DNA from: Argopecten irradians
Lineage: Eukaryota; Mollusca; Bivalvia; Pectinida; Pectinidae
Assembly (NCBI RefSeq): GCF_041381155.1
Contig: NC_091142.1
Span: 6,761,778 to 6,825,777 of the forward strand
Length of the DNA: 64,000 bases
Direction of reading: 5' to 3'
Positions 1 to 64,000 of the stretch are shown here, one piece after another. Both the position numbers and the translations under genes were made by a program. Below the pieces are notes generated by a model. That model was not told where the DNA came from. It worked only from the letters and a program-made list of their open reading frames with translations, and ran no database searches. Within the stretch, counting starts at the first letter, position 1. Every line of letters starts with the position of its first letter.

Positions 1-535
1 GATGGTCGACAGGTGGCCATCTTGGATTTTGATAGTTAAAGTTTGTTACCGCTATTTCTCAAAAAGTGCTGAAGGGATCTTTCTCAATTTTCATAAACAG
101 GTTCCCCTAGGATCCTAGTTGTGCATATTGTATTTTGGGACCGATCGGTAAACAAGATGGCCGACCGACGGCCATCTTGGATTTTGATAGTTAAAGTTTG
201 TTATCGCTTTTTCTCAGAAAGTACTCAAGGGATCTTTCTCAAATTCCATGCATAGGTTCCCTTTGTACCCTAGTTGTGCATAGTACCTTTTAGGACTGAT
301 GCATAATGCCTTTCGGGACTGATCGGTAAACAAGATGGCCAACCAGCCGCCATCTTAGATTTCATTGTTGAAGTTTGTTACCACTATTTCTTAGAAAGTA
401 CTATAGCGATCTGTCTCAAATTTTATATGTAGTGTGTTTGAAAAAGTTTGAAAAGCAGGGAAAAAATCTCTCTTTCCATTGTCAGACATAGATCATTCTT
501 TGGTGGGCGCCAAGATCCCTCTGGGATCTCTTGTT
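1..535 (+). mobile_element. Pearl-like tandem-core element, right part (type A)
   Basis: About three core units of roughly 155-170 bp, beginning near 1, 156 and 332. Each holds a 'gatggcc...ccatcttggatttt' stretch followed by 'tttctcagaaagtact'. The element ends at 505-535 in a hairpin (AGATCCC-tct-GGGATCT) followed by CTTGTT. The left end lies outside the window. It sits in the last KMT5A intron. Other elements here have unrelated cores but the same kind of end (4051, 47146, 57461). Assignment to bivalve pearl or Helentron-type non-autonomous elements is by architecture only; no coding sequence is visible. Confidence 0.7.
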
Positions 536-805
536 TTTTATATCTTTCTGACACCTTGGAGTTGAAAAAGTCATATGTCAAGCGAATAATATCTTTGGAT
601 TAATATAAATGTGCTATGAGATAGAAAAAATAGAAAAAATCTCTTTCATATGCTGGGTATGAAGGAAAGGAATATTTCACTATCAGAGTCACTTAATTAG
701 GTACCTTTAAAACCCTTTGCAGTCTCTTTATGAGACTTATGTTGTTTTAATCCTGTTTCTATTAAGGTTTATCTTTAATTTATGTACTGTATTTAACCGT
801 TTCAG

Positions 806-1019
806 TATTGATGCGACAGCAGAGAGTGGACGACTTGGTAGACTTATCAATCATAGCAAAACAGCTGCAAACTGCCGCACCAAGCTCGTGGAAGTGAACA
901 ACAAACCCTACCTCACTCTGGTGGCCGCCAGGGATATCAGCTTAGGAGAGGAACTTTTATACGACTACGGTGATCGTAGTAAAACTTCATTAGAGTCTCA
1001 TCCCTGGTTAAAACAGTAA
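806..1019 (+). CDS. KMT5A: KMT5A (SETD8/PR-Set7) histone H4-K20 monomethyltransferase, last exon
   Basis: Last exon of the enzyme that monomethylates histone H4 lysine 20 in the nucleus. A 'ttcag' acceptor ends at 805. The exon starts with one base of a split codon and then encodes 70 residues to a TAA at 1017-1019. The residues cover the C-terminal half of the SET domain: RLGRLINHS (cofactor and substrate pocket), then GEELLYDYGDRS with the catalytic tyrosine region, and the family's terminal HPWLKQ (HPWLKH in human). Compared with my memory of the human protein there is one extra residue after the NHSK motif. Earlier exons are off the left edge. The following gene in the same orientation is TMED2; RILPL lies between them on the other strand, as in human. 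Confidence 0.95.
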
Positions 1020-3980
1020 TGGGTGCCTGGGTATAGAAATGGAAGCGATACATGTATTTGTGATTTTAAGATAAATTAATCATACAAATTCAGGTGTTTA
1101 AATAAGAATGTAACTCGGTTGTGTCAAGATCTGCCTTGGACATATGATTCCTTAATTGTCAAAATTTATGTTTTTAGCATTAAGTAAGTTATGGGGGGAA
1201 AATTGACATGCCTGGTAGTCAGTTTTTGACTTGCGTTTGTTTTGAGAAATCAGGGATTGCTGGTTTGATTTTAATAGGCTTTCCCATATGATTTATTTTT
1301 TTAAATTTATGTAAAACACAAATGAATTATGTTTTCTTACATACAGAAACTACCTGAAAAGACAATGATAATCCGCATGTGATTGTGTCGTAAAAGCCTG
1401 ATATTAAATTATGAATAACTTTAAAATATGTTGTGTCGGAGTCTGAGTGAATCTCTTGATGTTCTAAATTATATAGAAAAATATTATGATGGTATGTAGA
1501 ATTTTAAGATTTTGATCCACTAGCTGTATCAATGTGTTGATTTATAAGCTGGGCAATTTTGGGATGGGGTCTTTCACCTCATTTTGGGAATTATGAAATT
1601 GACAACATAGGAAGGAAATTGTCAATGTTTTTGACTTAAAAATTGATTAACAACAATTTTCAATGGGACATATTATTGGTCTCAAAGGCCATGTTATCAA
1701 GGACTGCTAATTTCTCGTATTATAAATTGAACATGAATGTGTGAGGAATAATTTTAATTGAGTTGTGAATTCAATTTCGTATTAATTTAAATTGAATTGT
1801 GAATACATTATCATTGAATACATTACTCAATCATGACATGTGACAGTTGAAACATTTTCATGACCTGTGAATGATTGACCCGTTAGGTAAACATCATTAC
1901 TAAAGAGTTTATGTACAACTCCAATGTCGGATATATTTGGCCAGCTTATGATATTCATAAGTATGCTTATGTATTGAAATAATGTCTATGCTCAGTTACA
2001 AGTTCATTATTATTTATGAACTACAATATTTTAAAAACTGTCTCATTTATTAAGTCAATGACTAAGAAGTATTTGTTTTTAAATTCTGTCAATGCTTTTT
2101 GTATCAGAATCTCACTCCTTTTATTCCACTATTAGAAAGTCTGGCATTAATTTCAATATATCTGTATATTTTTACATTTTTTCCCATATTGCAAAATGTT
2201 AAAACTGTATTTTTTTTTTAAAAGAACTTCTGTCCTTAATTTCTTAAGAGTCACTCTTAAAAAAATGCACTTGTGGAGACTTCTAATGCCGAAATATAAG
2301 ACAAAAATTAGCATTTTAAAAACATGTAATTTTAGCATCTTTGTGCCAGAAATTTTATAGTTTTGTAAGCTAATAATATTAGAAGTAGTTACCAGTATTG
2401 TGAATACACAAATTCTTCATTTCTCTTATCAGTTTTGAAATAAATGTTAAATTTTTGTGGCTTTCAGTAAGTTAGCAGAAAAGTGGGTAATTAAAGTAGT
2501 TAAATTGTTCTGTTCTATTTTATTAGTGTCTGACCTCTAATGCTGAAAAATTAAACAAAAATTTGCATTTTGAAATCATGTATTTCTATGCCAAAAAATC
2601 TGTTTTAATATCTTTTATGTCAGTAAAATAATCTTCATTTCTCTAATAAGTTTTGAAGTCAATGCTGAAATTTTATTGCACCCAAGTAAGTTTGCAGAAA
2701 CAGGTACATAACTAATAGTTGAATTGCTTTTTCTAAGAATGATTTAATCCAGTAAAGTTTTCTTATCAGTGTATGGTGTGAATCTGATACTGGCGACCCC
2801 TATTGTGACTCAACTGACAACATGATTTAGTTTAGTGGCCAGTTTACACTATGTATCCAATTTTCTTATCGTGATATCTTCAATTTGCAGCTATTAATTG
2901 TGTAAATGTATGTATGTGGTGAAATTGTTGGCATTTGAAAGTTTTATCATTTATTTATAACTAAGGAAAAAGTCTCATGCTGTGATTTGTAACTAACAGC
3001 AAACATATCAAATGGTCACTTCCATTAGGGTACGGTTGTGTGGTACTTAAAAGAATGACTTACTTGACGATTGGTTAAACTTTAATATTGACTCTTCAAA
3101 TAGTGTACAATTTGTATTAATTGATATTAAAGTAATTAATTAAAACGTATTTTGATCATTCATAAAGAAACACAGACAGGTGATTTCAACCAGAACCTTA
3201 GTCCTATGCTTTCAGATCCTGTTTTATTGGCAAAAGATTTTAATTTTTTTTTTTGTTCTTTTTTTTTTGTGTTCCTGTGTCTGCAGTTTAATGTTATCTG
3301 GTCAATTTCCTGTCTGGTTCATCAAACCTTTTAAACAGTGAAGTACAATTATATAATATTTAAACAATCATAGTCTTTATTTTATTATGCAATGTACATC
3401 TATGAGGAAAAAAACCAGAATTGTACAAAGATTGAAAAATAAAACTTTTTAAAGATTTTTTTCCCTATGAAAATCATATCCACAGGGTAATTTTATGAAA
3501 GTCTTTTGTGTATCAAAACTGAAAATATGCTTAGATATATTGTGTGTGAGTGTGCAGACAGATTGTCCATTTTGAGTACCGTAATCAAACTTGAGTTGGT
3601 GCTGAAAACCTTTTACCCATTGTGTTCAGTGGCATGTGTCTCTTTGTTGAACATAAAAAAATCCTATTTCTAAATTTTTTGTTGAAAATTTTCACTGCCC
3701 TTTTTATAGTTTTATCATTATGTTGTGCGAAGGAATAAATGCATACGAGTGAGAGCTGTATATTTCTTGAGAATATGTGTGCGTGAATCAGCGTGGATGG
3801 TGTTGAGGTGTTAAGTGGCATTTTGTTAATATTTGCGAGCTGTGAGGTGAAAAAAAGATTGTAACAATCACATCATACAAGTGTTGAATATAAAACTTTG
3901 TTCACAAATGGTTTTCCATGTTCTTTTTCATCCTGACCCTAAGTTTTCGCGGCGTCACAGTAGAGTGGTTTAGGGTTGTT
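1020..3980. other. KMT5A downstream sequence and AT-rich intergenic DNA
   Basis: Non-coding. The first part is probably the KMT5A 3' UTR, but no end of transcript can be fixed by eye. It contains a diverged duplication (2270-2720). T-runs near 3240-3270 and a short GT-rich piece near 3540 are the only other structure seen. No convincing exon on either strand. Confidence 0.5.
2270..2720 (+). repeat. Diverged direct duplication, about 250-bp period
   Basis: The stretch starting at 2277 ('gacttctaatgccgaaatat') recurs near 2530 ('gacctctaatgctgaaaaat'). The parallel order of shared blocks continues ('gttttgaaat', 'aagttagcagaaa') for about 190 bp. Divergence is high, so the duplication is old. 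Confidence 0.55.
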
Positions 3981-4050
3981 TATCCTATCAACAGCCAGAG
4001 TCATGTAGGGATATGCCTTGATGGTGGAGGAAACCCAGAGTACCCAGAGA
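3980..4050 (-). repeat. SINE fragment, interrupted by the element at 4051
   Basis: Contains 'ggaggaaacccagagtaccc', the conserved central segment also seen in the SINEs at 38655 and 8640. The remaining part of the same segment ('aaaaccaaagatc...') resumes at about 5107, directly after the 4051-5106 element. That element therefore inserted into this SINE. Confidence 0.6.
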
Positions 4051-5106
4051 CAAGAGGCCCAGAGGGCCTGTATCGCTCACCTGGTTTTTTGTTAGTAATT
4101 ATCACAAGACTCTGACAATTAGAAAAATAAGCAAAATTGACTCCCAAAGTTTAATTTTGAATCACAACCATACAATGATGCTATTGATACCATACAAATA
4201 TGCTATCCAATACATCGGTTCAGAGACAAAGTAATTTATATGAAAAAAGTAGCCTAATTGACCTTTTTGACCTCGCATCTATTGCCGTTTAAGGCCCCGG
4301 GGGTCAGCCCTATCATTTGTACAATTTCAAATCCCAACCCTATTAGGATGCTACCATTGCATTATAAGTGCTCTTCCATTCTTAGTTGCAGAGAAGAAGT
4401 CGTTTATATGGAAATAGCCAAATTGACCCCTTTTGACCCCACCCTTCAGGCCCCCGGGGGGTCAGCCCTATCATTTGCTCAATTTGGAATCCCCACCCTA
4501 TAAGGATGCTACCATTGCATTATGGGTGCTATACCATGCTTAGTTTCAGAGAAGAAGTCATTTATATGGAAATAGCCAAATTGGCCCCTTTTGACCCCGC
4601 CCCTCAGGCCCCCGGGGGGTCAGCCCCATTATTTGTACAATTTTGAATCCCCACCCTATAAGGATGCTACCATTGCATTATGGGTGCTATCCCATGATTG
4701 GTTTCAGAGAAGAAGTCGTTTATATGGAAATAGCCAATTTGACCCCGCCCCTCAGGCCCCCGGGGGGTCAGCCCCATCATTTGTACAATTTTGAATCCCC
4801 ACCCTATAAGGATGCTACCATTGCATTATGGGTGCTATCCCATACTTGGTTTCAGAGAAGAAGTCGTTTATATGGAAATAGCCAAATTGACCCCTTATGG
4901 CCCCGCCCCTCAGGCCCCCGGGGGGTCAGCCCCATCATTTGTACAATTTTCAGTTAGTAGCCCATAAGGATGCTACCAGTCAAATTTTGTTGAAATCCGA
5001 CCAGCAGTTATGGAGAAGAAGTAGATTGTTGACGGACGCCAGACGACGGACGCCGGACGCTGCGGTATCCCATAAGCTCACCTCGGTCCTTTGGACCAGG
5101 TGAGCT
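4051..5106 (-). mobile_element. Pearl-like tandem-core element (type B, inverted)
   Basis: Five or so core units of about 150-160 bp. Each has 'gaagaagtcgtttatatgga', a C-rich 'ctcaggcccccggggggtca' block and 'aaggatgctaccattgcatt'. One end is a GGCCC/GGGCC hairpin (4055-4070). The other is an AGCTCACCT...AGGTGAGCT hairpin (5076-5106), preceded by a 'gacgacggacgccggacg' simple repeat. It has the same end modules as 47146-49088 but is inverted. Short open frames inside are by-products of the C-rich units, not genes. Both boundaries are fixed by the split SINE. Confidence 0.8.
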
Positions 5107-5155
5107 AAAAAACCAAAGATCAGCGGTCAGTACCCGGCAACTAATCCCAGTAAAA
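5107..5155 (-). repeat. Second half of the split SINE
   Basis: Sequence 'aaaaccaaagatcagcggtc' and onward continues the SINE central domain left off at 4050; compare 'aaaacccaaatgattaggca' at 38800. No tRNA-like head survives here. Confidence 0.45.
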
Positions 5156-5224
5156 TGAACAAGCTTATGATATGCTGGTCCGAAAGGGCTCCAATTTTCA
5201 CAAAATTGTATAGAATAATTGAGT

Positions 5225-5530
5225 TCATTCAATACAAAATTTTATAAAAAAGTTTTTATTCTTGCAAGGCTTGAAGCTAACTAAGAGGCCTAGATACCTG
5301 ATATTGGGTCTGTAGCTAGGATGAAGGGTTACCAAGTTAATTCATATGAATGACCTTCACCATCATTCAAGATCACAGGAGTGACAGTCAAAGAACTTAT
5401 TAAAAACCTTCAACAATTTGTCTGAGAGATCTGGTATTGGGCCTGTGGCATGCTAAAATGTTTGCTAATTTAAACAACCTTGGCCTAAGGTCATTTCTTT
5501 CTTGAGAAGTTGTTTGAATAAAAAGTTAAT
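5225..5530 (+). repeat. Decayed copy of type C core units
   Basis: Two degenerate units related to the array at 57461-59021. Shared blocks are 'ctaagaggcctagatacctgat', 'gatgaagggttaccaagtt' and a 'gaatgaccttcaccatcatt' stretch. No end hairpins are recognisable. Confidence 0.55.
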
Positions 5531-6169
5531 GGACGGTGCTTGACCTAAAATTCCATCAGAGGCATCCATTTGGTCCATCTGTCCTCAAAATCCTGACATA
5601 ATTTTATGCAATCTCTCCCAGGGTGCATTGCGGTCCCCACAGTTTCACCTCTGTAAACGGCCAATCAAAATTTCAAGATTCTTGAAAAACGTATTTATGA
5701 TGCATACTAAATTCTTCATATAAGTTTCCTTTTGTATAATTCCTGTAATTTAACAACTGCCAGTTCTGATATAATACAATTTGATCATTCAATATCAATT
5801 TAAACTCTAGATTTACTTGTAAGTAAATAGTCATGATTTGCATACGACGTCCGCCGTTTCAAAAACAATCACTATGACGTCATACATGAATGGGACACAA
5901 TGTATTTAACAATCGTCATGACGTAATATTCTGTAACCCAAGGTCAACAGACGGCCAGTTCATGAGCCTTGACAGAGGTGAATGTTGGGACCACAATGAA
6001 CCCTAGGATAGATTGAATTTGATGGTGTCATAATAGATTTCCTGTTGGGTACAGCCAATGAAAATTGCTCCAGGTTATATCATACAAGTGAAAAGCAGAA
6101 ATATTACACAAGTAAGTCACTGGATATCCGACGGATTATGGGATATGATGCAGCCTCTATGAGGCAAAT

Positions 6170-6500
6170 TTGAGATATATCGTCCTCAATACTCCAGCGG
6201 TTACTATAACTGAGGTTATATCCATCCTGGTACTCTCTCATAGTAAACCTGGAGGCAACAGAACAGGTAATTTTAGTTTTTTGATGTGAAAAGAGCCTTA
6301 AAACGGTACACTGGTTGACTATGTGGCTTTGAAGTCAGGTGTTACTCTCTCTGTATTCTTCAAAGGAAACTTTTGCTGGCCTGTGATTGGTTCAGAATTG
6401 TTCCCCTTAGCTGCCTTCAGTTTTACTATGATATAGTCCAGGGGTGTAGAAATTGTAAGTGATTGGAACCCCTTGAGGATGGAGGTATATATAACTCCAC
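6170..6500. repeat. Dispersed repeat also found in the GLOD4 intron
   Basis: 'atactccagcggttactata...gttatatccatcctgg' matches the units at 61240-61690. 'ggcctgtgattggtt' is the complement of 'accaatcacaggcc' near 61728. The order suggests the same repeat with part of it inverted. No coding potential. Confidence 0.45.
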
Positions 6501-6849
6501 TTCACTGGCTTTGGAATAGGCATAAGATGTATACTAGGTAAAGTAAGATGGTATGCAAAAAATGTCAAAACTACCCCCATTACAGAAAAATATGAGGTTT
6601 TAACAAATTAGTACCACTGTGTTTGAATTCGCTTTTCCTCGAAGTTGGAAATCAGAGAGTTTGCCCCCTTTAGAAGCCAAAGCATCCTTTCTGTTTTACT
6701 TCTGGTAGCAGGCAGAACATGCCCATGACCAGGTTTCACTGAAATCAGATTTTTTGAATTTTGGCTCTTTTAAGGGGCCACTGTGCCCATCTTGGATTTT
6801 CCAAACTATTAGCAAAGTCCAGTTAAAATGGCATGTAATATACAGTGAT

Positions 6850-7085
6850 TGTCTGCCTGAATTCAACAACCATCTGTACCCAAATTCAATGGCCGATTTC
6901 AACAACTTTCTGTGTCTGAATTCAACAACCTTCAGTGGCCAACAACCTGCTGTGTTCTAATTCAACAACCTTCTGTGCCTAAACACCCTAAGATACCAGC
7001 GTCCAATCAACATCCTTCTGTGTCCTAATTCAACAACCTTCTGTGCCTAAACACCCTAAGATACCAGCGTCCAATCTCCACTGCT
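6850..7085 (+). repeat. Short tandem repeat with a 65-70 bp duplication
   Basis: Imperfect units built on 'aattcaacaaccttctgtg' repeat from about 6858. The segment 'aaacaccctaagataccagc' plus flanks occurs twice (about 6979 and 7049). Confidence 0.65.
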
Positions 7086-7636
7086 CTCCATAAACTGATT
7101 ACGTGGCTGTGGGTAATCAATGATTATTGATGTTGTCTGATTTTCAACAATCTTCTGTCTTAAATCTAAGTAATTCTTCTCAATGTAATTAAAGAACTGC
7201 CGTCTATGTAATCTCTATGTATCAAGCAACTGTGTGATTCCATTTTTTAATACAGTGCCATCTATAAACAAAAAGATGATAGAAGTTTTTTGGTATAATT
7301 ATTTAATCTTTGTCCAACACACTCTGAGCACTTCCTGTATGGCTATAACATTGCAATGACGGAAAATATCTTAATTGATTACCAGTATTAAATACATATA
7401 TTAAAACCATTGTGTAATCAATGTTATGGATATTGATTGTGAAACCTACATCAAAACACTATGAACTATTAAATTTCATACAAATCATGTATTTTATTTT
7501 ATCAGTGATTTGACATACCATCACCACTTACTTATATTGGATACTAAGAATTTTAATCATATGTATATTTACCAGTGATATGTTGTCATGCAACATTAAA
7601 ACCAAATTCTACTTGTGTTAGCCATATGTATTAAAA

Positions 7637-7725
7637 TTAACTCATTCACCCCTGAAGACACATTTAGACTCTCCTAAATCTAAGAATGGAACAGTTCATT
7701 GTGAAATTTCAGGGGTGAATGAGGG
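7637..7725. repeat. 90-bp hairpin repeat, copy 1
   Basis: Short palindromic element whose ends read 'aactcattcacccctgaa' and the inverse 'caggggtgaatgag'. The middle is 'acacatttagact...tctaaatc...gttcattgtgaaatt'. It lies just downstream of the C1QBP stop. The family, about 17 copies in this window, is discussed in Part 2. Confidence 0.75.
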
Positions 7726-7914
7726 AAGTACAAGAAATCATTCTTCAGTTTACCTGTAGAGTACATGTAATGATATCAGGCTCAGTATCAAACTGGTGCC
7801 ATACAGTAAATATGTCAATCTTCTTTTGTTCAACCTTCACGATCATTGTCCAAGCATCACAAACATTTAATAGAAGTTTCTAGCATCACTACTCCAATCC
7901 GTCGGCTGAAGAGT

Positions 7915-10900
7915 CTATTTCTCATCAACAAATTCTTTCATCTTAGACAGTAGGTTCACATATAGATGGTGGTCGTATGTTCTGCAGAATTCCCTCATGG
8001 CGGCAATCATTTCGTCTCCAATACCTCGGTTATCCAGTAAGTCCATCAGCTTGTCGTAGATTTGCTGTCAAAGAAAGCACACATTATTTATTAGAGGACA
8101 AATAAAAGATGTCTAAAGCCATGTGATTTTAGGACGTAGTTTAGACTAGAAATATCACAGTTCAAAATCACTGGATTGTGGGCCTACTTGATTGGAAATC
8201 ATACTTTATTTAGAAAAATATTTTGGATAATTTATTCCAATGTTAGAGAAACAAAAATATAAAACATGTTACATTTCCAAATTCATCAGTCAAATATTCA
8301 CTCACCCCATCCATGGTCTCTGAAAACATGGTAAATGTACCCTCTTTCAGCTTGCCTTCATCCATCGTCACTGATGTAATTTCAAAAGCATCAGCTATAG
8401 GAAAAGGAATTCAAGAGTTGGAATTCGAATACAAGATGCACATGATACAAAGAATAATTTCTTACCAAAAAAAAGGAAAATACCTACCTTTTAATAATAC
8501 AGACTATAACTACCAAATTCTTTTGCACAAGAATGAACTGTAGACATTTAAGATGATAAAATGTTTATTTAGTTTGATATTAAATGTTTTTCATCCTAAT
8601 ATCAGTTTCAGAGGGTGATATATCGGCATGCCATGTTTTCAGCTGTCTGATTACTTTGGGTTTTCTCTGGGTTCTCCGGTTTCCTCCCAGTCTAAGATCC
8701 CTAGTGCACTTACAACCAGGCCATTAGAATTGATATGTCTATTATAATTAATTTGTTTCGCAATAAATGCAAATTAAATAAAGTTTACAGCCATAGTTAT
8801 TTAAGGGCATGCCAAATTTAGGAGGCGGAGGGAAGCCAGGGTACCAAAAGAAAAACCACCAACTTTTGATGAATACCAGCTAGACATAAAAAAACAGTGT
8901 ATGTCAGCTAGAACACTTCCACCAATCAGTCACTGTGGCCCCACTTGGTTAAGACTATCAAGAACTTATTGGTCTCTGACAGAAATATCTTGCACCAAAG
9001 AATTATTTTCTTTCACAGAAAAATCCAACAGTTGAAAAACAAAAATTTAAATCTCAAGTTTCAGCACAAAACACGTGACTCACCGACTTCGTCTGCGTCA
9101 CCACCCCCTTGTTCACTAGAGGGGATCATTGTGCATTCAAAATACATTATTTTTCCTGTTGGTTTCTTGATTTCTACATTAAATGGTGGATCTGCTTCAA
9201 TCTAAACAAGAAATAAGAATAAAAACTTAGTGTAAACATTGTGGAATGCAAAATAGGTTTTTTGACTTAAGTATAAATCTCAAAACTTGAATTATCCGTT
9301 CCCGCAAGTTTCAGAAACAATTCAGCACCTGTGCTGCACACAGATAATTCTGGTTTAAATTGGATTTTGAAATTATCCCATATTCAGTTGACATTTCGTA
9401 TAATTTTACTTTTGTAAATTACACATTCACCCCTGCAATTTCACAATGGACTGTTCTAGTCCTTGATTTGGAAGGGTCTAAATGTGTTTTCATGTGAGTA
9501 AGGTGACTTTAGGCATACTTACTTCCCCTTCTACTCCTTCACCCTCTAAAGCCTGTTCACTACCAGTGGCATTATTCAAATTAAAGGTGACTGTCACACT
9601 GAAATGAGAAAAAAGAACATATTAATTAATATCTTCTTTTAGTCAATTACAATCATATTGTTATTATAAGCTAAATACATTTTATCTAAAAATTTAAACT
9701 GTTAAAAAAACTATTGACTCTAAATAATTATGTAAAAGGGTACAGGATTAACAATAAATTTAATACCTGCCTCTGCCAGGGATCGAACTCAGGACCTCTG
9801 GATTACTAGTCTGACACTCAACCGATCGAGCTAAAGAGAATTTTTCTCTAGCCGAGCGATATATTGACCAGGGTTACACTTATTTCAGAAAAAAATCAAA
9901 TCATAAAACATTTTCTAGTAACTATTTATTCAAAGCATATCTTGTAAATCTAAGGTGGTTTTTTTCTTTGTTACCTTTCAAGACAGTTATGATTTCGTGG
10001 GTACTTTTTATACAATATACTTTCTAATTTACTTCATTCCAGAGTCTACTTGAACCAGGGAATGGTACCGGTCACAGACTCATATTGAAGCTGTAATGCT
10101 TGGTTAAAGAAAGTTATATTAAGACATTGCTATATTCAAAATTAACTCATTCATCCCTGAAGGCACATGTAGACTCTCTTAAATGAAGGACTAGACTAGT
10201 CCATTATGAAACTTCAGGGATGAATGAGGTAAGCCATACATGAGTGGGCAAAACACACAAATACTTGAATGTCGTCATCAATATACCTTTCATTATCTAC
10301 ATTTTTTTCCAGCTTCACTTCAGCATTTTCTTTTATTATATTCCAGCCAGGGATACTAGCTACAGCTCTCATGGTCGATTTCTCTGTAGATATTTCTTCT
10401 GCAAGGTAACTGGAAAACTCTTGGTCATCTGAAATATAGAATTGTTCATACAGAAATGGACTTATTTCAAAAATTTTAATGTATAAGATCATACATTGGC
10501 TTGTTTAAATCTAAAAGTAAGGCTGACTGTGACAAACTTATCTTAGTATTTGTCTATTTGAGATATACCATATTCAAGCTTCCTCCACATAATCGAATAA
10601 CGGTTATTTGAATATTTCGGTTATTTGCATAAAATTCTGCGGTCCCGATTTTTTCCTTCTTTATCTTTGTTTTTCAACTCCGTGTATTTGCATAGACTTT
10701 TACATGACCTCCGGTTATTTGAATAAAATATTTGGGAAATTCTAAAAATAAAATCGAATATTTTTCAATGTTGCAATATATTTTTAGCGAAATTCGCCGA
10801 TATGTTTCAAGATACTTCGCTTTTACTAGAAATCATCCTGGTAACAGATTAACGTTATAGTATGGCTTGTTATTTTATGCATGAATCTGCAAAGGTATTC

Positions 10901-13080
10901 GACGCTGTTACGATTTACATCAGCAGCGGTTGATCATAACTTTAGTATATTCACTGACTCAAACATCTAATTAAAGCATTTGCATTTTCAAATATGTTTA
11001 TTTATTAACGTAACGTACCTTAGTTCGCGATCGGTTGGAGAAACCATGCTTCCTTACAACAATCGCCATTCATGAGTAGTCTCGTTCAACCATAGTCTTG
11101 TTGACTACGACAGACATGTGCGTATCAAGCGTCTCGTTGAACGAGACATAAAAGCATGCAAAGTCTGCGTGCAATGACTACCGCAAGTTTCGTACAGTAT
11201 GTAAGCTTAGGATACAAAAGATACTTGCTACGTTGTTTCATTGCTACTTGAATATGCATTAATTTCTGAAATGTTATCAAGCTATTCACTAGGGATGTCA
11301 CGGTTCATGTTTTTTCAGCTCGGTTCGGTTTCAACTTTTTTTGATCGGTTTTCGGTTTTTTCGGTTCGGTTCAGGCAAATCTCAATTACACTTTTAAAAG
11401 TCTATTTTCTATCAAAAGCAAGTTCTGCTTTAGATTTAAAGATGGTATATCACTTAAACAAATGGTTTTTTTTTCTTTATCAAGATTTCACTTCTAATTA
11501 AAAACATAATTTATTGCGCCCTGAAAAATAATCCACAGCACTACATGTATATCCTATATACATTGAAGTTCTAAAAGTGCATGCAGCAAAGAAATTCATT
11601 AATTATTCTATATCATTTTGTGTCTTAATTAGACATATAACACGATTAAATACCAATTTTTTGTTCAAATATTGAGTATCATTTATGATCTCTCAGCAGT
11701 GGAACATCTTTAAAAACATAATTGAACATTTTCTTATCTTTTTAACTCTTTCAGTACTATTGACACATTAATCAGTCACAGAGAGATATATGTCCTCGTA
11801 TCCTTTATGATACATTATTTCGTCACTAAAACTTTTCTCGTATCCTTCATGACGCATTATTATGTGATGATTGACATGTGAAAATCGTAAGTTTTACCGC
11901 ATATATTTTTTGTTATTAAACAATTAAAATCGATTTACAGCTTCGAAAATAATTACTTGTTGTTCGTTTTAAATGTAAAAAATTTACGTATTTATAAAAA
12001 AAAAAACGAAACGATATCTATTTGCCTATTCACATACATATGTGTGGGGTCAAACGGAGGTGCAAAATGTCATCTCCGCCTATTCGAATACTCCGGTTAT
12101 TTGCATATTTTCTTCTGGAAAATGACCTATGCAAATAAGCGGAATCCTCTGTATACCATATTCAATCCAATCAGCTTCCTGAGGGTCACTTAATTGAACC
12201 AAATATGGACGAGCCTTTCATAAAATCATTGCACAAAGTAAACCATAAATCATTTTGCAAAAGAAATCATTTATGTGTCTCATAGAATCACATTTTTTAA
12301 AGGGAGGCTAAAGTATAGGTCACATTGAAGTTTTAAAGTGCTGGCCTGTATGCCATGCCACCACATAGACCCATGACGTATGAAGGTCTTTGTATATACG
12401 ATAGAGAATGGATAAGATTTTTCTTTATTTAGGTCAAAATGTAGGTCAGTGACCTAATTTTTCTCAACAGCCAACATTATCACACATTGTCTAGTCTATG
12501 TGAATCCAAATATGAAGTTCCAAAGTCTTATATGCATGAAGATCAGGAGACAGAGACCACGCAAGCCTTTTCAATGACTGAGGTCAAAGTGTAGGTCACA
12601 CTACAGTGACCTGGTTTTTGGTATTCAACATGAGTCACATGTATAATAGAATATATGAAGTAATTTAGTTTTAAAGTGTTATAACTAAGGAGACTAAAAA
12701 AGTGAGATTTTTATTGTATAATATGACCATATAACATGTGGATAAATTACATGTGCTGCAATGATTTCATCATGCATACTCTAAATAAAAGTTTGGTTTA
12801 ATATGTAGAGTTTGACACACGACAAAAGCCCCGAGATGCTTTTTGTACATTGGTGCATAAATATGAAAGAGTCAATACCCTGAGTATGTAAACAACATCT
12901 ACACGTGTTGCCGTGTATATTTGATTGACTGGAGTTTACTACTGCAAGAAGTGAAGGTGACGTCCGCTGTAGTTGACTGAAGTTTTTCGCTGCTGTTTGC
13001 GTTAACTGCTTTGCTATGCGTGGTTTCCGAAGCAACGAACATGCCGTCCTCGTAAGTGATCGTGTAAAAATGCTTGCCAT
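7915..13080 (-). CDS. C1QBP: C1QBP / p32 (MAM33 family) mitochondrial matrix protein, complete
   Basis: Acidic doughnut-forming trimer of the mitochondrial matrix, involved in mitochondrial translation and also reported at other cell sites. Six exons on the minus strand: 13080-12879, 10428-10287, 9598-9523, 9201-9084, 8394-8306 and 8064-7915. All are GT-AG and total 777 nt, 258 residues (human about 282, also six exons). Exon 1 opens with MASIFTRSLTRTACSLLRKP, an Arg/Ser-rich, acid-free targeting peptide. The mature part has the family marks SSYLAEEI, VTVTFNLNN (human ITVTFNINN), PFNVEIKK and C-terminal YDKLMDLLDNRGI. An in-frame ATG 39 nt upstream (13119) gives a Lys-rich start; I prefer 13080 because the targeting peptide then begins cleanly. 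In human this gene is not next to KMT5A. Confidence 0.95.
8640..8790 (+). repeat. SINE body and tail (5' end missing)
   Basis: Plus-strand copy of the SINE whose fuller copy is at 38655-38905. It shows the central 'tctccggtttcctcccagtc' and 'aagatccctagtgcacttac' blocks, then the tail 'aaattaaataaagttt'. The tRNA-like head is absent. It lies in the C1QBP intron between 8394 and 9084. Confidence 0.65.
9421..9503. repeat. 90-bp hairpin repeat, copy 2
   Basis: Opposite orientation to copy 1 ('cccctgcaatttcacaatgg...tctaaatgtgtttt'). The right terminus is degraded. In a C1QBP intron, 20 bp from the donor at 9522. Confidence 0.65.
9769..9839 (-). repeat. tRNA-Thr-like sequence (tRNA pseudogene or SINE head)
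   Basis: Read on the minus strand it has a box A-like 'tagctcgatcggttg', an anticodon loop 'ctagtaa' (AGT) and box B 'gagttcgatccc', with a partly paired acceptor stem (tctct/agagg). The 5' acceptor strand does not pair fully, and no SINE body follows. I take it as a tRNA-derived relic rather than a working tRNA. It lies in a C1QBP intron. Confidence 0.55.
10141..10231. repeat. 90-bp hairpin repeat, copy 3
   Basis: Orientation as copy 1. Ends 'aactcattcatccctgaa' and 'cagggatgaatgag' share the same substitution on both arms, so pairing is kept. In a C1QBP intron, 56 bp from the exon at 10287. Confidence 0.75.
10563..12167. mobile_element. Insertion in C1QBP intron 1 flanked by a 14-bp direct repeat
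   Basis: 'tataccatattcaa' occurs at about 10564-10577 and again at 12153-12166. Just inside both copies are sequences built on 'cggttatttgcata' (10619 left, about 12103 right), and the right end inverts to 'cagaggattccgcttatttg'. This resembles an old DNA transposon or composite with inverted ends; the family is unknown to me. It has taken in a truncated MITE (11490-11715) and a 'tcggttcggttt'-rich stretch (11318-11370). No transposase frame is evident. Confidence 0.4.
11490..11715 (+). repeat. TTAA-MITE, truncated copy
   Basis: Right two-thirds of the family seen whole at 40741, 50338, 59394 and 62658. It runs from 'cttctaatta' through 'cctatatacattg' and 'acaccaatt'-like sequence to a terminal 'gtggaacatctttaa'. 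The left terminus is gone. Confidence 0.65.
12300..12700. repeat. Degenerate repeat with AGGTCA palindromes, C1QBP intron 1
   Basis: Loosely repeated text ('aggtcaaagtgtaggtcaca', 'gaagttttaaagt'). It contains AGGTCAGTGACCT (12443-12455, spacer of one base) and an AGGTCA...TGACCT pair eight bases apart (about 12594-12613). It is probably a decayed tandem-core element; no ends were found. Confidence 0.4.
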
Positions 13081-13200
13081 TTCTAACTTATGTGTCTTGA
13101 GATCTTTCTTCACTTGCAAGAGTTGTGTCCTTCGCCGGAAAGCATGAGTTATTGTACGCGCATGCTCAGTGATTTCATAAAGGGAAATTACTCTTTGTCT
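13081..13200 (-). promoter_or_regulatory. Presumed C1QBP promoter region
   Basis: Immediately upstream of the C1QBP start. It holds 'gtacgcgcatgctcag' (13154-13169), close to the NRF-1 consensus YGCGCAYGCGCR with one or two mismatches. NRF-1 drives many nuclear genes for mitochondrial proteins, which would suit C1QBP. Placement as a promoter is inferred from position only. Confidence 0.35.
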
Positions 13201-14530
13201 GCAGGTTGCATGCTATAAAACTGACGACACCAATAAATTAAGCATAGTCTAGTCTTGTCATTTTATTGTATAATTTCGTTTGTTCCTCCAATTTTCTGTT
13301 CTGTTTCAATTTTTTGTTACTGTTTTCTTTATTTGCTCAAAAAAATTACTTTAATTTGAAAACAAACAAACATAGAAAAGTAGACTTTTTTGCGTCAGAG
13401 CAATTTGTCAAACATGCCTGATGTTTTTCTTACAGTTTTGCCAGAAATTGGCAAACTTTGTAGCAGAAAAATACAGTCAAAACATATCACAAAACTTCAC
13501 CCAGATCATAAGTTTGTTTTCAAAATGATATGATTGTGTTGTAGTACCCATGTAAAAACTTTAAGAAATTTGGGTAAATTTAATTCAGGCAACGGCTAGA
13601 AGAAAGGCACTATTAAATAGTTAAACAGTATATTTATATACCGGTACATGTATTGAACACAACTTTATCGTAGCAAATTACACACAAGATCTCTCATTGC
13701 CAGTACCTATTGCCTTTTCTATGTTATTTATCCATGTAGCTTGAAAATTGCAATTGTAAATTAACTGTAACTGTATGACACACATATGTTTTGTTTTCTC
13801 ATAGCAAACTTATTCACACATGCTTTTTTTTAATGTATATCATATTTTGTGTTGTATTACATTGGCTGTGTTCTCCGCCATCTTGCACATATTTAATATG
13901 TTCCATGTGTATGTTTATGGTAATACTATATGCTGTTTGCATTCGGAATAAAATGAATCGAATTGAATAAGTCAAAATAGATCTACGCAAACTTATACGC
14001 AAACTTATTCGAAAACGTAATTTGGATTCGCAATAAAGTTAATTAAGTTATGAATATTAATATAACTGAACGAAGCGTAAAAAGTTATAATGTAAAACAC
14101 GTGTTTCACAAATACCATCTAAATCCTTATCTCATATTAATGAACAACTTATACATGTAGAAAACGTGGTATTAAAATCAGCCTTATAGTGGAAAACAGT
14201 CAGGGACTTTTTTATACCTAACGCTGAGGTATGTTATTTCTGGCGTTTTTTCGAAACGTTTGTTTGTTTAATGTTATTCGTCCGTGTCCAATCCAACGTT
14301 CATGCCACTAATGTCAACTATTGATATCGAAAAACAACCTAAATCTTCTTTTATACCTTCTTCTCTTCATATGTGAATGACTTGGATGAAACGACTAGAT
14401 CATCACCTTCATTAGCAACTTAAAAAATACATATCAAAGTCATTCTGATGAAAAAATATCCAGCCTATTACAATTTTAGTGGCAGAAATACAAATATTGT
14501 ACGTGAAGACACGTAAGTGAAGACATTTAT
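13201..14530. other. AT-rich intergenic stretch, nothing recognised
   Basis: No exon, tRNA or repeat family of this window could be identified. Short open frames here have no protein-like composition. Confidence 0.4.
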
Positions 14531-14534
14531 GTAG

Positions 14535-15355
14535 CCAGTCAAATTCCGATTTATTTCGTGTAAACGTCAACAACGGTTCACATTGTATCTGTGGTCATAA
14601 GTGTGAGAGTTCCTATCATTTTTTCTTCCAATGTGACAAGTATGTGTGAATGACAGAATTATTTCATTATTAGATAGTGAACAGTCGGGCAAGGATGGCT
14701 AAAGTCGGTAAAAATGGTGTGAATGTATCCAGTATAATTTCTTATGAAATAGAAAAATAAAATCTCTCGCCAAAATCTGTCTGCGTACGAAGAAATTAAT
14801 TTAAAGTATAGGAATCCTAAAATGTCCTCCCGGCTGACTATGTCCGTGGTTACATTTCCACGCAGCCTCGCTTTCAATGCTTTCAATTTTCCTTTACTTT
14901 AATGGTCAGATCTGGGAAACGTAAGCAGAACTTGGCCGTCGTATTAATATATGAGAACTTTTGGAAGGCCAATGTACGCATTTAGACTGGTTTTCTTTGC
15001 CCGACTATTCACTTTAAGAAACTTGAATGTTGATGTAAATTTGAAAGTTTTTACCATGTGGAAGTGAGCTTTATATATGCTCTACATATAAACCAAAGTT
15101 TTTTAAGACACATGCATCAATTTAGAAAGTCCAGCAAAAGATTTTGATTTTATAAAAAATGTAAATTTAGTATTTAATGTTATTTTAAATATTGTCTAGG
15201 TATATTGTCTCTATATTTCTACACTACTGTTTGTATGTTTACGAGAATAAAATCATTGTCATGTCTCGTCAGTGTATGTTAGGAGAAGGCTTTTACAAGT
15301 TGTAATAACTTTTGTCTTATCCCTTTGTCTTGTTTTAACAATAAAATATGTTTAA
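14535..15355 (+). mobile_element. Decayed non-LTR retrotransposon (LINE), C-terminal part and tail
   Basis: At 14581-14646 the frame reads HCICGHKCESSYHFFFQCDK, the Cys/His motif (CxCG...ES..HFFF.C) that closes ORF2 of jockey/CR1/L2-type LINEs. Untranslated sequence follows and ends at about 15340-15355 in 'caataaaatatgtttaaaaa', which looks like a polyadenylated 3' end. The rest of the reading frame is heavily decayed. Confidence 0.6.
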
Positions 15356-15539
15356 AAAAACAACACCTATGTACTGTAAACTGCAGATATCATAGTCTTA
15401 GATGTAAAAGACTTCATTTTAAGCACTGACTGTTCTAAAACGATTGGCACTGATCTTGTGACGACTAGATTTGATCTTGTTTGGCACAAATGTCTTCTCA
15501 TTAGACAATCTATAACTTTGGGTTTCGATATTTTTTACT

Positions 15540-15800
15540 TTCATAATTTAAAGATGATCTAATCCAACCAAAACAACGCTTTGTTATATTACAAACCGTA
15601 AAAAATCTCCAGAATATCTTATATTATTAACGTTGATGTTCCACAGGGCTCCATCCTTGGTCCTCTCTCAAGTTGTTTATTATATTCAATGAATAACGAA
15701 TTTCATTAATGATGTTGTACAGAAGAAACTAATTCTTTCATCAAACTACTTGAAGATCATACTTTTTATATGTAATATAAATTTTCCAAGAACAATTGCA
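15540..15800 (+). mobile_element. Decayed LINE reverse-transcriptase fragment
   Basis: At 15632-15667 the frame reads VDVPQGSILGPL, the signature VPQGSxLGPLLF block of LINE reverse transcriptases, followed by a decayed stretch similar to the next RT block. It is a separate fragment from the one ending at 15355, because the order of domains is reversed (C-terminus before RT). Confidence 0.65.
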
Positions 15801-16388
15801 TATATATCCTTTAATGGTATATGGTACGTACTATACTTAATATAAGTATAACTGTAAAATAGAAGTTTTACCGATTTGATCTAGACCCCTAAAACGTCTT
15901 AAAATGTAAGGGCACCCTGGAGGGTCGTAATTGATATGAAATGTAGCTAATTCTCAGACCTCTGTAGGTATGAAGATTTGCCTTAAGAACCTCTTTGGCG
16001 AGTTTTCTGTCTCGTTTCAACATTGATCAGGGATTTTTTTTGTTATCTAAAAACAAATTTCTGCTATTGGTAGCAATTTGCCATAGAAAACATGGGGCAA
16101 AAGAAGATTCCGTAGACTTCTATTATCAGTAAAAGGTTTTACACGCAAAATCTTTTTCGGGTAGTATGATAAAAATACTTCGAGAGCAATCACAACACAT
16201 ACTACCTTTGGTTTTGTAGAGTACATTTTATTCATACATAAACAAGCTAGAACATACTGAAACATATTAACTGTTTTATCTGTACTTATATCGAGTAACA
16301 GCTAAACTTAAAGAACAAAATTTTCTTCAAAAAATTACTTCTATGTGTTACTGGTGCTGTAAGATTTCATCTGGGTTAAACTATGTAA

Positions 16389-16476
16389 GCAACTTTCGTA
16401 TAAATCTTTTGTCATGTCGTTTTGTCATTAGAGCAACTTTCGTATAAATCTTTTGTCATGTCGTTTGTTCATTAGA
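16389..16476 (+). repeat. 44-bp perfect-like tandem duplication
   Basis: 'gcaactttcgtataaatctt' plus 24 bp occurs at 16389 and again at 16433, with a single-region difference at the end. Confidence 0.85.
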
Positions 16477-16479
16477 GTA

Positions 16480-18860
16480 GAAGTTTATTAATGTGATGAA
16501 CTAATTAACAATAAATAACATGTAAATGCATACATGTATGTAGTACAATAAAACCAATATGTGTTTAAGAGAACAGATAGGCCTATTCCATTTACATTTA
16601 CTTTTAGAGACAGATTTGCTAAAAGAGATAGGGACTTTTTTCCGTGTCATGCATCAGTCACATTATTTCTAAGAGTATGTATGAAATATTTACTGATTTT
16701 TTTTTGTTTTATTTTTTGGTACAAATTGAAAATACATAATATATTTTATTTTTTAAGTAGTATCTCATTTTCAAGAGTGTACCACTAATTTTCCATCTAG
16801 AAGCTATACTTATATCCCGAATGGATGAAATAATATTTTGGAATGTTAAAACAAGTCTATGTTAGCTTAACTAAAGTAAAAATACTTCATATTTACAAAT
16901 TCTAGTTTGTTACCTCATTTAACTTTTGTATCTAATTAGTCTGGAAATGACTGCGTTGACTAAGGTCGTAAACATTAAATATGCTGTACACAGATTCTAA
17001 AACATATTTCCAGTGAATTTTGGTAAAATCGAGAGGGAGTAGAGGGTTGGGGCCGGGGTGTTCTTATTTGTAGCGAAATATGGTACTTTGGTACATTCTT
17101 GCCCTGAATTGCCTACTAACAAAGATATATTTAGATACATAATAATTATGTACTTCTGAATAAACCAATATATATTATACATTTTTATAATATTTATATG
17201 ATTAAATAAATAATTATGTGTGTCTAAATAATATAAATTAAACTGATGACTATTTCCTACACCAATGTGTTTATACTGCTATTGATATACTGTAAATCAG
17301 CTATGTTACTATAACATATAATACATGATGCACTAGAAACTTAATTATTGAAAATGCTAATTAATTAACTATCTCAAAAATAATACTTAATGGTATATCT
17401 ATAGAAATACACTTCATTTCAAAATATTTTTATTAAATCATTAGATTTAATAGGGATTGGGCAGCAGGCTATGCCTATATAAGCCCTCTCCCTATAGAAA
17501 TACATAGATGATATACAATCATGTACATGTGTTACCTTTTCAATATAGAAAACCTAAATAAACTTAATCTGTCACTTTTAACTGCAATAAACAATTACCG
17601 ATTACACCAATTTCTACAGTGATTTCTTAAATGATATTAGCGAATTTTAGGACTTACTAAATCAATTACTTTCTTTTGACACTATAAAATGTAAATTACC
17701 ATCAACACAAGCGATTCTTTAGAGAAATGATGTCATTTCACACCATTTTTACAGTAAAATTTATTTAACCTATGACCTTTAATTTTGATATGTATTATAC
17801 AGTCATATGAATTTCAATACAGGATGACATACAATTGAATGTCGACTTATCAAATATATGGATATAATTACATGTACCCAGATTTGTATTAGATTTATAT
17901 TAAATGCTGTTTTTACAGCTCCTTGATACAAATGATGAGTCAAACCTGTCTAAAAAGACCATCCAAGGGTCTTTTATAGCCAGGTGGTCTTTATACACAG
18001 GATGAATTGTGTTGAAAAAGGCCATTTGGGACCCTAGAAATGGTCTTATTATGTAGGTGGTCTTTATACAGAGGTGGTCACTAACACAGGTTTCACAGCA
18101 TAATCAGCCAATCAAATACTTTAGTCCGATATAGTATTAAAAGTAGAGCAAATCTATTTACACGAATAATATAAGTTTTGAAAATCAGCCTGAACAACTC
18201 AATGTTTTTATGTAAGAGGGCAAAAAGATTAAGTTACCAGTTTAACACTGAAATGATATGTATACATTTAAGGTCCTTATATGTAGTTTTCAACTTCTTA
18301 AAATTGCTTCAGCTTACATTTTTCTGTGAATTAAATAGCTTTAGAAAACACTAGTTTAAAATTCATAGCTTTTAAGGCATTTTGACATTGGTCGCATATA
18401 TTTTCTGTTAGGTCCGAGTGGTTTTGTGTACTTAGAACATGTATATCATTTACAAAATTTAAATTAAGTTTTTTCCACATAAATCAAATTGTTCTTAAAA
18501 AAATTAAATTCTTAATAATCTCATTCTGAGAATTTCCCTCAACTTTTATATGGATCAATCATTTAGAATTTAGATATGTCAGCACTGTTTATATTTTTTT
18601 CATCGTATCTTCGATTTTTGAATTTATCTATTTTTAAATATGACAGATGAAGTTCGGTGAAATACCATAATGAAACATTATTTGCAACATAATAATCAAA
18701 AGTTAATAATTTCATATAGTAACATTTGTGTACAATTCCTTGATGGATGTGACCCTGTCCTGTATACTTCATTACATATAGAATGACAATCTACAATGTA
18801 TTCAAAATAAATGAATTAATGTATGTAAAGCATATACACATTTTCTGATGCATATCATTA
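16480..18860. other. AT-rich intergenic DNA
   Basis: No gene seen. The one structured part is about 17930-18105, where 'ggtggtctttata' occurs twice with flanking 'acctgtctaaaaagaccat' and 'ggtcactaacacaggtttc'. It looks like an imperfect fold-back repeat of a kind also hinted at near 22085-22125. Confidence 0.4.
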
Positions 18861-18863
18861 TTA

Positions 18864-19090
18864 GGCCAGAAAAAATGTCTGTTTAGGGTTACATTGGCAA
18901 AAAAAAATAGGGTCGGTAAGTTGAGATTTTGTTTTTGTCTTTCACTCTAAAGTAATGGCTGGAATGAGAGTCTGAGATTGAATTCCCGACTTTTAATACT
19001 TTTTTTTCATAAAAAAGTGGGGAAAAAACCAGGGTCGGGGTAAAAAATTAGTGTTGGTCGATTACCCTAAACAGACATTTTTTATGGGCC
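18864..19090. mobile_element. MITE with about 28-bp terminal inverted repeats
   Basis: The left end 'ggccagaaaaaatgtctgtt' plus 'tagggttac' is inverted at the right as 'gattaccctaaacagacatt' plus 'ttttatgggcc'. Flanks 'tta' and 'ttta' could be a short TA-rich target duplication. The 227-bp body is non-coding. Confidence 0.75.
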
Positions 19091-19749
19091 TTTATAACTA
19101 TTAAAATGAATGTATACACAACTTGGCACTAAGAGTTTTTTGCTATAGATGTATCGTTCCTTCCGTTCCTCACATTAAAGTATAGAACTTAAGCTTGTGG
19201 ATAGTTAAGTTATTTACAATATTATACTAAACAAGATATCTAACTTTCTGTTCTACTAAGCAGAATATTGGAGTTCATCTAATAACTTTTCCTTATCAGC
19301 TAGTTTTTCAACCTCAAAGTGACTTTTTCTCAAACTTTCATTTATTTTTTGTACACATAAGCTACACCGGATTATAAATCATATACTCAATTTCCAATAA
19401 GAAAAGTCAGACAAATCCACCGGAAAATAAAACTAACTATTTTTCAAGAAACACAGAACCTAAAGTAAATAAACATCAAGTTAATTGAAATTTTCATAAA
19501 TAAATAAGGAATGTGTAAATTGTTTTAATTTGCTTTATTATTCTAATATTCATTTAATATTAGTTTTAGCAATGCCAATTCATTTAATATATTTTTGCAA
19601 TGCCAATTCATTTAAATATATTTTTGCAATTTTTGCAATGCCAAGCACATTTCAAAACATTTCTTGTTTCTTGTTCTTTTATGGTATAATTAGATCATAG
19701 ATACACATGAGTGTAAATAGATACATCAAGAATTCAAATGTACTCCCTC

Positions 19750-19880
19750 TTTCCATATTTCAGAGTTATCTGCCCTTGCAGGAAGGTCATGTGTTTGGGA
19801 GCATATAGCATAATATTTTTCTGTGAAAACAATGTGCGTTTCGCTCACTTTCCCCAAAGGGAGATAACTATGTAATACAA
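19750..19880. repeat. Tcatatta-MITE, decayed copy
   Basis: Shortened relative of 20603-20773: 'cagagttatctgcccttgca' at the left and 'gggagataactatgtaata' at the right, with 'gtgtttgggagca' and 'gcgtttcgctcac' inside. Confidence 0.55.
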
Positions 19881-20602
19881 TGTATACAAATGTAGAAAAC
19901 ACCTTCTCTATATATATGACCTAGAAAAAGGTCAAATTGGGGCCAAAAAAGATATTCATGCTGTTGCAAATATGTTTTGTCAGTTTTTGAAACAAAATTA
20001 CCATGGTACATTACAGCAGATATATAATTATAGTTAATTGGCCCAAATAGGCGCAAGGCAGGGTTCTCCTCTAAATCCAGACTTTTAAAGTGTAGTTTAT
20101 ACCAGTTGTATACCTAATGTGTTGGTTAATAAATTAAATATGGATAAGTCGATATGCTATGAGAGGTATATGTCAGTGATCCTACAAGAATACATATCAT
20201 TACATAAAGCCTATATCATATACAACATAATATCATATTCATGATAAAATTATTTTCAATAAGAATAACTTTGTAATGAAAATGTACCGTATATATACAT
20301 ATCACCTTTTTCTGTGAAATATATAATGATAAAATTATTTCCACAAAAGAATGATTATAACAATGACAAAATTACTATACATATCACGTTCTTATAAATC
20401 AGATGTACCTTACATTGTACATCTGACGGACAACAATATGCATCGCCGTTTTTCCTATGCGCGTTATATAATCAAAAATCTTGAGACTATATACTTAGTT
20501 ATATAATGTCAATGGATCGTTTACTTATCACAACTATCATATCATGATCATAAAAGTTATATATCAGGTGATTTAAAATGAGCGTATGAATTATATTACA
20601 TA

Positions 20603-20773
20603 TTTGCATATTACAGAGTTACCTGCCCTTGCGGGTAGTTATTGATTGTGACGTCATGTGTTTGCGAGCGTAACGTCATACTTTAAAGAGAAAACGGCGT
20701 GAATTGCGCTCACAAAATAATGACATAACAATCGATACCTACCCGCAAGGGAGCTAACTCTGTAATATGCAAA
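20603..20773. mobile_element. Tcatatta-MITE with long inverted ends
   Basis: The left end 'tttgcatattacagagttac' plus 'ctgcccttgcgggta' is inverted at the right as 'tacccgcaagggagctaact' plus 'ctgtaatatgcaaa'. Between them are 'gacgtcatgtgtttgcgagc' and 'gcgctcacaaaataatgac'. A second, oppositely oriented good copy is at 28869-29057. Confidence 0.8.
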
Positions 20774-21293
20774 GACGGAAAACCATCATTCAAGCATAAA
20801 ATGTTCTTTTACTCTCTGAAAACGGAATATGTTGCAATGGTGGTCATGTAATGACTTATCCAATGGAATGTTCCCTGGTTTGATATTACCATAAACATGA
20901 TACCGTAATCGCAGTAACAAAGTCTACATTAATTTCTAAAGTCTCCATGACAAACATAATTACACATCCCAAAACCGTAATTATTGACCTCGGAGGTAAA
21001 TGGTACCATGTGGATATGAACTTTGCATATCAGCATAAATTTCATATCATCAATAGATATTTTGAGATTAACAAAAACTAAATAGCAGAATATCCGTAAT
21101 GAATTGATTTTGTGAATTTTACTTTGAAATAAAACAGAAATTTACAGAAAATGGTCTTCATCATATGTGTTGAACCTCATTTATATGATCTAGAAACTTG
21201 TTCCTTACATTTCAATTTATTAATGTGGATTGTACAATACCTCTCCACAAATGTTGTCAGACATGGAAAAGAGGTGAAATTATGGTACCGGGT

Positions 21294-21432
21294 TTCAATA
21301 TTACAGTTATCTGCCCTTGTGGCAAAGTTTGGGTTAGAAGCACATACGGGTATTTTCCATGGAAAATGACGCAAATATTTGCTCACAAAATAATGATGTC
21401 GCAATCGACACCTCTTGCAGTTATGAATAATT
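21294..21432. repeat. Tcatatta-MITE, decayed copy
   Basis: Shares 'cagttatctgcccttg', 'gctcacaaaataatgatgtc' and 'gcaatcgacacct' with the copy at 20603. The right terminus is degraded. Confidence 0.6.
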
Positions 21433-21546
21433 TTGAAACAAATGATAAAAGTCTGAATTAACCAAACTGTGTTGAGGAAAGGTCAATGTGTAATACAAAT
21501 GAATATTTTGATCAAAAGCCATATACATATATCTATAAATAGTTGT

Positions 21547-21639
21547 TAAATACTCATTTACCCCTGAAATTTCAAAATGGACTATTCCAAACTTTGGTAT
21601 AGAAGAGTCTAATTGTGTCTTCAGGGAGAATGGGTTAAG
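21547..21639. repeat. 90-bp hairpin repeat, copy 4
   Basis: Orientation as copy 2 ('cccctgaaatttcaaaatgg...'). The right arm is diverged ('cagggagaatgggttaa'). Confidence 0.7.
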
Positions 21640-22229
21640 TTTTAAAGGTAAAATGATAACAAGTGATGCAGGATTAAAATAAAATAATAACTGGCAACGC
21701 AAAAACTGGGAGAAAGCATCAAAAATATACAAATTCATATGTTCTAAAATGAACATCTTATCAAATAAAATCTCATACAATTCACAGTAAGTAAACAAAA
21801 TAAGTCAATGAATTGAAAGGGAAAGATGAAATAATGGACAGTTTACACATCATCCTCATGTAATTTCATAATTAACTGTTCCAACTTTGATGTGTCCATT
21901 TCAAGTTCTGGGGAAACGGAGAAAAACCCGCTTTTCTGGAAACATAATAAGCTCCTTCACTTTTTCCTAACTCAAAGCATACATTCAGTTTCCATGATAA
22001 AACATCTGGAATGCTGGACATTGTAAAGTTTTCCTGTGGCCATTTATACTGTATAAAAGATTCCATGCAGTGGCTGTTATAGACAGATATCCGTTTTATA
22101 AAGGTGTCTGCTAGGACAGGTTTGAGTGTATTTCATGTTTCTTCCATGGTTGTAAATGTTTGGGTACAAACTTTTGTGTTTTCTGGATTACAAAGGTTAC
22201 AAAAAGATAATCAAAAGTTGTATTCCTCA

Positions 22230-22735
22230 CAATGTCCAGAATACAAAAGTTTGACTGGATACAAAGTGTCCATGTTACAGAGGTTTTCCTGTAAACACAA
22301 TGTCCAGATTACACAGGTTTTACTTTACACAGTGTCCAAATTACAGAGGTTTTACTTTACACAGTGTCCAAATTACAGAGGTTTTACTTTACACAAAGTA
22401 TCCAGATTACACAGGTTTTACTTTACACAAAGTGCCCAGATTACACAGGTTTTACTTTACACAAAGTGTCCAGATTACACAGGTTTTACTTTACACAAAG
22501 TGTCCAGATTACAGAGGTTTTACTTTACACAAAGTGTCCAGATTACAGAGGTTTTACTTTACACAAAGTGTCCAGATTACAGAGGTTTTACTTTACACAA
22601 AGTGTCCAGATTACACAGGTTTTACTTTACACAAAGTGTCCAGATTACACAGGTTTTACTTTACAAAGTGTTCATATTACAAATGGTTCACTCTACACAG
22701 TGTTGAGTGTTCAGTTTACACAGGTTTTACCTAAC
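22230..22735 (+). repeat. 34-bp minisatellite, about 13 units
   Basis: Unit close to 'gtgtccagattacacaggtt' plus 'ttactttacacaaa'. Because 34 is not a multiple of three and the unit lacks stops, all three plus-strand frames stay open for 144-200 codons, giving a 34-residue peptide period (CPDYTGFTLHK...). I see no start context, splice signal or homology, so I treat these frames as repeat artefacts. Two unit types differ at 'acacagg' versus 'acagagg'. Confidence 0.9.
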
Positions 22736-22872
22736 AAAAAAATTCCAAATTACAAAGGGTTCATTGAACAATGTCAATACAGTATCTTGAAACAGTTTTC
22801 AACTCAACATGAACAAAATGAATTGTGGGTATAATGGATAGAAATTGGGTAAAAATATCGACTTGTACACAA

Positions 22873-22896
22873 TAACAACAACAACAACAACAACAA
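22873..22896 (+). repeat. (AAC)n microsatellite
   Basis: Eight uninterrupted AAC triplets. Confidence 0.95.
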
Positions 22897-22899
22897 ATA

Positions 22900-25800
22900 T
22901 ATCACAGCACACAATTATCATTAAATCAGGATTGCACTAGTTCACATGTCATGCTACGCACTTATATCTTCTACACATCTCGAGATGTTCAAAGCTAATA
23001 TCTACACAATGGCTGATGGCCTCATCTGGGAGAAGCTAGCTAAAGCTGCTAATGTACAGACGGTCAATTTCTCAAGTTAAAAACTACTTCTCAATTATGA
23101 CTCAAAACGAGAAAATATTTTTTTGAGAACTGAAATTTCATAATCTGATTATATTACAGTTTAAAGTCTAGGATATATACGTATAATAGTTACTGTAGAG
23201 ATGGTTAACTATTCAGGTTATTTTTCTTTAATAATGACTCAATTGGCAACAAAATGATTCAGGAATTATTTTCATTTTTGAAATAAAACCATACTGTACA
23301 TCATTGTTGGAATCTGAACAGAAAAATAAAAGTTAAGTCTTTTAAGCCACAACCTTTACATATGACACATTGTATTAATATCTAATTTACAAACATAGTA
23401 CATCCCTGGGCCGGAAGATAATTGTTACCTCCACAAATAAGAGTGTTATTAAGGGGAGAGAACTCTTTTGGACAGCATCTGTTGCTTGGAATTTGCAGAA
23501 ATTCTTCATGGAATATTTATAAATAAAGTATGAACAAGTGAAAATGAGTATCCGAAAACAAAATAAAAGAATAAAACTTATAAGTGTTTGGTATTTTGAT
23601 AACAAAATCATGAAAATAAGTATACATTGTCAAATACCATATTGTATGTGAAATGTATGGAAATGAAGTACTTCGCTATTTAAAAACTTATATTAATATA
23701 AAATATTGTTTTTCAATTATTGCTACATTAATATCTATTATTTTTTTAATAACAATTGACTTGAATATTGATTTATCTGATGTAAACAAATCATCCATCA
23801 GTCTTTCCAAATAATTTCTTAACACTTAAACAGCTAGCCAAAATATTATCAAGTGATGTGCACTTTAATAACAAAACTAGAAATATGTCTGTTAGACATT
23901 AAGTGCTCGCTAAATACTTCCTAACCTTAATTTCCGCTATGAAATCATCCTCTGCAACAGGTGTACGTAGCACTTTCGCTCATTATCCTTGGGACTATTG
24001 CATGGAGATGGTTTACGCCCTTGGTGCATTGTAATAAATACTGTCCTTTACTTCACCAGAACTTTAAATGTGAAATTATTTTGAAGTTTCCTTGTAACAT
24101 AAAAGTGTGTTTATTATCATATTGATATTGATACGATAAACTTGTTTCGACACTGTCCAGTCTCTGTGCACGTGGTGACTTACCTGTGTCATGCTTAAAT
24201 GCCTATCTGGGCACATTAGATCTAGAGCTCAGGCACCCGGACTGATATTGCATAATGGTTTTTTATTCTGTTTCTCTCACACAAAGCTGTGTAATTTTAT
24301 AAATTTTAATTTGAACTGCAGCAAATGCGGTCTATGGTCACAGGGTTTACTAAGCGATAGTGCAATGTACACCTAGGACCTAGGATGATGTGAAATAAAT
24401 TAAATATGTGGACGTAACTAAAAGTTATCCGTTTCGTCACTTTCTTTTATTGACTATATAAACCTGAATTGCATTGTATTGTTCCGGAAGTTTCCAAAGT
24501 CGATCAGATGCTAAGAATATCGTGATTTTATGTGTGTGTATGACACGCCGCTTGAAGTTTACACAAAACAAATGCGTTAAGCACTGTGAAATGTCACTGT
24601 TGTTAATTTATAGTAGATTATCGCTGACAAGTATATCTTAATATATGTTTTTGAAAGTTTGGTGTCACTAAATCATGGCGAAATCTATTAAAAGTTATAA
24701 GACACTGACTTCCGGTATTGTGAGCGCAGTTGGAATCAGCGCATAGTGGATGTACACAGACTCTACACCCGACAAGGAAAATAATAGTACGAGTACACTC
24801 GCACTAAAAATTAATGAATATAAAATGAGAAATAACAAGTAAATGTATTACTGTACACTATGAAGTGATTACCCTATAAAAACACAGAGCCTATCGTTCG
24901 ATCACACTGTATAATGTCGTACTCACACAATACACCAAACATCCGCCTGGAACATTCAAACATGATATCATTAAATTGATGGTAACTAAATATAAATTTG
25001 TATACATGGAAACCTGTAGTATATTTGCACAGTTAGTCTGGCAAAAGGTGTGGAATTTTATACTGACCCTCAATTGCTATTCTGTAAACGAACATTCTTT
25101 CACAGCTTCTAAATTTTGCGATTTCCATTTCATAGCATTTTCATGGAGTTTAAATTTTGTGGAAATGTGGAAGATATTAATTTGCAGAACATTCGTGAAC
25201 TTACACTGATAAAAAAAAATTGCAAAAAATAAATCAAACTTTAATTGACTCTTACCAGATATTTTCTGATGCAAACTGAAACTACATCACATCTCTACTT
25301 CTTTTTTCCAAAAGGTAAATGAATTTAAAAGATAACAGAATACTTTTGTTGATTAAAATTCAAATATTCTTCTTTGAAATAAGATGTTCTTAAAAACCTA
25401 CAGGGTCTTGTTTAAACTTTATTACAGATTAAGCCATGAAATATACCATACATGTTACCATACCTAATATCTACAGCATAGAAAATGTAGTTACTGTAGA
25501 ACAGATTTTTTTGTGGGCAATTTATTTTTAGAATGTTGTATCCATTTAATGTTAATTTTGGGGTATCAGTCCCGACATTTTTATTCCACCAATATGGTGG
25601 TCAATTCTCCTTCAAAACTGGAGGAAGAGCAAAATCAATTCTATGGTTTATACTACGGTAAACCAATTACTTTTGGTGGCGACCTAATTTCACATTTTCA
25701 AGGATGTTTTCATGGAGATTTGCGATCTAGACATATAGACTTAATTCTACTTTACCTGTATTTGAAACAGTTTTGCGGAGGTTTATTTTCGGGATTTATA

Positions 25801-26090
25801 ATCGCTGCGAAATAGGTGAAATTAATTTGCACACGAAATGTTGATTTACATTAACCCTTAATTATAAATCAATACAATTAAAACTTTTAGTCTATAACTA
25901 TCGATATATCTATAAAATGATCGCAATATGTCATATGATAGTATTATTATAACATCCAATGAAATTATCAAACCTTAAATTATTATTAGAATAAATTTGG
26001 AATATCAAGTTGGTAGATATTATGAAATATCAATATCACAAAAAATTTGGTCACAAAAAAATCCCATTCTACAGCAACAATGTATAATTG
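22900..26090. other. Intergenic DNA and probable RILPL 3' flank
   Basis: No gene recognised. An isolated good donor on the minus strand (CAG|gtaagtcacc, plus 24175-24185) has no partner exon I can support. An open plus-strand frame at 25513-25815 lies opposite the expected RILPL 3' UTR and has no family features. A minus-strand AATAAA (25787-25782) could end the RILPL transcript. Confidence 0.4.
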
Positions 26091-26098
26091 ATCACAAC

Positions 26099-26263
26099 TC
26101 ATAACAAGCATTGGTCCCATGATGCATCAGGTGTGTCCCAGACGCTACTGACCAATAGATCGACAGGTGAAAGGTCGTCTCCAAGGTAATGTGACCAGGT
26201 AGCTGCCATATTGACATCAAAGTCAGTGAAGAGTTCCTGGTCATCTTCCAGCCCAAAGAGATG
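26099..26263 (-). other. 54-codon open frame directly after the RILPL stop codon
   Basis: It continues the RILPL last-exon frame after a TGA at 26266-26264 and runs to a second TGA at 26101-26099. The peptide is acidic and protein-like (HLFGLEDDQELFTDFDVN at its start, VWDTPDASWDQCLL at its end). The DNA here is more GC-rich than its surroundings. It may be a stop-codon read-through extension, the ancestral C-terminus cut off by a recent stop, or chance. I do not recognise the sequence. Confidence 0.35.
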
Positions 26264-29200
26264 TCAATGAATGTGGCTTCGTGTCCTGTGTCTTGTTGTT
26301 TCATTTGGTGATCCACCAAACACAAACTTAAAACTGCAACAGAAATGTCAATTTCATTAATAAATGCTCTGAAAGGGAGATAATTAGCATTTTTATGGAT
26401 GGCCCCATCAGTGCCTCAGGGGTCTGAGAATTAGTTACAGTTAATATCAATTTGGACCCAACAAGAGTGTCCAACTGTCCATAGACCAGTTTTATATGGT
26501 TTGTTCTAGTCTGTAAGTATACGTACTAACTATTGTGTTCTACAAGTACTAATACAAGAGGGGGGGGGGGGGGGGGGGGGGGGGGGTGTGGGGGCTGGAA
26601 GGTCTCCATGCAAAAAATCAACCTCACCTAGCTTTATGCGGCTATAAACACTAACTAATTCTCAGACCTCTGTCACTCCTATACATGTTTCAGTACTGTC
26701 CCTAATATTTCTGCATGTGGAGATAAAGTTCTATAAATAATTCTGGCACACTGAACTATTTTATATCATTGTTATTATACTACAAATACCAATTTATACA
26801 TGGGGTATATTAAGGACTAATTAACATATCACGGGATACATGATAACGTTTGTGTGGGACTATTGTTTCTATTGGCGACGGAATTATGTCAAAAGATGAT
26901 ATCCATCCCTAACTTTATTTCTGCGGGAAGATTACAAAGCTATTTGTTCCATCACCACTGGAAATACTAGTCCTGCACAAAAGTTATCGGGTATCACATG
27001 GTATGTAAATAAATCCCATTGTGGAAGGGTACAACTGATTTAATTCAATAACTTGCTATGGGAAAGGGGTGTTAACCAAATGACAAATAATTATTGAAAA
27101 TAAAAATTGAAAATAAAAATAAGATATTTATTCATCAGTTAACCTCTGAAATCTTGAATCAATTGATATAAACATGGATTATTCAATCAATTCAGTTTAC
27201 AAAATATAAAATGTTCTTCCTCAAAATCACATTTCAATTCACAGTGTGAATAAGCTTGAATTTGAGAAAGGACATTTTAAAATTTTAAAATACATTACAA
27301 TTTTAATTACCCAATGCCTGATCCACAAATGAACATTATCAATAAGAATAACAGAAAAACTCTCAACTGATACACACTATGTTGACAAATTCTATCATAA
27401 ACACACCCCTCTGATATCCCCATTCAATTACTTGATGGCCGAATCGTTCAATACATATATATGTCAATGATGTTACAACATCCGTCGGGAATTCGTGCCG
27501 AAGGAGACGTGGGAGTGACAATATTTCCTCACTTCTAGTGTTAACTCCAAGCTTTGATCAATATTTCATGGACACTAGTGAGATTTAGGAAGCTCTAGCT
27601 GAGCCAATTTGCAGTGACCGACCCTCGCTGTGGGGGAATCGCCGTCGGTTACAAACACAATCGAATCAATGATCGTATACTCTCGTTAAATACACATCCA
27701 CAATTCGCTTGACTTCCTGATCCACTGTTGCAGCACGAGGACATTACCACTTATAACACATTACTGTATCAGTTACACTAGTTGAATCAACTCCTCAAGC
27801 ATTCTGTGTCAGTGAAAGTTCCTGTAGCCAAATATAATATCTAAGACCTGATGTGCTTCTTCAGTAGCTCTGTCCATTTCATAAATTATATATGTCAAAA
27901 CTAGTTCAGGAAGATTACTGTATATTTGCTTATATTTGTGGGGGTTTCAATTTCATGGATCCAGCCAAACGACTATGTATGTAAATTTTATGGATTTGGG
28001 GGCCAAAAAGGGCTTAAACCATAAATTGTCCTTTGCGAAAGCTAATATCTCGCGAAACTGATCAAATCCATGGTTTGACTTATTTCAGACAGTTATAATA
28101 ACGGCGCTTTCAAATGCTACAAAGACAATTTACAAAAATGAAATTTGTTGACATTTATAATGTTGCTGATCTTAACCTTTACACAGTAACTTGTCAACTT
28201 TTATTCATTTTGATTATTAAATTTAACCTTGACTGTGTGATTAGTTCAGAAATTGCCAAATAATAATTAGTCGAGTCATTTCAAATTTGGTTGAGTTTGA
28301 AGAGATTCCCCATTCCCCAAGGATCCGGACATCAATATAACGAGGTTCCACTGTATGTTAGCTGCCATTTTTCTATCTCAAGAAGATTGTTTTAAACATT
28401 TTTCTATCTCAAGAAGATTGTTTTAAATGGAAGCAATTTGGAAAATGTCCTTCAAAGTGTTGTTCTTTTAATAATGTAAAGACTAGAATAGATCTTTACC
28501 AAGCTAACAGATATTAGCTGTTTTATAAAGATGGAAAATCTTAGGAATTTGTGGAAATGTAAAATATTGATTCCTTTTGTTGTGTCATTTTAAGAATAAA
28601 ATTATCTCTTTCTTATATTATTTCTGATTATACAAGCTAACAGATATTAGCTGCTTATAAAAATGGAAAATTTCAGGTTTTTGTGGAAATGTTATAATAC
28701 TTTTGTGGTTGCATTCTAAGAATAAAATTATCCCTTTCATTTGAGTGATTATAAATTTAATATTTTTTTGTACCAGTTTAATGATTAATATTCATAGTTA
28801 GTTTGGCTGGACCTGATCGTAGTCATGGCAGAATCTGGATATCTTGACCACTCACTCTCTTGACAATCTATTCCGTCTTTGCATATTACAGAGTTAGCTT
28901 CCTTGCGGGTAGGTATCGATTGTTACTTCATTATTTTGTGAGCGCAATTCACATCGTTTTTTTATGAAACGTATGACGTTATGCTCGCAAACACACGACG
29001 TCACAATCAATACCTACCCGCAAGTGCAGATAACTCTGTAATATGCAAATTCGGAATAGCTAGAAGTGGATGGGTAGAAAATAATGTCTGATACCTAACC
29101 ATTCCTTCATCACAACGTAACCCAGAGGTGGATATCTAGACTTGGGAGTAATAATGGTAGATGTCTGACACATTATAACTACTGCACCATGCACCATAGT

Positions 29201-32200
29201 GGAAGTTTATATAAATATAATAAATAGTTACAATTTATGATGGTTTTCAGGTGAAAAGATATAAGCAAATTAAATGTCCCCATGGTAGAATCTCTGACAC
29301 CTTAACCACAATGCCTCCACAGTATAAAGTTATACATATAGATATAACAAATAGTTACAATTTATACTGAAAATTGAAATCTTAGGGTTTTTGTTTCAGA
29401 TGAAAAAGTTCAACTCATTCACCCCTGAAAACAGATATAGACTCTTCTAAATCAAAGACAAGACTAGTCCATTATGAAATTTCAGGGGTGAATGACTTAA
29501 GTAAACAGTCAATATTTTACCTCTAGCCCAAATCACTCATACCAGACACATCCTTGTAGCAACTATATATATACGGTGATCATTCCTAATGGAAATCAAT
29601 TCTCCAATAAAAACCATTACAGCTTTTGTGTATAAATAAATAAATACATTTAAACTATTCAGAGCGAGTTCTATAGCTTCAGTAAGCTAACATTAACAAG
29701 TCAACAAGATCATAATTATCAATAAATAACAGTCAATCTCATTTCTAACACATACACCATGATGGAAAAGAAACCCACTAGCAAATTAAAATATATCCAT
29801 GTATCAAAGCATTATGTCCCATTCAGAGTGGTGCATTCATTCTGTATGCATTTAACTCATTCACCCCTGAAAATCCACAATGAACTATTCCATCATTTGA
29901 ATTGGAAGAGCTCAAATGTGTTTTCAGGGGTGACTGTGGTAACATAACCCATGCACCTGTAATTTTTCTGAAAAAACAATATTTAAAAGAGAGATCAAAT
30001 AAGTCTACAAGGGTGAATGGTGAACAGGTTTAAAACCAGAATGTAATTTTACTTTTACCGATAAATGTTATTCGAGAAATTAACTTAAAAATTTTAGTAA
30101 CAAAAATCAGTTCAAGAAAAACAAAAAAATATTTAAAGCCAAGCATGCAGGGAAACAAAAAGTTTATAAAAAGTAAATAAAAAAGAAAGTAATAAAACAG
30201 TTTTTTTTTTTCAAACAAAACTAAAGCTAAACTACCCAAGTATATCTAGGCATGCTGAGAAAGGTTTGCTAAAAATACTCTTCTAAAAATTCTGCATGTA
30301 ATTCATTTTTTTGAAATATACATTGTCAAGATTTAGAGAACAAAACAAAAGTGCTGTGATACAGAGAGAATGTAATATGTGCAGCCCAACAGTTCACTTG
30401 TATGCTACATATACAATGTTTATAAACTTATAATTAATTACTAATTAATATCAATTACAATTAAGGTGATTCTTAATATGCTGAATCATTGTATTAAATA
30501 CACAATGACAAGGAGATTTATTTCGTCTGTTTTAATAAACAATATCATTATTATAAATACAAACATTCTACCCAATATTAACACATACATCCCTGATTAA
30601 TTTTATAATGGACTGTCCAAGGTCTCTAAGAAGAAGATTGAGTCCAAATTTAAATGTGTCTTCAGAGTTATATGAGTTAAAGAAGTATGAAATTGATGCT
30701 TACAAAAGGCTCAAATGGCGTGTAAAATTCACCTCGCTGATTCAGAACCAGGTGAGCGAAATCAAATCATAATTATATGATTCTATAATATAATTTTTTT
30801 TTGTAATTTTTGTAAACATAGTGACTATGGTGGTTTAAAATTCCAGGATAATGAAAGTGAGTTGTGCATATTTTGAGGAATCAAGCTGAGTGCAGAAGTC
30901 TGAGAAGATGAATGATTATTAAAGGAAATATTATTATAACGCAAAATTTAATTTATTCACACCTAGATAGACACATTTCAACTCTTATTCAACCCTAGAG
31001 AGACACATTTCAACTCTTCTTATTCAAGGCTTGGAACAGTTCATTACAATTTTCAGGGGTGAATTAGTTAAATTGAATGTTGGCATATCCTTAATGTAAT
31101 AGAGTATGAATAAGGATTGTTCACTCTTGATTGACTGATACCCTCTTTGCTCCTTTTCAAACTAGAAGACAATTGTAGGAAAATAATATAACAGTATCAT
31201 AAAAATACCTGGTAAATGTTTAAATTAACACAAAAGCTGATTATTAACAATATTGATTGAAGTCACTAATTGATGATGATAAATATGTTTACTTTTAATT
31301 AAAAGACTTGCAATTAGCATTACAGTTCATGACATGAGAAATAATGAGATTTCCTTAAGTTCCATCAGCTGTTAAACAAAGGAAGATCAGTATCCAATAG
31401 AATTACAAAATTGATATAATATTTTATACACCAGACAACACACAACAATATATTTACAATATAAATATGATATACCTTTATGTATGACTTAATAACCTTT
31501 AAATGCATGTATGATGTTTAAAGAAAACTGTATAATAATTTCACCCAGTATAAACCCCACATGCCTATTGTAAGACCAAACTTGAATATTCATCCGTGCG
31601 GAGGGAACAGAAATACAGAGACAAAAGGAAAAAGAAATGAGATCCAAGAGAGATGAATAATTAAAGATAATTTTAAAACCAAAGCAGGAAGATGCATGAC
31701 TCCACAAGCAACAGAGACTACCACTGAAAGACAACAGCAATAACGTACGGTCAATAGACGACTACATTTAGAGATCGTTAGAAGTCCAACTCAGGCAAAT
31801 TGAGTTTTTCCACCAGTCCAGTAAAACTGTAAATAGCAAGTACAACTCTGTGAAAGGCTTGCAATGATGGCACAAAAAATATAAAACTAGGTCACAGTGA
31901 CCTCTTTAATAGATTTAATTCAAAAGGCGTACAATGATGGCAAATATAAAACTAGGTCACAGTGACCTCTTTAATAGATTTAATTCAAAAGGCGTACAAT
32001 GATGGCAAATATAAAACTAGGTCACATTGACCTCTTTCATAGTTTTAATTCAAAAGGCATACAATGATGGCAAATATAAAACTAGGTCACATTGACCTCT
32101 TTCATAGTTTTCATTGATACACTGTGAATAGCTAAATATAGAAGATTGCATATTAAATTACTAAATTAGGTCACAGTGACTCTCTTCTCTTAGTTTTCAT

Positions 32201-35200
32201 TGAATTGGTACACTGTGAATAGCTGCATACATATTTCTAGTAAAGAGAAATAATATTACTGCAATCAATTAAAACTCTGTTTTCTTTTTCTTAGTCATTT
32301 TGAGTTCAAGCTTTCTCTACTTGTCATAGTTTCATACTATTTTGTCTTTTATCGTATTTTATTAATAAACAGATACTATTTATATTCAATTTGATGCAAT
32401 TGATTATTTTTAAGATGCATAATTTATGAAAAAGATTGCCATCTACAAAGGATCCCTGCCATTAAATGAAAGTGAAACTTCCTGTTTGGGAAAATAATAG
32501 ATTGTGTGATAATGAATTTTCAAATTGGAATTTGATAATTAAGAGACAACATGAGGAACAATGCTTGTATAATGTTGAGAGTATCTAGGTAAATTATTGA
32601 CATCCAATCACAACCAAAGACAAGTTTATAGTAATCTGTTAAGATGTACATGACCCAAAGGCCCCAGTCACATCCTTCAGAAACTCAGATTAAGAAATGC
32701 TTATAACTATTAGAAATATCATACAAACAATAGAAAAAAGAAAGGGTTATACATATGAAATATCAAAATATGAAAATAAGATAATTTTTCCATCTGTCCC
32801 TAATGAGTTAATGTTAACAGGCAAGTGAACTGAAGGTACTTTTACACATATATACATCATGTATTCATATGTAGACCTGTAATGTATCCCGTATATATAT
32901 AAAGATAGATAATGTTTAGAAAAAAATAATGCTAATACTATACCACTAAAAGCTAGGGGAAGTTTTTAAAATCATCATTAGTAAATTTCAGATATGAGAA
33001 ATTCTCAAAATACAACATTTCCATGCTAAGTAAATAAAATGCATGCAAATTAGAATGTTGGCTTTTTTTGTCTAAACAACCACACAAAGTACATCTTCAT
33101 TATATGCAAAACCTAGCTATTCTGTTCAATTTTTCTGATGAAATACAGGAAAAATACCACAAGATGAAAATCATTGGTAACATATAGACATATTAGACAG
33201 CTACAATCTATACTGAAAATGGACATCTTAGGGTTTTGTTTCAGGTGAAAAGGTTTAACTCTTTCATCCCTGAAAACACATTTAGACTCTTCCAAATCAA
33301 AGACTAGACTGGTCCATTATAAAGTTTCGGGGTGATTGAGTTCAGCCTTCATACGAAATGAAGGCAACATACAGGATCTGACTGGACAAACATGGGTAAC
33401 ATTATATCCTCCCATCAGGATATTCGATGGTGCATGAAAATTAAAATCTAAATTCAAGACCATTTAATTAATATTTAAGTGACTCATTAGGACCAAACAG
33501 TTCTAAATATAAGGCTTAAGATATAAGATAAAAAGTAATATATTTAGATAATGTTAATCATTCATGATTACAACAATTGAAATTGAATTTTATATCATAT
33601 ATTAATCAATAGTGAATAAAAGAACAAAAACTTCTCAAGGCAATGCATTCCAAACATCAATACAGGGCATATAGGACATTATAACTTATTTATAATCGGT
33701 TCTAAAAATATAGGCCAGGGGAAAGATTTTCCATTAAAATTAGAGGGATTTATGGACCCCTTCCAAAATAAGGACTTTTTTCAGTAATTTACATAAATTT
33801 AGTGTTGTACATTTGATTTTTTTCATTTCTTTTCTTATTCTATCACCTGTTAAATTTAACTCACTCAACCCTGAAATTTCATAATGAACTGGTCAAGTCT
33901 TTAATTTAGAAGAGTCTAAATGTGTCTTTAGGGGTGAATGAGTAAAATAAACAATCCATGTATAAAATGAAAATCACATGACACTCATCATCCACATCCA
34001 TAACAAATATATGTGAAACTGTTACTTACAATTTACGAATGCCCGTCTCGCGTTTGATGCCGGGGTAGAGCTTCTCGTCCGGCTCCTTGTTGATCGGGCC
34101 TTGGACAGGGAGGTCTTCTTCTCCACTATATAAATTCCTCAAAAGTAGAAAGAGGGTTATTTATAAAAGCAGGCAGAAATATACAGGTATCATTCAGAAA
34201 TACACAGGTACACAGGTATCAATCAGAAATATAGAGATATCAATCAGAAATACACAGGTATCACACAGAAATACACAGGTATCAAACAGAAATACACAGG
34301 TATCAAACAGAAATACACAGGTATCAAACAGAAATACACAGGTATCAATCAGGAATACACAGGTATCAATCAGAAATACACAGGTATCAATCAGAAATAC
34401 ACAGGTATCAATCAGAAATACACAGGTATCAATCAGAAATACACAGGTATCAAACAGAAATACACAGGTATCAATCAGAAATACACAGGTATCATCAGAA
34501 AATACAGTACAATCAATCACAGGTATCAATCAGAAATATACAGGTATCAACAGAAATACACAGGTATCAACAGAAATACACAGTTCAATCAAATACAGGT
34601 ATCAATCAGAAATACACAGGTATCAATCAGAAATACACAGGTATCAACACAGGTATCAATCAGAAATACACAGGTATAACACAGGTTCAATCAGAAATAC
34701 ACAGGTATCAATCAGAAATACACAGGTATCAATCAGAAATACACAGGTATCAATCAGAAATACACAGGTATCAATCAGAAATACACAGGTATCAATCAGA
34801 AATACACAGGTATCAATCAGAAATACACAGGTATCAATCAGAAATACACAGGTATCAATCACAGGTATCAATCAGAAATACACAGGTATCAATCAGAAAT
34901 ACACAGGTATCAATCAGAAATACACAGGTATCAATCAGAAATACACAGGTATCAATCAATACACAGGTATCAACAGAAATACACAGGTATCAAACAGAAA
35001 TACACAGGTATCAATCAGAAATACACAGGTATCAATCAGAAATACACAGGTATCAAACAGAAATACACAGGTATCAAACAGAAATACACAGGTATCAATC
35101 AGAAATACACAGGTATCAATCAGAAATACACAGGTATCAAACAGAAATACACAGGTATCAAACAGAAATACACAGGTATCAATCAGAAATACACAGGTAT

Positions 35201-38200
35201 CAATCAGAAATACACAGGTATCAATCAGAAATACACAGGTATCAAACAGAAATACACAGGTATCAATCAGAAATACACAGGTATCAATCAGAAATACACA
35301 GGTATCAATCAGAAATACACAGGTATCAAACAGAAATACACAGGTTTCAATCAGAAATGCACAGGTATCAATCAGAAATACACAGGTATCAATCAGAAAT
35401 ACACAGGTATCAAACAGAAATACACAGGTATCAAACAGAAATACACAGGTATCAAACAGAAATACACAGGTATCAAACAGAAATACACAGGTATCAATCA
35501 GAAATACACAGGTATCAATCAGAAATACACAGGTATCAATCAGAAATACACAGGTATCAAATAGAAATACACAGGTATCAATCAGGAATACACAGGTATC
35601 AAACAGAAATACACAGGTATCACACAGAAATACACAGGTATCAATCAGAAATACACAAAGGTATACTGATGTCTGTTATTATAGGATTTTCAAAAGTGCA
35701 TAAACTAACATCTAGCTAAATATCAGAGGATGTGGGCTTTATTTAAACAGAGGATTATTATCAGTAGATCCCTATGGAAATAATCCCTGTAGGGCAAAGA
35801 GTACACAAGGAAGTATTATGTAGCAGACTTGTGGTAAACCAATAGTCAGAGCTATGTAGGCAGTAATTTAAACATCACAGTAACATCTCATAATCTAAAG
35901 AATGCTAATTGCACAACTTGAGATTTTGTTGTCAGAGATTCTTTGGAATTTCGAGAATTTATTGGAAAGCACAGCAATTTAATGAGGTAAATAGGAAGTT
36001 TAACAAGGAAATGTTAAGAGTAATTAATAAAACAAGGAAGAATTAACTTACATGGAGTCAGTAGAGGATTCAAGGCATGCATTGGCAGTGTCAGCATCGA
36101 GTCTGAAGGACAGAGAGGTCACGGGGTCAACAGCAGAGACATAAGTAATAACAGCAGAGACATTTTGTAATAACAGCAGAGACATAGCCACACAGTTATA
36201 ACATATAATTGTCGTACCAAGATTGATTGAATATCAGTATAATTAATATAAAATACCACATAGAGGATACTGAAAAGTCAATTATCATTGCAGGAAGAAA
36301 TGTTTGCCATTTGGACCAAATCAAATTTTAGGGAATCAAAATTTCGAAATTTGGCTTCAAGGGTATATAATACTATATATATATATTATTCAATTAATGT
36401 TTAATATTTCACAGTTCGACAAAATTTTGCCATCATACAGAAGACACACGAAATTGGAAAAATATCATTCCTGTGAAAATTACCGGTAATACATGTACAG
36501 TCGTTTTACGGCGATACCACTTATTATTTAGCAAAACTTAAAACGGTAAATAGTTTGGGTCCCTTTGATCTCCTGCGTAGCTCGGCGACAAGTTTTGCTA
36601 AATAACAAGCGGTATGGCTGTATACGTACAAGCTGACCATGGTTTGGGAAAAAATCTTGAATAAACACATAACACTAAAAACATTGAATGGGATTGGAGG
36701 GCGACACAGCAGACCAAACTGCTACTTACTTTGGTTTGAATGCCGTGAGTTCCTCTTCCACTTCAATTAACTTTGTTTTTAGTTCGTTCCTCTCCATCAG
36801 TACCGTCCTGAGTTCATTGAGTGTAAATCGTGGACGGTTTGGATCCTTCATGTCAATCACCATTTTACCGATCGTGCTAAGTTTGTGTTGCAGGACGGCC
36901 ATGTTTTCGCCCTCTAACTCATCGACGGAAGCCGTACCGTCGACGTTGCCCGCAGCAACATCTTCATTTAGAACTTCGTCTTTCAAATCCTGAGGTATAT
37001 TGTTTTCCTGATCATGTTCATGATCCTCCTACAGTGTAAAATTAATTTGTTTGGTGTTCGTGAAATTGTCTAGGTAACAAAATATCCCATTAGGATACCG
37101 AGATACAATGGACATAATATTTGAATTTTTATTTTCATTAGTAAAGCTCATGTATGAGAGCTCCACCACAAACCATCATATCAGAAATAGACTCAAACTC
37201 CTGTACATCCAGTTATTTTCTCTGCTATACAGTAACTTTCTAAATAATTATAAGCTTACTTACTCTCCACTGATAACACTTACCTCAGTACTAGCTTCGG
37301 ACAACTTTTGTGCACGTTTATTGGCTTTTTTCTCTTCTTCGATGGCCTCCTGCTCCTTTATCATGTCAGCGATATGTGTTATTTGTTGCTCTTTGTCAGC
37401 AAGTTGAGTCTCAAGGTCGACTTTTTCCTCTAGTAAAGTTTTTGTTTGCTTTTTGTGTGTATTGTTCTTTCGCCTCAATTCAGAATTCACTTTCACTATT
37501 TGTTCCAGTTGTGCCTCCAGCTGTTTTTTTTGTGTTTTTTTTTTTTTTTAAGGAATTGAAAGAATATTTATTACAAATTCATCTGGAATTGCATAATAAT
37601 GAAAAGACTGACATCAAAGTGGCTTTAATGAAAGTTTACATATAAACTGCATTCACAGTCATTTCTACAGGTTGTCATTTGTCAAGGGGAGATAATTTGA
37701 ATTAAATGCTTACTATTACTATCTCAAAGCTTTATAAAATCAAAGGGAGATGTAACTTATCCTAACTAGGTATATTTTGTAGAGACTGGTATGTAAGGAA
37801 ATACATAAATGTATACCAAATTATCTACCAACAATTTTTCACTATTAGTATTTATTTTTGAAGTATATCTATCATATGCTGTTGACTATGTGAAAAGCCA
37901 CAGGGGAGATAACCAGTATTTACTATAAATATCTTGTCTATTCTTTATTCTAGTATTGGAAGGATAACTTTCTATCATTTTGTGCCATTTATCTTGTCAC
38001 TGTCTTGTTTATTTATATACGAGGAAGAGGGATAATTAACATAAACTGTCCTTGAATTTGAATTACAGGGGAGATAACTAACTTACCGCTTCACAGTCTA
38101 CAGATTTCTCCTTAAGGTCCTGTTTTGCTTTCCTTAATTCTTCTCGTTGTCTGTCAACTGTGTCTTTTAATTTTACGAGCACTTCTATCTCTTTTTCCTC

Positions 38201-41200
38201 AGTTTCTATAAATTTGTAAAAAGTTCAAATTAATATTAATACCATAGAAAATTTAATAGATATCAATTATTTATCTAAATATCTAATCTAACAGATGTCA
38301 TCACACCTCACAGGGATTTGGCGCAACCTAAGGTAAATACATAAATATATTAGATTCTGAGTTGGGTGCCAAGCCCCTAAGCTATTTTATGTTCTATTTA
38401 TTTGATAATGAATGTTCTTACTTCTTGTCACCTGGGCAACCTCATGAGCCATGTTCTGTTTTTGATCGTTCAGGGCATCCTTCATGCGTCGGTTGTCCTC
38501 CTGTAGTCGTGACACTGAGGTCAGTAATTCCTTGGTTTCTTTCCTCCATTCTTCTTCTATTTTCTCCAACTCCTAAATAATGAAATCAGAAAATATTTAT
38601 TAAGAGCACTCAGCATTCAATGAATTTGATGATAGCAAAATGACTCCACCATATATATTTATACAAACTTTATTTATTTCACATCGATTACGAAACAAGT
38701 TATACAACTTATGCAAATCACTCTCGATGGCCCGGATGTAAGCGCGCGAGGGATCATCTTAGTGTGGAAGGAAACCGGAGTACCCGATGAAAACCCAAAT
38801 GATTAGGCAGGTGACCCCTAACCTTTTCATGTCGGTGCCGGGGATCGAACCCCAGCCAGCTAGGTGAAAGTTGAGTAACTTAAACACTACAACACCCGAT
38901 CATTCCACTATTGAGCCTTATTTTAATAAATTTTTTTGATACTTTCTATTATTTTCAGTTTTTGAACCAAAAGTTGATATCAGTCTTACTAGTCTTGACA
39001 ATTTTTTCTTCTCTGGTAGGGGTCTTATTTGCTGTTAAATATGGTACCAATATTATTATCAGTCTTTTAATTATAATATTTTTTAAATACGGTAGATTAA
39101 ATTTGATAAGAGTGTATTGTTAGTCAGGGCTGGACAATATATATGTACAATTTGTTTGGTACATGTAAGTATCTGATCTGATGGCTTGTTGATTTTAGAA
39201 TTGAAACAACACTTCAGTAAAATATATTTTATTTTATCTTATACATATAGTTATTTTATCTATAATACCAACTTTTCAAACTGAGTTATGATTGTACATT
39301 GTTTATTTAATGGATTACAGCTGCACTGAATTATAAGATATTTTATTTTCACATAATTAAAGTGATCTATTTTTTCTGTGTATGTATATATCAGGAAGCT
39401 AAAGGGTTAAATACCCAGCTATTACAAGATTAGTTATGTCACAAACCTTGTTTGCTGAAATTGTGTGATTACAGTAATTCAGTTAAATGAATCATGGTAG
39501 AAAATCGAATTACTGTTTTGTGATAACAGTAATTGAGTATAAAAACAACCCTACCTACTTCATGCTTGAGTGAGCTGTCCTACATATCCTATCACAACAC
39601 TGACAGCTGTTATGGTAGCCAGTGTTTTCACATCGCTTATTGTACAAAGATTTATTACACAATAGATAAATACATTACACGGCCAATTCAAACATCATTT
39701 TTAACTCATTCACCCCTGAAATCTCAAAGTGGACTATTCCTGCCTTTGATCTGGAAGATTCTAAATGCATATTTAGGGGTAAATGGGTTTACTGCATGTT
39801 TATGATAAACTTATTGAGTAAATAATAATATTTACAAATTATTGCTGTAAATTGCTACAAAATTATTCACTCTACAGAAAAGGTAAATAATAGTTCGGTT
39901 ACTAAATATCAAATTCAAAGAAGAATAAAGAATTGTGATTAAAATATGTTTATAGTTTACAATATTTATAAATGGTATTGTAAGTTACTATTCTGTTGTT
40001 TGTGGTCTGGTCATAAATCTAGAGTGAATCTACAATAATTTGGACACGGATAATCAGGAAAACACACCTTTTGTACAGAAAAGTCAGATTCTTTGTACAG
40101 AAAAGTCAGATTCTTTGTACAGAAATGTCAGATACTTTGTACAGAAAACTGTACAGACTAACAAAACTTGGCAGTTTCGCAGCTTAGGTGACCCAGTTTG
40201 TGTTAAAGCTACAGTATTTTCAAATTCTAGCATAAATAAGACTTAATTAAGTAGTATGTACATGCTGTAGTATTGCTGAAATTATTTGTGTAAAATATCC
40301 GAAGAGTTATCACAGTACTCATTAATGTTTTATGATACAAGGCTGATTGAAATAAGTAATGCACAATAGCATCGATGTCATCAGATGATCTATAGCTACT
40401 GGGTAGATCTTTCTATCAATACAATGTACATGTACACAGTGTGTACATACAAAATGCAAAAAGGTCTACTGTATTGAATTTTGTTAGATACTAGCTATAT
40501 AGATTTATATATAATATTCTGCCATGTTACATTATGACTATATATCAACCCAGGTTTTAGTTACTCTAGTACAATATACAGTGCTGTAATAGCTGTTATT
40601 GTCATAATTTATGTATTCCTGGAACTTATTGACAAGGTACATTGACAACGGTTGTCAAACATGACATGTACAGGTATACGTAGTAGTCTGGATCTGCTGT
40701 ACAATGTTATATATACAGTACATGACCCAAAATGTAATTATTAAAGATGCTCCACCGCTGACAAATGGTATTTTTTCACTATTAAAAACAGGAGAAGACG
40801 ATTTAGTATTTTTCTTCAGTAACAAAAGTTACTTACTTTATACCATTACCACCATTGAAAAGTTTGAGCTTCTAATTTTACTTCAAGTTAAAAATATGAA
40901 AAATAATTAATTGCATCCCGAAAAAAATCCGTACCACTATATCCTATATGAAATGAACTACTGCATGAGCATGTACCAAAGGCAAAATAAATTATTTTAT
41001 ATTATTTTTTGTGTTAATTAGACTACTATATATACGATTAAACACCAATTATTGTTCAAATGATGAATATCATTTTTGGTCTGTCGGCGGTGGAGCATCT
41101 TTAATATTATGACAAGTCAAAGTGAATCTATTGGAGGGATTATAATTTAGCTATGTATACATATTTCCTCCACATATGGTCTTCCGGCACGGATTAATCA

Positions 41201-42590
41201 TTTTAACATGTCCAGAGATCTAGAGCTTCCCAGCAATCAAGAAGGTCTGACCATGTCAGATGCCTGAAGGTTAAAAAAGGGGTGAGCAAAGGGCCTCAGC
41301 AATACTGTTTCACAGCCACCATATACTGTATACATTCTCAGAAGACAATGCAATAGCACCAGCCAGCAGATTGTTACACTCTCGCAAGATAATAATAACA
41401 GATAACATTTGTTATCTCGAGTAGTAGGATTAGATACTTAACTTTGAGTAAGGATTAATTAGATACTTATAGACTTAAGAGTGAGACTCTAATGGCCCTT
41501 TGCATTGTCTAGGTTATTTAAAACAATTTACCAAGGTATTTCTAGATAACTGGATAAGAATAAGCTCTTAAGCTTCTTCAGGAAAGTACGGCTCTTAATA
41601 GGATATTTAATGTATCTTATTATGATAATGAAAGATTATAGTACAAATGCACACTTTCAGTCTTAGCTTTTTGAATGTGGCCTCTTTAAAATAGTCTTTT
41701 GAAATGCAGACAAAAAAATAAATTGATTTCTATGGAACAGCAATGTCAGGGAATCAAGATTGTTCACATAAATCAGAGATAAGTAGCAAAGTGGTCGTTG
41801 GGAATTTGCATTGTAACATTCATAAATGCATCAAAAACTTAAGACATTCAGTCAGATGTGATAATTTTCCCTTCAGTAATTACGAGAATACTGTTAAACC
41901 TGCTTCAGAAAACAATACCATAAATATACTGCAGTATTTGCATTCATTGGGTCCCCTTTAATTGGTAGTCCCAATAGAACAGTCAGGTGTATAGGTATAT
42001 ATGTCAACAAATTATGCTTACCTGAGATTACCTGAGATTGAGCTACATGTACCTAAAAGCAAACAGTCTAGACCTTTACGCCAATTTGGCCACAGGCGGT
42101 TGTGTCAAATTGCATTGCATAAGAATGTATGGGTAATTTGCGATTACAAGTAATTAGTAACGGTGATTAAGTCCAGCTGTTATGGTTCAAATTGCTTAAA
42201 GCTACATACTACTGTTACAAATTATTCGGTATTTTATCCTATGTTTTAATTAGAATTTGTAATTCGAGTCATAAATAACCAAAATTATGTAGTATACAAA
42301 ACAGTAATTATACAAACCTCTTCATAGCGCAGCCTTTCTTGTTGTTTTTCATTCTTCTCTATTTCAAGTTTTTCTATTAAAAACTTTAAATCTGAAATTT
42401 CATTGGTCTCTTTTTCATAGCGGGCAGCAAGTGTCTCTAATTGTTCTAAAGATTTGATGACTTTTGGCATCAAATCTGTCACAGCTTCAACGCCATATCC
42501 TTCGATTAGTTTTTCGAATTCTTTACCAATCCCGGCCGCTTGGTCGTAAACGTCTACTACAGATATAACGTCTATTGTTTCTTCTGCCAT
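26264..42590 (-). CDS. RILPL1: RILP-like protein (RILPL1/RILPL2 type Rab effector), complete
   Basis: Dimeric coiled-coil adaptor that binds Rab GTPases (Rab8/10/36 in vertebrates) and acts at cilia, centrosome and endosomes. Exons on minus: 42590-42318, 38572-38422, 38205-38087, 37520-37284, 37028-36730, 36102-36052, 34125-34030 and last 26333-26264. Phases close for 431 residues (human RILPL1 about 403). Residues 1-91 form the RH1 domain (VVDVYDQAAGIGKEFEKLIE, LMPKVIKSLEQLE). Residues 92-260 are coiled coil. Residues 321-356 are the RH2 motif (KDPNRPRFTLNELRTVLMER). Near the end is TGIRKFFKF, like human SGIKRLFSFF. An upstream ATG at 42620 is in frame; 42590 has A at -3 and gives the expected MAEE start. 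An alternative last exon lies at 31826-31778. TMED2 starts 554 bp away, divergently. Confidence 0.88.
26415..26690. repeat. Fold-back repeat enclosing a 27-G run
   Basis: 'ggggtctgagaattagttac' (about 26419) is inverted near 26660 as 'taactaattctcagacctct'. Between them lies an uninterrupted run of 27 G (26560-26586) followed by 'tgtgggggctgg'. A related 'agctaattctcagacctctg' occurs at about 15945, so the ends are dispersed. It lies inside the RILPL last intron. Confidence 0.5.
27470..27890. other. GC-richer intronic patch, not recognised
   Basis: A moderately GC-rich stretch ('cgtcgggaattcgtgccgaa', 'accctcgctgtgggggaatc') inside the RILPL last intron. No continuous frame, tRNA or repeat match was found on either strand. 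Confidence 0.3.
28365..28428 (+). repeat. 32-bp tandem duplication
   Basis: 'tttttctatctcaagaagat' plus 'tgttttaaa' occurs twice in a row. Confidence 0.85.
28500..28740 (+). repeat. About 135-bp direct duplication
   Basis: 'aagctaacagatattagctg' at about 28500 recurs at about 28635. Shared text follows in order ('atggaaaat', 'gtggaaatgt', 'aagaataaaattatc'). Confidence 0.75.
28869..29057. mobile_element. Tcatatta-MITE, best copy
   Basis: Left 'attccgtctttgcatattac' plus 'agagttagct' and right 'gataactctgtaatatgcaa' plus 'attcggaat' are inverse, so the inverted ends extend beyond those at 20603. Internal 'acgtcacaatcaatacctac' is antisense to the 20603 copy. Confidence 0.8.
29411..29500. repeat. 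90-bp hairpin repeat, copy 5 (near consensus)
   Basis: The clearest copy: 'aactcattcacccctgaaaa', then 'atagactcttctaaatcaaa', 'gactagtccattatgaaatt' and the closing 'tcaggggtgaatga'. Only the outer 15-18 bp of each arm pair; the middle is conserved but not palindromic. Confidence 0.8.
29852..29940. repeat. 90-bp hairpin repeat, copy 6
   Basis: Orientation as copy 2. Right arm 'caggggtgactgtgg'. RILPL last intron. Confidence 0.75.
30577..30680. repeat. 90-bp hairpin repeat, copy 7 (diverged)
   Basis: 'catccctgattaattttataatggactg' order with 'taaatgtgtcttcag'. Left and right arms no longer pair well. Confidence 0.55.
30951..31073. repeat. 90-bp hairpin repeat, copy 8 with internal duplication
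   Basis: 'agacacatttcaactctt' is present twice (about 30968 and 31002), making this copy about 30 bp longer than the rest. It ends 'caggggtgaattagttaa'. Confidence 0.65.
31778..31826 (-). CDS. RILPL1: Alternative terminal exon of the RILPL gene (candidate)
   Basis: The acceptor 'cttgctatttacag' on minus precedes 49 nt that fit the open phase of the exon ending at 34030 and read FTGLVEKLNLPELDF then TAA (31780-31778). With it the protein would be 424 residues and end RKFFTGLVEKLNLPELDF. The phase fit and protein-like sequence favour a real alternative end. The 26333 exon resembles the family C-terminus more closely. Transcript data would decide. Confidence 0.4.
31840..32190. repeat. 65-bp tandem repeat carrying AGGTCAnnnTGACCT palindromes
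   Basis: About four units at a 65-bp period, plus a decayed fifth. Perfect palindromes AGGTCACAGTGACCT lie at 31889-31903 and 31954-31968. AGGTCACATTGACCT lies at 32019-32033 and 32084-32098. A broken one is near 32168. The rest of the unit is 'aattcaaaaggcgtacaatg' plus 'atggcaaatataaaact'. It begins about 60 bp upstream, in the minus sense, of the candidate exon at 31826. Confidence 0.85.
33255..33343. repeat. 90-bp hairpin repeat, copy 9
   Basis: Orientation as copy 1. Right arm slightly eroded ('tcggggtgattgag'). RILPL last intron. Confidence 0.75.
33856..33945. repeat. 90-bp hairpin repeat, copy 10
   Basis: Orientation as copy 2. 'aactcactcaaccctgaaat' left, 'taggggtgaatgagtaaa' right. 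It ends about 85 bp from the exon at 34030. Confidence 0.75.
34172..35658 (+). repeat. 21-bp minisatellite, about 70 units, RILPL intron 6
   Basis: Unit 'acaggtatcaatcagaaata' plus c. Two monomer types alternate irregularly: 'tcaatcag' and 'tcaaacag'. Several units are shortened, mainly between 34490 and 34690. The 21-bp length keeps a plus-strand frame open for 538 codons (QVSIRNT repeats) and minus-strand frames open too (DTCVFLI). None has a splice or start context of its own, and the gene here is on the minus strand, so I treat all as artefacts. The array ends 46 bp from the 3' splice site of the exon at 34125. Confidence 0.95.
36530..36615. repeat. Small inverted repeat in RILPL intron 5
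   Basis: 'accacttattatttagcaaa' (about 36518) is inverted as 'gttttgctaaataacaagcg' (about 36592), with a GC-richer loop. Probably a minor fold-back element. Confidence 0.5.
38655..38905 (-). mobile_element. tRNA-derived SINE, nearly full length
   Basis: Read on the minus strand: a tRNA-like head with 'gtagtgtttaagttactcaa' and box B 'ggggttcgatccccgg' (38822-38890). Next comes a central domain 'gggtactccggtttccttcc' and 'cgcgcttacatccgggccat'. The tail is 'gtgaaataaataaagtttgt'. The same central domain and tail occur at 8640-8790. It lies in RILPL intron 1. Confidence 0.75.
39700..39790. repeat. 90-bp hairpin repeat, copy 11
   Basis: Orientation as copy 2: 'aactcattcacccctgaaat' left, 'taggggtaaatgggtt' right. 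RILPL intron 1. Confidence 0.75.
40076..40150 (+). repeat. 23-bp tandem repeat, three to four units
   Basis: 'acagaaaagtcagattcttt' plus 'gt' repeats, with the last unit diverged ('acagaaaactgtacag'). Confidence 0.85.
40741..41104. mobile_element. TTAA-MITE, full copy 1
   Basis: 364 bp. Ends are TTAA-AGATGCTCCACCGCTGACA and the inverse TGTCGGCGGTGGAGCATCT-TTAA. The non-coding body has 'cctatatgaaatgaac' and 'acaccaattattgttcaaat'. RILPL intron 1. Confidence 0.85.
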
Positions 42591-43144
42591 TATATCTCTC
42601 CTTCCGATATAAGGCTCCATTTGATCATCTGCATCATACGGTTATTTCCTTCTGTGAATCAGAACCCTTCCTCCTCCGAGCACCTGACCACCAAATTGAT
42701 TGTACTGGGTAGCTAAAAAGCTTTGAACAATATTGTTATCAATTAAAATTAGGATCAAACGTTTTGGTGACTTTCTACTGTCACGCCTTCTATTTATAAA
42801 TAAGCCTTTCGTGTAGGATCTGCATTTTAGCTTAAAAATAACTGGCCTGTCAAAAAACGTCCTTTCGATACTTTCTGGAGTTATCCATACATCATGGAAT
42901 GAGCCAAAAATACATAATTTATTTATATTGATTCATCGCCAGCCAAAGATTTCCGTTTCAATTTTAAATTTTGACTTTTAGTTACCAAGTTTGAAGTCGA
43001 AAATTTTAAAAGATTGAAAACAAGAACAGGAAATACACTATTTTGTTGCGACGCACCTGCGCCTGCGTACTAGGTGACTTTACGTGGCATCCTGTTGTGG
43101 ACGAGCATACGTGTTGACACAAAGCCGGTATATAGGTAGTCAAG
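42591..43144. promoter_or_regulatory. Shared RILPL1/TMED2 upstream region (head to head)
   Basis: 554 bp between the two start codons. It carries 'gcacctgcgcctgcgtac' (43054-43071, NRF-1-like half site) and ACGTGGCA (43082-43089), which reads TGCCACGT on the other strand, the core bound by XBP1/ATF6-type bZIP factors in the unfolded-protein response. The latter is 55-63 bp before the TMED2 ATG and suits an ER-Golgi cargo receptor. Motif calls are by eye. Confidence 0.5.
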
Positions 43145-45905
<2,761 letters not shown>

Positions 45906-46124
45906 AAAGGACTCTTTAGATAGGATGTTCATGTTTCCAAGTGTCCTTTTAGAATGTTTAATGCTAGCACATGGCTAGGAATCTTCACGTGTTCAACATC
46001 AGAAAAGTTTTAAAGAAAATTAGGAACCAATTGTCACCAGGGAAATTTTACCTTTGATAAAGTAATACTATGGATTAAAAACCAAGTACATGTACTATTA
46101 TTAAATGTAAAAACTTTGTAATTA

Positions 46125-46130
46125 AATAAA
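46125..46130 (+). terminator. Likely TMED2 polyadenylation signal
   Basis: AATAAA 220 nt after the TMED2 stop, the first canonical hexamer downstream in the same strand. Confidence 0.55.
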
Positions 46131-46139
46131 GAAAGAACA

Positions 46140-47140
46140 TGTGAGGCAAAATTCAAGATGTAATATAGTTGACTGGAAAATATTTGAAATTTGTAAAATT
46201 ACATCAATTTTTTTCTGATCATCATAATTATATAACCTTTTGGACAAATACATGGTACATGTATAAATGAGAAGGCTAATTAGTGCTAGTCAAACAAAGT
46301 ATATTTTCCTCAAATTAACATTTGATTAATTATTACATGTTATGTTGAGGTTTAATTTATTTGAAGAAGAATAGGTATAAATGAGCCAGTTTCAAAGCAT
46401 TTGCAGATTTGATGATATATACCACAGTATTATCAATGGGTACATTTAATATTTTATGTACATTATTTGTGTGACTATAACATGTAAAATGTGTTTCATC
46501 TTCTAAAAAGAGATTACGAAAAATATCTCCAAGAAAGCCAATTTTTAGTAAAAAAACTGTCAAAAAGGAGACATTTAGGTACCTTTTTTAAGCCTAATCT
46601 TGTGGAAATACTGTTTCATGTATTTTGGATATTATTTTCTTAGCCATATAAACTACAGAACAAGTATAACAAACCAAAATTTAAAAAGATATAATATGGC
46701 TTAACAGAAATTTTGTATTTAATATTCTGTCTTGTTCTAATTTATGTTTTGTTAGGATTTAGTAATTACAAATTCTTGTAAGTTTTCTAATATGTATCAG
46801 GATTCATCACAGTCCCCAATTTTTCATCAAAACAGAACACATCAAGTTGATGACTGTGATTGCATGAGTGTACTTGTAAATGGTAGAGAGATGAGAGAGA
46901 GAGTGTGAAGATATCGTAGTTGAGGTTGTCTCCCTTGCTTAATTTTCCTATCCCTGTGATGTGGTATAAATTTTCTTGCTGTTCCATGGTCGTGGGATTT
47001 TTATTTAGTTATTAAAAAATAATCCCAAATCCTAACTGCCCTGTTTGTATAAGAAACAACATTTATTTATGAGAATTACAGTCCCTGGAGGTAGAAGTTT
47101 CAGGATTAATTTCATACAGCAAAATATATACATTTTATCA
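46140..47140. other. Intergenic DNA after TMED2
   Basis: No gene or recognised repeat. If the signal at 46125 is not used, part of this could be longer 3' UTR. Confidence 0.4.
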
Positions 47141-47145
47141 TTATT

Positions 47146-49088
47146 AGCTCACCTGGCCCGAAGGGCCGGTGAGAGTATGTCATGGCGCGGCGTCCGTCGT
47201 CCGTCGTCCGTCCGTCGTCCGTCCGTCGTCCGTCCGTCCGTCTGTCCGTCAACATTTCCTTTAAATCGCTACTAGTCATAGAGTTCTGCATGGATTGTAA
47301 CCAAATTTTGCCACAAACATCCTTGGGAGAAGGGGAACAGAACTTGTATAAATTTTGGCTCTGACCCCCCCGGGGGTAGGAGGGGCGGGCCCAATAGGGG
47401 AAATAGAGGTAAATCCTTTAAATCGCTACTTGTCATAGAGTTCTACATGGATTGTAACTAAATTTTGCCACAAACATCCTTGGGGGAAGGGGAACAGAAC
47501 TTGTATAAATTTTGGCTCTGACCCCCCGGGGGCAGGAGGGGCGGGGCCCAATAGGGGAAATAGAGGTAAATCCTTTAAATCGCTACTTGTCATAGAGTTC
47601 TAAATGGATTGTAACTAAATTTGGCCACAAACATCCTTGGGGGAAGGGGAACAGAACTTGTATAAATTTTGGCTCTGACCCCCCGGGGGCAGGAGGGGCG
47701 GGGCCCAATAGGGGAAATAGAGGTAAATCCTTTAAATCGCTACTAGTCATAGAGTTCTACATGGATTGTAACTAAATTTTGCCACAAACATCCTTGGGGG
47801 AAGGGGAACAGAACTTGTATAAATTTTGGCTCTGACCCCCCGGGGGCAGGAGGGGCGGGGCCCAAGAGGGGAAATAGAGGTAAATCCTTTAAATCGCTAC
47901 TTGTCATAGAGTTCTACATGGATTGTAACCGAATTTGGCCACAAACATCCTTGGGGGAAGGGGAACAGAACTTGTATAAATTTTGGCTCTGACCCCCCGG
48001 GGGCAGGAGGGGCGGGGCCCAAGAGGGGAAATAGAGGTAAATCCTTTAAATCACTACTTGTCATAGAGTTCTACATGGATTGTAACTAAATTTTGCCACA
48101 AACATCCTTGGGGGAAGGGGAACAGAACTTGTATAAATTTTGGCTCTGACCCCCCGGGGGCAGAAGGGGCGGGGCCCAATAGGGGAAATAGAGGTAAATC
48201 CTTTAAATCGCTACTAGTCATAGAGTTCTACATGGATTGTAACTAAATTTTGCCACAAACATCCTTGGGGGAAGGGGAACAGAACTTGTATAAATTTTGG
48301 CTCTGACCCCCCCCCGGGGGCAGGAGGGGTGGGGCCCAATAGGGGAAATAGAGGTAAATCCTTTAAATCGCTACTTGTCATAGAGTTCTACATGGATTGT
48401 AACCAAATTTGGCCAGAAACATCCTTGGGGGAAGGGGAACAGAACTTGTATAAATTTTGGCTCTGGCCCCCCGGGGGCTGGAGGGGTGGGGCCCAATAGG
48501 GGAAATAGAGGTAAATCCTTTAATTTGCTACTAGTCATAGAGTTCTGCATGGAATGTAACCAAATTTGGCCAGAAATATCCTTGGGAGAATAAGAACTGA
48601 GTTTGTATAAATTTTGGCTCTGGTCCCCGGGGCAGGAGGGGCGGGGCCCAATAGGGGAATTATAGGTAAATTCTATAAATTGCTACTTAATTGTCCTAGA
48701 GTTTTGTATGGATTGTAACTAAATTTGGCCACAAACATCCTTCGGGGTAGGAGAACAGAACTTGTATAAATTTTGGCTCTGACCCTCAGGGGGCAGGAGG
48801 GGCGGGGCCCAATAGGGGAAATAGAGGTAAATTCTATCAATCGCTACTTCTCATAGAGTTCTGCATGGATTGTAACCAAATTTGGCCACAAACATCCTTT
48901 GTGGAAGGGGAACAGAACTTGTATAAAATTTGGCTCTGACCCCCAGGGGGCAGGAGGGGTGGGGCCCAATAGGGGATTTAGAGGTTAATATTAAAATTCC
49001 TTCAGAAAAGAAACAATGAACCTGTATTCAGAAAATTATTTGGCATTACAAACCAGGTGAGCGATACAGGCCCTCTGGGCCTCTTGTT
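47146..49088 (+). mobile_element. Pearl-like tandem-core element (type B), about 11 core units
   Basis: The left end AGCTCACC-tGGCCCgaaGGGCC-GGTGAG is followed by a 'cgtccgtcgtccgtc' simple repeat (47198-47250). Then come eleven units of about 155-160 bp, each with 'cctttaaatcgctacttgtc', 'gattgtaactaaatt', 'acatccttgggggaagggga' and 'gggcggggcccaa'. Units in the middle are nearly identical and the last few more diverged. The right end 'aggtgagcgatacaggccct' plus 'ctgggcctcttgtt' closes it. No protein is encoded; short open frames in the GTCC stretch are artefacts. Confidence 0.85.
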
Positions 49089-50095
49089 ATTATATCCGGC
49101 GATGAAGGTATGTTTTATTTTAATCCGTGTAAAGGAAATTCTTTTTCCTTTGAGCTGTTTTGCTTTCATTATGTATGAGTGAGGGTTTTGGTGCAGATTG
49201 GGTGATTTTGTATGCGAGAACGTGATGAGTATAATTCATTCTTTATGAAAGATAAGAATAATCTTAAGTGACGCTTTAATTCTGGAAATGAATGGCTCAT
49301 GACATGTGTAGTTGTCATATTTTGTTAGAAAAACACTGATTTACATTATATCTGTTGGTCGAAAGACAAGTTAAAATGATTATAATACAAAAAAACAATT
49401 TAATTCATGGCAGTGAATTCCACATTTAACAATTGTTTGTTTTTTTTTGGCTGACTTCGATATCATTTGTTAATTAGTAAACAATGTATTTTAAAATAGC
49501 AGTTTGGTACGATTAGGTAAATTTATATACATTTACATGTTCCTAGTCATTTCCATGTAGAAATACAAAACAATTGCTTAATAATTCTCTCCACGTAAAA
49601 ACATCTGTCACATAATATATAATTTGACAGCTGAATTATTACAAATGTAAATGAACAATATCTGGATAACTTAATTTCAAAACTATAACATATCACTGCA
49701 ATATTACAGAAAATTTATATCATTTTGATTGCAATGTTTAATTAAAACAATGAGGGTTTTAAATGAAGTTTGTGTGTTGTACAAGAGTCTCATCGAGGCG
49801 TCTAAAATGTTCTGACACCAGGCAAGCATATCTGTTCAATATTTGTTCTCTCTGTGCATATTCTGATTCTATGAGTGTGAGTGTTTTCTCCCAAAGAGTT
49901 TAGATGTAATTATCTGAAAATGGTGAATGTGAAATAAATTTCAATTTTCAAAACTACAATGCATTAGTTTTTGTTATTGATTACTCTCGAGTTTTTGTTT
50001 TTTGAAAAAAAATGCAAAGGAGGGCATAATTCTGTCAAGCTACAGTAGACACTTCAATAAAGCAGTCTACAGAAGATGTTGGAATAAAATACTGT
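49089..50095. other. AT-rich intergenic DNA
   Basis: No exon, repeat family or structured element recognised. Confidence 0.45.
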
Positions 50096-50097
50096 AT

Positions 50098-50224
50098 AAG
50101 ACACAGGGACCCAACAAAAATTTCTAGCCAAGAGTATTTATATATATATACATGTATTATAGTATACTATAACATACATGTATATATATACTGTTTGTTA
50201 GAAATTTGTGCTAGGTTCCTGTGG
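50098..50224. repeat. ACAGGGACC palindrome, diverged copy
   Basis: 'acagggacccaacaaaaatt' left and 'gaaatttgtgctaggttcct' plus 'gtgg' right, around a long TATA-rich centre with 'tacatgta' palindromes. Relative of 60299-60400. Confidence 0.6.
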
Positions 50225-50337
50225 TATAGCAGGTTATTTTTGGGGGTCAAATCAATTTGAACTAAAAACAAAATTAAATTCTAGCAGTTTTAAATTTTTG
50301 CGAACCAGCTTTAAGCTAAATGTATCACAACCATTTC

Positions 50338-50701
50338 TTAAAGATGCTCCACCGCTAACAAATGGTGTTTTTTCACTATCAAAAACAGGATCAGACGATT
50401 TAGTATTTTTCTTCAGTTACAAAAGTTACTTGATTAACACCATTACCACCATTGAATAGTTAGAGCTTCTAATTTTACTTAAAGTTTAAAATATGTAAAA
50501 TAATTAATAGCATCCCGAAAAAATTCCGTGGCACTATATCCTATATGGATTGAAGAACTGATTGCGTATGCACCAAAGGCGAAATAAACTATTTCATATT
50601 GTATTTTGTGTTAATTAGGCATATATATACACGACTAAACACCAATTGTTGTTCAAATGATGAATATAATTTATGCTCTGTCGGCGGTGGAGCATCTTTA
50701 A
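50338..50701. mobile_element. TTAA-MITE, full copy 2
   Basis: 364 bp, the same length and orientation as the copy at 40741. Ends TTAA-AGATGCTCCACCGCTAACA and TGTCGGCGGTGGAGCATCT-TTAA. It lies between TMED2 and MRM3. Confidence 0.85.
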
Positions 50702-50743
50702 TATTTCTCGAAATTGAGAAAATATCATATCTGTGAAAATAAC

Positions 50744-51557
50744 CACAGGGACCTGGCACGAAAATTTTTAACCAACCGTATACATATATATAGAGAATAC
50801 ATGGTTAGTATCTTACAATACAAGGTTTATTTTGGTGCGAGACTTAGGAAAGCCGAGATGACGAGGCTTTGCCGAGTCATCCCGGCTTTCCGTGTCGAGC
50901 ACCAAAATAAATCTTGTATTGTAAGATACTAAACGTGTATTCTGTTTATCCTGCAACCATTTTGGCATTCAAAATGAAAGCAAATTGACAGTTATTTACT
51001 TGGTTTCGTTCGAAGAGAGACGCTTCCTTGATGCGGAGGTAAAGATTCATTCAGTAAACCGAATGAGAGTGTACTTTTTACTGCCGTGGGAAATAAATAA
51101 GCACATTCACAAACAGTATCCGTAATTCTATTCAGTATGATACATCGCTCAAACAAAATGAAAATATTAAAAAAACAATAAATACCTATTAAAGAATTAT
51201 TTTGCAATACATACCTTTGCCATGAGCCAAGAAAAAGACAACACCGCCATACGAGATTTTCGATAGCGTAAAAATGACGTCATTCCGGTGAATGTGACAT
51301 CACGTTTTAGCGGGACTGAATGACGTTCCATTCACCGGAAGGTTCAAGTTCTGTGTCAAGTTAGAAAAAGTTCCGTCAGATATGGAACAAATTCATGTGA
51401 TCGTATTGACGGATAAAGCATTCGTATTGACGGATAAAGCACAAGTTTATCCGGCAGTAGTTATCGGTCAGTATGTGGGACAGTTGCAGGATAAATATAT
51501 ATTCTATAATATGTATGTATACTGTTGGTTAAAAATTTTCATGCCAGGTCCCTGTGA
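50744..51557. mobile_element. ACAGGGACC element with a nested insertion
   Basis: Left part 'cacagggacctggcacgaaa' plus 'atttttaaccaac' (50744-50776) and right part 'gttggttaaaaattttcatg' plus 'ccaggtccctgtg' (about 51524-51557) are inverse and would be adjacent in a 100-bp palindrome like 60299-60400. About 700 bp lies between them. It includes the fold-back at 50805-50932 and a pair 'tttatcctgcaac' (50948) / 'gttgcaggataaa' (51484) that may mark the inner element's ends. Confidence 0.65.
50805..50932. repeat. Long fold-back hairpin
   Basis: Arms of about 55 bp: 'ttagtatcttacaatacaag' through 'aggaaagccgagatgac', and the inverse 'gtcatcccggctttccgtgt' through 'attgtaagatactaa'. The loop is under 20 bp ('gaggctttgccga'). 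Pairing is nearly complete. Confidence 0.85.
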
Positions 51558-51908
51558 AAATAACCAGCTACACAGTATACCATCAATAAGCAGTCATTCG
51601 AGGGACCCAACAAAAACTTGCTGTCCTCTTTTTTGACACTTTCACTCCATAAAGTTTAAAATTTATCCTTGTGATTGCAGCAGCAAGAAAATATAATATG
51701 CAAGATATGGTCATTGAATCAACAATTTTATTGGTAAAAGAATTGTATGATGTACCACCTACATTTTTTTTTCAACACTATAATTAAATCAGTATCATTA
51801 TTACTTTTAAAACAAACATGTAAATACTGAAATATGGTAATGCACATTTTATGGCCAATTGGACCTATACTACTGTATTACCGTTATTTATGGTCTCCCA
51901 TATACACC

Positions 51909-52540
51909 AGGGCTAATCGTACAAACCGGGCTATGCTATTTACGCTCGGGGAAACACTCTTTTTTTCATAGAAGTCCCCTGTGTAATAGAAATAATACAG
52001 TTATAACAATAACATTCTTCAAGAAAAAGTCACCTAATCATTGAAATCTGTGATAATTTTATGAACTCAGAATCCAATCTTAGCAGCTCTGTCTCTCCTC
52101 ATTTATATATATATGTTTGAATATCTTAACAAAAATCACACTTTTTTTTTAATCATGATATCACATACTCATCTGTATTGTGCGTGAAATACAGGAGAAA
52201 GTGTAATACAAATAAACAACAATTTTGCTTTTATGCATTGGTGAAACACTAGTGTTCCATGGGCAACTTGTATATTTGGATTCTTGGCTGTGATTTGAAC
52301 ACCGCTCAAATATTTATATGCTTCCCCAGTACTCCAACAATGATAGAGGTAAAGCAAGACTAGACTTTTGAAACATTACATTGTATCAACAGTCAGCAAA
52401 ATAATGTTCGATAAATTAAAAAGCCAACCAGTCAACTATCATGTTATGGGAGAAGCTCCCCAGAAGACTTCTTCTATGTAAAAAAAAAACCCAACTTTTC
52501 CAAACATATATAGCGTAGCCCGGTTTGTACGATTAGCCCC
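51909..52540. mobile_element. MITE with about 85-bp inverted ends
   Basis: Left 'gggctaatcgtacaaaccgg' plus 'gctatgctat' is inverse to right 'atagcgtagcccggtttgta' plus 'cgattagcccc'. Weaker pairing continues inward ('catagaagtcccct' / 'ggggagcttctccc' region). 632 bp, non-coding, ending 124 bp from the MRM3 stop. Confidence 0.75.
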
Positions 52541-52663
52541 GTTGATATATATATATATATAATGGTACCACCTCATCCTCGGTGCAAATATATAGTGTCG
52601 CTTATTTGACTCCTGATAAATGTGGATTTATACCTGGAACTGAGCATGGTACCACTTAAAACA

Positions 52664-55600
52664 CTAATCATCATCAGAACTATCTCCGTCACTATCGGTC
52701 GACTCTAATACATCACTATCATTGGACTGTTTATGCTGAAGTTGTTTGTGGATCTCAAACATGACCACACTTCCAGCCACTGCAGCATTCAAACTTTCCA
52801 CCCCGTTGACCATGGGTATCATAACACACTGACCATACAAGTCATAAGCTAGTTTATGGGCCTCCATACTGACCCCTGCGATCTCACCACCAATCACCAG
52901 TACTGTGTGGTCAGCCTTTGAGAAGTTCACATCTGAGAAATTTTTCACGGGAAGCGGGGCATGCCTGTACTGTCTCACCTGAGCTGGATCATCAAAACTT
53001 GTGTTTGAAACTAGGCCCACTTCGGGATCATCTTCATAGTCATTTTGATCATATCCGAGTGTATCTATCACATTTTCATCGTCTTCTGGGTCGGTATATT
53101 TCTCAATTCTTTTGTCGGTTGGCCGCCGCTTGTCTGCTAGGTAAATACTTGATCCAACAGGTATGTAGTTTTCTACATGGTTCCAGGCAACGTTGCGATG
53201 AAATGGAACACGGAAATGAGCGCCAGCTCCAGATCTCAACACCTTAGGTTCCCACATATCTACACATTCTGTAAAAAAAAAGAAAAATATCATAATATAT
53301 TATATATTATTTTAAACAAAGAAGAAACATCTCCTATCCATATGAAAATGGGAACATGTACAGGACACTAGAGGTGGCACATAAAAACAACTTCGTATAA
53401 ATTGTAGCAGCACAACATTTTTGATATTGATAAATAATTACATGTACCAGGTAATACTGCTTTCAATAGCAGGAAGTATATCGGTTCCTGTCAAGTTTCA
53501 TACGGTCAACATAAAATTTTTGCAAAATAAGTCATACTGTGTATTGTATGTCTTTTTTTTCTTCTAAAAACATCAACAGTTAGACCAGAGGGACCTGTGT
53601 ATGTTAACTCAGTAACCCCTGAAATTTCATAATGGACTGATCTAGTCTTTGATTTGGAAGAGCCTAATGTGTTTTCAGGGGTGAATGATTTACCTGTGTA
53701 CATTAATTCATTTACCAAGAATTTCATAATGGACTGGTCTAGTCTTTGATTTTGAAAAGCCTAATGTGTTTATAGGGGTGAATGCGTTAAGTAACTACAA
53801 TTTTACCTTTCATAGCTATGATTCTCTCACATCCCACTGCCGCCGCTGAGCGAATCAGTGTACCCATGTTTCCTGGATCTCGAATCTGGTCCAGGACGAT
53901 TGTGAGTGGAATCGTGGTGCGGGGTTGTAAAAACACCTGGCCATCTTCCGGCATGTGGAATAATGCTGAAATAAATGTACATAGGCTTACAGTGTAACAC
54001 AGGATGAAATGTTTACTATAGAGTGTTTCTAAGTTGAATTGAGAAGTCAGACATATTTAAATTATCTCTACATAGGTTTAACTTCTTAATTGAAAATATA
54101 TTGTAGGCTAAAATAAAATTACAAAACTCATTCCATTGTTCATTTTAATATTTAAGTTGGATATCTCTAGAATATCTCAGCTGTGAACTATATACCAGAT
54201 TATCTCCGCCTTTGAATATCTCGGCTGTGAACTTGAATACCAGATTATCTCCAATTTGAATATCTCTCATGTGAACTTTTATACCAGATTATCTCCCCTA
54301 GAATATCTCAACTTTGAACTTGTATACCAGATTATCTCCCCCTAGAATATCACAACTCTGAACTTGCATTACAGATTATCTACCCTTGACTATCTCAGCT
54401 GTGTCCTTGTTCAACAGATTATCTCCCCCTTGAGTATCTCCACTGTGTACTTGTACACCAGATAATCTGCCCTTGAATATCTCAGCTGTGTACTTGTAGA
54501 CCAGATTATTTCCCCCTTGAATATCTCAGCTGTGTATTTGTACACCGGATTATCTCCCCTTGACTATCTCAGCTGTTAACTTGTACACCAGCTTATCCCC
54601 CTTGAATATCTCCACTGTGTATTTGTACTCCAGATTATCTCCCCCTTGACTATCTCAGCTGTTAACTTGTTCACCAGATTATCCCCCTTGAATATCTCCA
54701 CTGTGTACTTGTACACCAGATTAGCTCCCCTTGAATATCTCAGTTGTGTATTTGTACACCAGGTTATCTACCCCTTGAATATCTCTCATGTGAACTTGTA
54801 TACCAGATTATCTTCCCCTAGAATATCTCAACTCTGAATTTGTATACCAGATTATCTCCCCCTAGAATATCTCATCTATGAACATGTACACCAGATTATC
54901 TCTAGAATTTCCAGAAGCAAATGGAATTTTGGGAATTTATCTAAAATTTGAAATAATTTCATATTCAGCCTTGTACACCTTAAAAAAAGCTCCTGGTCTA
55001 GTCATTTAGCAGAAATCTTACCAATGACATCAGGGACCGAGGTAACATCAGACCAATTGTTTAAATGCTTTTCCTCGACTCTGAATATAGGTACTTCTTG
55101 GAGAAGTTCTTTAGGTAATCTCTGCAATGCAACAAAGTCTTTGAAGTAAATAGACTTTGGAACGCCACCGGCTTGTAAAGCATCACTGATCAACCTGCTC
55201 CCTTCCAAGAGAATAGTTCTGTCTATTTCTCTGTGCTTCTTAGATCGTGCAGCTCTCATCAGGACACTGGAATTTAAAACAAACAAGACTTTTTAGCAAT
55301 TTTCAGAGATTAAATTTTCAAGAACAGGGAAATAATACACCTGACTAGAAATTGAACCCAGGTCTCCATTGCGAAAAATGAGTATTTACCAATGGCAATG
55401 CAACTGAGCCAAAGAAGCATGCTCTGTCAGCTGAGTCAGAGTGAATGAGACCGTTGTTAACACTATAAACCACACCGACTAGGTCCTTTTACACAAGTAA
55501 ACTAGTAATTGAGATTTTAGTCACAACATTTCTTACCCAACTTTTTTGTCTTTGGACCCAAGAACTGTATAATTCACGCCAGAATAAGTGTTCTTAATGA

Positions 55601-56093
55601 CCCGTTCGTCTTGTCGTCTTTCATTCAATGAATTTTTCCCATAGGACTGCTGACTTAGTTTTGTCTGTTTCTTCTGTTGTGTCTTTCTGTCCTTTTTCTG
55701 ATGAATATTGCTCATCAGATTATTTTGCCAATCAGAGTTCTTTTTAGGTGAGCCGTATCTTGAATTTCTTTCCAGATCGTACAACGAATCATTATCAACT
55801 GATGATTTTCGAATTCTTGGAAGTGAGTCTAAGCGATCAAAGTCCTTCTGTTGGCTAAGATTATTTAGTACCGGATCCTGTCTGTCAAAATCCTGAATTC
55901 TATCGCGAAATATCATTTTATTGTCCAATAATTCTCGTTTTTCTTCGTCAGCAGTAAGAACACGTACTGGGGTCCGTCTAAACCCTCTTGCATATTTTCT
56001 ACATAGTTGGTTTACGACACTCAGATGCGATGTTTTAGTTCTAGATATTAAAGTCAATTCTCGTCCGCATGTTTTCATCATGAAGGCAGCCAT
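52664..56093 (-). CDS. MRM3: MRM3 (RNMTL1) mitochondrial 16S rRNA 2'-O-methyltransferase, complete
   Basis: SpoU/TrmH-class knotted methyltransferase that modifies the A-loop of mitochondrial large-subunit rRNA in human. Minus-strand exons 56093-55537, 55266-55022, 53965-53807 and 53268-52664 are GT-AG, 1566 nt, 521 residues (human about 420). The N-terminus MAAFMMKTCGRELTLISRTK is basic and acid-poor, a likely matrix targeting peptide. A poorly conserved Lys/Gln-rich linker follows. Exon 2 is the RNA-binding domain (KKHREIDRTILLEGSRLISD). Motif 1 is LDQIRDPGNMGTLIRSA (Asn300, Arg306), motif 2 LVIGGEIAGVS (about 443-454) and motif 3 VMIPMVNGVESLNAAVAG (about 469-486). The extra length is an acidic insert (residues about 375-420) and a Ser/Asp tail (TDSDGDSSDDD). 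GLOD4 begins 192 bp away, divergently. Confidence 0.95.
53604..53692. repeat. 90-bp hairpin repeat, copy 14
   Basis: Orientation as copy 2, MRM3 last intron. Directly followed by copy 15, with only about 10 bp between them. Confidence 0.8.
53701..53791. repeat. 90-bp hairpin repeat, copy 15
   Basis: Same orientation as copy 14. The left arm is diverged ('aattcatttaccaagaattt'). The pair forms a tandem duplicate ending 16 bp from the MRM3 donor at 53806. Confidence 0.8.
54160..54905 (+). repeat. 44-bp minisatellite, about 16 units, MRM3 intron 2
   Basis: Unit 'ttgaatatctcagctgtgta' plus 'cttgtacaccagattatctccccc', repeating every 44-45 bp with 10-25 % divergence. No coding sense: open frames over it are short and in the wrong strand for MRM3. 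Confidence 0.9.
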
Positions 56094-56285
56094 CTTGAAA
56101 TTATTGAACGACGTTGTCGAAGCGCTTAGGTTTACTCGACCAATTCAAACGTTAATATGATAACGACCATATTGTCAACTTCCACTTTCCATTTGTTTGC
56201 ACTGCTGTTGTAGACCTAGATCTAGACCGAGTAGCCTTGTCCTAGTTTGTCACGTCAATATCGTTCTAGAATTTACTGCAGAAAC
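56094..56285. promoter_or_regulatory. MRM3/GLOD4 bidirectional promoter region
   Basis: Only 192 bp separate the two ATGs. It contains 'cgaccaattc' (CCAAT-like, about 56138) and 'tcacgtcaat' (CRE-like, about 56250). The MRM3 start sits in CAAGATGGCTGC (minus, 56097-56086), one base off the TISU/YY1 element SAASATGGCGGC, found at short-5'-UTR genes that are often mitochondrial. Confidence 0.65.
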
Positions 56286-59200
56286 ATGTCTACAAGACGA
56301 GCATTACACTTTGTGTTTAAAGTTGGAAACAGGACGGAAACTGCTAAATTTTACAGAGATGTTCTTGGCATGAAAGTAAGATATTATATAAGTTAGTTAC
56401 ATAATGTACAAGGTACATACAAATTACAAATACATACTATATGCATGCAATATGTGCCTTTTAGCTGATAAGAGCTTTCCTCACACTAGTCAAATTATTC
56501 CAGATCTCTCTCAACGTTTTAATTCCAGGTTTAATATATAAAATCTGGAATGTCTTCTGGAAATATATTAATACATGTATATATGTAGGTAAAAGCTATG
56601 GCATATAGCTGATCTGCATTTATGTAGTATTGTATAGTTCTATATGGGGAAAATTAAATCAAATGTTATTTTGTGACATTTCATTTTTACTATTGAGAAT
56701 TAAACTTTGCTGTATGCATTTACCAGACATTTATTTATCCATTTATCTTTTACCAGACCCCAGTGTATTCCAGCATACTTATGTGTCATTTTCTTTCTTA
56801 ATCTATTGTAATAAAACCTATATAACCCAGAAATACCTATGCAGGTCCAGTTGACATCCAGTTTAGATTAGTTACCTTATATAAATATTCAACATACAGA
56901 AATAAACGGTGCATGATGTGTCCATGTGCACAGCATCCACAGACACATTTGAATGTGCTATCAACAACAGAGCATACAACATCCGGTAGAACCTGACGTG
57001 CAAATCCAGCAATGTCATCTACCTCCTCTCGTGTAGGAAATGCACAATGCAATACGTTGGGGAAACCGGTGGTCCACTCAACGTCAGAATCAACAATCAC
57101 CGCTGGTCTATCAAACAGAACAAACCTGACTATCCGGTTGTCAGACATTTCAACTTACCCATCCATAGTTGGAAAGACATGCAGGTGATTGCAATTGAGC
57201 ACTGTTCCTACTGGACACAAACCAAGCGTTGATCGAGAGAGAGATTCTGGATTATCTATCTACAGACCCGCTATCCCAAAGGCATTAACGAACATTAAAT
57301 ATACTTATTGACGTCAATTGATAACTTGCTTTTCAATTAATTATCCCTACCAATGAGCACTATTTATAAATTTCGCCACACATTGGACGTCACACGTGGC
57401 ACGCTTTCCAGTCATCGCTCATATTTAAGCGTTCTGCCGAACAGCATGGATACATTTTTAGGTCATCTGACCGTTGCGCCGTGCACCGTGCGTAAACTTT
57501 TCATTCAAACGACTTCTTCTTAATAACCGAAATGCCCAGGTTACTGATATTTGGCCTGTAGCATGCTGGGACAAAGGGCTACCAAGTTTGTTCAAATTAA
57601 TGACCTTGACCTTCATTCAAGGTCACAGGGGTCAAAAAGGCTAAAATCTTTAAACAACTTCTTCTCAAGACCCAGAAATCCCAGGGTACTGATATTTGGC
57701 CTGTAGTATGCTGGGATGAAAGGCTACCAAGTTTGTTCAAATAAATGACCTTGACCTTCATTCAAGGTCACAGTGGTCAAATAGGCTAAAAATCCTTTAA
57801 ACAACTTCTTGTGAATAACTAAGAGGCCTAGAGACCTGATATTAGGCCTGTAACATGCTTGGATGAAGGGCTATCAAGTTTGTTCAAATCAATGACCTTG
57901 ATCTTCATTCAAGGTCACAGGGGACAAAAAGGCTAAAATCTTTTAACAACTTCTTCTCAAGAACCGAAAAGCCCAGGGTACTGATATTGGGCATGTAGTA
58001 TGCTGTGATGAAGGGCTACCAAGTTTGTTCAAATGAATGACCTTGATTTTCATTCAAGGTCACAGGGGTCAAATAGGCTAAAATCTTTAAACGATTTCTT
58101 CCCAAGAACAGAAAGGCCCAGGATATTCATATTGGGCCTGCAGCATGCTGGGATGAAGTGTTACAAAGTTTGTCAAAATAAATGACCTTGACCTTCATTT
58201 AAGGTCACAGGGCCAAATAGGCTAAAAATCCTTTAAACAACTTCTTGTGAATAACTAAGAGGCCTAGAGACCTGATATTGGGCCTGCAGCATGCTTGGAT
58301 GGAGTGCTACCAAATTTGTTAAAATAAATGACTTTGACCTTCATTCAAGGTCACATGGGTCAAAAAGGCTGAAGTCTTTAAACGACTTCTTCTCAATAAC
58401 CAAAAGGACCAGAATACTCATGTTGGGCATGTAGCATGCTGGGATGAAGGACTTCCAAGTTTGTTCAAATGAATGACCTTTACCTTCATTGGAGGTCACA
58501 GAGGTCAAATAGGCTTAAATCTTTAAACGACATCTTCCCAAGAACTAAAAGGCCCAGGATACTCATATCGGGCTTGCAGCATGCTAGGATGAAGGGCTAC
58601 CAAGTTTGATTAAATTAATGACCTTGACCTTCATTCAAGGTCACAGGGGTCAAATTGGCTTACATCTTTAAACAACTTTTTCTCGAGAACCAAAAGGCCC
58701 AGGATACTCATATTGGGCCTACAGCACGCTGGGATGAAGGGCTACCAAGTTTGTTCAAATGAATGACATTGACTTTCATTCAAGGTCACAGGGGTCAAAA
58801 AGGATAAAATCTTTAATCGACTTCTTGAGAATAACTAGGAGGCCTAGAGACCTGATATTGGGCCTATGACATGCTGGGATGAAGGACTACCAAGTTTATT
58901 CAAATGAATGACCTTGATCTTCATTCAAGGTCACAGAGGTCAAATATGCTAAAATCTTTAAACGACTACATTGTGTTGTGCTAATAGTCAGATGACCGTT
59001 AAGGTCCATGGGCCTCTTGTTGTAGATCCGGCCTTCGGCTGCCACTTGCTGAAGAGTAAATTGCGCTCCATTCTGATGTATAGTTTAATATTTGTCCACT
59101 TTGTCCCGCTTTACTGTTTGTATCCTATTATGTTATCGTGTTCGTTTTGTATGTCTTGATAAAGGGGCAGATCGCCACAAAAATTTGACATTTTTTTTGT

Positions 59201-62200
59201 CCACACGGTTGGAATTACTTCCTTGTTCCATATTCAATAAACATATATAATTGTATATGCCAGTAATTAAAATGTAAATACATTTTAAATCATAAAATGT
59301 TGGGGTTTTTTTTTTCAGTTTCTAAGACATGAAGAATTTGAGAAAGGATGTGAAGCAGCATGTAATGGGTAACTGTAATATTATATATTAATATTAAAGA
59401 TGCTCCTCTGCCGACAGAGCATGAATGATACTCATCATTTGAACAATAATTGGTATTTAATCATGTGTATATATGTCTAATTAACACAATAATAGTATAA
59501 AATAATTTATTTTGCCTTTGGTGCATGCACAATCAGTACTTAATTCTATCAGTGTCACAGGATTTTTTCAGGATGCAATTAATTAATTTTCATATTTGGG
59601 AAACTCAAACTTTTCAATGGTGTTATTGTAAAGTAAGTAACTTTTATAACTGAAGAAAAATACTAAATCGTCTGCTCCTGTTTTTGATAGTGAAAAAATA
59701 CCATTTGTCAGCGGTGGAGCATCTTTAATTAAACTTGCCTTTTAGCTTAAGTAGACACCACCTCGATCAATTAACCAACTGATATTGCTTAAGCTTATGA
59801 TTCTTGTTGCTGGTGCATAATGGTCAATTTTAACACATCTTGACCAGTGTATAAAAGGCCCTATTTTTCTTATATAGTCCCCTGGGTAGTCTATAGAAAG
59901 GGTGGGCACCATATACCAAAATTTGTATGCGTACATGTCACCAATGCAATGTTGGCTGTCAACGTTTCCCTTTAAACATATTCTTCTAAAATGGACCAAG
60001 AAGCTCATGAATTGATGCAAAATTGCACATGTAACATGGCATAATCAAAGACCAAAGATATTGGACCTCTGGCATGCTGGGGTAAAGGGCTACCAATTTA
60101 AATTTATTCAAATGAATTTACTTTATCTTCATTCAAGGACACAGCATTCAAATAGCGGTTTAAAATTTTCTTGTTAAAATGTAAAAGTTTAAGAGACATT
60201 ATATAGGGCCTGTGGCATGTTTGGATGAAGCGTGCATGGTTACCAAGTTAGTTCAAATGAATGATATCAATCTTCATGGAGGCTCATTTGGGTCAAATCA
60301 CAGGGACCTGACACGAAAATTTTTAACCAATAGTATACATATATATATTATATATATGTATACTGTTAGTTTAAAAAAAATCGTGCCAGGTCCCTGTGGG
60401 TCAAATAGGCAAAAATCTTTCAACGAATATCTTTACAAAATTATGATGCAATTTAGTACTCCTTTCACATATTAGTTTGGTTTTATTAGTTTTACAGCAG
60501 TTTAAGGACGTGTTAAGTATGTTGGTGGAGGATAGCCATTGACCATGCCAGCGGTCTGTATCTGGCAACTACCCCCAGGGCTTTTTCTCATTGCTTTGGG
60601 AAATGGGCCTGTGGCTTCGAATTTGGGAAAATGTGCAACAAAACCAAGATTTGGGAAAAATTATGAAATATGAAATAAAGCATAATACATAACTTTTCTG
60701 AAGCCAATTCACAAATAACTAAAGCCGTAGCCTACTTAGTTCATGCAATATTTTTGGATAGTTTTCAAGAAACTTTGATTTTGGGAAATTTATGACTTGA
60801 ATTGGGAAAAATTTAGAGGGATTGCAATGGGGAATTGGGCCGAAAATCAGCCCAAATCATGCTGAAAAAAAGCCCTGACCCCGAATGGGATTCTAACTTG
60901 CAACTCTCACATATTATTACTAGGTACATGTATACCAATACACCTTACTGATATCTGGATTGACTCCATGTGTTTTAGACCTTACGATGGAAAATGGAGT
61001 AAGTCTATGGTGGGATATGGACCAGAGGATAATCACTTTGTGGTGGAGCTGACTTATAACTATGGTATTGGTACATACAGATTGGGGACAGATTTCAGGG
61101 TAAGTAAACTATCACTGTTGTTATATCCACCCCCTGAACCATCTTCGATACTCTAGGGGTTACTATCACTAAATACTTTGAAGTGGAGCTGACTTATAAC
61201 TATGGTATTGGTACATACAGACTAGGGACAGATTTCAGGGTAAGTTCTATACATCCTCAATACTCCAGGGGTTACTATCACTGTTGTTATATCCACCCCT
61301 GAACCATCTGCGATACTCTAGGGGTTACTATCACTAATCACTTTGTGGTGGAGCTGACTTATAACTATGATATAGGTACATGCAGGTTGGGGACAGATTT
61401 CAGGGTTAGTTCTAGATCTGTTACAGTACAGATGCTCTAGGTGTTACTATTACTAACATTATATCATCCCCTTAATCATCCTCAAAACTCCAGAGGTTAC
61501 TATCACTGACGCTATATCCACTCCTGAACCATCATCAATACTCCAGGGGTTTCTACCACTAACGTTATATCCACCCCTGAACCATCGTCAATACTCCAGG
61601 GGTTACTTTCACTGACGTTATATCCACCCCTGAACCATAGTCAGTACTCCAGGGGTTACTATCACTAACATTTTATCCATCCCTGGGCTATCTCATAGTA
61701 AAATGAAGGCATTTTAGGAGAGAAAAAAAGACCAATCACAGGCCTGCAGAGACCTCTTTTGAATATTATAGAAAGACTGACACCCAGCTTTATTATTCAC
61801 CCCTGAAATTTCATAATGAACTGGTCTTGCCTTTGATTTAGAAGTGTCTAAAGTGTCTTCGGGGGTAAATGAGTTATATAATTATTTCAGGGCATCAATA
61901 TTTCCTCTAAAGAAGCTTTTAAGAACCTGAGTAACTGTGGTTATGCTGTGTCAGTGGACGGAGGGAGACAGGAAGTGAAATCTCCCGATGGCTACAGCTT
62001 TACCGTTGAGGATACGGACAGTCAGGGAGGTGAGTGGGGCAGTATACTGTAAAGTGCTGAAAATTAGTGGGGTCAAAATTTCGAGTTTTTTCTGTATGAA
62101 GATTAATTTTCGCAGTTCACTAGTTTGAACTATTGTTCATAGGTTCGTCATTGAATTTATAGATATTTCACTGGTATGCATAAATTTGTGAATATAAATA

Positions 62201-63548
62201 AACCTGAATTTTACCCCCGCTAAACTGTAGTTTACTTTTAGATTATAATAATAGTCTGAGAGTATAATTATGAAGTTAAAATGTTATTTTTTGTGGATCT
62301 GCTCAAATAGATAGAAGTATTTATTACATTTTGTGCAGTGAAATATAAGGTTTTATGGTGAACATAAAAGCAAATATACTTTACTCCAAGTGAAAATATC
62401 AAAATTTCCACCTCACTCAATGAAATGTAACTGGTATCAAGAAACAAGGATATCCGCTATTTAAATCTGAAGAACACTTTGCTGGACAGCATTAAAAGTT
62501 ATTTCAAGTTAATTCTTTTGTAATCAAAATTGCTCTATGGAATGCATATCTGTTCAGTACTGACAGATTATTTTTAGTTATGGAATTTTGTGTACCTTAT
62601 TTAATGGAGACACATTTAAACTTAACAGCCTTTGTACATATAACAAATACTAGATCTTTAAAGATGCTCCACCGCCGACAGAGCATAAGTGATATTCATT
62701 ATTTGAACAATAATTGGTGTTTAATCGTGTATATATATGTCTAATTAACACAAAAAATAATATAGAAATAATTTATTTTGCTTTTGGTGCATTCGCAATC
62801 TGTACTTTATTCCATATAGGATATAGTGCCACGGACTTTTTTCGGGATGCAATTAATTATTTTTCATATTTTCAACTTGAAGTAGAATTAGAACCTCAAA
62901 CTTTTCAATGGTGGTAATGGTGTAAAGTAAGTAACTTTTGTAACTGCAGAAAATTACCAAATCGCCTGCTCCTGTTTTTGGTAGTGAAAAAATACCATTT
63001 GTCAGCGGTGGAGCATCTTTAATGTTTTCGTCCATCCACATTGAAGTGCTCTGATGTTCAGAAGGGAATTGCATAAATCGAGCAATGCAAAATGAGATGG
63101 CTATGCTTTACTTGTGTGTAGTGTCCGCTGGTATCTTACTCCTCCCACAATGATTTATCCTATTCTGACCTGTTTACCTAGCTAACAGGAGAGAACCCTG
63201 CACTGATGCAGGGCATCCATTAGACCCATGGGAGTATGTTTTTGACTCCCAAAGGTCAGATTTGACTCTTGAGTTTGAAGCACATGTCATTTCTATGTAT
63301 CATAGACTTTGACTCGTCAGATTTTTGAGAAATGATAATTTGATTTCTGAATCTTTGATCGGGATGCCCTGTGTTATAGGATATTACTTCATTCACCCCT
63401 AAGATGTATTTGGACTCTTCTAAATCAAAGACTAGACCAGTCCATTATGATATTTCAGGGGTGAATGAGTTGAATAACTGAATGTTTTGTATTATAGATC
63501 CAGTACAGAGTGTGTGTCTAGGATGTTCAGATCTCTCCAAGTCTGTTG
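56286..63548 (+). CDS. GLOD4: GLOD4 glyoxalase-domain protein, first five exons (continues right)
   Basis: Member of the vicinal-oxygen-chelate (glyoxalase/dioxygenase) fold with two domains. The vertebrate protein is mitochondrial, with a poorly defined reaction. Exons: 56286-56375 ([20 protein letters not shown]), 59319-59368, 60979-61099 ([20 protein letters not shown]), 61891-62029 and 63498-63548, all GT-AG and phase-consistent. They give about 150 residues, through the first domain to the start of the second ([11 protein letters not shown]; human LAVSDLQKSL). Motifs FYRDVLGMK and [14 protein letters not shown] match human closely. Human has about 298-313 residues, so roughly half lies beyond 64000. 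Introns are packed with repeats; part of exon 3 is duplicated twice in intron 3. Confidence 0.94.
56890..57300 (+). mobile_element. Penelope-like retroelement fragment (GIY-YIG endonuclease)
   Basis: The frame around 57000-57235 reads [10 protein letters not shown], then [37 protein letters not shown] and, after 57235, [19 protein letters not shown]. This is the C-terminal GIY-YIG-type endonuclease with its CxxC knuckle, typical of Penelope-like elements. The fragment is broken and has no RT part nearby. GLOD4 intron 1. Confidence 0.8.
57461..59021 (+). mobile_element. Pearl-like tandem-core element (type C), about ten core units
   Basis: Left end 'ggtcatctgaccgttgcgcc'; right end 'gtcagatgaccgttaaggtc' plus 'catgggcctcttgtt', so the outer ATCTGACC/GGTCAT-type blocks are inverse and the last bases fold as AGGtCC/GGGCCT. 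About ten units of roughly 145 bp each carry 'aatgaccttgaccttcattc' then 'aaggtcacaggggtcaaa', 'cttcttctcaagaac', 'gggcctgtagcatgctggga' and 'gggctaccaagtttgttcaa'. No coding sequence. GLOD4 intron 1. Confidence 0.85.
59394..59728. mobile_element. TTAA-MITE, full copy 3 (inverted)
   Basis: 335 bp, opposite orientation to 40741, about 30 bp shorter by small deletions. Ends TTAA-AGATGCTCCTCTGCCGACA and 'cagcggtggagcatct'-TTAA. It starts 25 bp after the GLOD4 exon 2 donor. Confidence 0.85.
60030..60460 (+). repeat. Decayed type C core units split by a palindrome
   Basis: About two core units like those at 57461 ('ggcatgctggggtaaagggctacc', 'gatgaagcgtgcatggttac'). The second is interrupted at 'gggtcaaat' by the 60299-60400 palindrome; 'gggtcaaatagg' resumes directly after it, so 'gggtcaaat'/'gggtcaaat' flanks the insert. 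Confidence 0.65.
60299..60400. mobile_element. Near-perfect 100-bp palindrome, ACAGGGACC family
   Basis: 'cacagggacctgacacgaaa' plus 'atttttaaccaatagtatacatat' mirrors 'atatgtatactgttagttta' plus '...atcgtgccaggtccctgtg'. An AT-rich turn sits at the centre. Flanked by a 9-bp direct repeat GGGTCAAAT (before about 60298 and after 60401), a plausible target duplication. Confidence 0.8.
60580..60884. mobile_element. MITE with GGGCTTTTT ends, GLOD4 intron 2
   Basis: Left 'ccagggctttttctcattgc' and right 'gctgaaaaaaagccctga' are inverse. The next inner blocks also pair partly ('tttgggaaatgggcc' / 'gggccgaaaatcagcccaaa'). The interior repeats 'tttgggaaaa'. Probably hAT-like by look, not proven. Confidence 0.6.
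61171..61410 (+). pseudogene. Two partial copies of GLOD4 exon 3 in intron 3
   Basis: Copies of the last roughly 70 bp of exon 3 plus the start of intron 3 lie at about 61176-61247 and 61335-61410. Both keep the frame ([19 protein letters not shown] and [19 protein letters not shown]). The first keeps a 'gtaagt' donor, the second has 'gttagt'. Neither has the 5' part of the exon or its acceptor. They are intronic duplication products, not exons. Confidence 0.85.
61240..61690 (+). repeat. About 53-bp tandem repeat, GLOD4 intron 3
   Basis: Unit 'ggttactatcactaacgtta' plus 'tatccacccctgaaccatcgtcaatactccag', six to eight imperfect units. It begins as the intronic part of the exon 3 duplication, so both share an origin. 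Related to 6170-6500. Confidence 0.8.
61791..61876. repeat. 90-bp hairpin repeat, copy 16
   Basis: Orientation as copy 2. 'attcacccctgaaatttcat' left, 'cgggggtaaatgagtt' right. It ends 15 bp before GLOD4 exon 4, so it occupies that exon's branch-point zone. Confidence 0.8.
62658..63022. mobile_element. TTAA-MITE, full copy 4 (inverted)
   Basis: 365 bp, orientation as copy 3. Ends TTAA-AGATGCTCCACCGCCGACA and 'gtcagcggtggagcatct'-TTAA. GLOD4 intron 4. Confidence 0.85.
63385..63475. repeat. 90-bp hairpin repeat, copy 17
   Basis: Orientation as copy 1. 'cttcattcacccctaagatg' left, 'caggggtgaatgagttga' right. It ends 23 bp before GLOD4 exon 5. Confidence 0.8.
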
Positions 63549-63793
63549 GTAAGTAAATATACACTGAATTATGATTTCGCAAAGGAGTGGTTTGTTGGCC
63601 AGTACCATGTACATATTATTAAATACAGTCTCTGTCACACAGCTGATGGGGCCCGCTTCTTTTGCTTTTTATGTCATTGTCTTCCAACCATACTGATGTA
63701 AAATAAAACCCCATGTATTGCATTTGTTGTTATACATAGAGGCTGATCTCTGTTTATATAACAATTATTATTATTAATTTGTATTTTGATTTA

Positions 63794-64000
63794 TTAGCTC
63801 ACCATCGTCAAACGCCGAACCGGTTGGTTATTCAAATCACCTTTTGTTCTCTCCATCCCTCCATTAACAATTATTGTTATGGCTTTTTCTCAGAAAGCAC
63901 AGAATCTTGAGCATTACCATTTTATCACAGACTATAACTTGCCTAATTATTTTATTTTAAACTCCACCACTGTCAAATTATCTACTTTATAAGACAAGAA
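63794..64000 (+). mobile_element. Start of another pearl-like element, cut by the window edge
   Basis: 'ttagctcaccatcgtcaaac' resembles the left ends of the type B elements. The following 'ggctttttctcagaaagcac' resembles the type A core at 1-535 ('gctttttctcagaaagtact'). It may join a B-like end to an A-like core; only the first unit is inside the window. Confidence 0.5.

What the first reader, a model, noticed from the sequence alone, without database searches (positions are those of the whole stretch)
1..64000. Four repeat families with unrelated ~145-160 bp cores share one architecture and covarying end hairpins
Elements at 1-535, 4051-5106, 47146-49088 and 57461-59021 have cores with no visible similarity between types, yet the same plan: left hairpin, tandem cores of near-nucleosomal length, then a right hairpin ending CTTGTT. 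The right hairpin changes on both arms together: AGATCCC/GGGATCT, AGGCCC/GGGCCT, AGGtCC/GGGCCT. Such compensating change suggests the fold itself is selected, as with the 3' hairpin of Helitron-class elements. Pearl elements of bivalves and Helentron-linked elements are the known relatives in style (established); that one transposition machinery mobilises all these cores is my inference. Core swapping is hinted at by 63794-64000, where a B-like end meets an A-like core.
Basis: partly seen in the sequence, partly recalled or inferred. Interest (0 to 1): 0.72.

Follow-up and report, generated by a model that had tools for sequence, protein, structure and literature searches.

The report
Helentron satellites and their autonomous partners
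These repeats are hitch-hiking rolling-circle transposons of a known type (HINEs), and the same genome holds full-length, protein-coding Helentron transposons that carry the same ends and, for some types, the same repeat arrays.

Summary
Window elements A, B, C and D are HINEs, non-autonomous Helentrons with satellite-like cores, a kind already described in oyster (PMC7492417). The hairpin plus tail AGGCCCNNNGGGCCTCTTGTT occurs 5,672 times in the 846-Mb genome, its reversed control 0 times.

New here: candidate autonomous partners. An 18,616-bp element on C9 and a 17,483-bp element on C11 run from a HINE left end with core array, through a long frame with Rep, helicase and endonuclease matches, to a HINE right end. 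Both have empty sites, and other copies share the same termini. Their helicase-endonuclease parts are only 48% identical, which speaks against one machinery for all.

Corrections: the cores are not all unrelated. Hairpin pairing is kept, but covariation rests on about two events, and AGGtCC/GGGCCT is a one-sided change. The "core swap" at 63.8 kb is an A-type end with one substitution; a real end/core mix is seen at L061:7017-8110.

No autonomous partner was found for A or D, nor for C with its own cores. New member of a known kind, moderate interest.

The parts
1..535 (+). Right part of a type-A HINE (whole element L009:3511-4535, 1,025 bp): A cores, subterminal repeat GGTGGGC, right hairpin AGATCCC-TCT-GGGATCT at 513-529, tail CTTGTT
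   Evidence: sequence; 86.6% over 374 and 94.4% over 107 columns to the A HINE nested in the C9 Helentron
4049..5106 (-). Type-D HINE: left end AGCTCACCTGG at 5106, microsatellite, about 158-bp cores, right hairpin 4055-4069, tail CTTGTC at 4049-4054
   Evidence: sequence; TRF; left 78 bp 83% and right 34 of 34 to the C11 Helentron
47146..49088 (+). Type-B HINE: left end AGCTCACCTGG with inverted repeat, GTCC microsatellite, 11 copies of a 157-bp core, right hairpin AGGCCC-TCT-GGGCCT at 49068-49082, tail CTTGTT
   Evidence: 89.9% over 1,014 columns of left end plus cores and 35 of 35 of the right end to the C11 Helentron
57460..59021 (+). Type-C HINE: left end AGGTCATCTGACC, CGTGC-type microsatellite, about 10 copies of a 145-bp core, right hairpin AGGTCC-AT-GGGCCT at 59002-59015, tail CTTGTT
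   Evidence: right 38 bp 92% to the C9 Helentron; its cores were not seen in a Helentron
44716..44738 (+). Solo right end, ACAGGCCTACTGGGCCTCTTGTC, without cores or a left end seen nearby
   Evidence: sequence
63796..64000 (+). Start of a decayed A-type element (end AGCTCACCATC, one substitution from the A end), continued and interrupted by an inverted-repeat element in L010

Best explanation
The window elements are HINEs, non-autonomous members of the Helentron superfamily, mobilised by Helentrons of the same genome that encode Rep, Pif1-type helicase and an endonuclease and carry the same kinds of left and right end. Shown: the ends, two empty sites, core arrays inside two autonomous lineages (B cores in one, E cores in the other), copy numbers. 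Inferred from established knowledge of Helitrons: Rep reads the ends, a strand is peeled off from the left end, and the right hairpin with its tail stops it. Inferred here: in the C9 lineage E cores stand on both sides of the genes as direct repeats, so recombination or template switching between them would remove the genes and leave left end - cores - right end, which is the HINE-E structure. Each Helentron lineage thus seeds its own family of ends and cores; ends and cores sometimes recombine.
For: C9: left end L071:2930, E array, frame of 3,067 aa with the Rep-type Helitron_like_N match, PIF1 and endonuclease similarity, E cores again, right end L066:4931; span 18,616 bp; joined flanks continuous in an inverted copy of the target, 717 of 747 columns, no gap at the junction. 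C11: left end L070:1115, about 5.7 B cores, frame of 2,805 aa, right end L068:6291; joined flanks (260 bases) uninterrupted at 98-100% in 8 of 16 matches, three of them of exactly 260 bases and five 2 bases shorter. Other copies stop at the same right terminus: 14 listed rows and 8 of 48 non-self rows, 7 more within 6 bases. Left end, array and unique interior are continuous in C1, C626, C932; E array and interior in C363, C654, C8, C4. Left and right subterminal repeats match within a type (8-10 of 11) better than between types (6-7).
Against: The Rep stretch itself was not read in the C9 and C11 copies (6.1 and 5.3 kb unread); it rests. The endonuclease match of the C9 copy is below Pfam's cut-off (21.5 against 24.5 bits); that of C11 is above (32.4). 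HINE B and the C11 element share only 35 bp at the right, and the C11 element has no B cores there, so the simple deletion model is not shown for B. Window C shares ends but not cores with the C9 element. No partner for A or D. The right end of the E HINE in L061 lacks a good subterminal repeat (6 of 11). No activity was measured.
Confidence: 0.88

Rival explanations
1. One transposition machinery mobilises all types and reads only the common right hairpin and CTTGTT tail.
For: Hairpin shape and tail are common to A, B, C and D; C ends are found with three different core types, C, E and F.
Against: Two Helentron lineages with B-type and C/E-type ends are 48% identical; subterminal repeats pair within type.
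Confidence: 0.15
2. HINE ends captured unrelated host satellites several times; the cores have no common origin.
For: Six of 15 core pairs are at chance over the whole monomer, among them E-F, whose left ends are alike (E and F both match the C9 left end); PMC7492417 also describes related flanks with unrelated repeats.
Against: B, D and F are clearly related (z 13.7-16.7), C-D 6.8, A-E 9.4, C-E 4.7; the first 75 nt after the microsatellite align in phase, summed score 652 against at most 488 in 500 shuffles, 11 of 15 pairs reached by 9 or fewer of 500 shuffles (phase chosen by eye).
Confidence: 0.3
3. The Rep genes on C9 and C11 lie between unrelated HINEs by coincidence of nesting.
For: HINEs are dense; two lie downstream of a different Helitron in L061; A-type pieces lie inside both elements.
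Against: Empty sites match the outer left and outer right end in both cases; other copies share boundaries and interior.
Confidence: 0.03

Closest known systems
Cg_HINE elements of Crassostrea gigas (PMC7492417; outline and abstract, sections 7, 8 and 9, and passages seen)
   Same: Left subterminal repeat with its inverted repeat, GTCY/GTCC microsatellite, satellite-like core array, right subterminal repeat and palindrome, TT-rich target without duplication, related flanks with related or unrelated cores.
   Different: That study could not relate any autonomous element to its HINEs; here two lineages with the same ends and arrays are located. Another genome; sequences were not compared with oyster.
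Helentrons and HINEs of mite, Culex and Drosophila (PMC4067079; passages seen)
   Same: Rep/helicase with fused endonuclease; HINEs are deletion derivatives sharing ends with the autonomous element; some HINE copies hold tandem repeats.
   Different: Here the core array is shown inside autonomous copies, on both sides of the genes in one lineage; I saw no such statement in the passages read.
Pearl / CvA elements and BIV160-Cg170 satellites of bivalves (PMC5139131, passages seen)
   Same: Cores of about 160 bp, divergent families joined by short conserved motifs, carried by Helitron-type elements.
   Different: No sequence of these could be fetched, so membership of the cores is untested.

Membership tests
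Helentron (autonomous C9 and C11 elements) | Rep-type domain and Pif1-type helicase in one frame | tested here: met
   Helitron_like_N in frames of 3,067 and 2,805 aa without inner stops; PIF1 at E 6.9e-18 and 1.7e-21
Helentron (autonomous C9 and C11 elements) | Endonuclease fused at the C-terminus | tested here: met
   Exo_endo_phos: C11 32.4 bits, above the cut-off 24.5; C9 21.5 bits, below it; the two are alignable over the whole domain
HINE / Helentron | Subterminal inverted repeats of 11-12 bp | tested here: met
   8-10 of 11 within type, 6-7 between types; the E copy in L061 is an exception with 6
HINE / Helentron | Inverted repeat beside the left subterminal repeat, then microsatellite | tested here: met
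   sequence of A, B, D, E, F left ends; weaker in window C
HINE / Helentron | Palindrome near the 3' end | tested here: met
HINE / Helentron | Insertion at T-rich/TT target without target duplication | tested here: met
   two empty sites, both in a T run, no duplication; window elements not tested
HINE | Shares ends with an autonomous Helentron | tested here: met
   B and D with the C11 element, C, E and F with the C9 element; A: not found
Canonical Helitron | 5' TC, 3' CTRR, insertion between A and T | tested here: not met
   elements start AGC/AGG after a T run and end CTTGTT
Pearl | Sequence relation to Pearl ends and cores | not testable with these tools
   no Pearl sequence was available

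The most novel reading that the evidence does not exclude
The satellite-like array is a resident part of the autonomous Helentron, not captured host DNA. It stands beside the left end and, in one lineage, also before the right end; as direct repeats the two arrays repeatedly expel the coding region and so turn out HINEs. The core families descend from one ancient array that travels with the element, so a widely dispersed satellite family of bivalves would be a Helentron organ.
Probability: 0.3. Interest if true: 0.65.

Novelty: new member of a known kind. Interest (0 to 1): 0.45.

Why it matters
The 2020 oyster study left open which autonomous elements drive bivalve HINEs and their dispersed satellite-like arrays. 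Here two lineages of Helentron with the same ends and arrays are placed on a genome with exact boundaries, so the partner question and the origin of the arrays can be tested in one assembly.

Tried and rejected
Chance hairpins: rejected by counts against reversed patterns. The 63.8-kb core swap: rejected. L061 as autonomous partner: rejected; its two HINEs are separate downstream elements, and no endonuclease family matched its Rep-helicase frame. L062-L065, other Helentrons with an endonuclease-like C-terminus (judged by eye from the frames): no terminus of their own was found; a D-type HINE lies downstream in L062 and L063, and the search with L064 met a longer tandem array only. L067: no right end found. 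A hairpin inside every core: only C, A and E have a stem that few shuffles reach (3, 5 and 1 of 200); D is reached by 113 of 200, B and F have none of 6 pairs. Listing hairpin letters genome-wide: after two rows the letters were no longer shown, so pairs were counted on right ends from fetched loci. Dropped before that count: 25 of 48 candidates fetched through the exact stem pattern, and 2 of the other 23 as chance matches (L068:1096, L025:733). One search was a wider first scan (115 rows, with many chance and double rows) and was replaced.

Full report
What was checked. The window is C9:6761778-6825777 of an 846-Mb genome in 1,508 contigs. Type A was completed to the left: 1,025 bp, L009:3511-4535. 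Type D lies on the minus strand. A solo right end at 44716-44738 was not in the finding.

Abundance. AGGCCCNNNGGGCCTCTTGTT occurs 2,835 times forward and 2,837 times reverse, the reversed control never. With the hairpin free, the anchors for the C, B/D and A types find 3,866, 5,171 and 2,965 right ends against controls of 12, 9 and 21. These are exact anchors, so the families are larger.

Autonomous partners. Helitron_like_N has 104 matches in the genome, from 114 candidates. Regions downstream of eight of them were fetched. Two gave right ends with no left end between the endonuclease and the right end, and their upstream regions were then fetched. On C9 a frame of 3,067 aa ends in PIF1 helicase (E 6.9e-18) and a weak endonuclease match, 21.5 bits against a cut-off of 24.5. 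It is followed by E-type cores (L066:4529-4890) and a C-type right end at L066:4931. Upstream lie an A-type HINE, nested, at L069:4603-5082, an array of about 8.5 E cores, and the left end AGGTCATCTGACC at L071:2930. The span is 18,616 bp. Left of it lies an inverted copy of the target in which the flanks are continuous: 737 of the 1,200 joined bases align (137 on the left, 600 on the right), 717 of 747 columns identical, left part ending at base 1100 and right part starting at base 1101. On C11 a frame of 2,805 aa ends in PIF1 (1.7e-21) and endonuclease (32.4 bits). It is followed by a B-type right end at L068:6291 and preceded by a B-type left end and about 5.7 B cores at L070:1115-2126; a 3'-truncated A-type piece lies at L070:4729-5404. 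The span is 17,483 bp. Its joined flanks, 260 bases, are uninterrupted at 98-100% in 8 of 16 matches, three of exactly 260 bases and five 2 bases shorter; a ninth matches 4-260 at 82% with an insert. The Rep stretches of these two copies, 6.1 and 5.3 kb, were not read.

Other copies. In each only 40 candidates were scored, of 3,746, 477, 6,019 and 4,029. With the 3' region of the C9 element, 14 listed rows end exactly at its terminus (151 matches, list cut). Two of these, C607 and C510, match from inside the endonuclease to the terminus; one is a 72-base piece on C15; the other eleven match from inside the cores, at HINE-E-type right ends. With the 3' region of the C11 element, 8 of 48 non-self rows end exactly at its terminus and 7 more within 6 bases. 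Left-end rows start at the T run before AGCTC, and the copies on C1, C626 and C932 continue through the array into the unique interior. Taking together, four further chromosome-size contig loci have left end, Rep and right end in order: C6:23785013-23803501, C16:539485-556489, C11:29813960-29831261 and C11:11395955-11414674. The E array runs into the same unique interior in C363, C654, C8 and C4. Small contigs may be second alleles and are not counted as independent.

Two lineages. The helicase-endonuclease parts are 48% identical (336 of 700). Their subterminal repeats differ, and left and right repeat match within type (8-10 of 11) better than between types (6-7), except for the right end of the E copy in L061 (6) (left 11-mers of A-F typed from the sequence).

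Hairpin covariation. 48 right-end candidates were collected from window and loci; 25 had been fetched by their exact stem and were left out, 2 of the other 23 are chance matches. The remaining 21 give 14 distinct rows. On the six-pair stem 94.9% of cells are paired (shuffles 88.5%, 0 of 500 as high); slid structures reach at most 58.2%. Three pairs have two-sided changes (46 of 500 shuffles reach three), and the number of further pair types, 6, is not above shuffles (435 of 500). Two of the three pairs come from the switch between the AGGCCC and AGATCCC stems, one from a single A copy. So the fold is kept, the number of events is small, and the window C stem is a one-sided change.

Cores. Consensus cores (monomers: B 13, C 9, D 3, A 5, E 13, F 2) were compared with 300 dinucleotide shuffles each. 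B-D 16.7, B-F 16.3, D-F 13.7, A-E 9.4, C-D 6.8, C-E 4.7, B-C 4.2, C-F 3.8, A-B 3.4; B-E, A-C, A-D, D-E, A-F and E-F are at chance. A-E is partly a palindrome, as the reverse strand also scores 39. In the first 75 nt after the microsatellite the summed in-phase score is 652, shuffles at most 488; 11 of 15 pairs are reached by 9 or fewer of 500 shuffles, A-E by 18, A-C by 37, A-F by 114, E-F by 442 (start points chosen by eye). I read this as old common descent with strong divergence, not proven for A and E. L061:7017-8110 (F) has C-type ends with B/D-related cores, and the left ends of E and F both match that of the C9 Helentron while their cores do not match each other: ends and cores do recombine.

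How it probably works. Shown: ends, empty sites, shared arrays. From established knowledge of Helitrons: Rep nicks at the left end, the helicase peels a strand, and the 3' hairpin with its tail stops it. Inferred: in the C9 lineage E cores flank the genes as direct repeats, so one recombination between them gives the HINE-E structure; HINE-E and this element agree at 89% over the left 1,069 columns and at 86-94% over about 330-370 bases at the right. For B this is open (35 shared bases at the right).

Known or new. The architecture, the T-rich target and several end/core combinations are described for 11 Cg_HINE elements of the Pacific oyster (PMC7492417: abstract, sections 7-9, passages). A passage there states that none of ten autonomous elements could be related to them. 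HINEs as deletion derivatives of Helentrons are described in mite and Culex (PMC4067079, passages). In the passages that I saw of PMC11136912, PMC12628747, PMC5139131, PMC8268682 and PMC10294476 no autonomous partner of a bivalve HINE is named. The listings showed none either. Most subscription journals are not held, so this is not proof of absence from print.

Noticed in passing
G000:C1:5413599-5431423: Six A-type right ends (+) and six C-type right ends (-) alternate with a spacing of about 3,355 bases: a tandem array of a unit that holds two HINEs.
   Followed up: no
G000:C11:11395955-11414804: A second copy of the C11 Helentron shares its left flank (130 of 130 bases) with the first copy but not its right flank; a one-sided duplication, unexplained.
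   Followed up: no
G000:C29:40982-43633: The target site of the C11 Helentron occurs here with a B-type right end at the same junction, but with another interior; perhaps an allele holding a HINE.
   Followed up: no
cores of types A, C and E (window 1-535, 57460-59021; L061:8222-9943): Each holds a palindrome with a 9-pair stem; the A and E palindromes are alike (CAAGATGGC/GCCATCTTG) and in A the reverse strand reads on to CTTGTT.
   Followed up: partly
window 5276-5380: A lone C-like core just outside the D element (by eye).
   Followed up: no
L010:397-800: Inverted repeats surround a piece of the decayed A-type element that starts at window 63796 (by eye).
   Followed up: no
window 22233-22699, 34209-35657, 54170-54902: Minisatellite arrays with units of 34, 21/42 and 44/87 bases.
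   Followed up: no
L064 sense strand from about 4400 (G000:C4): A Helentron of another lineage is followed by a tandem array whose units recur at several places in the genome.
   Followed up: no
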